The position numbers and the translations under genes are program-made. A stretch of 64,000 bases of DNA from Tribonema minus (lineage: Eukaryota > Sar > Xanthophyceae > Tribonematales > Tribonemataceae): assembly GCA_017506865.1 (NCBI GenBank), contig JAFCMP010000412.1:186001-250000 (forward strand), given 5' to 3'. Below are positions 1 through 64,000 of the stretch, piece by piece. Position 1 is the stretch's first letter; the number at the start of each line of letters is the position of its first letter. Below the pieces are notes generated by a model. The model ran no database searches, was not told the DNA's origin, and was given only the letters and a program-made list of their open reading frames with translations.

Positions 1-2893
1 GGCTACACTGCTTGCGCATGTATGTCCCACCCAAGTTTAGCGCTCTGTGCCGCTGCGTCGCATCTTCGCTGGTACTCTCACAATGCTGGGGCTGGTCACA
101 GTGTCACAGTTCAGAAAAATCCAGAAGTACTTTTTTTACCATTCAAACCAATGTCCTCAGTGCAAGCTGGCTAGTCATGCAACAGGCAGGCAGCGGGAAC
201 CTTAATCGTGGTAAATAGGACCCAATTTTGCAGGCATTGTGACTGTGTCAACCGCACAACAGGAAAACCCTGCTAGCTGTTGGCACATACTCCACCACTT
301 GCAAGCCTTGAACTTGAAGGTCCTCAAGCAACTGCAGTGCATGCCCGTGACTCACTGAGCATGTGCTGCCCTGCATGACCTGCTTCAAAAAAGCAATTGC
401 GTCAATGAGTGCGCCTTGTCAATTGCGTCAATGAGTGCGCCTTGTCTCACTGCTTCAGAATGCTCAAAGCCAAGACAACATACAGAGACTGAATAATCCT
501 CATGCAGTCGCCATGCTCCAAAGACGCGGCTTCAGCTGCTGTACTATGAGCTGTGAAGCACACGGGGCAAAAGGAGAGCAGGATACGTCCATTCTGCTGC
601 TTTTGATTGACTACCATGCATGTCACAAATTGAATGGTCTATAAATTATGCACGATCACGATAGTGCGGATCCATTTGCGCAGGTGCTGTGTGCAGCTGT
701 AAGGATTGCTGATCGATACATGCCATTGCATGTGAAAGTTTGATCAAGTTTATATGCAACATGAGGCTGGATGAGGTCACTTCTGTGCACGATAGCAACA
801 CTGCTGGAATGTTTGTGACCCCAGCAATGCGGCAGCGTGCACGACAAAATAACCGAGTTGTGTATATGTATTAGTGCTGTATAACCGCGCTTTGTGCTGC
901 TTATCACCTGTGCATGCCACAGTGTGTGGCTGGCAGGCAATCAACACAGCGCCACAGGAAATTGGAATCACATGCCGCGCTTGGGGCCACACCTCAAGCC
1001 GCCTGCAGAAATGGCACACTCGAAATACTTTTCCTGGTTATCAGGCGTATGGTGTGCTGCATCGGGCGCCTGCCTGAAGCACAATTCCTTGAAGTTCAAC
1101 ATTTGCATGATCGACTTCAAGTTGAAGCTGCCAGCATTGCAGCAGTTTCAAGTTGTTGTGGACGTACAGAACATGCCATGCTGCCGCCCTTGACCTGCCA
1201 TTGGGTGTATTGTGTTCGTTGACAGAATCCAGAGTTTGATTTTGACACCACCGCCCCATGACATCATCCCCAGGGCCTGTCATGTGTCCTTCTAGGATAT
1301 GGTTGTGGTGGTCAAGTTGTCGCAGCCATCAGCGCTGCCAGCCTGAGTAAGGAACACTGGCAGCTGGCGCAACAGCTGCAGCAGGCCTTGATGATCAAAC
1401 GCGCAGGTGTACCGCCTCGTGCCTCGAAGTGACCAGCGTACCGCTCTTGGTGACGATGCCCCCCCCGCTGCCGCCGCCACTATTGGCGCGCCACCATCGT
1501 ACTCCTTGCCTCCGCTGACTCATGATGTAACCGCTGCTGTTGTCCGCGCAGCCCGCCGCCATCAGCACTGCCATCGTCACTGCTGCTGCCGCTGGATGTC
1601 TAGCTGGACCTCGTGCCACCACCATCATCGGCAGCGGTCCACGCTCACGCTGCATGTCATGTGTGTATTTACACTAGTAGATACACTGTCCCCAGCTCGC
1701 CCTTCTTGAAGATGCCACAGTGTCCCAGGCACTGCAGCGCAGGAGGACTGGAGGCGGTAGCTGCCGTGCGCGGCGGCACCGCGGCAGCAGCGTCACGGCT
1801 CAGCTTTACATGGTGGCTGTGCGTCTCACGCGCACCCCAGCAACGGCAGCACTGGCTTCCTTGAGCGGGGAGGTGGGAGGTGGGGGGGGGGGGATAGGGG
1901 TGAAGGTTGCGCGCGTGCATGACTACGGCATCGTGTTGGTCTCGAGGCGCTGTCGTTTGCACTGCATTAGATTGCCACCAATGTCAGCAGGGATGCCACG
2001 TGTTGCAGCAGCTGACGAGGGCAGCAGTGCAGATGCAGATGCAGCCGAATGGTGCAGCCAGGTCGTTTTGGACAACCGACCACCAGGAAAAGCAGGCAGC
2101 TATTGACGGGAAGCATGGATGTTGGACTGCCGTGGTGCCTAAACAATGTGTTGCGGCATGTAGGTGCCTGCCAACTGTTGATGGTAAGCAATTACGATCT
2201 CACTATCTTTGAGAATTCACGAACCTGTTTCAAAAGTGTGTTGCGTGCTGAGCGAGGGTCCAGGCCCAGACGCAGCCGCGTACACGAGAAGAATCTGACA
2301 GGATTGGTGTCGAGCAATAAACCGTTCCTTGCAGGTGCCATCATTGATGGAGTGTTTGTTGTAAAGTCCGCTGCGGCAGTAACGTATCTCCATGGCCAGC
2401 ACAGAAGCTTCTGCCCAGCACCTACATAGCAGCTGGTCGTGCTGATGCGGGTGGTCTTTTGCTTCAACTTCACCTTGGGCCGTGGGTCAAACGTTGTGGC
2501 CACCTGCATCAGCTGCTGCCTATACGCAGTGCGCGGCTGGTTGTGGGTGCTGACCACAGTTTGTGTTGCCCATCTTTGTGAAGTTAGGCAGCGTGCGCAC
2601 GCGTGCCCGCGCACGCACGCACCTGTGGATTTATTCCTGATCTTGCTCATACAATTTTTTTCAACTTCAGCTGGTGCTCGTGCGTGGTCTGCCGTGACGT
2701 GTTTTCGGCTGACTCGGCACAGCTGCGCTGGTGTGGCGATGGTGAAGAGCATGAACATAAGCACTGATCAGTACCCAGCATACGTGCGCACACGCAGTGC
2801 CATCAGACACTCATGTGCCAGAAGCTGATCACTAGCAGAGGGCAACGCGCAGCCTCTGCTGCAACTGCTACGGTCAAGACATCAACTGCTACC
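1..2893. other. No recognisable gene
   Basis: No open frame here resembles a known family or joins through plausible splice sites. Visible structure: a perfect 26-bp tandem duplication (395-420 and 421-446), a G run near 1880-1890, and an alternating purine-pyrimidine GC/GT tract near 2588-2622. The stretch near 1440-1620 is rich in short CCG/GCC units and open in several frames, as expected for GC-rich noncoding DNA. It may hold 5' regulatory sequence for the small gene at 2894. Confidence 0.5.
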
Positions 2894-3376
2894 ATGGCAC
2901 GCGCACACTACAATCATTGCCAGCCGCGCAAGGAGCCCGCAGCGCATGCCATGGCCAGCGGCAGCCGCAAAAGGGCTCTCTGTGTGTCCGTCGAGGATGC
3001 GCTAGGAGGCTTCTTCGCCAGCATCGCTAGCCAGGCGCCATCTTCGCAAACACCGGCAGCACGTAAGCGGCAGAGGACAGCAACTACGGCACACGCCGCC
3101 ACAACAGCGGGAGCGGGCGCGTCCACCGCTGCATTCCGCTCCACTGCCCTTGGCCACAGCGTGCTGGAGCAGGCGTCCGACAGCTTCGCTCTCATGGTGC
3201 TGGCGCTGGAGGCAGAAAAGGCATCAGCATCATCGGAGAGGCGCACTCATCAACAACAACAGACACGGGCGGAGGCAGAGGCGAAGGAGGTGGCAGCAGC
3301 AGCAACCACCGTATACCAACCCTATCACCTCGCAGCAGCGACAGGCGCTCCCATGTTTGTGCCCTGCTCAGCCTGA
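2894..3376 (+). CDS. Hypothetical Ala/Gln-rich protein, possibly nuclear
   Basis: A single-exon frame of 160 residues. I chose the ATG at 2894 because it lies in a strong start context (ACCATGG); the frame is open upstream to 2813. The protein is rich in Ala, Ser and Thr. It has basic clusters (RKEP near residue 12, SRKRA near 24, and RKRQR near 60) that could act as nuclear localisation signals. A short less biased segment (roughly residues 28-45, containing EDALGGFF) is followed by a predicted helical stretch around residues 90-112, then a Gln/Glu/Ala-rich segment. No domain is recognised. A coding origin is supported by the long open frame, G/C-biased third positions and the start context. 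It could also be the visible part of a larger spliced gene. Function unknown. Confidence 0.5.
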   Translation: MARAHYNHCQPRKEPAAHAMASGSRKRALCVSVEDALGGFFASIASQAPSSQTPAARKRQRTATTAHAATTAGAGASTAAFRSTALGHSVLEQASDSFALMVLALEAEKASASSERRTHQQQQTRAEAEAKEVAAAATTVYQPYHLAAATGAPMFVPCSA

Positions 3377-5158
3377 GCATTCTAGCATGAAGCATCAACC
3401 AATTTTAGGTGCTGCAACAGCAGCATTTCGTCAACACGACAGTTCAGTGCCTTTACTGACGCATGCTACACTGTGGAAGTCGACATCAGGCCTAGACGCG
3501 GCGGCGTTAGCTGAAAGTTAGGACTTGTGTATGTGTTGGGAGTGGAGAGAGGTGGTTCGGTGATTTGGTTGTACAGAGCATCTGCATTTGCCGCACCATA
3601 GACAGCAGTTCTGTCGACAAATAGCGCAGCCACCGCGGTTAGAGCTTTCCTTCGCGGGTCAAAGTCACAGTAGCAGAGGTATCACATACAGCACTGGATT
3701 TTTGAGACGACGAGTGCTTTTGATATCATCACATGCCCTCGCAGGGGCAACAGGTTTTGCACCACAAGACGGGTGCGGGGGGAGGGAAAGTGGTTAGTTG
3801 CTCAGTGTGTACATGGTTCCATGTTCTATATTCTGGTTGCAACTGTTCAATCATTACTTCATCACAGCATTTTTATGACCTGGGCTTTGAGTGTCATATT
3901 TGTTAGTTTGCCAGTGCTTGATTTGCTGTCTGCCAGTGCTTGATGCTCGAATGCCTTGAATCCTGCAGCATGCAATGCTGTTTGCCAGGGAACATGCAAA
4001 AGCCTTTGATGCAATGGTCATTGGTCAGGCAACCAGCGCTGTTTGTTGATGAATGCATGATGCTGCTCGAGTCTGATGACATGTTGCAACAAAATGAGTT
4101 GTGTCAAAATCATGTGCCACTGTGTTTGTTTCATAATCTGTTTTGTTTCATAATCTGCAACTGTGTGCGCTGTTGCGCATGTCACCATGTTGGCGTGACA
4201 CCATCTCCGGACAAGCCACAAGCATAAATTCTGTTCATGTAGGCATTGAAGAGTAGTTGTGCATACAATCCAATGTGGCATGCTTTGAGCTTGCCACAAT
4301 ACTGTCAATGATGCATGCCCCTATTTGCCGCTGATGTAGTGCTATGACAGTACGTGCTTTCATGTGTACAGGGTGCTATTGGCCATACCTTCACTGAGCT
4401 TTGCGCATCTACTGTACATCCTGGCCACTTGCTCAGATACTTGCCTTGCTCGATAAGCCTGCATATGACTGCGCCTCTTTCTGCAAACAAGGTAGATCGA
4501 GGTGTGACTGGGTGACCAGACTTCCTCTGCCACAACCTGATGCCTTGAAATCAACACCATGTGTAGACACAGCTTTGCAGCAGCAAGTGTTGACTACATT
4601 TAATCAACAAGATCACACTCATAGAAATAGCACATGATGCGAAGCGAGAGGAAAAAACTGTATTTGCGGTCGCTCTCCAAGTGTATCCTCACATCTCAAC
4701 CGGCCACACGGTGGGGGGTGTACTTACTGTACACATACTACATCTGCCTGCAGTTACTCCTGTACTGCAGGCGCGAAGCGAAGGGCTGGTTTGAGACCAG
4801 CACAATCAGTAAACCGCAGCGCAGCGGCGGCAGTGGCTACCTGTACTCTCAACGTCCATGGCCGCAAGTGTGCGGCGCCAAAACATCATCACGGAGCGCG
4901 CGGGGCGTGTATGCGCCTACTTAGAGGTTTCTCCCCCGGTCTCTCCCCTATCTACACGCGATATAAATGGCGCCCTCTCAATGGAGCGCCGCGCCACTGA
5001 GGGTGCAAAATCAGGTGACTTGTGGGACCACAAAACGGGGTGGTGGTGGTGGTTGGGGGGGGGGGGGGGGGGGCACTGGTGCTACACTGCCCCCAGGCCC
5101 TTCCCCATGTGCCTGGGAAACAACTGCCGCACCCCCCTGCTGGTATTACTGGGCAGAG
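3377..5158. other. Intergenic stretch without a recognised gene
   Basis: No supported coding region. It contains short direct duplications (GCCAGTGCTTGAT near 3910-3943; TGTTTCATAATCTG near 4127-4155) and a small inverted repeat near 4971-4992 (GGCGCCCTCTC ... GGAGCGCC). A long G run near 5056-5074 lies just past the stop codon of the minus-strand Mpv17-like gene and is probably in its 3' UTR or flank. Confidence 0.5.
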
Positions 5159-8100
5159 TTAGTGAAGGCCACCGCCTCCTTCAGGGCCGGAGCCGCCCTC
5201 TGCTACTGCCTCCTGGTCCTTGTTGGCAACGGAGGACAGGATAGTGACCCAGATGATCTCCTGCAAAGGCGGTGAGCAGCGGCCAAAGAAAGCGTCAGTA
5301 ACTGCCAAGCGCATGTGCGAAAGTTTAAATAGGGCTTGCTGGTATAAAGAAGCCTGTGGCAGCAGAAAAAAAGCAAAACAAAGTACATGAGACCCATGTT
5401 AAAGCGCCGCTGCCAATGTTGCACATTCACAATTAAGGACAGGTTCAAATTGAAGCTATGCCCTCCATGATCTATTTACACACCGCATCAGTACCCAAAT
5501 GCACACAGCACTGCTGCAGCTGCTTCATTGCGTGTACTAGGCCATCTATCTCATGAAAAATGACATTTGACAATCCATGCAACCGCAAATTGCTGCCAAG
5601 AAAGAGAGTTGAGCAGCTGAGGCATAGCAATCAAGTGGCACCAAACACGTACGATGTGGATTGGCTGGAAAGCTGGTGTGTGGGACATCCAGTAGTAGTG
5701 AGCAGACATGCGCGGACCAGGCACGCGGCAGTTCCGTGGGTTTTGGTAAGTTGACTCACCATTAAATCAATGAAGAGCAGCTTGAAGTCCTTAGGGATGA
5801 GGGTGCTGAAGCTGAGGCAGTGGATAAGAGGCCAGAAGCGCCAGCTGGAGGTGATGGCGGGCACGCACGTCGTCTTGACGTAGTCCCAGATTTCGGAAGG
5901 CCTGAAGGCAGACAGCGTGAGACAGACGCATTCAACACGGTCAGATGACAGCAACTACAAACCAGTGTGAGGTGCTCACAACCATTACATGCCAGCTGCC
6001 AGTATCCTGTGTGACGTATATTTGACCTTTGGATGCCAGCTGCTAAAATGCGAATTCTTGAGTGCTTTCACCACAGCAAATGCGTCCGATGTCGCGTCAA
6101 CAGCTGGTGCGCTGCATCAACAGACGTACATTGTGCGTTGCTGCGAGAAGCTAGGACGCTTCGATGGAGGTTTGGCGCTCAACTGGATGTGACGGCGTCA
6201 AGCCTGAATGCGTTGACTGAATGTAAAGTGCATGCTTGCAGCTCTAAGGAGGAAAATGCCAGGAACAGAAGTGAAAATTGAGTTCCAAAGCATTGTATTC
6301 GACAGTAGCAACAAATTTCTGGGTGGATTGTGCATACATGTTTACACCAGTGCATACGAAGTGGGAACACAGCGCATGATGACCTTGGAGAACTCGTCAA
6401 ACAAATCACAGGCACGTACTTCAACTTTGAAGAAAATCACTCTCATGATGATATGAGCTGTGACCCAGTGGATAGGCCAATAACAACTCAAACTGTACTC
6501 TTTATCCCGCTGTAGCGAGCGCGCCATCTGCTGCGCCACAGTAAAACTGACATGCGCAACTTTTGTGCCCCACAAAATCGATCCGTGCTGATATTTGGCA
6601 AAACGTAAAGAAACAAGAGACGTGCTCGTCAACTGACTTGCATGCTCAACAAGTGAACAATATAGTCTAGGTTCGTCAAATTCATTCTATTCTTGTCTAA
6701 TCCCATAAGTTATGGGCCAGAACAAAAAAAAGTATTTTGGTTCTTCATCAATGACATATCATTGTGAGCATTCCAAAATTGTGTAAATACGCATCAAGCA
6801 AGCTGTGCACTCACTTCTTCTCCCCAGACAGCCCAATAACAAACGATGTGTAGGCCGCGTTGAGCACCAGCGAGTACACCGTCTGGTCCGCCACCACCTT
6901 GGGCAGAAAGTTCCACCATGCGCCGTTAAAGTCAAGGTTCGCTTGCATCCACTCAATCCAGAAGTGGCACTGCGTTGACAGAGGGCACGGGGATGCAATG
7001 CTATCGTGTCAGTTGAAGTTTGAACGTGCCAGAGATACTGCTCAGGAAACAAAGGCAGACAAAACAACAGGAGAGCACATCAGCCGCAGTTCAACAAAGC
7101 AACAGCGCAACAGTATTCGTACCACTTGTATTCAGAACACAATCTGCATCCCTGTCTTGAACAGAAGCGGACCCAGACGTGGCACGCCATTACAGTAGCA
7201 AGCGTAGAATGAGAAGCAAGACTGCAATGCTGCCATGCTTGCCACGAGCCATACGTTACGCCTTCACAGCTGACTGATTGACTGCCAGCTGTCTACAACA
7301 GCAGCTCTGGTGGAATCACCCGTCCCCACCAAATTTTGCTGCTGCAACACAGGCCGTTGGTCAAGTACATCATGTTGAAATCAGCCACTGACATTGAACT
7401 TCACCTTCATCTGCCCAGGACACGAGACAATGCTATGCTCGGCTGTGCAGCGCTCAATGGCCACAAGCGTTGAACTTCACCTTCATCTGCCCAAGACATG
7501 CGGCACCATGCCACGACGAAATCAAACAGTCACATCACACGACACAAAGCCACGGCAATATCACACAACAGTCACTCATAATTTACTTACCATCGGGCCG
7601 TGTACAAACAGCCCTGCGGCAGCGCTCCGCGCAGTGCGCTTGAGATCAATCGTTTCAAGCGTCTCCCCTCGCAGACATTGCGCCAGAAAGTCGCCAATGC
7701 CATATGCCACCATGGATGTCGCTGCCTTGGTGGGCACGGCATTGTGTGTGACGCTCGACTCGTATGACCAGAGGTTATCGGACGGGACTGCGTTGCACGG
7801 GACAGAGACAAATCAACGGCAGGCATTGCTGGCCAAAACACAACAGCATTGGTGGCCAAAACATAACATCAAAGGTTGCCTTGGGCAGGAGAGGGGTTGC
7901 AACGTGTGAGTGCGTGCAACAACAATATTACGGATTGGGAACAAGTGCAACAGTGATTTTGATGATTGAGGGCTCACCAAGACAGCACACACCCAGTACC
8001 ATCCTCAGCATGATGGATACAGGACCATGGAGCACGGTCGTGTTGCACGGTCGTTGCGCAAAATTCTAAGCGCGACGGCTCCGACTTGAGTTAAGCAGGC

Positions 8101-8791
8101 AGCACCTAGCCGAAGCGACCGACATGATCAGCAACTAGAGCAGCACGGCAGCGACTGGCTTACCTCTGAGAATGATTTCCCAGATTGTCCACCCCCTGGA
8201 CAGATCAGCGTCAACTGTCACCACCTTGTACAGAGCCCCGCCCACCAGCGCTCCCACTACAAGCAGGTTCAGCACCGCGTTCCGCCGTTTCGGGTCGCTG
8301 CTGAAGTCCCGGTACAGCTGGGCCAGCGTCTTGTTGGATCGCTGCTGTACTGAGGGCCCGCTCACGTCGGCGGAGTGATCGAACAGGGAAATCTGTTCAT
8401 GATCGAAATTGTGCTCTGAGGTCTTGGTTTCAGGCTCCGCCAGCGCTACCTGCGCAGTGAAGGCGAGGCAAGCGCAATGGGGATTGATGAAGATCAGGCG
8501 GCGACACGATGGCGACGGTGTGGTGCAAGAAAGAACGCTATGTAGAAGTCCATGCTCTGGAAATCTTTCAAATATGACAGTGCACGACGAGCCACGTAAC
8601 CTCCTGTTGGTGCTCACCTCGCTGGGCGGCTTCGCCTCGAGCACCATGCTCACAGTTCGAGGGCTGGATCGGCATGAAGGCGCCGCCGTCCACGCCCTGG
8701 CCGGCATCCGTGTCGTTGGCGAGACGAAGGCATTGGAGATACTGGCGCAGTTGAGGCAGGTGACAAGTACTGCGCTGGCGGCAGCTCGCAT
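5159..8791 (-). CDS. Mpv17/PMP22 family membrane protein with plastid-type targeting signal
   Basis: Six exons join in phase: 8791-8618, 8449-8164, 7787-7591, 6969-6815, 5901-5760 and 5260-5159, giving 351 residues. The first 25 residues are a signal peptide ending SNA-FVSP, an ASAFAP-type motif, followed by a Ser/Arg-rich transit-like region; this suggests import into a complex plastid. The C-terminal two thirds match the Mpv17/PMP22 family: a THNAVPTKAATSMVAYGIGD segment that starts the domain, LFVHGPM with the conserved GP, a DQTVYSLVLNAAYTSF membrane segment, SSWRFWPLIHCLSF (the W-x-x-WP signature) and a C-terminal EIIWVTILSSVANKD. Family members are small multi-helix membrane proteins, some channel-forming, in peroxisomes, mitochondria or plastids. 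The substrate cannot be read from sequence. The family assignment is strong; plastid location is inferred from the N-terminus. Confidence 0.88.
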
Positions 8792-9383
8792 CCCAGACGC
8801 GCCTACTCGAGCTTCCTGTCGCCGCTGAGTAGTTCTGCTGGACAGCTGCGCTCTGAGTTGCTATGCAGAGTCAACAAGAGTGCATGCAGATGTGTTCGAA
8901 GTCTATGAAAAACGATGCATTGGGGACAACTAGGGCTAGGGTCAGCCCAGAGCAGTCACCGAATCTCACGCCCCTTGACATGGATGGGGCCAGTCAATGT
9001 GCCACAGACCACATGGCATGCATGCGAATACGTCTGCACTATCTGCACTACTGTGCCAGCCTCATGGTGGCAGATAGCATGAAGAGCAGCTAGGCACACA
9101 AGCTGGACTGGTAGCAGTGGTTGTGGGCTGCAAGTGCAGCATTGATGCACAACACGTACTCGCAATCGTAACAGCTGTGATGTCTGGTTATGACATGTTG
9201 TGTGTGAGTGTCCGATACACTGCCTGTGCAGCAGCAGATGCACCTGACGCTTGCTACGCCTCTCTTCTGCCTCCACAGCTGCCCTGTTTACGCCGCACGT
9301 TTTGCTATGCACATTGATTATGTACATGTGCTGCATACATGCTGGAAGGCTACAGTGTCTACGCGCAAAGACTTCAAGTTGAA

Positions 9384-12300
9384 CTATGGGTGTACGGTCT
9401 CCGTCCGCCCTAGGGTCAGCTTCGTGGCGCTCTTGAGCAGTGCCACGCCCTTCACCACCGCCCCCCCACTACCCCCCCCACCGCCCACTGCCTTGGCCCC
9501 CACAGTGCTCACCGCCGCAGCACCACCCTCATCCTCCTCCAACTCCAACTCCGACCCCCCCTCACCAAAAATGTCCCCCAGCGATTCCCCTTCCAGCTCC
9601 CCCTCCCCCTCCTCCCCCATGTCACCCCCCCCCGCCGCCCCCCCAGCGGCACCGCTCTTACCGCCGCCCCCCCTGCCCCCCCCTCCCCCGAACAGCGTCC
9701 CCCTGAGCGTCTGGAACACGCCGCCGCCGCCCTTCTTTGCCCGCGGCTTGTAGTCCAGTTTGGGCTTCTCGATGTCCAGCAGGACGTCGCGGATGCTGTC
9801 GAGGCGCCTGAGGCGGCCGCCAGGGCCAAGCGGCAGCGCGGCAAGCTCGTCCATGTGCTCGTGCTTGAGCGCGCAGAACTCGCACAGGCGCCCCGCATTG
9901 CACAGGAGGCAGCCCGCGAGGGCGTCGCCGCGGCCGTGCTTGTCGTACTCCGGTATAAAGGTCTCCAGCTGCCGCAGCACGTCGGCGTTGGCGGGATCGG
10001 CCTGCGGCGTATGTATTACGTGGTGCGTTTGTGTGGGTGCCGTGTGTGTGTGGGTCGCTTGCTCAGCAGCCGGAGTGTATGGTCCATGGCGGCGGAGTGT
10101 GCAGGCGCGGTGAGTGACATGACGTTGGAGCGAATACCAAGTAGGGTGCAGACAACTCCCATAGTGAACTCAAGGTGTGGCTGAAGATGTCTGTGCACCA
10201 CCCTTTCCCATTGTGCATAGACATCCCACTGTGCACAGACATCGCACTGTGCACAGACATCCACAATGGCAAACGCTGTGTAGGCACATGCTGGTGACTC
10301 CAGGCTGAAGATAACCCTCCTCTGCCCCCCATTGAGGGTACTCAGAAGACGCTATTGGGTTACTGCGGCAGCGCTCGAGAGTTGTCTGCACTCAGCACTG
10401 CGCAAGACAGCCGCACATGCGCGCACTGGCCGGCAGTGGCGTATTAGGCAAGGCCGCTGATCCTCGCAAGCAGCTGCATGCGCCTTGCATGCTGTAGAGC
10501 ACAGCGTGAATCCGCTGCGTCACCTGCACAGCGCGCTTGTACACCACCTTCACATTTTCTGAGATCAAGGACTTCAAGATGGTTGCACATATGATTAGCA
10601 CATGGCTTAGAACTGCATCATGTGCGCAAATGGGTATACCTCAAAGTACATAGCACACCGCTGCCGCGCGCTTACACGCCACTTCTGCAACGTACAAGAA
10701 GTGACGTGCCAAATATGTATTTTGAAGTACCGGATGGCGTACTCTGGCCGTGTCATGACACACATGGCAGAATACAGGCGGGGGGGGGGGACATGGAGGA
10801 GGACGTAGGGGAGGGTCCCGAGATGCCATTTGGCGGCGGCAGCGTTTGAGTGGTTGTCGTTGAGACACTTTCAGACTGTCACACGACATGTAGATTCCGT
10901 ACAGCAAGCTTCAAGTTAGATGCCATTCATCTGGGCTTTTTCGTGCCCTGAGCCAGAATTAATAATAAGTACCCACTATTCTGGTCATTATGATCAGAAC
11001 TGCTACAAACTTGCCACTTTGGCAATAGGGTCATTTGGCAGCATCGAGCAGGGGCGGAAGCTGCTGGAGGCTGTGGCGACGGAGTATGCCAGCAGGATGT
11101 CAGTGCCCGGAGGAGCGCGCCCTAAAGCTCTCAAGGGCATCGCCCTGGCGCGCTTACGCTCGGCACTGTCGGCAGCGCTCCACATGGCGTACTCTGGCCG
11201 TGTCATGACACACATGGCAGAATCCAGGGGGGGGGGGCACATGGAGGAGGACGTAGGGGAGGACCCCGAGATGCCATTTGGCGGCGGTGGCGTTTGAGTG
11301 GTTGTCGTTGCGACACTTTCAGACTGTCATACGACATGTAGATTCTTTACAGCTAGATGCCAATCATCTGGGCCTTTTCGCGCCCTGAGCGAGAATTAAT
11401 AAAAAGTACCTACATGTACCTACCTGTACACATATACCTGTACGCATGGTATATACGCGGCATACCGCTGCTGCATCACCTCACCTGCACAGCGCGCTTG
11501 TACGCCACCTCCACATCCTCGGGATCGGGCAGCGCACGCACAACGACCGCCGTCACGTAGCGCCCCGCAACAGCGTGGCACACGCGCCCGGGGCTGCGGC
11601 GCGCGCCCTTGGTGCCCAGAACTTCAACCTGCGCCAGGTGCAGGAAGTTGAAGCCCTCGAGCTGTATGCGCACGTAGCGCGCGCTGGTCTGGTCGGGTAA
11701 CCGCCAGGTTGAGCATCTGCGGAGCGGGGAGTGAATTGGGCGTGTGTTGAGCCGTATGTACATTACATGCAGCATGCAGTACAAACGGGTAGTGACCCCC
11801 AAGTACATCATCATCTGCTCCAGTACAAGAGATCTAGCAGGTTCTGAAAGTACTGTAGGATTTCCCCCAGTCGCTGCCTACAGTGCGCGCTGCATGTCAC
11901 CACGAGCATACATGCCAGTACATACACCTTCAAGCTGTCAAACAGGCACCATACATACATACCTCCGCTGCGCCGTGAGCCTCACGCGCGCCTGCGACTG
12001 CGCCAGCGCCGCCTTGAGCGCGTCCCCCCCCGTCCCCTCCGCGTACGGCGTGCGCGACACCATGACCCAGCACGGGAACAGGCGCCGCGCATACAGATCA
12101 GCGCCGAAGGAGGGGTCATCGGGCTCGTCGCTGCGGTTCCACACGCGCACCGTGTCGATGCGCGCCTCGCTGCCGAGGTCCACTTCCCACCACGCCTGCG
12201 CGTCCTGCTGCGTGCACGTGCACGCCGCGGCGCCGTGCCCGCCTGGCATTCACAGAGTTTGCAGTGTGTGGCATCGTTGAGACAGCGGCGGGGTGTGGAT

Positions 12301-15300
12301 CCTCATAGCGGCAAAGACGGCATGAGATGAAGAAACATGCATACCCTCTCGTCCACCACCGCTGGCGCGTGCACGTGCAGGCTGTGGCGCCGTGCCCGCC
12401 TGGCAGTTTCAGTTGCAGGACATGGCATGCAGCGCACGGTTTCCTTCGGAAAGCGACGGTCACGCGGGTCCTCGGAGTGGCGTAGATTGCATGAGATAAA
12501 GCATGTCCCTGTAAGCCACATACTACCAGAACACACATGCTAGAGTTGCTGAAATTGCATATGTTCACGTTGCATTGTTGCAGAGCACTGGACGGATTCA
12601 GCAGCCAGGAGAGAGGCGGCAGCTTCATAGCAATCCATCCACCCACTCATGAGTATGGGCGGGTATGTATGCCTGTGTGTGCTTAGAGCACACAGTGTTG
12701 AGAGCACCACTGCATGCGTTCCGTGCCAGCTTCCACAAGACTATCTTCAATAACTGTCACTTCACCCCCCTGATCTACTTCACCTACACAACCTCAACTG
12801 CATGACTCACCCGTCTCCCCATTCGTCGCGCGCTCCGCCTCGCAGTTGTTGAACACGCTGCTCTGCCGCGCAGTGCACCCGCGCGCCAGATTTTGCGGCC
12901 TCTGGTACAGCGCCGCAACGCACGCGGGCGCTGCCACAAAGGCCGTCCCCAGGGGGTGCCCGCAGCACCCCCCCCTGTTGCTCCCCCACGTGTACAGCTC
13001 CCCCTCGCCGGTGATGACTGCGCTGTGTGCGTGGCCCGCTGAGACGTGGCGCACGGCTAGGCCCTCGAGCGCGGCTATGGGCGCAAAGGCGCGCTGGAGT
13101 TCGCCGAGCGCTGACGCGGAGCCGGCGGCGTACACGCGCCCGCCGCGCACAATCTTGAGCCTGTCGGGGCCTGTGCAAGCAGTAGGATGGGTTGTGTTAA
13201 GAATCTTAATATGCATACTTCTACATGGGTATGTCAAGTAGGTGTGTATATTTGGCGCCCGCGGCGTTTATGCAGCCGGCTGCCACGCACGACTTTGAGC
13301 CTGTCGGGGCCTGCCGTGCACGTCAAGTTTGGGATGGGTTAATTTTGAATGTACGAATGTATGCAGAGGTATCAGAGTAGGTGTATATATGGGGAGTGTG
13401 CGGCATACGCCACGCACGACCTTCAGCCTGTGGGGGTCTGGCGCGCGTACGAGCGATGGGATGGGTTGGATTGGGTTTGAGTGTATGCAGAGGTAGGTCA
13501 GCATAGGTGTATACATGTGGAGCTTGAGGTGTATACACAGCCGGCTGCCACGTGTGTGTGGACCAGGGAGACACGGAGGAAGGCGAGCATGTCAAGAGGG
13601 GGTGTGACGCCACGGTGGCACCACGACGTGCTGTTCATCGCGAGCGAGGGGCTGCGTGTGCGTGGCTATGCAAGCAGCCTAGACTCAGGGGTCTGCGAGT
13701 GTTTCAAGTGGAGCGGGAGGTGTTGTTGATATCAAAAGTGCTGTTGATACGCTGAGAAGGCAATTGAAGGCCTGTTGTCTGGACGCTGTGAATGACTGCA
13801 CAAGGGCAATGAAAAGTCAAAGGAGCTCAAGCCCATTAGGCAAGAAATGAGGGGCGGGGGGGAAAGGTGACGCTCCAACAACTTGAAGTCTGAGCGCAGA
13901 GAGAACTGACGTGCAGGCAAAGCAGGCATTGGCGAATAAGGAGCATGAGCACGCCTTCATGGGCACTACAGCAGCGGACCTTAGGCCCTACACTCCATGA
14001 TCACCCCCCATTTTGTGGTGCAATCAATGTACTACCATGGACGCTGAGCACTTGAACTGCACTCAAGTGCTGAGGAAAAACCTCAACTTTATGAGTGCAA
14101 ATGGACCAGGCATGAACTGTGAGTGAGGAGTCACAGCAACAACATCATAAAGTAGTATAGCTTGCTTACCGACGGCAGTGCTATGCGGCAGCGGAAGACT
14201 ACCACTGGCCACATTGCTCAACCTATCCATGTGACACTGCAGCATCGACCATAGACAGCAAGTGTCATATGGCCAAGTATCAGCTATGTATGCCTTCACC
14301 ACTTCCCAGCTACTTGCACGACCTTCAACCGTATGACAGTTCCAGTCTCAATCATAACTTCAAGTTTTGCTGAAGATGGCCAGCGGGCAATTCTGACAAC
14401 ATTTGTTTCTGCACTCAACACCGCCATGCGGTTTGGCAATCTTGCTCACCACCTACCAATCCACAGCAGCATGCTCTCACCTGACCCCTCAAACTCTTCT
14501 ACGACTGCAGTGGCCACCAGCGTGTGAGCGCTGCCACAGCTGACCAGTGCCACCCTCTCATCCAACAGCGATTCGACCAGGGTGGGTACCCAGATGGCAC
14601 CCCCCGGGGGCAAGGGGGAGAGCCCCAGGCGCCCCCCGTCTGTGCACCCTGGCAACGCGAGCAGGGTTAGGTTAGACATGATCGCTGAGTTTGTTGTGTA
14701 CGCATGCATGTGTGTGTGCATGCATGTGTGTCTGTGTGTAGTATGCGCGCATGTATGAATACGTGTATGTGTGCGTGTCTGTGTAGATGCGCATGCGTAT
14801 GCTGCGTGTTGGTAGTAGAGCAAGCATGGCATCATCATTCTCAGAGGTTGCGGTTGAGCTCCACAGCCCTAACCCTAACCCTAACCCTAACCCTTAGCAA
14901 TCTGCCTACAGGCAGGCTAGTCTGCTGTTGTAAACAACCTAGGTGTGACCATACACCAATGTGATGTGATTATGTTAAGCGTTGGTGAGATCTCATTAGG
15001 TTGCCCGCTGGTGTCCCCATCACTGGCCTCGCCCTGACTGGATGCAGAACAAGTCCTACCCTTTCTTCGGCACTCGACAGAGTGTCACCCGCTCCCCGTA
15101 ATCTTTTCCATCGGTCGTGTTAACTTAAGCGTCACTCACAGCAGACCCAGAACTGCCCCTCCCCCTGTGACTGCCACTGTGTGCGCAGCGCCGCAGCTGA
15201 GGCGCTTCATTTGTTGCTGACCACTGCCACACCCGCGCGACCGCCATTTGAATAAGGATTAAGCTCACTTGAATAGTATAGAAGTAGTTGGCTTTGGCAT

Positions 15301-18300
15301 GCGAGCGAAGTGTCACTGCCCCCAAACTCAGAGCTGCCCCTCCCCCGTCACTGCCGCGGTGTGCGCAGCGCCGCAGCTGAGGCTCTTTATTTGTAGCTGA
15401 ACGCTGCCACTACTTGAATAAGGTTAAAGCTCACGTGAAAATACAGTTAGCTTTGATATGAGAGCGAAGTGTCACTCACCCCAGACCCATAGCTGCCCCT
15501 CCCCCGTCACCGCCGCCGTGTGCGCGGCGCCGCAGCTGAGGCGCTTCACCGGGCGCTGAGCGCTGCCGCCCAGCAGCACGCGCGCGGGCGCCGCCACGTA
15601 CGCCTCCCCCTCGCACGCCCCTATGCCCAGCTTGCCGGTGGCGCCGCTGCCCCACGTGTACAGCTGGCCGCCCGCCGCCACCGCTGCGCTGTGGCTGAAG
15701 CCGGCGCTCATGCGCGTGACGGGGCGCGCTGCTAGGGTAGGTATGGGGGAGGCGCGGGGGGCGTCCGCCTGGGGTTGACCCCCCAGGGACACGTCCAGGC
15801 CGAGGCGGCCGCTGATGCCCAGGCCCTATAGGAAGGGAAGTGATAGTTGAAGATGAGGTTATTGTGTGTGTAAGTCAAAGGTGTCGCATGAGGTTCACTT
15901 GATGAGGTCATGATCAAGGTCATGATGAGCACTGCTGCGGCGATCGCTCCAGGCACTAAGATGAAGCATCCTGTTTCATGAGCTCATAAGCCCGATTGCC
16001 GTACCCATCAGTATTGAATCAGACACGTACCCAGGAGTACAGCTGCCCCGTGCGCGCAGCAGCAGCAGCGCGTGATTCGCCTCCGCGGCTGCGTTGAGAT
16101 GAACACCAAAGATTCATGAACTCAAGTGCATTGCATACTTTTATCAGACACATACCCATGAGTACAGCTGCCCCGTGCGGTGCAGTAGCAGCGCGTGGTT
16201 TGCCCCCGCGGCTATCGCCACCACGGCCCCCACCCCCCTGGGCGTGACGCTCCCCCCCGCCCTCTCCGTCAGCCCCATCAGCGCCAGCTGCCGATCAATC
16301 CTGTTGGGGCTGGGGGCAGCGCTCAGCCCGATGCCATTCGGCGGCAGCGTGGTGTCGCCGCGGCCGGCGGCAATGGCCGTGCGCCAGCGCTGGTATTCGG
16401 CTTCGGCCTTGAAGTACTCCTTTTCGCGCGCGGCTTCGCCGTCGGCGCGGTGCTTGGCCGCGTCTTCCGCCTCTATCTCCATGAGCGGACGCCACATGGA
16501 CTCCACCTGCCAGGTGGCGTGAGGCGGGCAGGACGTGCAAGTATATGTACTTCAGTAGGGCCGCATGAGTGCGAAGTTGTGAGCTGTGGGCGTGAGCTGG
16601 CGCATACATACATACCTACATGCAAACATGTATGCAGCGGAGTCGCATTGTTCAGGTGCGCTGTGTTGCAGCAGCTCACACAACGGCCGTGCTACACCCC
16701 TTCTAGCGCTCTTGCCCCCCCCCCCCAGTATGCTATAACTCAGTGTCGCAACAACACACTTGTATCATGCATTTGAAAGCAAACGACGCATGTGACGTGC
16801 CACAAACAGACCCGCCTCCAGGCTCTTAGCTATGACTTCCAACGTGCACTCACGACAAACTGCAACAGGTGACGTGCCACAAAAGAGACCCACCTCCAGG
16901 CGCAGGCTCTTGGCCATGGTCATCCTGCCCTTCTTGGCCATCTGTATGATCTCCAGCTCCAGCTGGCGTATGCGGCGGTGCAGGCGCTCGCCTAGCACGC
17001 TCTTCTCGAGTAGTATCGACGCGTACAGCATGTCCATGAGCTCCGCCTTGTTGCTGTCGCTGGGGTGCTTGCCGCGGCACTCCAGGCTCAGCTTGACGGC
17101 GTTGAAGGTGATGCGCGGCAGCAGCTCCTCCTCTATGAATTTCAGGTGCTGCGCATGAGCACAGGGGCAACGTTGAAGGTAAAGTTTTGGGTACACGGTG
17201 CTTTGGGTACGGGGTGCTTTGGGTACAGGGTGCGAGCGTCCATATTAGTTGAGATACATGGTTTAACTTGTGAATGTGTAGATTGAGTTGTGCGGCAGCA
17301 GCTCCTCCTCAATGAATTTCAGGTGCTGCATGAGCGAACAGAGATGAGGTGAGTCAACTGGTGAAGCTTAAAGTGAAGATCAGTTTGCACGTTGAGTCGT
17401 AGCTGAGGCACCTATGCACCGACTTCGAAATTGCGATGCATGGCAGCAGTCGCTCCTCATTGAATACGATGTGACATATCCTGCTAGTCAAGCAGCGCTA
17501 ATTGCACTTGACACTGGTGACGCACCTCGTTGGTGGGCGGCGGGCGCCACACGTTGAAGTACTCGCACAGCACCTTGTACTTGGCCACCAGCTCATCCTC
17601 CGCGGCCCCCCCGTGCACCCCCGCCCCCCCCTCCCCCCCCCCCGCACCCCCCCCTCCCCCCCCTCCCCCCCCCCCCCCTCGAACTCCCCCTTCCCCGTCG
17701 TCTGCAGCAGCAGCTGGCTGCGCGCCGTCGTGTCCCCGCGCCAGTGCGTCTGCCAATGCGAATCTGCCGCTAGGTCGTGCCACCAGTGCGATCGCCCCCC
17801 CCACGCGAACACCTCACCCAGTTCGCTGAGCGCGAAGGCGGCGCCCTCGGAGAGCGCGACGCTGGCTATGCGCTTGCCCCAGAGGCCCGCCGTGCTGCGC
17901 CCCGCAGAGAGTTCCCGGAACGGGCTGGTGGTCGCGTCGCGTTCCGGGTCGTAGTAGAATTTTTGGGCTGTGGCGGCGGCGCGGAGGAGAGTCACAGGGG
18001 CAAGTGCGAGGTGCAGTAGGAGTTGAAGTTGAAGTGGTGCGTTGTTAGCGAGTGTTTTGGTGCATGCGTAGGAGCAGAGTGAGTGCGGATGAGAATCGGT
18101 TCCGTAGGGCCGTCCAGAGCGTTCAGAAAAGCAATGGACTTCCGCTTTTATTGCGTGGATGAAGAAATCAACTTAGATTATGATCCCCTGGCACTATCAA
18201 GTCACAACGGCGCAGCGCTGTTGGCGACAGTTGCACGTTCTGCAGCACTGTCGCTGCCGCCCGCCATTGCTGCGACCACGCGCTGCCAACGCCGCCACCG

Positions 18301-21300
18301 CACGCTGCCACTGCTGCTGCCACCGCAGCCACCGACGCAGCTGCTGCCGCCCCCAGCAATGCCATCCCCATGCCACATGCCCCCATAGACTTAAACGGCC
18401 TTCAACGCGTCCCCTTCCGCCCCTGTTGCACGTGCATGGCACGTGGCAGCAACAATCAAGAGCACACGCGCTTCTCTGCACACCTCCGCTGCCACTGCTT
18501 GATGCGCTGCTGGCCGCGGCGCTGCTGCCGTCCGCAGCGCTGCCCCCCGCCGCCGCCGCCGCAGCAGCCGCCGCCGCCGCCGGCAGCGTCGTTCCCACCT
18601 CCGGCGTGGGCGCCACGCGCCGCCCCCACAGCTCCTTCAGCAGGTCCCAGTGCTGGTAGCGGTAGCGCCCCTGGAAAGCTTCACGTGGGGGGTCGGCGGC
18701 AAACTCGCGGTAGGCCCCCGTGCCGAAGACGTAGACACTGCCGGCAGCGTCGAGCGCCGTCTTGAGCTCGGCCTCCGCGCGCAGCTTGGCGCGCCGGTGC
18801 GCGGCGCGCTTGCCGCGGAGTAGCGCCTGCCAGCGGCCCCACCTGCACCAGAGTGATGGTGTTGTCGTATGTTGTGGGGGTCGCATGTGCGCTTGGAAAT
18901 GTATACGCGACGTCAACTTCAACATGTGCATCAAAGCAGCGAGGGTGGCGTTGTTGTGCGCTGCGAGGGTCTGATGTGCACTTTGTTTGCCGCGCAGCAG
19001 CGCCTGCCAGCAGCCCCGCTTGCATGAATAGTGGCATGATCGCGCGTTGTGTACTTTGAAGTTATGCACACCGTCGACTTCATGTACATCAAAAGAAGTA
19101 TGCGCATGTGAAGTATGTTATCTGAGCACACATGTGTGTATCACCGCTGACGCGCGTTTTGCTTGCCGTGCAGCAGCGCCTGCCAGCGGCCCCACCTGCG
19201 CGAGAGTGATGGTGTTGTTGTGTGTTGTGAGCATCTGGTGTGTGTTTGAGGTGTACGCCGTACAGTTGAAGTTTATTTGTACAGTTGAAGTTTGTTTGTA
19301 CTTTTATTATATTCCACTTGTGGCTGTGGAAATGCCATTTGTTTGTACATGTGAAGTTAGTGTATTCTCTCAGCACACATATTGCCGCTGATGATGAGTT
19401 CTGCACTGGCCGTGCAGCAGCGACTGCCAGCGGCCCCAACTGCGCGAGAGTGATGGTATGGTCGTGGGTTGTGAGCATCTGACGTATACATGCGTACTCA
19501 TGAGGCGTAAATATGTAATGTACGTTCTTGGAGGTACTGGGCTGACGTGTCTTGCGCTCGCTGCACAGCGGCGCCTGCCAACGGCTGCACATTATCAAAG
19601 TGTGTCACAAGATCTAATGAGGGCCTGACCCTAATCCTAAACGTAATACTAACTCTAACCCTAGCCTTGGTTCTAGCTCCAGTACCAACCCTAGCCCTAC
19701 GTCAAAAGGCACCTCTGACAGGCACCTCAGCGGCGATTTGGTCCAGCCGTACAGGGCGACGTGTGCATGGTGCGCTCGGCTTGCAGCAGTAGATTGTCAG
19801 CTGCCGCGCCTGTATCACGCATTGACATCAGCAGAGGCTGGCGCAGAGGATGGCGCGCCATGACAAGTGCTTCTTGTGAGTGAGTGCATATCTGTTTCAG
19901 TCAGGGCTGGGGTTGACACAACTTGCTTGCGGCGTAGCGCGGTGCTTCTCACGTACAGAACTTGCAGTTAGGGTTCCAGTTAGGGCGAGGTGATGGTAGC
20001 TCAGTGCGGTGCAGCACCGCCATGTCCCACGGTGTTGTGAGCACCTGACCAATGTGATCATCTGGTTGCTGTATGCGCGCTGCTACTTAGCTGTTCAATG
20101 CAGGTCATCCTCTTGGTGATCGACGGCCCTATTCTGGGGGATGAAATCAGAGTGATTTAGTTCCAGGTCTTGCGGTTTGGGTTAGGGTATGTAGGTAGTT
20201 GGTCGTACATCGCTCACCACTCCGCCTCAGCCAGTGAAGAACATTTGCGGCGTGGTGAGTGTGCCTCTTGAGTACTGGTCTTGAAGTTTTGTAGGGTTTG
20301 GGGTAGGTACGTACTTTTGCGTCACTCACCGTTCTGCCTCAGCCAGTGCGCGCGCCTCTCGTTCCTCCTCCTCGTCCAGAATACGCTCCAGCTTGCGCAC
20401 CAGCTGCCCATGCGTCGCCAGCTTTGGGATTTTGATGCCTCTGTCTGCCAGCTCCTGCAGCTCAGCACGTGCACAGAGGATGTTCAGCATTGGCGCTCGC
20501 TAATGGTTGCTGCAAACGTCAGCGCAAGGAAGACTTTCCAGAGCGGATCGCTGCTCAAACTTGCATGCACATGTGCTGATTCCTGCTTGAAGTTGAACTT
20601 TGTGGAGTTGGATTATGGTCCGCCAGCTCCTGCAGCACAGCTCAGCATGCACAGCTGGCCTCGGCATTGGCAGTTGCGGCTGATACAGCTGATCATGTCT
20701 TGTGTAAGAGTAGGTGAACTCGACGTGCGTGAAGTGGATGAACATGATGTGCGTGTGTGAACGTGCACGAACGTGTGCAAATACACAACCAGGTACACAG
20801 GTAGGTATCACATCAAAAGCGCCGTATATACCTTCTTGACGTTCGCCAGTCGCACCCATATCTTCTTGAACTCGTCGTATTCTATGGTGCCATTGCCATT
20901 GGTGTCATACTGCTTGAACAGGCTCTCCAGCCGCTCCTCTGAGACCTCAACTCCCAGGAATTGCAGTAGGAAGAAGAATTCATCCTCGTCAATGTTGCCG
21001 CCTGCATAGTATAGAGGTCCAGCCAGTACAAGGATTCATAAATTTTCAGCATGCGTGGGGCATTATAGTAATGTGGTACAAAGTTCTCATAAACTCACAG
21101 AGGTATGCACCAGACCGCCAGCCACCGCCAGCCTCGCATAGGGCCTTCAATCAGTACAACAGACCTGAAAACATAACGCTGCAGTCCTGACTTTGTTTGG
21201 TGCGTGCGCAAGAGGTGGTACTGCTTATGATGTCATGCGCTGGGCACAGAGGTCCAGTCAGCATCCAACAATACCGCATAGCAGTGAAGCTCACAATACT

Positions 21301-22889
21301 GACACCCCTTGCTGTCTGTATCAGCCTCCACCATGCGCCACACCCACCACTGTGAACTTATCAAGGCAGCGAGCAAGCATGGCATGGCTGCCACTTGCAC
21401 TACTTCATGCTGTCAATAGCATGGCCAGCGTTGTGTGAGTTTTGTGCATTGTCAACAGAACTTGATGCCTTCAGAAGCGCTTGTTGAAGTCGGCAGGCAA
21501 GTCATACATGGTCGCCATCCTGAGTGTGTATGAAAAGGACGCGATCTTATGAAGTGCTCGAGTCTGGTGTGAATGAGTCACTCTCTAGAGTGTGAATGAG
21601 TCACTCTCTAGAGTATCGATTCTCTCACAGTGAACCCGGCTCATGTGTTGACTTGAACGAAAATCTCAACGAGCTCCTGTCGCTTTCAGGCGTGCAGGAT
21701 TGCTTCCTGTTGAATATGGCTCTGGATAATGAAGTTTGCTCTGATTCACACACAACGATTACTATTTGACTATGGGCACTAAACATCTGTCAGTGGTGAA
21801 CACTGAACACAACAAGCTGATGACGCCGAGCTACGTACTCTTGTCTGTGTCGAACATGTCAAAGGCATCCATCGGGCTCAGCAGCGAATTGGGGGCGAAC
21901 CCCACGGGGTTGCCATTGTCAGGGTCCACCGCAAACAGCGCCATCTGTGGTGCATTGCGTACAGCACAAGGGTACAGGAAAGAAGCAGAAGAGAAGCAGA
22001 GTGAACGACAGGGGTCGCTGGGGCCAGTGGAACAAGGGTCAGCTCTGAATTCCCCTGCAGCAAGCACGGTGTCAGGAGTGAAAGTGCTGCTGACTGCCTA
22101 GTGGTTCGCTGTCGCTCCGGCAGTCTGGACTTGTGCTGGCGAAGACTCCAAACCAGCTGATGCCAACATGAAACTTGCTCGCGATGATGCTGATAGTACC
22201 GGATGCCTGTATCTCAGCAAACAATGTTGAACATGCATGTTTGCTAGGCAGTACTATAGTAGTCGGCGGTGCGAAGCCGTCCGATGTATTTGTCGCGACT
22301 CGCGATCACTCGAAAGCAAACCTGTACTGCAAATATCAAGTTTGTTCACAAGATGGTTGCAGCGCGCAAAACTTGCACATTTTTTTGGACATTTTGGCTA
22401 CTGATCATTGCAGTTCGCAAGGCATTGACAGTGCAGCGGATCGTGCTGAGTGCGCACCTTGAACTCATCCAAGTCAATGCTGCCATTGCCATTCTTGTCA
22501 CAGGTCCTGAAATAACGTAGTGCCTTCGGCAAAGAGACCTCTATGCCAAGCTGCGGCAAGATTGCTTTAAACTCCTCAAAGTCGATGGTACCATCGTTGT
22601 CTTTATCGAAGATGGCGAATATCGCTTCTGGAGGCAGCTTTCCCATGGTCTTCTTGAGCTCCTGTACCGCCAAAGCATTGGCGGTTTCATCGCCAATCTC
22701 GCCACTCGAAGCTGTGCTTGACACGCTGGCGTCATCCCTGTGCTTCATAACCTTGCTTGCCAGTACTCTAGCATGTGCATCGGGGTTTGCTATCGTCCTG
22801 CCCAAGTTGTTTCGTTGGGTGCCGTTAGTGCTGCCGCTGGCATAGCCGCGGCTGCTCCCGCGTCGAATGACCAGCGCCGAGGACGCCAT
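9384..22889 (-). CDS. EF-hand / RCC1 beta-propeller / F5/8 type C multidomain protein
   Basis: Fourteen exons join in phase: 22889-22458, 21944-21839, 21001-20832, 20454-20330, 18842-18484, 17967-17526, 17148-16894, 16506-16156, 15825-15480, 14648-14481, 13170-12811, 12242-11963, 11716-11485 and 10001-9384; about 1414 residues. Four EF-hand loops are visible at about 95-106 (DKDNDGTIDFEE), 131-142, 176-187 (split by an intron) and 212-223. A charged helical linker leads into RCC1-type repeats, e.g. LYSWGLGISGRLGLD, LYTWGSGATGKLGIG and LWVWGCTDGGRLGLS, each preceded by a G-x-x-H-(S/T/A) turn. After about residue 1015 comes an F5/8C/discoidin-like segment (ARQSSVFNN ... WWEVDLGSEARIDTVRVWN ... 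RYVRIQLEG). The C-terminus is Cys-containing, then Gly/Glu-rich. Likely a calcium-responsive scaffold; partners unknown. The sixth exon changes frame by one base inside a G-homopolymer tract (see findings). The last exon is read to a stop at 9384 and could instead splice onward. Confidence 0.82.
10520..10565 (-). repeat. Echo of the exon ending at 11485 (donor side)
   Basis: A diverged copy of the 3' end of the exon at 11716-11485 with its donor. The shared core on the plus strand is CACCTGCACAGCGCGCTTGT followed by ACxCCACC. It lies downstream in the transcript of the true junction and keeps a GT. Confidence 0.75.
10731..11430. repeat. Diverged direct repeat pair (about 230 bp each)
   Basis: Copy 1 spans about 10731-10985 and copy 2 about 11183-11430. 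Both begin with GGCGTACTCTGGCCGTGTCA and share a G run, GATGCCATTTGGCGGCGG, TTTGAGTGGTTGTCGTTG, ACACTTTCAGACTGTCA, and an end near AGAATTAATAA. A few percent of positions differ, including the length of the G run. The unit lies wholly inside the last intron of the EF-hand/RCC1 gene and is unrelated to its exons, unlike the exon-edge copies elsewhere. Its source could be a dispersed repeat or transposon end. Confidence 0.8.
10920..11297 (+). CDS. Antisense intronic open frame of unknown origin
   Basis: A 125-codon frame on the plus strand inside the last intron of the minus-strand EF-hand/RCC1 gene. The middle portion (about residues 30-95) looks protein-like, with a Glu/Ala/Arg-rich amphipathic segment containing GRKLLEAVATEYASRM and LKGIALARLRSALSAALHMA, and has GC-rich third positions. 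Its 3' part lies in a roughly 230-bp sequence that also occurs, diverged, at 10731-10985. It may be a fragment of another gene or of a mobile element copied into the intron. No family is recognised and no splice partners are established. Coding status is uncertain. Confidence 0.25.
   Translation: MPFIWAFSCPEPELIISTHYSGHYDQNCYKLATLAIGSFGSIEQGRKLLEAVATEYASRMSVPGGARPKALKGIALARLRSALSAALHMAYSGRVMTHMAESRGGGHMEEDVGEDPEMPFGGGGV
12196..12420 (-). repeat. Echo of an exon start in the EF-hand/RCC1 gene
   Basis: The acceptor and first bases of the exon starting at 12242 (GCGCCGTGCCCGCCTGGCA on the plus strand) recur at about 12365-12410, upstream in the transcript. Both copies keep an AG at the junction. 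The outer copy carries substitutions that break the frame. Confidence 0.7.
13145..13450 (-). repeat. Exon-start echoes, three units
   Basis: The true acceptor/exon start at 13170 is followed on the plus strand by two decayed copies near 13282-13318 and 13413-13447. All carry GAGCCTGTCGGGGCCTG or a close variant. The intronic parts between them (GGGATGGGTT ... GTATGCAGAGGT ... GTGTATA) repeat as well, giving a unit of about 135 bp. A weaker match (GCACGACCTTCAACC) lies near 14317. Confidence 0.8.
14867..14894. repeat. Interstitial telomere-type repeat (CCCTAA)n
   Basis: Four to five perfect CCCTAA units within an intron of the EF-hand/RCC1 gene. The same motif as TTAGGG occurs at 39109-39127 and 58274-58297 and, shorter, at many other intronic places. 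Confidence 0.9.
15133..15560 (-). repeat. Exon-end echoes, three units of about 170 bp
   Basis: The end of the exon at 15825-15480 with its donor (plus strand AGCTGCCCCTCCCCCGTCAC and GTGTGCGCxGCGCCGCAGCT) recurs at about 15311-15395 and 15136-15215. Intronic parts also repeat (TGAATAAGGxTxAAGCTCAC, AGTTxGCTTTG, GAGCGAAGTGTCACT). Divergence rises with distance from the true exon. Confidence 0.85.
16025..16215 (-). repeat. Exon-end echo, two units
   Basis: The end of the exon at 16506-16156 recurs at about 16028-16095. Both share GAGTACAGCTGCCCCGTGCG and GCGCGTG on the plus strand, with a GT at the donor position. Confidence 0.8.
16797..16925 (-). repeat. Exon-end echo, two units
   Basis: The donor end of the exon at 17148-16894 recurs at about 16795-16835; the shared core is GTGACGTGCCACAAA, then GACCCxCCTCCAGG. 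The intronic flank is duplicated together with the exon edge. Confidence 0.75.
17108..17475 (-). repeat. Exon-start echoes, three units
   Basis: The acceptor and first bases of the exon starting at 17148 (plus strand GCGGCAGCAGCTCCTCCTC ... TTTCAGGTGCTG) recur at about 17292-17332 and, more decayed, at 17440-17475. The copies lie upstream in the transcript. Confidence 0.75.
18800..19590 (-). repeat. Exon-start echoes, about five units
   Basis: The start of the exon at 18842 (plus strand AGCGCCTGCCAGCGGCCCC then ACCTG) recurs near 18997, 19172, 19413 and 19563. The intronic flank is copied too (GAGAGTGATGG, GTGTTGTG, GAGCATCTG; GCAC(A/C)TATT/GTGT). Spacings are about 150-240 bp. All lie upstream of the true exon in transcript order. 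Confidence 0.82.
20205..20650 (-). repeat. Exon-start and exon-end echoes around one small exon
   Basis: The 125-nt exon 20454-20330 has a start echo at about 20618-20650 (CCAGCTCCTGCAG then AGCTCAGCA) and an end echo at about 20207-20240 (CTCACC then CCGCCTCAGCCAGTG). The two echoes flank the same exon on the geometrically expected sides. Confidence 0.7.
21567..21612. repeat. 23-bp perfect tandem duplication
   Basis: Two adjacent copies of a unit containing GTGAATGAGTCACTCTC within an intron of the EF-hand/RCC1 gene. No role is evident. Confidence 0.9.
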
Positions 22890-23422
22890 TGCGCCAGCAG
22901 CAGCTGGTGGCGTCCAGAACGCTAGTGTATACGCGTACTCGCCGCCATGAGTTCATGACTTCATGATCCATTCAAGTTCAACTTCAAATCCGTTACGCAG
23001 CAGTTTTCTTGTTGAAGTTGAAGAGGCTGCTTCTCACCTTCCCCTGGGTAGTGTGGACAGCAGCAGTTGCCTGCTGGCAGCGGCACGTTGACGACACAGC
23101 TACATGAAATGCTATGGCACCATGCCCTGGTGACTTGAATGCTTTGCACTATGGGAAGACGCTTGGCCAGCCACCCTGTGTGCACAAGAGCGACAACACC
23201 GCTGCAGCGCCACCTTCGGCAACAATTTGCTGAGCGGCAAGCATGAACGCAGTAGACACCGGCTATGACACTCTTGTCAAATTTCAAAACGCAAGGAAGG
23301 GCAGAAAGCAGTAAGCAGGGCATAGATGGCCAGCGTGGGCATTTTAAACAATGTGCATTTGTACAGAGTAATACATAAAGGGCAGATCTGCGAACGTGCC
23401 ACACAGGCAGCTGCGTCCAGGC

Positions 23423-26400
23423 CTAAGCCATGTTCATAACCTTGTTCATCATGGTCACGGCACTGCCCCAGTAGCCGCCTCCGAATAGCACGTAGTGCTG
23501 CAGCACAGGAGCCAGCGGAGGTGCAGAAGGGGAGAATCTGATCGAGTTGCAGGGCTCGTCAAAAGCAGCAAGTGGTTGCTGCAAAGTGCGACGGTCACGC
23601 GCACAGGAGACAGTTGCAAATGTTGAAGCAACGTGCTGTCACACCTGCCCATGTCAACATCCAACGCACCTCTCAGTAGCAGTACTTGGGGGGATCGACG
23701 GTGCTGCAGCAAGCCAGAGTGCCTCCCGTGTGCAACTGTGCATAGACGCTCATCTTAAGCAGAAAATATCACAGAACCAGCCACTATGAAAATGGCACAG
23801 TGCGCTCGCTGCCTGCGCAGTGACAACACATTACAAAGCTCTCTGCGTTTTGCACAGCGAATTGCAACGTGCGCATAGTGCAGAATGCTTCCTTCAGGCA
23901 TGCAGTGCACTGATACCAACTCAATCATCACTGGCACATCACTGGATAGGACTTACATTGAGCATGTGATACATCTGGGGGGGGGTAGAGGGCGGGCAGA
24001 AACGAATGCAAGACCAGAGCGACAGCACAACACAAACAACACAGCAGGGGATGGCGGTGAGTGCAGATAGGTGTCGCCGTGCAGCAAGCAGATTTGTCAT
24101 TCAAGGCGCTGGCATTGCGAGCATCATAGCATCAGGGTTGAAAAGAGGTGGCAGCAGTCACATCAACGCGCGCTCCTTGCGCATCATACAGGCGTGTTCC
24201 AACCAACGCGCACAGGTGATTTTTAGATTTTAGTGATTTCTACAACACACAATTGGTCTACGCATGTTGAGGCGTTGTATTATGTCACTCACTGGCCAGC
24301 AGCAGCAGCCCTCATGTCTGCTGACGCATTCTTCTTCACTGCAGCAGCGCTCAGTTTCAAGGTTGGCGCGAGCCCGTTGCGTCACGGCGCGCCATGGCTG
24401 CAGCCACAAACATTGAAGCCGGTGGTAGCGTACAACTCACCAACAAGTCCTCTCACATCATGGCAACAGATGTTGGTTGCACGACAGACTGACTGGCATG
24501 TCACTGTTGCTGATCACCGACTTGGGCGAACTGCAAAGCGGCCCACAGTCGGCATACATTTGAGCACCATGCATTCACAGAGACTACTGCCCAGGATCCA
24601 CAAGCGGTACTCCAACTCACATTATATATGACTTTCCGCTGTTCGTGGCCGGGTTGCTGCGGTATCACTTCGTGGTAGCCCGCATAAAAGCCGCCGGGCA
24701 GGGAGCCAAACAGTTCTGACATGGCCAGATCCACTTCGGAGTGCCCGTAGTAGGTCGCTGTGCGGTGGCAAGACAACAGACGGTTGTGGCAGCGGTCACG
24801 TGTTTGCGTCAATAAGCGCTGCTACAGAGTGCAATGGCTGTGCACCAGAGCCTGCACCATGCATGGCATTGCTGTGTCCGAAGCGCACCACTGAAGCAGC
24901 ACATAGAGAAGCCGGAGTAGGTAGACACACAACGGTCGCTCATAATCGCGCTTCTATATGCATCATGAGGACAGTTTGAGCAGTGGCGAAGTCATGATGC
25001 AAATGTGGCTTAAAGATTGGTGACAATCGATGGATCCTGGCCGCCAGAGCCACGCAGTGCACGGGAGATGTATACAACCAGCATGTGCACTAAAGCACTA
25101 GCGCGCCAGAGGTCTGCCCGACCGGATGTCAGTGCATCAAACCGTGCCCCATGCTATGTATGTCACCCTGTCCGCGGTGTCCGCCGCAGCATGGATTCAT
25201 ACATGGTCTGCTCTACAGGCCAGGTGTGTACCAAGCTGGGCATACGTTATCACCAATCCATGCCTGCATTGAAGCCCCCCCCCGCCCCCCATTCAGTAGG
25301 GCAACCGCCAGATGTCTCAGACTGTGGATACATCATAGTTCGAAGAACCGGTATGGCCATTTCTTACCTTAATCAAGGATGCACCCTTCCACACAGCAAT
25401 GTACCCTGCATTCCTCGTCTGGAACCCATACTGATAGCAGGTGCCATCACATACCTGGATCGAAGATGCACCCCTCCCCATCAGCCGTGTACCCCGCATT
25501 GCCCGTCCAGAGATCGCCGTGCACCAGCGAAGGCTTAACGTCAGCCTCGCTAAGCACTGCCTTGACCTTCTCCCGCAGCTCCTTTGCCTGCGGGTACTTG
25601 GCCCCCTGCTGCTCGCACAGCCGCAGCATGTGGCCCAGTCGCCGCTGTGACATGAAACGAGGAACACAAAGGCACTGCGGATGACACACTGTGGTGCTTG
25701 CAGCACTGTTGACGGTTTTGCTCGCTGAAACCGCCGGCAGGCCTGCTGATACTGCTTGTATGCACGAGTGGGCGGTCAGCAGGTGCGGCACGATGCGTAA
25801 GCGCTGCCGTCAGCTTTGGGCCTACTTGGTGAAGCAGGATGAGCAGAGCAGAAATGTACTTGTGGTGTGTCGGTACCGCTGGGCTATGAAGAGCACTGAG
25901 AGGGCAGCAAGTAGGATGAGCGCCGCTGCAGTTCAGCCAGAAAAGCAGCACTGGCGTGCATGGCGGCACAATGACGCTGTCCCACAACACTCCAGCTAGC
26001 GGCGCCGCCACCCACTAAGCAACAGAGACTGACATGTACAATCAGGCATGCCTCGAAGTAAATGGACAAGTGCACAAGCGACTCGCGAGCGCACTTGGCA
26101 TAGGACTAGGGCTAGGGCTAGAATGACATGCTCAGTGCTCAGCAGCAGCGCCCGCCCCCGCACCTCGTCCCAGAACTCCGGCCAGCTGTCCATCCAGCCA
26201 TTGGGCTGCGGCGTCGCGCCGATGGTATTGTCAATATGGAAGCCAAACTTTCCGGTTTTGCTGTGGCACAGGTGCATCTTGGCGAGACCGCGGCCCATCT
26301 CGCGCGCGGACTCCGCCCCCCTGCTCACCCCCATTGCCAGGTACTCGAACACCGCGTAGCTCTGGTTGCCCACGAGGCCCGTGCAGATGGGGCGCGGCAC

Positions 26401-27470
26401 GCGTATCGTGCGCGTCTCGTACATCTCCTTGAGTCCCAGATACTCAGCGCGCAGCATGTCGAAGTCCGCGGCGTCGCCCGACTTGCAAAAGAACTTGTGG
26501 CCGGAGCCGGCGGAGTCGGTGATGGTGCCGACGGAGGCGCCGCTGCCGCCGCCGGAACCCCCTGCGATCAGGTTGAAATTGAGGTTGATGCAGAGTCAGT
26601 GGTTAGTGACATCTGTGTGTTGGAGGCTGCTTTGCAAGCGCGTTTGGCCACGTACGTGGTGCGATGCGTGACACAACTCTGAGCCCTGGGGGAGTGCCGA
26701 TCAGTTTTGGTGCCATGCACTGTTTATAAGAGTGTGAGGACTGCAGTGTACAAAGTATATATGCAGCGCGACAGGCCCAGGTTGATATGAAAGGAGTAGG
26801 ACAAATCATACGTTCACCATACCTCTCCCGTGTGGGTACAGAAGACAGCCTACGTCGAGCAGTTCATCAGCTGGCACACTTTCGGTGATGTATGAGTGCA
26901 ATGTAGTCATTTTGCAAATGACAATGGAAAATTTTACGGCGTTGGCCGATTGTGTGGCACTAATACCTGGCGCCTCGAGCACACTATTTGCTGCTCTGAT
27001 TTACAAGGTCAGAGCATAGGCTACAGTTTGAAATTTGGGCGAAGACTGGCATTTCGTCCTGAGTGTGCGATTCGGATGCCCACTTACTGCAATAACTGTG
27101 GTGCATGCTGAGCACTCGTCTCTGATGGTGTAAGTGCTGCCGCTAGGCAAACATGATCCCTCATCACGCCGAATCCGAGATCCTGTGATATTTGTTGGCC
27201 AATGGGCACCCTACACTGGCAACAAGCGCTATTGGTAGGGATAGCAAGCACACGCTTTTTGTACATTACTTCATTCATGACAAGCTATTGAGTACACTCA
27301 CTGGAGCTGAAGCTGGCCTTGAAAGGCACACCGAGCTCCTTGCTAATATCATCGCTGATTTTCTCCAGCACGTTGCCTCGCATGGTCAGCACGCCTCGCG
27401 AAGGTGCTGCAAAGGCTACAGTTGCCCCGGGCCGCAGCAGCAGGCTGAGCCCAAGGCAGCGCAGCCGCAT
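23423..27470 (-). CDS. FN3K: Fructosamine-3-kinase (ketosamine kinase), plastid-targeted
   Basis: Six exons join in phase: 27470-27302, 26561-26164, 25644-25455, 24757-24621, 23974-23957 and 23497-23423; 328 residues. The enzyme phosphorylates sugar adducts on lysines so that they detach (deglycation). The N-terminus is a signal peptide ending TVAFAAPS, an ASAFAP-type motif, so a plastid location is inferred. The kinase has an ATP-loop region GSGGGSGASVGTI, KFFCK with the nucleotide-binding Lys, the catalytic PSLVHGDLWTGN (Asp about residue 233), IFDPATYYGHSEVDLAM, and a C-terminal MYHMLN-HYVLFGGGY. The cysteine described as a redox switch in the plant enzyme's loop is not evident there. The fifth exon is only 18 nt (MYHMLN); without it the conserved helix before LFGGGY would be lost. 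The gene is divergent with the NDP kinase. Confidence 0.93.
25366..25510 (-). repeat. Exon-end echo in fructosamine kinase
   Basis: The end of the exon at 25644-25455 with its donor recurs at about 25370-25430. Shared plus-strand pieces are AAGATGCACCC(C/T)TCC, TGTACCC(C/T)GCATT and a (T/C)TACCT at the donor. It lies downstream in the transcript. Confidence 0.8.
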
Positions 27471-27579
27471 TCCACCTCCGCACACACACACGCTCTCGAC
27501 AACTTCCTTGGCGGCAGCATTCAGCAGGCTACGAACACGCCGAGGAGGAGGCACTACAAAGCGGCAGCTACACACGAAA
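27471..27579. promoter_or_regulatory. Compact bidirectional promoter region
   Basis: Only about 109 bp separate the start codons of the minus-strand fructosamine kinase and the plus-strand NDP kinase, so both 5' UTRs and core promoters must share or overlap this DNA. No TATA box is visible. It holds a CA-repeat (near 27479-27493). An in-frame GTG upstream of the kinase start lies in this region, but the signal peptide fits only the ATG at 27470. Confidence 0.6.
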
Positions 27580-30500
27580 ATGCTGTCCCGCGTCGCCACC
27601 GCTTCCCGTCAGGCCGCCAGGCCCGCTGTGCGCGCTCTGGCGACGCACGCCAAGGTTGCCGCCGCCGCAGGCCGGCCTTTCGCTGCCAAGGCTGTTACTG
27701 GCCTCGCGGCTGCTGCTGTGATTGCTGCCGCTGCCGCACAGCAGGAGCGGGCTGAGTGTGCCGCCTTCCCATACACGGGAGTGGCAGGCACTGGCAACGA
27801 GCGCTCCTTCATCGTGAGTACAGAACAAAGAGCATGCCTGGAGTGACTGCACAAAACAGGATTCGTCTCACACCTCGCGTGCCTTCGTGCGCGTCTCTGC
27901 TCTGGCAGGCCATCAAGCCTGATGGCGTGCAGAGGGGCCTCATTGCTGAGGTGATAAGTCGCTTCGAAAAGAAAGGTAAGCGAAGAAGATGCGGCTTGTG
28001 CGGTGTAATTGCTTCACATGGCGACATCACCATCGCCCAAAGATATTTTCAGACCAAGATCATGTTTGCATTTGTCTTGAGGACTGCAATGCTACGTTGG
28101 TGCCATGTGCTGTGCGAACGCACAAGGCATTCACTATCTCGGATGAGCAATGCAGTGCGAGCCAGAAATGTCAAGTGGTGTCGCGCATGTCTTGGCGCAG
28201 ATGCATTCGAGCACATGAGGTATCAAGTGCATTCCCCGCAAGTGTAGTGCTAATGCATGATTCATGTCTTGCCAATGCTTCCATTAAATTGCAGGCTACA
28301 AGCTGGTGGCCATGAAGATGATCTGGTGAGTGCTACTCGCAGCATGGCAAGGGAAATATGGCGCTGTTTGGAGCTTCAGTGTAGAAGCATAGCAGCAATC
28401 AACGCTTGCACTGTGCGCAAGATACTGTGTACAAAAATTGATTGGTTTGCGTGGCAAGTTGACTGCACTCTTGCGCCTATGCAAATGGTATGCTGTTGCA
28501 GATGTATTTCGTCTTCAAGACTCTGCATCACCCCGGGAAGACCTACCGGACGCAGTGCATACATGAATTTTGCCGTGTGTGCACAAATTTTTGTTGCAAT
28601 GCTCAGCTATATATATGTCAAGCAGGCCACAAGCAGGCAGCACCACTCTTTCCATGTACTACCTCAAGCACTTCTACATGTGCATAGGTCCGCAACATAA
28701 CTTCAGCAAAAATTTCACCTGTGACTCGTTCCATCCCCCCTTCTTCAATTGTAGGGCCACGGAGGAGATGGCGGCTAACCACTACGATGACCTCAAGGGC
28801 AGGCCTTTCTTCCCAGCTTTGGTTAAATACTTTGCCTCCGGCCCGATCGTGGTGAGTGATGGGGAGAGTCACCTGACACAATAGGGTATGCATGTTGCCT
28901 CTGTAGCGATTTTCTTCATGAGCGGTGGGAAGCATCACTGTCGTCGTAGAAGTGCTTTCATGAATGTGACTAGTGCATGTCGTTCAAGTATGTGTTTAGC
29001 TGTGGGTGTGCCAGTGCACGCGCGTCCGCACGGTCTCGACGGTGCTTGCATGTGACGCAGACGGCGGCAGCGTAGCCAAGCACCTCACGATGCCAGCGGC
29101 AGTTGAATCTCCATGCTGTGCGCGCTTCTGTAGCAAAAATTGTACTAGCTGAATGCAGCTTGTCTGGTTTCCATGGTGGCGGTTGAAGCGGCGCCTTTGA
29201 GGCGCTGATGCGGCAGGTTGGCGCATCAGCACGCAGCCGACCGTTGGCGGTAGCTGCAACCCGTGCTCGCTTGCCCGGCCTCCACAGATCTGTTGCTGTC
29301 GCATATTAACCTGTTGGTGGATGCGCAGCCGAGCACTCCTCATGATGCCAGCAGCGGTAGTGCTCTCTGCTGTGCGCAACGGCGGCAAATATTGCACAAG
29401 CTGGGCGCGGCTGCTCTGGCGACGGCGGCAGCGGCGACGATAGCGGCAATTCTGAGGCGGCGGTGCTTCCACCGCAGGAGCCATGCGTGGTAGCCTAATG
29501 CCATGTCAGGCGCCTGTTGTGCTGGAGATCAAATGAGAACTGGACGTACTTCAAACGAGCAGATGACGTACTGGAACACTCCTGCTGTGTATGCTCCTGC
29601 GACCAATGTGATCATCGTTTCGCTGTGTCTCCCCGTGAATTCGACGCACTTCAAAGCGGAAGTTGATGTGCTTCAACAATCCTGTTGAAGTTGACGTGCT
29701 TCAACAATCCTGTTGCGTACGCTTCTGAGATCATGGTGATCATCGTTCCGCTCTGTCTCCCCGTGCAGGCGATGGTGTGGGAAGGGCCGGACGTGATCAA
29801 GACGGGCCGCAAGATACTGGGCGCCACCAACCCCCAAGCCGCGGATGTCGGCACCCTTCGCGGCGACTTCTGCCTCACCACGGTCAGTCTCAGCTACATG
29901 CTCTGAACAGTACATCAGTAGCGTGATTTTGCAACAGAATACTTTGTGATGAATGGACACTCTTTGGGTTTAGTGAAGGATTTCTTACTCCACAGTGTTT
30001 GATTGGTTTGAACTCAGTGAATCTTGCGGATACGTTTGCCCTGCGCGGTGACTTTTGCCTTAGCACCGTCAGTTTTCGGCTTGTTGTCTCGTTTGACATT
30101 ACTCCTTTCAATGAGCGGCAGCGGGGGGGTGGGGGGGGGGGGGGGGGGGGTGATAATGTTGATAGACGTGAGCATAGGAACGTCTGCAAGGTTTTCCACA
30201 AGTGGTGTGCTGCGATGCAACTCTGTGATCCGCGGACAGGGAATGAATGCTTTCTCACCCATGTGCAGTAGCCTCCTGTGCCTTGCGCAAGAGACAGTCG
30301 CCAGCCTTGCATTACCAGCAGATATCCTGCGTCTGGTGTCAAACTTCTTGCTTTGTGTATCATTCTCCTTACTCACATCTGCTGGTCGCTGTCACGTGTT
30401 TGTTTCATTTGCGCCATTAGGGCAGGAACATCATCCACGGGAGCGACGGCCCGGAGAGCGCTGCGCACGAGATCGGTGAGTCACACTTGAAGTAGAAATT

Positions 30501-31124
30501 AAAATTTTGAAAACGTTATGCATGACATGACGGCAGGTGGTTCAGCAACGCATTGTCTGGGATGCGCAGGTTCTGCAAACAATGAGTAAGCGAGTCAAGT
30601 TGATTCAAGGAGCGAAACGGGCAGCGATTCCTTAGTTGACAACCTGTTAATTTAGGGTTAGGGTAGGGCTTTGTGTTCTCATTTTGCAAATGCCGCGCAC
30701 ATCGGCAGTCAAGATGCACTTGTAATCCATGTTTCAACAAGACCCATGATGCGCACACCGAGTTGTATTCGCATATACGTACATTCCGCAGCAGCTCTGG
30801 CTGCATGCGACTCAGACGTGTGTGAATGTAGATTACGTGGCCATAGAGCAGGCAGCGCAGCAGCTCCTTGCGCACCCTGCTCAACAGAGCAAACTCCGCC
30901 TGCGTTTGACCGTCGGCGTCTGCTACAAGCAACTCGTTAGCATCTTGCGAGGCAATGATCGCGCTTTCAGTTGCATAGTGAGCGTGCAGGTTGGGAGTTT
31001 GTACTGATTATGTTGTTGTTTTGCCGTTGTATTGACGCATCTTGGCGCAGGCATGTGGTTCACGGAGAAGGAGTGCTCAGCGTACAGCCGGTCCATCGAC
31101 TCCTGGATCGTCGCCGACAACTAG
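27580..31124 (+). CDS. NDK: Nucleoside diphosphate kinase with organellar N-terminal extension
   Basis: Seven exons join in phase: 27580-27813, 27909-27975, 28295-28325 (31 nt), 28755-28851, 29769-29882, 30421-30475 and 31051-31124; 223 residues. It transfers the gamma-phosphate between nucleoside tri- and diphosphates through a phospho-histidine. The core has the family order: [61 protein letters not shown] and the active site NIIHGSDG (His about residue 187). The first 75 residues are unusual for the family: an Arg/Ala-rich amphipathic start like a mitochondrial presequence, then a very Ala-rich hydrophobic stretch (about residues 43-53) that could anchor the protein in a membrane. There is no ASAFAP motif, so mitochondrion is the favoured location. 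Confidence 0.95.
29835..30075 (+). repeat. Exon-end echo in NDP kinase
   Basis: The end of the exon at 29769-29882 (GCGGATGTCGGCACC ... GGCGACTTCTGCCTCACCA then GTCAGT) recurs at about 30018-30072 (GCGGATACGTTTGCC ... GGTGACTTTTGCCTTAGCA then GTCAGT). The copy still reads [14 protein letters not shown] with the same donor. Intronic DNA ahead of the same exon is also duplicated (about 29590-29640 versus 29715-29765). Confidence 0.85.
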
Positions 31125-32005
31125 GTCAACCAGGGCTGCAGCCTCAACTGAGCACTGCTCGCAGCCTCACATGCCGAGCGCTGCTGCGCGTCTGTCTGTT
31201 GAGCACTGATGCACATTCATGCCGAGCGCTGCTGCATGTACTTGCAACTGTGGTGGTGCATGCGTGCACCGCGTGCCACAGTGGTAGGTATGGGTATGAG
31301 CCTGCGGTGGACGACTGAATCACACAACGCGAAGAGCGGGCAGTACGTATGCGCCTTTGATGGTAGTTTATGGTGGGGAATTGTGCTTGATCATGACTCA
31401 TCACAATAGCAGAGGGGGCAGGGGGCGGGGGCGGGGGGGGCCCTTGGATGAACACAGCACCAAATAGTGGAACACTGCCGCACTGCGGCTTCACATTGTG
31501 ACTTGAAGTGTGTTGTGTGCGTGTGCCTACCCGGCGCTATTGGCTCGTGCATGCGTTCTGCAATGGTGCTTGCTGTAGTTGTTGTAAAGGCAGTGGCATG
31601 TGGCTCATGACGTGGGTCATGCTGTGGGTGTTGCATGGGTAAGCACTCCACGTGTGTGTTGCCATTGAATGATTGGCAATTGTGTGAGGTTGGTTTCGTT
31701 GAGAGCTTGACAGCATGCACTTGCCGGAAGTTCTGAGGTCACCACGTTCTACTCCACATTTTGAAACGAGTGTCAAGTTCACATGGATCAAGCTCACATT
31801 GAGTTTTTTCTCCTCGTATGCATGGGCGCATTGCGCAATGGAAGAGGGAAGGGATCCCGAGGGGAACAGGCAGTTACATCCGTGTAACGGGCAAAACTTG
31901 AACTTTTGGAAGAAAAATGCCTATGTACTGCAAGTACAGTGAGCCTCATGTCCCTCTACATGAGACCGTAGAGGCACGCTTACAGCCGTGCATCAGCAGC
32001 CCGTC
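31125..32005. other. Intergenic stretch between NDP kinase and K+ channel
   Basis: About 880 bp with no supported gene. It includes short repeated pieces (GCCGAGCGCTGCTGC twice, near 31171 and 31221) and a G-rich tract near 31418-31441. It probably contains the NDP kinase 3' UTR and the channel promoter. Confidence 0.5.
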
Positions 32006-35000
32006 ATGACTGCAATGTCTTTGGCGGAGCTGGTGATGCTGGTGTCGGCAACTTCGTTCTTTGTGCTGTACGCGGTGCTGGCGAGATCTGTGCCCAGGCG
32101 AGCAGGAGTGGGGTTTGTGTCGCGGCTGAGAGTGCACTATGCCACCACTTATTGGTCGGCGTGGTCGGACTGGCTACAGGTGAGTACAGCCCGTAAGCAT
32201 GCCGAATGCACTCATGGAACTCTGAGATCCATCAGCGCACACCGGCGGCTCTCCTTACCACAACAGCAATGCTCCGAAGCATGTGCTATGCAGCGTAGCA
32301 TTGACAGTGCCCCTCCCAGGCCGGCGAAACACGCTGTTGTGTTGACGGTTCACATTGACCACAACTTTCAGCACTTAACTTTGCTGGCATGCGTCGTTGA
32401 ACGTTCAGGATGTGCAGCGGCTGGTACAGCAGGCATATATTCCTACATGTACATCCTGCGAGAGTTGCCATCTAATGCTACCACAAACTTCACCTGGCAG
32501 CTACTCAATGCTGCTGCTGCACACACGCTTTCAGGCTGTATTCTCCATTGGATCGGTGGTCGTCTATGTGTGGGAGACGTACAGGGGCAATGACGCCTTC
32601 TTTGAGTGCATTGAGGTGAGCGTGCAAGATGGTCATGTCAGGTCACAATGGCATTCTCGCGCAGACGCAGCATGTAACATACGCTTTGTGAATAACATGT
32701 GCCACAGGCGCAGGTAGTTGGCGTAAGGCCGCTGCAATTGAGCGCTTTGCACCGCAGATGGCATCTTGGACACAACGAATACATGAACACCAATGTGCCA
32801 TGTTGCATCGGCTGTCTTCCTATTGTCACCCCACTGCCATTATTACCCTCATCACCCGCTGCCCTGTTCCTGTTTTTTATCTGCCTGATTCACCCTCTGC
32901 CGCACATCCAGAACCCCCCCCACCCCAGAGAAACCTGAAGGCCTCCCAATCAGAAGCGCCCAATACAAAGCCAAATCGAGGAGCACATATCACAGAGTGG
33001 TTGAGGACTTTATCTTGTGAAGGCCCCAAGAGAGGCAAAATGTTCGCTGCATTCCTGCAGTCCCGTCATAATACGCAGCAGCCTACATACGCAGTCTGCC
33101 CTGCAGCCTGAGAGCCCGATTGCCCAATCGTGAAAACAAAAGTTTCCCGGCACATTGGTGCAACACACCCCAGCATGCATGCATCAGCAGTCTGTTACAC
33201 CAAAGTACCCTCACAGTGCCTCATCCCTCCCCTACCTCCATCAATCCCCCCCCCCCCCCCCCCCCCCCCCCCTTGGCGCAGGCAGCGCTCGCCGTCTTCT
33301 TCATCTTCAACTGGCTGCTGGAGATGACGCTCAGCGAGGAGCGCGTGCGCCACTTCTTCTCCTTCCAGGCCCTCGTGGACCTCATCACTAGCGTCCCCGT
33401 GCTGGTGGCAGTGCTCCTCGGCCGCGCCGTCACCAGCGCCAACTTCATGCGCATGTACCGCGTGGTCAAGGTCACGCGCGTGACGCGCCCGCTGCGGCTG
33501 AACCGCGTGCCGAGTGCTGCTAGTCCGGGCGAGGACGCCGTCGCGCTGCAGACCATGCGCCTCGCTGGGTGCGTCGTTATGTCTTTTAGAACGGTTTGGG
33601 AATGTTTTACGTAGATTGGAGTGTGGTACTGCATTGGCTGAACCGCGCGCTGCGAGCCCGGGGGAGGACGCTCGTTGTGCTGCAGACCATGCGCCTCGCG
33701 GGGTGCGTTTCTTCAGGTCTTTCTGAGCACATTTGAGAATGTTTTACGTAAAGTAAACTGTACTGTAGTATCTGCTGATGGTTGCAATATGCCATGCATG
33801 AATACAGGCGATAGCGTTCTCCGAGGGTGCTGTCGCGCTGCAGACCATGCGCCTCGCGGGGTGCGTGTTGTTTTTCAAGTCTCTGAACACAGGCGACAGC
33901 GTTTTCCCCAGAGTCAGATGTAGCAGTGGCTGATGGCTGCACCTTGCCATGCGCATGCCGTGAGACAAGAGGGCAGCAAGAGAGACGATGATGCACTTGA
34001 TTGTGCCGATATGCAGCGAGGGTCAAGTCATCATATGGCATGTGTGCCTGCTGCCGCATTACCTTTGGTACTTTACGGCACTCTATGGGCACACAGTTTG
34101 TGGCAGCGCACAGCAACAGCGAGTTCACCATGCATACATATATTCATGCCTGCTGCTGTGATCACCTCGGCGCATGGCAAGGGCCAGGTCACAATACTTA
34201 CCTACGCTGCCTGCCACCCTGTCACGCTCAGGTACTTTGTGAGCACGCTGTTCCTGGCGGCGGGGCTCGTGCAGGCACTGGCAGAAAAGGACGCCAAGGC
34301 GTGGAAGGCAACAGAGCAGGAGGGAGCGTCAATGGCATTCCACGACGCGCTGTAAGTCAGCATTATGAGTTATCAATGTATATCTTACTACAATATACAT
34401 ATATATATATAGAGAGAGAACATTCAGGAGGAGGGGGCGTCCATAGCGTTCCATGATGCGCTGTGAGTGCTCTGACACATTGCTGTACAACATCAAGCCC
34501 TACTTCAAGCCCTTCCGCTATAGTTCTTCATATTTGATACGGCGGCTGTAGTAGTTCAAGTGTGCTTTTGCGTAGTCAGGTGATGATGAGCGCTGCTGTG
34601 TGAGGCCACATGAACATGGCAGCCTGACCCCAGCCCTAGCCCTAGCCCTAACCCAAACTCCAGCCCTAACACTCATGCAGCCTTGATGCTACATGCTGGA
34701 CTTCCACTCAAGAGGGGGACTTCTTGTCGCATTTCATGCTTCGCAACCCCTTTTCAAACGATCATGAGAGGTGCATGGTCGTGACGCCTGCCACAGCATG
34801 TCCCAATTTCTTATTCTTGACTCAGGTTCTTGAGCCTCGAGAAGTGCAAGTTATAATCTGCTGATGTGCATCTCGCTTGCTGTGCGCTGCGGGCAGTGCC
34901 TTGCTCACCTTGACACATAAATCTATCTTTATGATATACAGTTGCAGTCCCCCCTTGCGACCGCCACAACCACCAAATCCTAACCCTAACCCTAACCCAA

Positions 35001-38000
35001 TCCGACTCCGCCTGACTGGAACCCTTTGGTCTGCCACTGAACGCTCCATGCACATACAGTTTCGCCAATGCACCACCAGCATGATCCCGTCTGACACCCC
35101 TGCACCATCCCCCTCACTCCTCCCCCCCACCCCCTCAAAAGCTACTTTGTGGTCATCACCTTTGCCACGGTGGGCTACGGGGACATCACCCCCCCGGAGT
35201 GGAAGTCACGGCTCGTCGTCATTGGGCTGGTAGGCTTCTTCTTCTTTGTGGTGCCGCGCGAACTGAACCGCCTGAATCAGCTGCTGGACCTCGGAAGCAA
35301 GTACAAGGGGAGCATGCCCAAGCGCCTCGTGGGTCGCCACGTGGTGCTGTCGTGCGACGCGGCGTGTCGCTCGCTCGCGCAGGGCTTTCTGGACGAGTTC
35401 TTTCACGAGGTATGGCATATACAGTAGGTACACGCGTCGCCCAGATTGCCACATGGACACCATATTTGTACTTGTTTGTATGTTTTGACGTACTTGAAGT
35501 AAATTTTCATGATGTTTATGTTGAATATTGGCGGTCGTGCGACGTAGTGTGCCGCTCGCTCGCACAGGGCTTCCTGGAAGAGTTATTTCATGAGGTACTT
35601 CAAGTACTTGAAGCATGATGTGAAGGCGCCTGTATCCCCCGGCTCGTCACATGGGGACACCATACTTGTCCTTGTATGTTGAGGTACTTGCAGTATATGC
35701 TTCAGTAGTTGAAGTGTGACGTGAAGGTGCATGTGTCCCCGGCTTGGCACGTGGGCACACCAAACTTGTGCTTGTATGTTATGACGTACTTTGAAGTATG
35801 TGCTTCATTATGCTCATGTAGAATCTCGGCGGTCGTGCGACACAGCCTGTCACTCGCTGGTACAGGGCTTCCTCGATGAGTTCTTTCACGAGGTACAGGT
35901 GTGTGTGTGTGTGTGTGTGTGTGTGTTGCGTCATGCCACGTGGAGACTGTGCTTTTATCTGCATCTCAAGGCAGATGTAGACATGTAGGGTTAGGGCTAC
36001 CCTGCGATTTTTCATGCGGCTTGGTGGCGCAGGGGCAGCCTGAGGGGCTCCTGGATGAGTTCTTGTGCGAGGTACACTCGTGCTGGGCACGTGAGGTGCG
36101 TATGTCGCAACTTTTGCTGTATGGTGAACTTGAAGAAGATCCTATTGAATTACGGCAGCACAGATGGCATGGCTGCATGCAATAAGAAGGTCAATCACGG
36201 CCAGTGCATGGTGGGGCGCATATTGCGGGGCGCCGCAAGGCAGTCAGATGTGCCTGTTACTGACGCAGTATATTCTAGGGCAAAAAGTATTTGCATTTGC
36301 GTCACGGTAATGCCGTTCTGCTGGAGTAGCATGAAAGCACAACGTGCTCTTCAACCTCTAGTGTGCTGAGTTGTGGCTCTATACTGTAGTAGACTGGCAC
36401 GCATTTTCTACTTGTAATCGAGATGTGTGGGTAATCATACGATCACATGCTTAAGGTGCACTTTCACCTTAGCAGCGCAGTTGAAAAGGGCAGACATGCT
36501 CACTGCTTGTGTATATTCTCTACCGATGCACACGTTTTGATCACATACAGGTCGGCCAGTGATACGTACATGGATATATAGGCCTTCAGATAATGTATGT
36601 GGCAAGTGTATGAACATCTACGTGCACAACATCTTGTGAGTTCCACCGCGAACAGGACCACGCCTATGACTGCTTCATTCTCCTCATCCCGTCCGAGCCT
36701 GACCATGAGCAAACGAGCCGCTACATGCATAGAAGTATCTGCACATATCTGTGAAAACCGCACAAATACCCATACGCACATTGTATCGCCTCACGAATTC
36801 CACTGTTCAAAGGACCACGGCTACAACTCCAAGTTAATCTCATCGTCCCGGCCGAGCCCGACCACGAGCGGGATAGTGATTCAGCACCGCAGTCGAAATG
36901 GGCGAGCATGCAAAGTTTACTGCTTGTACATATTCTCAATAGGTGCAAACCTTTTAATCTTATACAAGCCAGTTGTGTACACGGATATGTATGCCTTGAG
37001 TTCATGTATGTGGAAAAAGTATGTACGCCTACGTACAGTGATACATGTATATACAATACACACACATCACACATAAGCCATGCAGACAACCAGTTCAAGA
37101 AAACCCCTCTACTGGTACTCCTACACACCCATATGAACAGCCGCTGCGCAACTCCTCTGCTCACAGGACCACGGCTACAACTCCACGCACATCGTCCTCC
37201 TCGTCCCTACCACGCGCGACATACTGACAGGTATACACATGCACACACACATGAGAACTGTGTACACACCTACATGATCTAAGAATGTTGTGGTGCGTTT
37301 CGCTGTTTCACAGGACCACGGCTACAACTCGACGCACGTCGTGCTCCTCGTCCCGGCCGAGCCCGACCACGAGTGGAAGAGCCTCGTGCTGCAGTTCAGC
37401 AAGAACGAGCGCGCGCTGTTCCTGCACGGCGACCTCCGGAACGAGGCGGATGCTCAGCGCGCAGCGCTCGACCGCGCCGCCGCCGTCTTCATCCTCACCG
37501 ACAGGAACAGCGTGGACCTGAGGGAGGCGGAGAAGAGGACCTTCATGCGCGCGCTGTCTGCGCGGCACGCCAATCCACACGCGCCCGTTTACGTCCAGGT
37601 GCGTGCGTTAGGGTTAAGGTCAGGGTTGAGGCGGGTGTAGGGTTAGGATCGGGGAGAGGGTTATTGGATTTAGGGTTAAGGTTACCATAGGGGCATCAGT
37701 CTCAATGACAGACTCGGCTGGTGTATCCGGAATGCGGAAGAAACGACCTTCATGCGCGCGTTGTCGGCGCGGCACGCTAATCCACACGCACCCGTTTATG
37801 TGCAGGTCCGTGGAGATAGGGCGAGGGTTGAAGTTGAGGCGGGGTGTAGGGTTAGGATGGGGGGAAAAGGTTGGTGTAGGGCTCATGTCAGGGTTGAATC
37901 TGAGGGAGGCGGAAGAGAGGACTGTCATGCGCGCGCTGTCCGCGCGGCACGCCAATCCCAGCGCGACCGTCTATGTCCAGGTATGTGATCAGGACTGTTG

Positions 38001-41000
38001 TGACGTTTGAGGTCGGGATATGGACGGGGGAAAAGGGTTGGTGTCAGAACTTGGACTAGGGGTGATGTTAGGGTCAGCGTCTGAGGAGTGCGGAAGAGAA
38101 AGTTCATGCGCGCGCTGTCCGCGAGGCACGCAAGTCCCAGCGCGCCCATCTATGTGCAGGTCCGTGGGTCACGTTTAGGGTTAGGGTTGAGGCGAGGTGT
38201 AGGGATAGGATTGGGGAAGGGGTTGTTGACCATGCAGCACTCCCTCTTACCGTTGGGCACCAGTCTCAAGGACAGACAGCGGCTGGTATTCAAGGAATGC
38301 AGAGGGGACTCTGTGCATGCGTGCATGCGCGCGCTGTCGGCGTGGCACGCTAATCCCAGCGCGCACGTCTACGTCTAAGTCCTGGGCCAGGGCCAGGGTT
38401 AGGGTCAGGGTTTGAATGAAGGTCAAGATTAGGATCTGAGGGAGGTGGTGAACAGGATATTCCAGCATGCACGTAGATGTAAGCAGCCCAGACTCAATCC
38501 CATGCTGTGGGTTGACGTGAAGGTGAGGGTCAGGCTTCAAGATAGGGTGAGGGTCATGATCTTGATGAGGGTTAGGGTGAGGTTCATGAAGCAGGGGACA
38601 TGCGCACAGCACGCCCTCAAGGGCCCCCACGCCCCAGGCGTTGTCGTTACAACGCATAGTGCCAATTCGCATCCTGGACTGCATCCCGTAATGCACTCGA
38701 AACAGAGATGCCTGCCAATATGATGCAACAGAAGCGGTACATGTTTGTTTCAGATCCTACGCACCTAAGCCGCTTTAACCCTGACCCCAAGTGAGCGCTT
38801 TGGTGCAAAATTTTAGAGTCAGGGTTAGGGTTACATTTGGTCACGGTGAAGTATGCCGCACACCCCGGACCACTCTCGCCCTTCGTGCTGCGTGGTCTGC
38901 GCGCTGCTGTGGAAGGTGGTGTTAGACTCGGAGTTAGAGTCAGGGCTGGAGTTAGGGGTACGATATGGGTTGAGATAAGGTTTTGAGAGGCTAGGTTTCC
39001 AAGAACGGCTGAGGATAGGCTGGGGATGCACCACGCGATGCTCTGATCGCGGGTGATGGTCAGCACAACAGAGGCTACTCAAGGTCGGCCTCAGAGTGGC
39101 GTGCATGGTAGGGTTAGGGTTAGGGTTGAGAACAAGGCAAGCGCCAGGGCGAGGTTAGGCTTAGAATCGAGGTGAAGATTTGGACCAGGAAAAGGGTGGA
39201 CGTTGAAGCTAGAGTAAGCACTTAGGATTAGGGTGGAGGTTGAAGCTAGAGTCAGCACTTTGGAGCCATGGCTAGCACTCTGCTGTACTGAGCTGCTTGC
39301 GTGCCTCTGCGCATGCAGGTCATGGGGCGGCGCACCAAAGAGCGCCTTGTCAAGGTGGGCCTCTCAGCGCGGCACGCATCTTGCCGTTGGGGGATAAGAT
39401 TAGGTTCACAGTGCAGGTCGGGTCTCGGGCGAGAATAAGGACCAGCGTTAAGTTTGAGATTGAGCTATCTTAAGACGTTCAGGGGCGGGTGAGCAATCTG
39501 CGGTACTGACTTGCTCATGGCTCTGCGCATGCAGGTAATGGGACGACGCACCAAGGAGCGGCTCGTCAAGGTCGGTCTCAGCGCGGCGCGCATCGTGTGC
39601 ATCACCGACACCAAGACGCTGCTGCTGGCCAACACGCTGCTGTGGGACGGCGCAGCGACGCTTGTGCGCAACCTCCTAGTCTCCAGCGGCGACGGTGGAG
39701 GTGACGGCACATCTCCTCAGGTGGGGTTGAGGTTGAGGTTGAAGTTGTTGTCGCCTTGCGCTCTTCAAGAAGATGTGACGTTTGTGCGCAACCTCTTAGT
39801 CTCCAGCAGTGACGCGGCGGCGATGGCACGTCTCCTCAGGTGAGGTTGAAGCTGAGATTGAAATTGTCATCGCCATGCGCTGGTCAACCGTTTTGAGCGG
39901 ATCACTCTTATTTACAAGCACATGAAGATGTGACGCTTGTGCACAACCTCCGCATGTCCAACGGCAACGGCGGCACGTTGTCTCAGGTGGTGATGTTGAA
40001 GTTGAAGTTGTTCACCTTGCGCTGGCCAGAAACTGCCGTGGGTGGACCTCAAGACAAGTGTATGGAATATTCGGTATCATGGCTTGTGCATACTGATCAG
40101 GTGTTGCTCCGGTGGCAGTTGCAGTGACAGCCTCTGAAGCGACGCGCCACCCAGTCTGAGTTTGAACTTGACGTTTCATACACACACACTTTTGTCTCAC
40201 TGCATCAGCGCTCAGGTGCCGCAGTTGCAGTCTCCTTACAGGACGGCACGGGCGTCGATGCCTTCCTGTCGGCTAACCCTAGTCACCTAAACCTAACCAA
40301 ACCCATACATACGTACCCCATACTGCCCCCCCACGCAGGGCGACACGTGGCGCGCCGAGTACACGGTCGGGCAGGGCAAGGAGATGTACACGGTCGCGCT
40401 GCCGGACTTTGGCGGCGCGGCCGTGAGCGCCGTCGCCTGCGAGCTCTACTGCAGGCACGGCGTGCTGCTGCTGGGGCTGTGCCGCCGCGACAGGGTGCTC
40501 ATGGGGCCCACCAGCGCTCAGCGCATTGTCGCGGGGGACATGGGGCTGGTCATCGCGGACGATCTGCAGGGGGCGGAGGGGGCGGTCGCGGCGAGCAGCG
40601 CTGCGCTGGCGTGAGTCCCGTCTCGCACGACTTCAACGTCTGATGCTACATCAGCTGTTGGCGTTTGGTCCATGTGCTGTTGACCAGCGCTTCCTGAGGT
40701 CGTAAAAGCCCCGCTTGCACCACGTGCGTTGGCGTGAGTCCCCCCTCGCGTCACTTCAACTGTTGGCACTACTTGAACAGTTGGCACTACTTCAACTGTT
40801 GGCACGTGTTCCATGTGCTGTTGATGAGTGCTTGCTGAGGGCGTAGAAAGTCCACCGCTGGTGCCACCTGCGCAGTCGTGAGTCCCCCCTCGCGCTATTT
40901 CAACTGTTGGCACTATGTCAAGGTCCATGTGCTGTTGATCGGTGAGCGTAACAGCCCCGCTCGCGCTACCTGCGCCGGTGTGGATCCCCCTTTGCGTTAC

Positions 41001-44000
41001 TTCAACTGTTAGCATTACTGGCTGCTCAGCAGCGTTGCTCAGTAGAAGTGCGCCGCAGTCACTTCGTGATCGACAGCGATGCCTGCTCAAAGCACAATGC
41101 CATCCCCCGCTATGATTGCCTCTTATTGCCGCTTGTCTCTGATTGCCGCTTGTCAACGCTTTGTTCACAGGGCAAACGGGGCCGCCGCCACCAAGCACAG
41201 GCAGTCACTGCTGACCGCCATCGCCAAATTCCAAGTACCCTGGGGGCACCAGGGCAAACGGACCAGCAGGTGCTCTGACAGCAAGGGGGGGGGTCAAGCT
41301 CAAGCCCTCATGCTAGGGTTTGAGACCACGCCGCCTGCGTCCCCTATGAGGCCCTCGTCTCAAAGGGGGTCCCCTGCAGGGGGGCACGGGGGGGGGCACG
41401 AGGGGCACGAAGAGGGGGGTGATCTTGCTGATGGAAGTCACATCGTGGTGGTTACGCCTACACTCGCGGACATGGCGACTCTCGCTGAGGTGAGTCACTC
41501 GCATCACGCCTCAGTACTGGTCATGAGCTTTGCCTTGATGCGACAAGTAATCAGTGCGTGCAACTGTGCTTTGTGTGCTGCGGAGCGCGTGCGACACCCG
41601 ACCTGGGGTACGTACATGTGAACTAATCCAGTGTAAAGAGCGAGTTCACATTTGACTGTGCGCATGCGCTGCCGACAGTGGCGCACACTGGGGTCATGAG
41701 TTGGCACCTCTCAAGTGCCAAGTGAGCCATGCAGTTCATGAATGCGGCTGCTGCGAGCACCTCTTCAAACAAGGCGTTCTGGACGTGCCCGCCAAGGATT
41801 GTGGGGCACCCCTCCCCCGTTCTTCTTCTGCACTGTTCTCATGCCTTCGCACAAAGCCGCCGGTGCGCGCGCAGCATACTTCAACAGGTGGGGCGTCTAC
41901 ATTTGCTTCACTTGCCCTGGCTCTTCTACCCCCCCCCCCCCCCTTCCCTACCCCCTCATCTCCCCCCCCCCCCCCCGCCGTTCCCATGTAGCTGCTGCTG
42001 TCGCCTCAAGCATTCCAACGAGAGCTGGTGGTGGTCTGTCCCTTGCCCGACTGGAACCGCGAACAAGACGACGCCGAGGTGTTGAAGTTGGACAACCTCC
42101 TGGGGGAGAGGGGGTGGCGCCTTGTCCATGGCCGCATGGACGAGGACGCGCTGCACCAGGTAGCATACATTCGATATCGCTCAGATTATACTGTGCAGTA
42201 TATTGATGCTTGCTTGGGACACAAAGCAGCTCAGTAGATCAGCATAAAGCTCGCCATAGCAGGAGCCAGTGTCTTAAACTGATGCAGTGCTCAACCACGC
42301 TAGTTGAAGTTGATGTAACGTGATGTCAGGCCTTCTGGACAGTTGTCCATTTCTGCATGGACGACGATGCTCTGCATGCGGTTGCACACATTAAATGAAC
42401 CATTACTGAGTATTTTGAAGTGTGTACTGCAAATGTTGTCAGTCCTTGCACAGATCACCTTTGAGAAAACGCTTCCCGCATACACCGTTGACTTGCTGCA
42501 GCTGGGGTAGCTGAATGTAAGGTTGGCTGCCACACCACGCTTCCTTCAACTTCAACTTCAACTGATGCATATTCTACTGACGCAGGCGGATCTGCGAGGC
42601 GCGTGGGTCGTGCTGCTAAAGAGCGGCTGCAGCGAACCCGGCCAGTCCACAGAGGAGTCCGACGCCGAGACCATAAGTCAGCTGGTGGAGGTGGTAGCGC
42701 ACGTCGGCGGCGACAAGCGCGTCATCGTTGAACTTCAGGACATGACTTGCGGGGTGAGTGGGCGAGCGTCACCGTTGAACTAGTGGTAATGCTGAGCGTA
42801 ACTGTTGAACTGCAGGACGCGACCGGTGGGGTGAGCGAGCTTTGCTGCTAGAACTACAGGACATGACCCGCACAGTGAATGAGCTCTGCCGCCGAGCGTC
42901 ACTCTTGAAGTACAGGGCCTGACCTGCGAGGTGAGCAAGTGTAGCATGCGCGCTGCTGCTGGGCCTCTCTGTTGCACCACAGTACAGGGCGCGATCGACG
43001 GGCTGGGTGGACATTGCTGCTGAGTGTTGCTGCATGTGCCCGAGCCATGCTAATGAGGGTCTTGTCCGCATGGGCACTTGCGTTGCCATTTTGTAAATGG
43101 CCTCGTCCCAAACATTCGAGCTGCCGTGTTGGTGTGCTACATCTGCGGGCTGCTGCTGCTGAGCGTTGTTTCGCAATGATGCGCACGCCATCTGTACCAG
43201 CACTTGGCAATATGCTGAAAGGTCGTGCCCCGCCCTCGCTGCCGGATCTTGAGTAGGCCCGTCTGATGCTGCACATGTGTACAACTTTTTAGGTCTGTCT
43301 ACCAGGAGATCAAGGAGATGAAAATTCAGTGTAGATGTGCCTTGGCGGCTTGGCGGCTCCGCCTCAAACCAACGGCTTAGATGTGCAGTGCAGCCAAGTT
43401 CAACTTCAACTGAAGAGCCAAGTAGTCCACAACTGTGAACGCAAGCCCGGAAGTACACTGCTGCCCACTCATGAGACTCCACTGCCATTGTTGTCAGCAC
43501 ATGACATCACAACGTACCTTGCTGTCAAGCCCGCTCACTGCGAACCAGTGGCCGTGGCATCGGTCGCTGCCGTCCAGGCCCAGTACGATGTCCTGTCTGG
43601 CGTATGAATGTTGTGCAGGTGTAACTGCAATGTCACCATCAGCATACCACCAGCTGCGAAACACCCTGCACACCCGCTCACTGTACACTCGCACCTGTGG
43701 CATCTGTGGCTGCTGCGCAGGCCCAATACGAAATCCTCATGTCCAACGTCAAGGTCATCTCCAACCTGGCGGGCACGCTCAAGGGGCTCAGAACGACCTA
43801 CGGGTCGTGGCGCACCCCCCCTCCCCCCCCCAGCAAGTCGCCGGCATGTCGCTATACTACGCGTCCCTCCAGCCACCACCACGAGCACCACAATTGCGCT
43901 GACGATCAGCCTTTAGATGGCAGGAGGTGGGTGCGCCTGCTATCATTGTCGCCAAATTGAATGTGATTGGTGAAGTCAGCTCTATGTAGGAGGTGCTGCT

Positions 44001-46803
44001 CATCAGCCCCAGCCAAATGTCATCGCCGCATGGAGCAACATATTGCTCTGTTCTGTACCCAAGTGTGCTTGCAAGGCTGGGTCAGGTTGTGCGTCTCAAA
44101 CTCAGAATTGCGAGGACGGTCCAGCCATTGTCTGACGCTGTCACCGACGCTGGGCACTAATCTTACTGTATGACAGACGTGATAATCGTGCGCACCATTA
44201 GGCGACCTCTGCACCCAGCAAAATGTACTCATGATAGCACCAGTGAGCACAACAAAGAGTGGCTTAATGAACCCCGTGGCTGTCCAGCCCCTCCATGCGC
44301 TTTCACACATCATTCTTACGCCAATCAGCTAGCCAGTGCAGACGAGCTATTATCCGCAGAAATCTCTGACAGCTGTGTGTATGCATGCCACTATGCCTTA
44401 CTCCCGGTCACAACATCCAGACCTGGGCGCCAATCAGCAGCGACTGCTTCCTTTTGTTTGTTGTGCAAGCCAATTCAGTCTTCATTCACCAAGTTCATGA
44501 GCGATGGGGACACCACTGCGGATTGCACGCGATCCCATGCTTTGCATGTTTTGTCTTTCTTCAGTGGGTCCTGTCCCATAGTCATGTACTGATGTTATGG
44601 CGCGAGAGCTTGTGCTGCGCTTGCCTAAGGCAACGGCAGCAGCAGTTGAAGTGGCGGCGGCAGCGGCGGTGGCGGTGGTGGTGGCGGCGGCAGCGGCGCA
44701 GTAGCACGGCTCAGGACGCACTGAGCTCAATCTGCCCTCTGCAGCACAAGTCTAGCTTTAACTGAAAACAGCAGCCACCGCAAAACCTATCCCACCTCTT
44801 GACATGCGCATATCGGCCTTGACCTTCACCAGCAGTGGTCACTAACACACGCTCTGGTGTGCAGCACGCGATACCACTTGCAGCGGCCTTGGAGGCAGTG
44901 CTCATTAATCACTTGATACTTACCTACCTGCCTACCTGTTGCAGCGGGGACACCGCTCAACCACAACAGACTGCGTCACTCTGCCCGCACGCAGCGGCAA
45001 ACTGGAAGCAGAGCCGACAAATGACAACGCTCACAGCTCCGCGCACGCACGCCTATGTACTGTTTCGCCCTGCTCGCAGCGGCGCCGCCCCTGAGCAGCG
45101 ACGCGCGCGCGGCATTCGACGGCGACGGCAGCGCTCAGACTGCGCTGCCGGCCCCCCTCCGCCCCCCCCGAATGCGGCCTCAAGCGGTCTCCCGAGCCCC
45201 CGCAACCTGGCCAGACCCCCCCTTCAGCACCCCAATGGCAAGGGTGAGAGGCACCTGCACTGGACGCTATCCCCGGGGTTCGCTTCGGGCGCCATTGTGC
45301 CCAGCAACTTTGCGGAGACGCTGCTGTGCCAGAGCTTCTACAACCCTGAAATTATCAAGGCCGTGGAGGCACTGCTGGGGGGGGGGCGCACGGAGCTGGG
45401 AAGCGGCAGGGGGAGGGGCGGGGGCAGCGCGTTTCTCGCACAGGTGAGGGTACAAGTAGTTCTGGGGTTTCACTTCGTTTTGTTCACAAAGGGGGGCTTT
45501 GAAGAATGTAGGTGACTTGCCAAGTTGATGTCTATGGAGCGTACTAAGTCAAAGAGGGGGTCTACAGTGCTGAGGGGCATAGGACATGGGGTGGGGGGAG
45601 CACACAGTGTTTGCACAGGCTTCTGACATAACCATGCAATGTACTTCAGACCAATTCAAGAAACAGACAAGGGGGGAGCGATGCTGCTGCACAGGAAGCG
45701 CACTTTCACTGCTGGGGAGGACTACAGAAGGATATGCGGCATTCACTGCAGGCAAGCCGCTGAATGCACCACTGCCTGTGCACCTGCCAGTGGCATCTTC
45801 CACTACATTCTCTCTGTGAAGTCGTTGAGAGACTGTGAAGCTCATGTTATGCATGCCAGCACAGCAGTGACAACAGTAAATTGGCGAGCCATTGAGTCCA
45901 AGGTCTGTACAACACGCCCTCATCGCTGTAGTATACCACACGCATTGTAGTTAGTGTAGGTACACTCGCTCGTTGATCAATGGATGATGATCCTCAACTG
46001 CCGCAAGCCAACAACGCTGCTAGCACAGGCACGGCACTGCAAGCGCAGCCTCCCATCCAACCACTTAAGCCGCCGCCGCCTCCGCCGCTACTGCTGCGCA
46101 GGTCCACCCGCCCGCGGCGTTCTTTACGGAGTGCCGGCCCGACCTCAGCGACATCGAGGCAGCAGTGCTCGCCGGCATGGGGGGTCCAGGGGGCGCGCCC
46201 GACTTCCAGCACCTCCTGCGCTACATGATGCGCCACTACGGCGCCCTACCCATAGGGCTGCTGCGCCCCGAGCAGCGCGCGAGCGAGCCCGGTGGAGCGC
46301 CGTCGCCGCGCTACGTGGTGTGCTGCCCGGACCGCGGCGCGGCGGTGGCGCGCGCCGATCGGGCATTCGTGCTCGTGCCCTCGCTCGACTCGTGGCGGCG
46401 CATGCTGCGCGAGCCGGGCATGTCAGTCGCGCCGGGGGTGTCGCTAGCGCTCACGCGCGACGAGGCTGCCAGTGCGAAGGGACAAGCTGCGCCGCCGGGA
46501 TCGCATGGCGGCGACGGCGGCGGTGCGCGTGGCGGCGACGCGGGTGGCGCTGACCAATGCAGTGCTCGCGATGGGCACGCTCCTCTGCAAGAAGGGGGCG
46601 GCGGAGGGAGCCAGCCGTTCAGCACGGAGCAGCCGCAGCCACCAGCGATGACCCCGGAAGATCAGTTCGGCGGTTACGGCGTGGAGGCCCTGCTCAAGCA
46701 GCTTGGCGCGCTGTCGGCGCAAGTGGGGCAGATGGGAGAGCGCATGGCAGTGCTTGAGCAGCTGCTGGTGCAGAGCAAGGGGGACTTTAGGGTGGTTGTT
46801 TAG
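32006..46803 (+). CDS. BK/Slo-type potassium channel alpha subunit with two RCK domains
   Basis: Fourteen exons join in phase: 32006-32179, 32535-32615, 33282-33568, 34232-34351, 35142-35409, 37314-37598, 39535-39720, 40339-40610, 41171-41489, 41992-42159, 42586-42753, 43721-43926, 44945-45443 and 46102-46803; about 1244 residues. Membrane part: an extra N-terminal helix like Slo S0 (exon 1), S1-S3, a basic S4 (MRMYRVVKVTRVTRPLRLNR), S5, and a pore with TFATVGYGD (about residues 227-235), diagnostic of K+ selectivity, then S6. RCK1 follows: HVVLSCDAACRSLAQGFL, ALFLHGDL, AVFILTD, RIVCITDTKTLLLANTL, WRAEYTVGQGKEMYTVALP and ELYCRHGVLLLGL. RCK2: SHIVVVTPTLADMATLAE, RELVVVCPLPDW, ADLRGAWVVLL, RVIVELQD, then PGFASGAIVPSNFAETLLCQ and YNPEIIKAVEALLGG, and RHYGALPIGLLRPE. 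The gating ligand is probably Ca2+ by analogy. No classic Asp-rich calcium bowl is present in the main model. Confidence 0.88.
33246..33281 (+). promoter_or_regulatory. Poly-C splice-acceptor tract
   Basis: An uninterrupted run of about 27 C ends nine bases before the CAG acceptor of the channel's third exon. It stands where a pyrimidine tract is expected, but contains no T. The homopolymer length in the assembly may be inexact. Confidence 0.7.
33494..33870 (+). repeat. Exon-end echoes, three units (channel exon 3)
   Basis: The end of the exon at 33282-33568 (GGCTGAACCGCG ... GGCGAGGACGC ... CTGCAGACCATGCGCCTCGC then GGGTGCGT) recurs at about 33634-33706 and 33815-33866, each with the GTGCGT donor. 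Intronic flanks (GAATGTTTTACGTA) repeat too. Confidence 0.9.
34305..34470 (+). repeat. Exon-end echo (channel exon 4)
   Basis: GAGGGxGCGTCxATxGCxTTC and CACGACGCGCT/CATGATGCGCT followed by GT(A/G)AGT occur at the true exon end (34351) and again at about 34430-34468. Confidence 0.85.
34978..34997. repeat. Interstitial telomere-type repeat in channel intron
   Basis: Three CCCTAA units, with a second degenerate run near 34625-34665 (CAGCCCTAGCCCTAGCCC). Confidence 0.85.
35340..36075 (+). repeat. Exon-end echoes, four units (channel exon 5)
   Basis: The exon end at 35409 (TCGTGCGACGC, TCGCTCGCGCAGGGCTT, GACGAGTTCTTTCACGAG, then GTA) recurs at about 35537-35597, 35832-35895 and 36020-36075. All keep GAGGTA at the junction. 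The flank also repeats (TTGTATGTT, GACGTACTTGAAGTA). The third copy is followed by a GT dinucleotide run (about 35899-35925). Confidence 0.9.
36650..37380 (+). repeat. Exon-start echoes, four units (channel exon 6)
   Basis: The acceptor and start of the exon at 37314 (AGGACCACGGCTACAACTC ... GTCCCGGCCGAGCCCGACCA) recurs upstream at about 36653, 36813 and 37166. Flanks such as ACATATAxxCxxTxAG and TATGTATGxxxG also repeat. The copies keep AG at the junction. Confidence 0.9.
37515..38376 (+). repeat. Exon-end echoes, five units of about 190 bp (channel exon 6)
   Basis: The exon end at 37598 (TTCATGCGCGCGCTGTC ... GCGGCACGCCAATCC ... GTxTAxGTCCAG) recurs near 37805, 37980, 38159 and 38376. Each unit carries TTAGGG-type intron DNA (GGTGTAGGGTTAGGAT ... 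GGGG ... GGTT). Four of the five units keep the CAGGT junction; the last has TCTAAGT. Confidence 0.92.
39109..39127. repeat. Interstitial telomere-type repeat in channel intron
   Basis: Three TTAGGG units, with many degenerate TAGGGTTxGG strings between 37600 and 39260. Confidence 0.85.
39316..39990 (+). repeat. Start and end echoes around channel exon 7
   Basis: The exon at 39535-39720 has a start echo at about 39318-39380 (CATGCAGGTCATGGGGCGGC, AAAGAGCGCCTTGTCAAGG) and two end echoes at about 39776-39841 and 39932-39988 (GTGCGCAACCTC, GTCTCCAGC, TCTCCTCAGGTG). Intronic GTTGAAGTTGAAGTTG strings follow each donor copy. Confidence 0.88.
40600..40990 (+). repeat. Exon-end echoes (channel exon 8)
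   Basis: The donor at 40611 (GGCGTGAGTCCC) and flank (TCGCxxxACTTCAAC, GTTGGC, CCATGTGCTGTTGA) recur near 40733, 40875 and 40970. The units are about 110-140 bp and mostly intronic. Confidence 0.8.
42115..42400 (+). repeat. Exon-end echo (channel exon 10)
   Basis: TTGTCCATGGCCGCATGGAC, GACGCGCTGCACCAGGTAGC at the true end (42159) matches TTGTCCATTTCTGCATGGAC, GATGCTCTGCATGCGGTTGC near 42342-42386. The copy has lost the exact CAG at the junction. Confidence 0.7.
42725..42935 (+). repeat. Exon-end echoes, four short units (channel exon 11)
   Basis: The exon end at 42753 (GTTGAACTTCAGGACATGAC then GTGAG) recurs near 42805-42836, 42848-42877 and 42905-42935 as GxxGAACTxCAGGACxxGAC or similar, with GTGA after most copies. 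Confidence 0.75.
43540..43745 (+). repeat. Exon-start echo (channel exon 12 of the main model)
   Basis: The start at 43721 (TGGCATCTGTGGCTGCTGCG, CAGGCCCAATACGAAATCCT) is preceded by a copy near 43553-43600 (TGGCATCGGTCGCTGCCGTC, CAGGCCCAGTACGATGTCCT). The true exon continues open; the copy does not. Confidence 0.85.
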
Positions 46804-47399
46804 GGATGGCGAGTTGCTGAGGCGTGCTGCTGCTGCTGCACTGCAGAGCACATTAGATCTGTTGCAGGCGTCGGTCAGGTTTACTTGCCAGGTGTATTCG
46901 TGTATATTACTACGCCCTGCACTGCAGCGGTCTCTGTAGAAACAAAAAGCATGTCGCTGCTGGTGGAACGCGTCAAGGGGCCTCACCGAACAAGTGTGAA
47001 TGCAGCGCCCTTGTTGATCTTGGCGACTTACAATGTGTGGTGGCATGGTGCGCACACTCTGATACGCTTTCCCAACGAATGGACAATCGTGACAAAATAA
47101 CTGCCTGCCTCACGTATGTATGTATGAAGAGGCGGAGCAGTTCATACATGCCCATTTTCCAGAGTTGCAGTAGGAAAACGTAGAGAGCTCGTTTGCGTTG
47201 CAACTGGCTGGCGGCAGGTGCGTGTCTCTGCTTTCCTGTGCCTCCATATGGCCATCATCGGGCGCATCAATTCGGGCTCTGGACTCACATTGACAGGGTC
47301 TTCACACCTCAACAGAGTTTGCTGATGCATGCAACCGTGTCCTCTTCCTGCAGATCAGCGCCGTCATCGCTTCCTGTAGCCGCTATTGGCGCAGCACAC
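46804..47399. other. Intergenic stretch between K+ channel and SecE
   Basis: About 600 bp without a supported gene. The SecE frame is open upstream to 47193 without a targeting-like start, so this part is probably 5' UTR and promoter. Confidence 0.45.
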
Positions 47400-47978
47400 A
47401 TGTACACATCACGGTGGCTGGTGGGGGCCTGCGCGGCAGCGGCTTGCCTGGCGCGGGCGTCAGGTTTCATATCGCCTCAGCCATTGGCAGCAATACAACG
47501 ACACTGCAGCAGCGTGGCATTAGCGCAGGGGCAGGAGCAGCGAAAGCGATGGTCGCTACATTCCACGAAGCCGGGGCAGGACCAGATGGATCTGGACGCA
47601 CAGTCCCAGTTCGTGGACATCGCGGGGGCTAAAGAGATGTCGCTGGATGAGCAAATAGAAGCCATGAGGAGAGAAGTCGCAGAGCAGGCTGGCGAGGCAG
47701 CCAAGGAGGAGGAGGTAGTGGTGCCTGGTGGCGAGGAGCTCACGGATGAGGATCTCGATGAGAGCGACTTCCCTCTACCTCAGGGCTTCGTCGATGAGGG
47801 TAAGAAGATCCTATGGCCTGGTTCCAGGCGCCTGCTGCAGCTGTCTGTGATCACTCTGACAGCACAGGTCCTCTTCTTCTTCTGGATCATGGCCATTAAC
47901 GACGTGAGCCACAACATCCCCACGCTCGCTGACAATTTCACGGGCCTGTTTGGTTTCTTGAAGTCTCGGCAGGGCTGA
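47400..47978 (+). CDS. secE: SecE-like subunit of the plastid (thylakoid) Sec translocase
   Basis: A single exon of 192 residues. SecE is the small membrane subunit that clamps SecY in the Sec channel. The start at 47400 gives a signal peptide (RWLVGACAAAACLARAS) ending at ASG-FISP, an ASAFAP-type motif, so the protein should enter the plastid. A frame upstream is open but would bury the signal peptide. The middle is acidic and low-complexity (about residues 75-125). The SecE core follows: QGFVDEGKKILWPGSRRLLQ, with the typical Glu-x-x-Lys-x-x-x-WP segment, then one membrane helix (about residues 144-166) and a short C-terminal tail with IPTLADNFTGLFGF. Assignment rests on this short motif and topology; the family is poorly conserved, so an alternative small membrane protein is possible. 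Confidence 0.8.
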   Translation: MYTSRWLVGACAAAACLARASGFISPQPLAAIQRHCSSVALAQGQEQRKRWSLHSTKPGQDQMDLDAQSQFVDIAGAKEMSLDEQIEAMRREVAEQAGEAAKEEEVVVPGGEELTDEDLDESDFPLPQGFVDEGKKILWPGSRRLLQLSVITLTAQVLFFFWIMAINDVSHNIPTLADNFTGLFGFLKSRQG

Positions 47979-48973
47979 GGCCTCGGGGGGGAGGGGGCGG
48001 GGGGGTATAATTAGCATGTGTCACCAGGTGTATGAGCCAGTGCACCCTTCCTGGTTTCCAGCAGGCGGAGCTGTGCATGTAGTGACACAGGTGACTGGCG
48101 CATCCTGCTATGATATATCAATAGATGCCGCAATTATCATGTGTTTTTGATCGTGGCGTGATGTGTCTGTCGCTCTGTTGAGCTTCATAACCTCAGCAGC
48201 GACTGCCTATGTGAGCGTTGTGAGCGGCTTGTGCCAAGTGTCATCTGCAGCACCATCATGCCCGAGTAGCGGCAACCACATACTTCAAGTTGATGTTCTC
48301 GGTGTGTACCTCAAGACTCTGTGAGTCTCCATGCCAGGCAACCCATTGTGCATATGCGCTGCTCTGGTTGATTGATCGTGAATTGGGTGGCATTGTCACA
48401 CACTTTATACAACCAGTAGACCTCAATCGCCATGGTGGCATCATTAGCAGCTGGGTTGATTACATGCTTGCAGTTGAAGTTAGACTGGCGCTCACGCTAC
48501 GCATACGCATGCACGCTGGTCTTGTCTGCGAGGGTGAAAGCACTCTGACCTGGTACAAACCCGCAGCAACAGTGTTTTGAAGACAGCCACGAAGCATCCC
48601 ATCGCGGGCTGCTGCAGGTGCAGGGTGTGCTAGCTCTGCATTGCAGCAGGCAGAACACGAGGGGCCGAAAGATTGCACACGCTTTGAAGGCCTGCGGTCA
48701 TGAGTAAAGCAAGATAGCTTCGCATATGGCCTGCCAGGTACAGGCGATTGTACAGATGGCGATGCTGCGTGTGGGGTGCAGCTCAAATGCACGTCATGCC
48801 ATGGAGTGCGCAGCGACGCTCAGCGCAGCAACTGCTTCATGAGCACAGGTGTGCACGGCACAAAGAGTATGTAATCTGGGCAGACATCAATACAAGCGCA
48901 GACGAAGGCAGGGCATTGTGGTAATTGCATTACCGGCAGTTACCACAACTCCCCAGCTACCAAACCTACCCCC
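47979..48973. other. Convergent intergenic stretch
   Basis: About 1 kb between the 3' ends of SecE (+) and uL1 (-). No supported gene. A G-rich tract (about 47985-48005) follows the SecE stop. Otherwise I see nothing distinctive. Confidence 0.5.
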
Positions 48974-50774
48974 CTACGCTGCAGCTGTTGCTGATCGCGC
49001 CTCCGCGTGCTCAGCGCCCTCCGCCGCCACCGCCGCTGCTGCCTCGGCCGATGCCGCCGCTGCTGCCTCGGCAGCAGCAGCAGCAGCGGCAGCAGCGCTC
49101 GCCTCTTGCGCCGCCTGCTCCGCCTGCTCCCGCGCCAGCATGGCCTTCTCCTCTTGCGTGATGAGCATGAAGCGCCCGTTGGACGGGTCGATCGTGGCAA
49201 TGGTCACGGGCACGCCCTTGCCCATGCTGCTCGACATGTACGCCTGCTTCATGTACTTGCCCTTGGCGCCCTCCGGCTTGGAGGTGGAGATGGCTAGCAT
49301 GAACGCGCGCACGTTGTCCATGAGCTGCTCGTGCGTGAAGTTGACTTTGCCCAGGCCGGCCAGGACCTGCCCGTCCTTGAACGCCCTGTACTGCACCTGC
49401 GCAGCGCACACGAGAGAATGGCAGCCACAGAGACTTCAATGACGCTGACGCGACTTCAGATCGCCTGCAGTGCAGCTGCATTGAACGTCTTCGAAGTACA
49501 GTATAAACAACAAAATGCCAAGTGCTGCTACAGACAGTAGTAGCGGGGCAACAGCGTAAAGATTACTGCAAAGATGGTTGGTACATATGTGCTTGTGGTG
49601 CACAGCCTGACGCAGCTTGATAGCGGCAGGAAGCCTTGGTTGCACTTGCGTAGACATGCAGAGCGACAGGCCGACAGCGGCCTTCGTGCAACAAAACGTT
49701 ACATTTGTCACTGGAGCCTCTGTCACGTCTTCAGAGACGACATCACAGCTTTAAAGCAGATGTGCCACTCGCTGATGAACCAAAGGAAAAAGGCAAGTGT
49801 GGACCATACCTGGCATGTGATGCAGAACGTTGAAATGGCTTACGAGAGACCACGCCCCAGAGTTCGCTGCAACGATCATAATTAAGCCAGTGCACACGCC
49901 GCGCAGATGTATAGCTGCATGATGAGTGTTACGCATGTGGCATCGCTCTGGTGATGCACTGCCGCACCGCTGCCCGGCCTGCAACACCCCCCATCCTCTG
50001 TCAGGATGCCGTGTCCGTCGTATAGAACGCAACACGACTATACAGTCATAGCGCATAAGCATGATTGCTCGTCACAGGCAAAGGCCTTCGCATCTGGCAA
50101 AACCTGCCTGAGGCACACGGCCCTGTGCCGAGCAACATTCACGCTGCCACCCCACCGCTCACCTGGCCGCCTTTAGAAGCGCGCACAGCAGGTGCCGTGT
50201 CCTTTGTGATCGTCCCGAGCTTGGGGTTGGGCATAAGACCCCGGGGGCCCAACACGCGTGCGACCCTGCCCACCAGCGGCATCATGTCGGGCGTGGCGAT
50301 GAGCCGCTCGAAGTCGATTTTGCCCGCCATAATGTCCTCCATGAGGTCCTCCGCGCCCACCCTTGATGCTCCAGCCGCCAGCGCAGCTTCCGCCTCAGCG
50401 CCGCGTGCGAACACCGCCACCCGCACCTCCTTCCCCGTGCCATGCGGAAGAGTGACTGCGCCTCGCACTGCCTGGTTGGGTTTACGAGGGTCTACCCCGA
50501 GAACCAGGGCCAGCTCCAGGCTCTCGACGAAGTTGCGTCGCTGAGCGCGAGCGTTCGCTTGAACCATGGCAATGGCGGTTGCAACGCTGTGCGTAAGCTT
50601 CTCGTTGTCGGGCTTCTTCGCCTTGGTTTTCGTGGCCATGCCCCTGCTGCTAATGCTGGCCGCTGTGTGTGCCGCGCAGCAGCCGGCGGCAGCAGCAGCA
50701 GGAACTGTGGAGCGACCGGTCAGCACTGTTCTGCATCCGTGAGAGAGGCATCGCGCCACTCGCAGTGGCTGCAT
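48974..50774 (-). CDS. Organellar (probably mitochondrial) ribosomal protein uL1
   Basis: Two exons join in phase: 50774-50163 and 49396-48974; 344 residues. uL1 forms the L1 stalk of the large ribosomal subunit and binds 23S-type rRNA. Seen in sequence: [55 protein letters not shown] (the L1 signature), then across the intron [33 protein letters not shown] and [18 protein letters not shown] chose the ATG at 50774; an upstream in-frame GTG at 50786 adds four residues. The first 55 residues are Arg/Ser/Ala-rich without acidic residues, like a mitochondrial presequence, and lack an ASAFAP motif. The C-terminus has a long Ala/Glu tail (about 50 residues) that bacterial L1 lacks. The gene is divergent with TLK. 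Confidence 0.92.
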
Positions 50775-51065
50775 CGCCTTGTGCACTTTTTGCTGCAGGT
50801 AATCCTGTTTGTGTCAAGTAGTGCACCAAAGGCACGGCTTCCTGACAATAAGTGCGAGGCAGAAGTCACGAAGGCTGCTCTGGACACCCCCAAGGATTGC
50901 AGGATTGCAGGCACAGTACTTTCAGCTCCACACCAACCTCAACATGCTCTTGAACTCTCTCTTGAACTACGAGAAATCGAACACGAGAGAGAGTGGCGCC
51001 AAAAAAATGATGTGTGTTTGTCGCGTGCTCACAGTCTATGCGCGCCGCACGCCAAGCAGAGCAGC
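50775..51065. promoter_or_regulatory. Bidirectional promoter region, uL1 / TLK
   Basis: About 290 bp between divergent start codons. No TATA box is evident. A short inverted repeat lies near 50949-50995 (CTCTTGAACTCTCTCTTG ... GAACACGAGAGAGAG). An AG at 51031 (CTCACAG) leaves open a 5' noncoding TLK exon. Confidence 0.45.
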
Positions 51066-53894
51066 ATGCCGGCCACAGAGGAGCTGCTGCTCAGAAGAGA
51101 GCTCCTACTTGAGGCGCGGTTTACAGCTGCTCCGCACCAGGCAATCTCGCCCCCTACAGCACCTGCGCCGCCGCGCCAGCCAAGCAGTGGCGACAGGCAT
51201 ACGAGCAACCTCACCGACTATGGCACAGACAGTACCCTGCTCGAGCCCACCAGCAGGAGCGGTACTCATGATGGCTTTCCTGGAATACCGCCAAGGCAAG
51301 AACACCATCATCACAGCCAGCACGATCCTTCAGCGCGCGAAACACCTCTGGCAGCAGCACCGTCAACGATAGCTGCTGCAGCAGCAGCAGCATCACCAGC
51401 AGCTCCAGCGCCCATGAACGGTAGTCTTGTGCGGCACTCCTCATGGGGCGGTGCGGCGGCAGAACCGTTTGCCAAGCAACAGCATCAGCAGCAGCAGCAG
51501 CAGCAACAAGATTCTGCCGCTGCCGCGCCCGCCGCCGCCAGCAAGCCCAAAGCAAGTCGCAAACGTCAGAGAGACGAGAACAGCACCAACGCGGCAGCTC
51601 AAGAAATCAAGCGGTCAGCCTCACTTGGCATGGCCGGCGCACAGGCTCCTACTCCTGCCTCACGCGGCGGCGATACCGCAGAGTCACAGCCCTCTGGCGG
51701 CACCGAGAAAGCCAAGACCGCCACGATACTGTCGTACTTCTCTGTGCAGCCGGGCGCGGCGCAAGGACGCGCATCGCAACACCTCATGCCCAAGCCCGGG
51801 CATGGGAAGGGCGCAAGCGTCAGCGGCGGCGGCGGCGGCGGCGGCAGCGGCAGCGCAGCAGCATCGCGCCTCTCCCCGCTGCGCAGAGGCGAGCTCATAG
51901 ACCTGGCCTCGCCGAGCCCCACGCCTGCCTCCGCTGCGCACTGCACGACGCCCGCAGCGCCGCTGCTGCATCCCCGCCAGACTAGTGCCGAGGGAGCCAA
52001 GCTGCAGCAGCAGCAGGGGCTGCGGCTGCCGCAGCCATCCAAAGGCGGCAGTCACGTGACGCCCGGCAGCGACGGCAGCGGCGGCGTCGGCGGCGGCGGC
52101 GGCGGCAGCGGCAGCGGGATGGACGAGAATGGGCGGCTGCAGGCGCAGGTGGTGGATCTGCGGCTGAAACTGGCGGCGGCGGAGGAGCGCGTTGCTAGCA
52201 GCAAGTCGTTCAACCACGGGCTGCAGGTGAGCCGTGTGCAGCGCGAAGGCGTGTCTGTGCCAGTCATTGAGTGTCAGAGTCTGGATGAGGGTTAGAATCG
52301 GTGTAGAATTGGGACTGCCTGTATAAAGTGAGTTGTCTGTGGTGAGGTCCTTACGGCGCGCTAACAGCTGCACGCAGAGTGCATAGGGCATAGTCAAGTT
52401 CAGTTTTGTGACCATCTATCTCCTCCGCGCTGGCACCACCCTAGGGCGTGCATCAACGCATTCATATGGTATGTATGCCTCAGGCACTGCTGCTGTTGCT
52501 CAGCGAGCGTGAACGTTTGCATCTGGCCCGGCATCAGGTATGACGCATCTGCATTTACAATAGTTCACCATGTGTCTGCACGACTTGAAATGCAGCAGCG
52601 CAGGGGGAAGCCAGCAGTTGCACCCAGTCTCTCTTCCCGGGCTACACCCTCTGAAGCACAATATGACGACACTCTGTATACACGCGCATCTCGCTGTCGT
52701 CCAATGCAAACCCTCGCCGCCGCCCCCTTTTGCGCGACACACCCGTAATTCCTGGGGCGCATCAGGTGGAGATAGAGCGGCGCAAGGAGGCGGAGGCGCT
52801 GCTGCACGGCCAGGTGGCGTCGCTGCAGAGCCAGGTGGCGTCGCTCAGGGCGCAGCTGCAGAAGAGCAACGAGGACGCGCTGGCGGCGGAGGCGAGGGCG
52901 ATTGACAGGGCAGCAAGGGCCAGGCGCGCCCTGGAGGCTCAGGTGCGGCATTGGGTTTTATCAGCGGAAGATCATGTGGCTGTGGGGCGTGTGCAGGAGA
53001 TTGACAGATTTGTATAGCTCAGCGGTGCGCTGTGTGCAGGTGGTGGGCGTAAGCGTTACTGGGTGGCTTTGAAGTTGAAGTTATCCCGAGGCGCGCGCGC
53101 CAGACGCGCCCTAGAGGCTCATGTCGATTTATTATGTGGAGATCATGTAGCTCTGACCCATGTGTGTGTGAAGTTGACAAATTCGTATAGCTCAGCGCCG
53201 GGCGGGCTGTGAGGCCATGTCTCGTGTGTGTGTGATGAGGGTACCCAATTCTCAGGCTACGGTGTTGAAGTTGAAGTTTATCAGGGGTCTGGTCGCGCCG
53301 CCCAATCTGTGCGCATAGGTGCCGCGCCGTGCTTCAGTTGATGTCAGACGCGCCGTGTGGGGTGCCGCACCGTGCTTCAGCAGTGCTCAGGGGCATGAGG
53401 GCGTGGAGGCAGAGGCGCGCGTACTGTGCTTCAAGTGGTGACTCGCCCGTCTGTCACTTATCGCGACGCGCGTGCGCTTGCGCGCTCTGCTTGCGAGAGT
53501 GCGCGAAGGCGCGCCCGCGCCGCTGGGGGTCCACCCCGGTGCTTCCAGCGGAATGCTTCAAGCGGCGACTCACCAGTCTGCCACAAGTACTCCTCTCGTA
53601 TACTTCAAAGAAGTAGAATTTACCATGCGAATTTTAACACAAATCGCGCCCGCGCATACGCCTGCGCAGGTGCGCGCCCTCTGCGTGAAAGAGAGCACGG
53701 AGGCGCGCGCGCAGCTGGCTGCCAACTCCGTGCGCGTCGGCCGCGTCGTACCGGGCTCCTCGCAGCACGGCGGCGTGCGCGCGGCGGGGGGGGCGCCCAT
53801 GTTTCACTACGCCGAGGTCTGGGAGGACGGGCCGCTGCTGCGCGAGGTCAAGGCCAAGCAGGTGCGCGCGCGCTGCTGCTGCTGCTGCTGCAGG

Positions 53895-53934
<40 letters not shown>

Positions 53935-56900
53935 GCTGCTGCCACCGCTGCCACCGCTGAGGCTGCTGCCGCCGCTGCTGCTGCTGCTGCTGCTGCCGAC
54001 GCCGCCGCTGCTGCTGCTGCTCCCCTGTGCCCTCGAATCACATGCGGCACTCTCAGTCACTCCTGACGCCCATTACCCCGCCCGTCTCTCTGCGCACGTT
54101 TTCAACAGGCCAGCCTGCTTTCCAAGCGCGAAGAACTGGACAAGCGACGGCGCCAGGTCACCAAGGACATGCGCAAGGCGGAGCGCTGCCGCGACCCCGC
54201 TGCCTCAGGCGCCGCTGCCGCAGCCGCCGCTGCCGCCGCCGGTGGCAGCGGGTGAGTTGAGGGGTGTTTTGATGCTCGCAAACAAGCAGTTGCTGCAGTC
54301 AGTGCACATGACAGCATACATTGTGGACTACGCTGACACTGTGGTATAATACACAGTAGGGTCATGATTACAGTTAGCTCAATGGTGAGGGTTAGGGTCA
54401 GGATCAGGTAGGTGTTACGGGCGTGCTGCACTCGCGGCTGACAACATGCTGACACTGGCACTCGTTTCCGGCGAGCACGACTAGCCCCCCCCACTCCCCC
54501 CACCGTGCGTCCCCCCCCAGCCAGCTCTTGTGCAGCACAACTGAAGCGTTGTTCACAAAAACATGTCTGCCAATCCCAAATGCCGGTAGGCACCACCATT
54601 TGCACGCCAAATCTCGTTCACGCCGCAAGTCGTCATCAACAACACTAACCTCGCTTGCCCCGCCGCGCCTGCCAACCAGCGACGAACACACCCCAGCGAG
54701 CCCCCCCATGGGCGCCCCCCGCAGCCGCACCGCGGAACAGGGGGAGGGGGGCAGTGCCCCTGCCAATGGGGAGCTGCCGCCCTGGGAGGAGCTGGAGCTC
54801 CTCGAAGCAGACGAAACCATCAAGCTGCACCAGCTGCGGCTCAAGAGGGAGGAACTTCAACTGGCGGAGGAGAGGAAGCGCCTGGAGGGGGAGAAGCAGG
54901 CGCAGATCCGGCTGTGGCGGCGCGTCACACTTGAAGATCGCTCGCGCTTCTCGCGCCAGCCCGTCCTCGGCGACAGATACGTCGTCATGCAGCTGCTGGG
55001 GCGCGGGGGTTTCAGCGAGGTCTGGAAGGCGTTTGATCTGGTGGAGATACGCGAGGTGGCCGTCAAGGTGAGCGCTGCTGCAGTGATCGACAGTCAAGAG
55101 GGGCTGCCTACTGGTACTAAGGTAGTGGGTGTAGGGGGGGGGGGGGGGGGTCCAGGGCAGGGTTGTGTATGAGCGCTGCTGGTTCTTGCGCTGTCATGCA
55201 GCTGCCTGGGCGCAGGGCTTCAGTGAGGTCTGGAAGGCTGTATGACTTGGATGTCAACACACTGCCTGTGGCCGTGCACCGATGACATGCGGGTGAGGTC
55301 GAGGGGAGGAGGGGTGGGTGGGGGGGGGGCTGAGGGTAGGTACGTCCAGTTGATCGAGTAGAGGGGGTTGATCTCACTGTTTGTCGGCTCGAATTCGGGA
55401 GAGCACCTGGCTCACGCGCAACACCGCTCTGCTAGTAGCTTAGATTAGATTTGAACAAGTAGCTTAGATGAGATTTGAACAATTGTTTGCGAGTTGGAGC
55501 TACGGGGACAGGATAAGGGGTCTAGAGACAGTCACATGCAGCCTCTCAGGTGCTGAATCTGTGTGCTGCACAAAGGCCATTGATGTTAGGGTTTGTAATG
55601 CGTGCTGACAGCCAGGGTTTGGGCCAAAGGTAGGTGTGGCAAGCGTTGCGCTTGGATCCAAGGATTTGCGGTAGGGCTAGGGTCAGGGTTCAGGCATCAC
55701 TTGTGAGGGTAAGGGTTGAAGCCAAATTCAGTGGACAAGCGCTTGATGGCCATTATCAATGTGTCAAATCTTAATGGACTGGTTCGGCGGCATGCTCATC
55801 TAGGCAATGAGGCATCACCATGGGAAAAACGTTTGCGTGTAGCATTTGTGGTGCTCAGGGGTCGGGTTAGGGTTTGGGTCACCTAACCCTAACACAAGCC
55901 GGTGACAATGTTGCTGCTGCGGCACCGTCAACTCTCTTGGATGCCTCATTTGCACATGCGCACGAGCGATTTGTGTGACACATGTTCCATTGAGATCCAT
56001 GTGATGCAGGCTGTCAGTGGTCAACATCACTGAGTGTCATTGCCTGTCATGCAAGAGGTGTGCATTTCTTGTGTTTTCGTCAAGTTTGGACTTGATGGTG
56101 GCTCTGCGCATTGAATGAGATCCTACTACATTTTGAAGTGACAATCACGCTCGGCGCATTTGTCATGAGCAAGCACCTACGCTGAGAGAGTGCGTCAACA
56201 GCTGTATGTAAGGACTTTGCTTGCCCTTGAATGCATGTGCATGCTGCAGATTCACCAGCTGTCAAGCATGTGGACCGATGAGAAGAAGGTGAGCTGCTGA
56301 GCATTGCTGTTCTATTGCAAGTAGCTTAACTGCTTGTTGTCATCATCTAGGAACGATGATAAAACTCATTTGACATCAGGGCGCGGCTGCCTACCTACAT
56401 CTCTCTGTTTTGAACCATCCTCGTGAAGACTTTGTGAACGAATGTTGCCACTGAAGGCACCACTGATTGCAGGCAACCATGATCATGAAGCCTGCCAGGC
56501 ACTTGCAGAGTTGTCCCCAGGTCCCGTTTCGCTACTCACTGCGCTGCACTGAATGGAAGTACTGCACTGTACCGCAATCAAGGAAGGGTGACATGGCTTT
56601 GCCCGACGTAAATCGATCTGCGTTGTCAGGCGCAAGCAGCACTTTGCCTGTGGTGTGCGCTGGAAGTGCAGAAGCCGCCTGACCATTGCTGCTCTTCACA
56701 TATAGCGATCGCATACGCTTGTCCGCGTAGACCCAGTCATAAAGAGTCGAACCTCACTGTTGAAGTCCGTTGTCTGACCGCGCCTGACGTGTCACCTGTA
56801 TGCAAGTTATGCGAAGCCCCAGGCCTCCAATTCACACCGCCTGTATAGGGCCTGTCCCCATGGCTCCATGCCATTAACCCTGTTTCTTGCGGCAATGAGT

Positions 56901-59603
56901 GTCATTACGCCAAGCTCATTAAGTGCCCGTGTGACAACTTGCATACATACCCACATCAGGCGCACTACACGCGGCACGCGCACCGCGAGTACAAGATCCA
57001 CAAGACCATGGAGCACCCGCGCGTGGTGAAGCTGCATGACGTGTTTGAGATCGACAGCAGCGCCATGGCAACTGTCCAGGAGCTCTGTGCGCCGGGCGGG
57101 CCGGGTCAGACGCAGGTGACTCTCCTCATTCTTATATAACTGTTCAAAAGCACGCAATGTGCTGAAGCCTGGTGATCAGGGCATGTGATGCTTTCTGCAT
57201 GAGGGCACTAAGCACATTTTTGCTTGGGGTGGTGGCCACCACCAACTGCTGAGCAATGCTCTTCTCCATCACAGCGGGCTGTACCACCGGCAGTGCTGCG
57301 CGCTTGCCGTGCCGCTAGCGTGTCGCACACAATGCCTTTGTACTTAAACGTTGATGCTGATATTTTTCTTGTGAAGTTAGTCACGAGCTCAAGTGCGCCT
57401 CCTGCGCTTTCTGTGCGCATTGAGGCCTTAGACCAGCGCCTCACGGCGCACAGCACCCTCCCGAGCACGACACCCAGGCGACACTCCTGCCAAAATGTGT
57501 CTCCGCAAAAGCTCGGAGCTCAAATTTGAAGTCAACATAAAAGTCAGTTGCGCATTGTCCCAATCTGCGTCTGGCACCCCACACGCACTGCATCAGCACC
57601 TCGAGGTGCACTTGAGTGCGAGGCCAAAGTGATCATTTTTGAAGCTGTGTATCGTCAAATCCGGTCTTGAGCACCTAAAAGCCATCGTTAACTTGAAGTT
57701 GGACAGAAAGGTTCCAAAGTTGTGCACTGATGCAGCCTGCCTCCTGCACCCCACCCGGTTCACAGGACCTGGACCAGCACCTCAAGGCGCATGGCCCCCT
57801 ACCAGAGCGCGAGGCCAAAGCCATACTCACGCAGCTGCTCAGCGGGCTGCGCTACCTGCACTGCCCGGAGGGCGGGCGGCCCGCAATTATACACTACGAC
57901 CTCAAGGTGACGCTCAAACTGCAACTTGTGTGCATGCTCACGTGTAACTGTAACTGTGACAGCAGAGCAACATTTGCAATCTGTGCACGCGCCTGTGCGA
58001 TGCTGTGTGCTGCAAATCGCCATAACTCTCTTACGCAGTCCCTGCTGCTGCCGCCGCTGCTGCCATTTGCTGCACTCACAGCCCGCGAACGTGCTCTTCG
58101 ACGGCGCGGGCGATGTGAAGATCACAGACTTTGGGCTCAGCAAGATTGTCGAGGCAGAGCAGGTGAGTGTACGCACAGGAAGAAACAGCCACTTCATGCA
58201 CTTATTTTTAACAACAAAAATAATCACTCGTGTGGAGCAGTGGCGCGCAGTATCAAGGACATGAGGGCTGTGAGGTTAGGGTTAGGGTTAGGGTTAGTGG
58301 GGAGTGGAGTGTCTTCATTGCTGCTGTGTAGCTGCGTCAAGGTCAAGGGACTTGGGGCTCAGTACGATTGTCGAGGCAGAGCAGGTGCGCTTGCATGCAC
58401 AAAGCCACCTCATGCAGCGCTAGCATCCTCTGCACACGTTCTGCATGCTGACGCTCCGTACGCTTCTGTGGATGCGCAGCTCGCTTGTAACGTTTGATGG
58501 CATGCGCTGATGTGCAATGGCATGGGCTGATTGACTGCCGGCTGCGGCAAGGCCATGGCGGCAGAGCAGTGCGCGCGCCGACTGTGGTGCAAGTAGGAGT
58601 GACAGTGACACACAGCTGCGCCAAACTCATATCTGAGCCGTGCTGCTTTTGCGCAGGAGAGCGGCGGCGTTGAGCTCACCAGCCAGGGGGCGGGTACCCT
58701 GTGGTACCTACCCCCCGAGTGCTTTGTCATGGGGGGCGCGGCCCCCCGCATCAGCGGCAAGGTGGACGTGTGGAGCGTGGGCGTCATATTCTTCCAGGTG
58801 TGTATCTGTGTGCTCATCAGTGTGTCATGGCTTGGTGACACATGTCAAGACATGTGTGTCAGAATGACGCTCATCTGCATTTGCAGTGTGCCGTGTGCGT
58901 TCTAAAGCACGTGGTGCTGCGGCTGCTGAATATACTCTATGATGCCACAACTTCTTTTCTTGTCCTCTGTGACTGTGCCATGTCACAGCCATACTGCAGC
59001 ATGCATCTGCAAAGATTTTGACCTGTCATGATGTGCCGCATACCTCACATCTCCAACGCGCTCTCGTGACCCATTGGATCGTTATGCGGAGCGCTTGCCG
59101 AGTGCTCGCGCGCTGCCACCGCTGCCACCACCGTGCCCGCCTCCGGCAGATGCTGTGCAGCCAGCAGACTATCAGTATTTGCATAACTAACATCACCATC
59201 GTATCCAATGACGTTGGTGCATTCAGGTCACAACAATACGCGTCGTCCATGACACCCCTGTGCCCACTTGCGGACATGCTGTCGGCTCGTGTACTTGAAG
59301 GACTTGAATCAAAGTATAATGCTCGTCTGCATTAAATAACGCCATCATTGACACGCGCGTCGTTCCCACCACTCCTGCCTGCAGATGCTGTATGGCCAGC
59401 GCCCATTTGGCGAGGGCAAGGACCAGCAGAAGGTGCTGCACGACCAGACCATGCTGCGCGCGACGCAGGTGGACTTCCCGCCCAAGCCCGCTGCGAGCGC
59501 AGAGGCCAAGGCGTTCATACGCCTGTGTCTCGCGCACGCGCAGGAGGACAGGCCCGACGTGCGCACGCTGTGTGCGCACCCATATATTCGCGCGCGCAAG
59601 TGA
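51066..59603 (+). CDS. TLK: Tousled-like serine/threonine protein kinase
   Basis: Twelve exons join in phase: 51066-52226, 52484-52537, 52766-52942, 53670-53861, 54109-54251, 54680-55067, 56250-56288, 56960-57115, 57766-57906, 58082-58162, 58657-58797 and 59385-59603; 963 residues. TLKs phosphorylate the histone chaperone Asf1 and act in chromatin assembly during S phase. Residues 1-370 are low-complexity (Gln, Ala, Gly, Ser) with basic clusters and a [10 protein letters not shown] segment. Coiled-coil stretches follow to about residue 560, as in other TLKs. The kinase domain has GRGGFSEV (683-690), VAVK (Lys705), [13 protein letters not shown] on a 39-nt exon, [29 protein letters not shown] (Asp815), DFGLSK (Asp833) and [11 protein letters not shown], where PPE replaces APE as is typical of TLK. 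The hinge around 755-770 ([12 protein letters not shown]) diverges from the usual EYC-G-DLD. Confidence 0.94.
53095..53125 (+). repeat. Exon-end echo (TLK exon 3)
   Basis: CCAGACGCGCCCTAGAGGCTCA resembles the true exon end CCAGGCGCGCCCTGGAGGCTCA at 52920-52941, followed in both by GATCATGT in the flank. The donor GT is retained in altered context. Confidence 0.7.
53872..54026. repeat. CTG/GCT trinucleotide repeat tract in a TLK intron
   Basis: Immediately after the donor at 53862, the intron is nearly pure CTG for about 60 bp, then interrupted (GCCACCGCTGCCACC) and CTG/CCG again to about 54022. It would encode poly-Cys or poly-Leu if retained; the TLK frame meets a stop at about 53958. Confidence 0.9.
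54986..55250 (+). repeat. Exon-end echo (TLK exon 6)
   Basis: The end of the glycine-loop exon (CATGCAGCTGCTGGGGCGC ... GAGGTCTGGAAGGC) recurs at about 55194-55250 (CATGCAGCTGCCTGGGCGC ... GAGGTCTGGAAGGC). A long G run (about 55134-55151) lies between the copies. Confidence 0.88.
57420..57830 (+). repeat. Exon-start echoes (TLK exon 9)
   Basis: The start at 57766 (CTGGACCAGCACCTCAAGGC, CGCGAGGCCAAAG) is preceded by decayed copies near 57424-57470 (TTAGACCAGCGCCTCACGGC) and 57594-57640 (CATCAGCACCTCGAGGTGCA, GCGAGGCCAAAG). Confidence 0.8.
58125..58390 (+). repeat. Exon-end echo (TLK exon 10)
   Basis: TTTGGGCTCAGCAAGATTGT, CGAGGCAGAGCAG then GTGAGT at the true end (58162) recurs as CTTGGGGCTCAGTACGATTG, CGAGGCAGAGCAG then GTGCGC at about 58349-58385. 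Confidence 0.88.
58274..58297. repeat. Interstitial telomere-type repeat in TLK intron
   Basis: Four perfect TTAGGG units, just before the exon-end echo at 58349. Confidence 0.9.
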
Positions 59604-62600
59604 GCGTGTCGCGCCGCGTGCGCTGATGGCGGAGGCGCCGCGGCACCACTCTCACGTGTGCGTGTGTGTGTGTGTGATGCGCAAAGCAGTGATGGCATTG
59701 CCTACTTACGCTAAGTGGTGCGGCGGGCGCAGCAAAAGATGTGTGCAAATATAGATGCTATTCCAACATTTTCAGTCTCGATGCATGGTGATGTTTTGTC
59801 ATCCAAAAGCTGCGCAAGACTCAATTGTGCTGGATCGGACTTAAATTTGCATTTGAAATATAGCTGCTGAATCATGCACACACGCGGCAGAGGCACCAGG
59901 AATGTATGTACAGCAACTTCAAGCGCCACTTTGCCTCGCACAGTCAGCCCTTGCTAGCATAGGCACACGATTTAAGTTCAAGGCTTATCTACAACAATTC
60001 AGGGCTCCTGTTGAGCGACGCAGTGACACCCTGTTAAGCACCACTTGCAGTGTCAGGTGACAGTGTTGCGGCAGGCACACATGGCATGTTGACAAGGCAC
60101 GTCTACTGTAGGAATACCATCATTGTAAGGAGAACTGCTGCAGCGCAGCCCGTTGCAGGCCGGGGCAACTACGCTCTGTATGAACCCAGTAGCATACAGA
60201 CTTATCTTCACTACCTCAGAAGTACAACAATGCAGATGGACTTGTGCTGGTGAAGGGCGGTGGGTGGCAGTACACAATATTACAAAAAGATGTCTGGGTG
60301 CGATGCCAGTGATGTGTTTTCTTAAGCTTGTAAGGTCTGACGCATGGTCACTCCAGCTGAGCCCGTACCGCCAAGAGTGGGCCGGGTGTGCTTTCATAAC
60401 TTTCTGGTATGATGTCTGGTGCTGCAAACGCGACAAATATGCAAACGTCATTGTCTGACAAGAGTGAGAGGTCCAGTGCAGTCCATCACCAGCAGACACG
60501 TGAGAACACAGAGAGCAAACGGCTTGTATGATCAAGATGTGTTGACATTATGTGGAGATGTGGACAGGGGCGGGGCTATGTATTCCCCTCCCTGATCCTG
60601 GAGTCTGACCCCATTTGCGCCTATGTATGCTTTCTCTTACCCCTCCCCCCCCCTTTCTCGTCACTCCCCCAAATCCACACCCATTCTTGACTGAGAAACA
60701 GGCATGGAGTTTGTTGTGGGTTTTGTTTTGCTCGATGGCTCCTTGCTTCTCAATCCTCTAGCGCTTGCTTGCTGACGGCAATGGCTGCCTACTGAACTGT
60801 CGCTTGTTGAGCACTGGCACTCTCTTGGGTCCAAAATAGCTCGTTTCTCCATCATGAATTGTTCATCAATGCTAGCCTTGCCTTGTCATGACATTACTGC
60901 TGCCATGAAACGTACTTCCAAGGTCTCACTTGGTGCACTGAACCGATAACGCGCAGTGTCAGGCCCCCGCATCACATCAAGGTGGAGACCGCTTTTGCAG
61001 GGAAACTACCTACACAGGTAAACGCGCAGCTTGCCGAGCCACAAGACAGGCAGCAAGCACCGCCGCGGCATCCACAGCACAGCAGCAGCATGCATCTCAG
61101 ATGCTTTGTGCGCAAGCCCAAGCCAGGCATGGGGTGGTGCCTAGTGGTGCTTGCAACCTCCTTGAGGATCAACATGCTGCTTGCCAGATAAGCGCATGCT
61201 GCTGAACACAGGCACGGTCCCTTTGCAGAGAAGGCGGCAGTACCCCCTCTCTTCCGGCAGAGAGACTGGATGCTCTCCCGCAGACCACTTGATGATCCTC
61301 ATTGCTGCTTAGAGTGCAAACCGTGACCAGCAGGGCGGTCGCCGAAATGGCAGCACGACTTGCCCAAACGCAACTGGGGCTCTCTTCAGCAGCCGCAGTG
61401 GGCTGGCCCAGGCAGTCAACACAAAGTTGACTTTGCGCCTGATTGGCCTCCTGTGTTCAGACAGCGGCGCTTGCTGGCACTTACCTCAATTGCGGTGCCG
61501 AACCAGGAGGTGTCCGGGCCTTGGCACTTCAGACCTCTGGGTGGAAGACCGAAGCCGCCATGGTACCTCCAGGCACACTCCTGCCGCCAGCAATGACGCC
61601 CACGGTAGCCACCACCAAGAGTATTCAAAGCCCGCGGCAGTTTCATCTACAACTGCCGGTGTTGTGATCTAATGTACGGAGGCGCTGTCCCGTGCGCTTA
61701 GCGTGGCGTGAAACCGCACAACTACTTGAAAAGCCAACGTCAACAAAGCAGATGTGTGACGCCAAGCAGACACAGTTGCCGTTAAGCAGAAGTTGGTGTG
61801 GCTCGAGGAATTTCGATGTGCGCCACCCTGATTCCGCAGGGTGCAGACGTCCTGGAACACGCCGGTTGGATACATATGAACTACATATCTCCTAGAAGCT
61901 TATGCAAACACGCGTGCCGCCTCTAATGCCGTTGCTTCCTCTGCATGCTTTGGCAACAGTGTGCCTGCCTGCCTTCTTCCAACTGCACTTTGGCGTACAT
62001 ACCATCAGCGTGATGACATGTCCGACTGCGTTTTGACATACATGTTATCAGATGACGATGACATGAGCTGATGAGCCAGCAAAACAGCAGAGACATCATC
62101 ATGGCGCAATGATCAACAGGACCGTCCACTACTTGGAACTGCAAGCAAGTAGGTTGGTGTGCACCTATGGATGCACTAAAACGCTGTGCTGATGACAACA
62201 TGTTGCTGCCGCCTTGCTGAAGAACTGCAATCGCCACTGAGATTGGACAGAGACGCTGGTGCAATGTAGGTGCTGCATGCATTATCAATTTGAGAAAATG
62301 CAACAAAGTACAGGCAATGGCAGGATTGAAAACAAGGTCAACCAAACGGGAGACGCAACAGCAGGTGAGGTGTGTCTCAGCTCCATACATTGTTCATGCA
62401 GTAGCCTCAAGGTGTGTCATAAAGGGCCTCCGACAAAAAGCCATGCAAGCACGGCAGCACCCGCATTGGCCTCTGCACATATCATACATGTCATATGAAT
62501 CACTAATTTCACACCTTGACCATTAGACTGCGCATCCTGAGCACCTGAATTGCTTCGGCCTCAGTGCCCTGGGCAACAATGCGCAAGCAGGCGTAGCAAC

Positions 62601-62664
62601 GAAAGCTGCAAGACAGCAAGCCACCCTGTGCTTTTGTTAATGTTCCCACAGCTGCTGCTGTCGG
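59604..62664. other. Convergent intergenic region without a recognised gene
   Basis: About 3 kb between the TLK stop and the stop of the minus-strand ARM gene. Several frames of 60-160 codons are open, but none resembles a family, shows exon-like boundaries or has consistent codon bias. The short TG run near 59655-59676 is probably 3' UTR or flank of TLK. Confidence 0.5.
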
Positions 62665-63822
62665 CTATTGCACACTCTTTAGCTTGGCAATAACGTCATC
62701 CGCGTTGCTCAAGAGTTGTGCACTTTGTGGGTAGCGTCGCGCGGCAGCGGCGACTGTTTCCAGCGCACCGCAGCGGAGCAGCAGCGCACAGTTGGCAGCT
62801 GAGCTGCTTGATAGGTGCCTGATTGCCGACAAACCGTTTTTGGCGACAAGGTCATGGTCTGGATAGGCATCAACTGCTTCAACTGCTGTTGCGCACGTTG
62901 GGCCCAGGTTGTCACAGTACCCTGAATGGCAAATCAGGACGCACAATGCTGAGAGAGCTACCGTGATTCTCAGCGGACTATGCATGCATTGGTTCAGCGC
63001 GGCCACTACCAGCTCGCAACTGCCAAGGTCAAGTAGGTGCCTGCTGTATGCATTTCTGCCGATTTCAAGTTTTGTGACAATCACAATGCCATGAAGTTGG
63101 ATGTTGGCATCTGCTGGAAACGAACGCATGGCTCTGATCACGCCTGGGCCAGGGTCTGCAGCGCACAGCCTGCTGTTAACTTCCTCATTACCTGGAAGCA
63201 TTGATAGCGCTTGAACACAGGAACGCTGCACGTCCAGGTCATCCGCATAGGCGTTGAGCGCCTGCACTACTGCTTCGCAAGCACCAACAGCACTGAAGTG
63301 AACGCCGTGCTGTCTGGCCAGGCCTCCGATTGCAGTCAGAATTGCAAGCACAATAGGCGGCTGATCAATGTTGTCTGACAGCAGTTCCACTACTATTCCC
63401 AAGGCATTGCTGGCTGCTATCGCTCCTTCATTTTCCGAAAATGTAGCAAGTGCGGCAATTGTAACTGCTGCAGCGGAGCGCAAAATGCGGTCTACGGTGA
63501 ATTTGCGCAGTGCTGACGCAATCACTTCAAAAGCTCCTTCGTCCGCCAGAGCCTTGCTGTTGGCAGCATCGTCCACCGCAAGCAGTCCGATTGATACGGC
63601 CCCAGATTGCTGCACCTCAGCATTATTGGCGTGGTCCTTCATAGCACCCACCACAGTCTGACAGGCGCCCGCCTTTCCCAACTCGAGCTGGAGAGCCTTC
63701 CGCTCCTCATGAGAGGCGGTCACTAGTAGTCGTGTCAGCGCCCGCAGGCCCCAACGTGCGATCGAGGCGCGCCCAGTGTGCGCCTGCAAGCATGTCAGCA
63801 CCGACAAGCAGGCTTCGCTCAT
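62665..63822 (-). CDS. Armadillo (ARM)-type helical repeat protein, probably 3' part of a larger gene
   Basis: An open frame of 385 codons from the first ATG (63822) to a stop at 62665; the frame is open further to 63861. The protein is built of about eight repeats of roughly 42 residues with the ARM-like pattern: G-A-x-x-x-V-V-x-A-L, a hydrophobic helix, then a-x-x-A-L-x-x-L. Examples: GACEAVVQALNAYADD then VQRSCVQALSML; GSCELVVAALNQCMH then ITVALSALCVL; GALETVAAAARRYPQS. Such proteins are scaffolds for protein-protein contacts, and partners cannot be inferred. The ATG falls inside what reads like a repeat, and an acceptor-like TAG sits just upstream (about 63861). The true gene therefore probably has earlier exons toward or beyond the window end. 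Confidence 0.78.
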   Translation of the reverse strand: MSEACLSVLTCLQAHTGRASIARWGLRALTRLLVTASHEERKALQLELGKAGACQTVVGAMKDHANNAEVQQSGAVSIGLLAVDDAANSKALADEGAFEVIASALRKFTVDRILRSAAAVTIAALATFSENEGAIAASNALGIVVELLSDNIDQPPIVLAILTAIGGLARQHGVHFSAVGACEAVVQALNAYADDLDVQRSCVQALSMLPGNEEVNSRLCAADPGPGVIRAMRSFPADANIQLHGIVIVTKLEIGRNAYSRHLLDLGSCELVVAALNQCMHSPLRITVALSALCVLICHSGYCDNLGPTCATAVEAVDAYPDHDLVAKNGLSAIRHLSSSSAANCALLLRCGALETVAAAARRYPQSAQLLSNADDVIAKLKSVQ

Positions 63823-64000
63823 TGCGCAGGCTGGCCGCTTGCTGAACGCGCCTTTGTGCACTATCGAAGCAAAGTGAGTTTAACTGTCAGTTGACGTGCG
63901 GATCACAGATTCATCATTCGTGAATTTTCATGGCTGGCACTTGCCAAACTGTTTGCAACGACTGGCCTGGGCTGGCTGCAGCTGAAGACATGTGCAACAT

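Follow-up and report, generated by a model that had tools for sequence, protein, structure and literature searches.

Intron lengthening is usually ascribed to transposons, and the locus described here raises the question of whether introns can also grow out of their own borders. The first-pass annotation of a window of 64,000 bases (bases 186001-250000 of contig C412, in a 158-Mb nuclear genome of 554 contigs) held that at about 25 splice junctions in five genes the exon edge and its splice site recur inside the adjoining intron, and it read these copies, which we call echoes, as remnants of tandem duplication. We anchored the genes of the window by Pfam and PDB matches: an RCC1-repeat gene with RCC1 and F5/8C domains (minus strand, 9.4-20.5 kb), a fructosamine kinase gene (minus strand, 25.5-26.5 kb), a K+ channel gene (plus strand, 33.3-46.8 kb, with two of three domain matches below the Pfam cut-off), a bacterial-type uL1 gene (minus strand, 49.0-50.6 kb) and a Tousled-like kinase gene (plus strand, 51.8-59.6 kb). 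An EF-hand-like gene recognised by eye lies between the RCC1 and fructosamine kinase genes (20832-22600, minus strand). Exon models were built with a self-trained program for coding sequence and splice sites, followed by manual addition of exons found in translations; because the gene models were made from sequence alone, every exon edge given here is a modelled one. Modelled exons end in approximately (C/G)AG before a GTG(A/C)G donor, and at acceptors CAG precedes an exonic G.

A self-comparison of the window returned 57 repeat pairs, all located at 10.5-58.5 kb, with 43 direct pairs at offsets of 101-961 bp and identities of 61-91%. No repeat pair of this kind was found at 1-9,000 or 60,000-64,000; Tandem Repeats Finder reported three short tandem repeats with units of 17-26 bp at 1-9,000. 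Several repeats that at first appeared to be intron-internal proved, from translations, to be echoes of exons missing from the first model. One intronic direct repeat (10734-10976 and 11184-11413, 88% identical, 450 bp apart) has no tie to an exon edge. We then searched the introns with exon edge plus flank at 62 junctions, on the expected side only, and at 27 of them the adjoining intron contained one or more diverged copies of the edge (18 of 31 donors and 9 of 31 acceptors), although one of these, at donor 53861, is doubtful since it lies inside a GCT repeat. The nearest echo is 77 to 235 bp from the junction in 25 of the 27 cases by manual reading, with a median of 159. The positions are given in Table 1.

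Table 1. Positions of echoes and selected exons in the window (bases numbered from its first base).
Gene	Strand	Position	Feature	Remark
RCC1	-	10520-10566	Donor echo of exon 11485-11683	961 bp away
RCC1	-	12362-12501	Acceptor echo of exon 11963-12242	
RCC1	-	13254-13552	Two acceptor echoes of exon 12811-13170	
RCC1	-	15127-15408	Two donor echoes of exon 15480-15811	
RCC1	-	16018-16090	Donor echo of exon 16166-16506	
RCC1	-	16780-16824	Donor echo of exon 16894-17148	Mostly flank, 8 exonic bases; position approximate
RCC1	-	17271-17335	Acceptor echo of exon 16894-17148	
RCC1	-	18251-18354	Donor echo of exon 18484-18842	Position approximate
RCC1	-	18987-19590	Acceptor echoes of exon 18484-18842	Four, one at threshold
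RCC1	-	20166-20236	Donor echo of exon 20330-20490	
Fructosamine kinase	-	25372-25419	Donor echo of exon 25455-25644	Position from offset
K+ channel	+	33282-33568	Exon	3' edge and donor echoed at 33643-33952
K+ channel	+	33643-33952	Two donor echoes of exon 33282-33568	
K+ channel	+	34315-34468	Array: 3' edge of exon 34232-34351 and its donor echo	
K+ channel	+	35531-35895	Donor echoes of exon 35142-35409	Copies 35531-35698 and 35829-35895
K+ channel	+	36652-37220	Three acceptor echoes of exon 37314-37598	
K+ channel	+	37314-37598	Exon	Echoes on both sides
K+ channel	+	37696-38545	Five donor echoes of exon 37314-37598	
K+ channel	+	39208-39383	Acceptor echo of exon 39535-39720	Weaker second echo ends near 39109
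K+ channel	+	39777-40028	Two donor echoes of exon 39535-39720	
K+ channel	+	40646-41019	Array with two donor echoes of exon 40339-40610	
K+ channel	+	42343-42392	Donor echo of exon 42011-42159	
K+ channel	+	42795-43021	Two donor echoes of exon 42653-42753	
K+ channel	+	43481-43594	Acceptor echo of exon starting at 43721	
Tousled-like kinase	+	53099-53197	Donor echo of exon 52766-52942	
Tousled-like kinase	+	53464-53542	Acceptor echo of exon 53670-53861	Position approximate
Tousled-like kinase	+	55193-55250	Donor-side echo of exon 54680-55067	
Tousled-like kinase	+	57423-57647	Two acceptor echoes of exon 57766-57906	
Tousled-like kinase	+	58336-58416	Donor echo of exon 58082-58162	

The existence of junction echoes is confirmed, and the claim of five genes stands for four. 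Echoed junctions number 10 of 18 in the RCC1 gene, 11 of 20 in the K+ channel gene and 6 of 20 in the Tousled-like kinase gene; the fructosamine kinase gene has none at the two junctions searched with flank, and it enters the count through exon 25455-25644, whose donor lies outside the 62 and has an echo (z of about 10). An uncertain exon, 29772-29882, also has an echo (z=6.5). Two exons of the EF-hand-like gene were tested and had no echoes, and the two uL1 junctions also gave none, as had been noted before. Echo load differs by gene, from the full K+ channel and RCC1 genes to uL1 with none at two junctions; our guess is that selection against mis-splicing is weaker in some genes. An assembly or sequencing artefact deserves practically no credence as the source of the copies: the assembly does contain redundant pieces (loci L027 and L028, from contigs C296 and C490, share 3,411 bases at 100% identity, through either redundant assembly or a very recent copy), but the short-range direct pairs have diverged to the identities given above and the window lies inside a contig of 948,074 bases.

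According to the first-pass annotation, copies of an exon's 3' end lie downstream of it and copies of its 5' start lie upstream. For 29 exons (predicted exons 26611-26612, of 2 bp, and 29772-29882 were left out), we searched the downstream intron for matches to the terminal 80 bases and the upstream intron for matches to the initial 80, using a threshold of z>4. Matches on the expected side were found for 10 of 29 exon 3' ends and 9 of 29 5' starts, while searches of the wrong side with these segments gave 2 of 29 and 0 of 29, respectively (19/58 versus 2/58 in total, p=5e-5), so the side rule holds. This sidedness is partly geometric, because an intronic copy that includes the junction must fall on the intron side, and the true surprise is how strongly the repeat arrays of the window adjoin intron ends. 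Of 26 arrays, 21 touch a modelled junction, compared with 10.0 expected and a maximum of 18 in 2000 shuffles. Because conserved exons could ease the detection of arrays at junctions, we also masked the exons, and 12 of the 17 intronic arrays then lay within 25 bp of an intron end, with 1.4 expected and no shuffle of 2000 as high.

We asked whether the same pattern is seen at other loci of the genome. A first test used 33 hand-picked predicted exons from 10 of 16 loci that had been chosen arbitrarily, not randomly, and gave matches (z>4) on the expected side for 13 of 65 edges and on the wrong side for 4 of 65. A second, automated test (z>4.5) covered 16 further loci, one of which had no usable exons and 11 of which are light-harvesting genes, some of them mutual paralogs; it left out L028 as a copy of L027, exons shorter than 60 bp or with a coding score below 14, and edges without a modelled splice site, and it skipped wrong-side comparisons for exons shorter than 110 bp. 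This test found 7 of 57 matches on the expected side and 0 of 52 on the wrong side, with three of the seven in L031 and L033, where echoes had already been seen beforehand. Combined, the outside loci have 20/122 expected-side and 4/117 wrong-side matches (p=0.0009). The excess on the expected side is present in these loci but weaker than in the window, which is thus richer in echoes than the rest.

Repeat arrays were also mapped with automated gene models in loci L004 to L034, minus L015 and L028; L002 and L003 are GC-rich with dense open frames and were left out. L002, the first 10 kb of contig C1, stands apart from the other loci, with 71% GC and densely packed open frames on either strand. 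We found that 21 of 46 arrays touch a predicted junction, compared with 10.5 expected and a maximum of 20 in 1000 shuffles. The other 25 lie off junctions, so unanchored local duplications exist, and loci without predicted junctions contain 7 arrays in 45,443 bases. Of 31 unanchored arrays (an array in L030 was left out of 32), 14 overlap coding-like sequence, with a background of 35% in 350-base windows. The tie between arrays and junctions is strong in the window and present but partial elsewhere. These unanchored arrays are what would be expected if duplications hit all DNA evenly and echoes stand out because exons are conserved and introns were formerly short, and it can be reasoned that most duplications in a short intron would cross one of its borders. 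This explanation overlaps with the one we prefer, as it keeps the duplications and denies a preference for borders. We hold it to be a serious possibility, though a doubtful one, given that arrays still adjoin intron ends when exons are masked and that the two ends of the window have no such repeats.

A view of introns with and without echoes is provided by the light-harvesting family, for which we found 92 exon-level matches in the genome, a number that identifies its source as an alga. The best matches of these proteins are multi-domain LHCI chains, followed by many chains named ACPI, ACPII or CAC, labels that we take to denote chlorophyll a/c-type antennae. Two neighbouring light-harvesting genes each have a paralog pair, with one member on contig C79 and the other on C1. 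In the first pair, the exons of L030 (C79) and L031 (C1) are identical at 328 of 350 positions (94%); L031 has two acceptor echoes in a 962-bp intron and three donor echoes beyond, while L030 has no echoes and an intron of 656 bp, 306 bp shorter. In the other pair, L025 (C1) has two acceptor echoes and its paralog L024 (C79) has none. The simplest history that these sequences suggest is that tandem duplication produced the echoes in the C1 copies once the paralogs had separated and so lengthened the intron, as the first-pass annotation had proposed for echoes in general; it is also possible that they were instead lost from the C79 copies. In both neighbouring genes the echoes are in the C1 copies only, as if activity differs by region or by copy.

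The array in L025 is young, and by eye the exonic end of one copy joins the intronic start of the next directly, with about three shared bases at the join and two events that have different exonic breakpoints. This head-to-tail layout, together with the presence of both exon edge and intronic flank in the copies, supports tandem duplication across the junction as the best-fitting reading, in line with the original proposal. Several repeat pairs in the window also align beyond their offset (for example, 317 bp at an offset of 133 and 719 bp at 207) and others align over less. Some alignments are far shorter than the offset, for example 47 bp at an offset of 960, which could point to insertion of the copies by a mobile element or through RNA. 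We consider such insertion highly improbable, as the copies have one orientation, include unspliced flank and are laid head to tail in the L025 array; in addition, for the one exon searched, the best candidates of a genome search with the protein of exon 37314-37598 (E up to 0.001) were the exon itself and three of its own echoes, which lie in its own intron.

The copies themselves also bear on their origin and fate. Beside the junction, identity between exon and echo is 0.73 on the exonic side, where 0.50 is expected by chance, and across 100 bp of flank it is 0.44-0.53, against a chance level of 0.18-0.35, with gaps counted as mismatches; the step in identity at the junction is only partly real, because chance itself drops there from 0.50 to 0.35. 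When two echoes were compared with each other and with the exon, each resembled the exon more than the other echo in 8 of 11 cases, 2 cases were ties and 1 was the reverse; this agrees better with copying from the exon than with spread inside the intron. Echoes had been said to decay with distance. The nearest echo is more similar to the exon than the farthest at 11 of 12 junctions, with one tie, but when the nearest and second echoes are compared over equal stretches, 6 are higher, 3 are lower and 2 are tied, so the claim stands only in part. Differences between exon and echo fall at 265 of 1060 third, 125 of 1063 first and 113 of 1072 second codon positions, and 44 of 46 gaps in echoes break the frame. 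This combination fits an exon under selection that changes silently and an echo free to change.

Some features of the echoes resemble those of functional sequence, as they would if echoes were working alternative exons or splice sites kept by selection. In-frame stops are scarce: the 1,129 echo codons from the window and from other loci contain 1, compared with 7.4 expected (2 of 1000 shuffles as low), or with 5.25 when the count is limited to first and second positions (22 of 1000 as low). Of 358 codons with a single change, 191 are silent and 167 non-silent, with 101 and 249 expected, respectively. Between echoes, differences again favour third positions (206/814, versus 138/811 first and 118/813 second), and identity is higher in exonic parts than in flanks (0.78 versus 0.59; higher in 47 of 58 pairs). 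GT or AG is kept in 36 of 43 aligned echoes, and a gene finder at relaxed settings called two echoes exons. Much of the pattern in codons and identities may stem from search bias, slippage in the flanks and silent changes that the exon gained from one copying event to the next, and weak constraint on echoes is possible. Against these features stand the frame-breaking gaps and the paralog whose exon is 94% identical and has no echoes, and we consider a working role improbable. Coding echoes are unlikely given those gaps, although the deficit of stops stays unexplained. Selection on echo splice sites has no support beyond the ordinary identity of neighbouring bases, as the splice dinucleotides match at 0.89 and 0.92 and bases within 12 of them at 0.58-0.92.

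We also considered base composition. From exon to echo, G>A and C>T changes number 187 and A>G and T>C changes 102; this excess does not show drift toward A/T, because exon edges are about two thirds GC. Eight measures were compared per side between echo-bearing and echo-free junctions, with uncorrected p values. Donor flanks were alike in G, C, T, A, GC and pyrimidine content (p>=0.61), so composition was rejected as a cause at donors. Echo-bearing acceptors had slightly less C (0.35 versus 0.40, p=0.023), less GC (p=0.018), fewer pyrimidines (p=0.036) and more A (p=0.016), and they lie in longer introns (967 versus 563 bp, p=0.028); the introns of echo-bearing donors had a length of 758 versus 568 bp (p=0.089).

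The explanation that we favour, and consider very probable, is that recurrent small tandem duplication across splice junctions, followed by largely neutral decay, lengthens introns. Short duplications, with nearest copies mostly 77-235 bp apart, would arise repeatedly across exon-intron borders; the copy attached to the exon body would continue to be spliced, and the other, consisting of exon edge, splice site and flank, would stay intronic and decay without coding constraint, so that repeated events at one border would lengthen the intron stepwise. We infer that the outer copies are unspliced, that the duplication events were independent, and that something in transcription, splicing or the exon DNA makes borders hotter than other non-coding DNA. 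A more specific proposal is that splice junctions are hot spots at which breaks or nicks linked to transcription or splicing are repaired with tandem duplication of about 80-270 bp. Small tandem duplications can stem from fill-in repair of breaks (PMC8355091). We regard this hot-spot proposal as unlikely but worth keeping in view; if it were true, splicing would shape where introns grow.

Related processes have been described. In a potato RdRp gene, a tandem duplication that crosses an intron-exon boundary and carries splice signals led to intron gain, and there is an 83-bp tandem duplication within the first intron too (PMC4974935). As in potato, the duplicated unit here comprises the junction with exon and intron flank. 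The potato gene is a single case with a new intron and inserted exonic sequence (PMC4974935), whereas here many borders have several copies and the sequence suggests lengthening without a new intron at echoed borders. In the Rogers model of internal gene duplication (Rogers 1989, Gao and Lynch 2009 and Hellsten 2011, as cited in PMC4974935), tandem duplication of gene segments also supplies intron sequence, but a new intron takes its two ends from an AGGT-bearing exon segment; the introns studied here already existed and contain copies of their own border, which include flank and lie on the side of the exon edge that they copy. Duplicated exonic copies turn intronic in Drosophila as well, where tandem duplication creates novel intron positions, with no series of border copies mentioned in the abstract (PMC2891723). 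Introners likewise cause large-scale intron change in diverse eukaryotes, including algae, but are elements copied into many genes (PMC9860276), while the one echo family searched has its best candidates in its own intron, not in many unrelated introns. In tandem exon duplication, including mutually exclusive exons, exon copies also lie in tandem within a gene, but whole exons stay in use (PMC9013439); here it is mostly one edge that is copied, and 2 of 46 gaps are multiples of three, although the stop deficit points in the opposite direction. Passages of a review of intron evolution mention tandem arrays and duplications only where they list origins of new introns (PMC3488318). The literature gave single cases and models and, among the papers listed, no account of echoes as widespread intron lengthening, an absence that we treat as provisional.

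Many introns of this alga thus seem to have been lengthened by junction-straddling duplications, which would leave a readable record of intron growth. Each echo would be an old snapshot of its exon, so that growth steps become legible, and paralogs with and without echoes would give views before and after. If echoes are unspliced, they provide decoy splice sites of natural origin, at known distances, with which to study how the spliceosome chooses the true site. Echoes also matter for annotation, because at relaxed settings two of them passed as exons in a gene finder trained on this genome, and the annotation of this genome may contain false exons derived from echoes. The two echoes called in this way, at 33667-33702 and 35866-35898, are both in the K+ channel gene.
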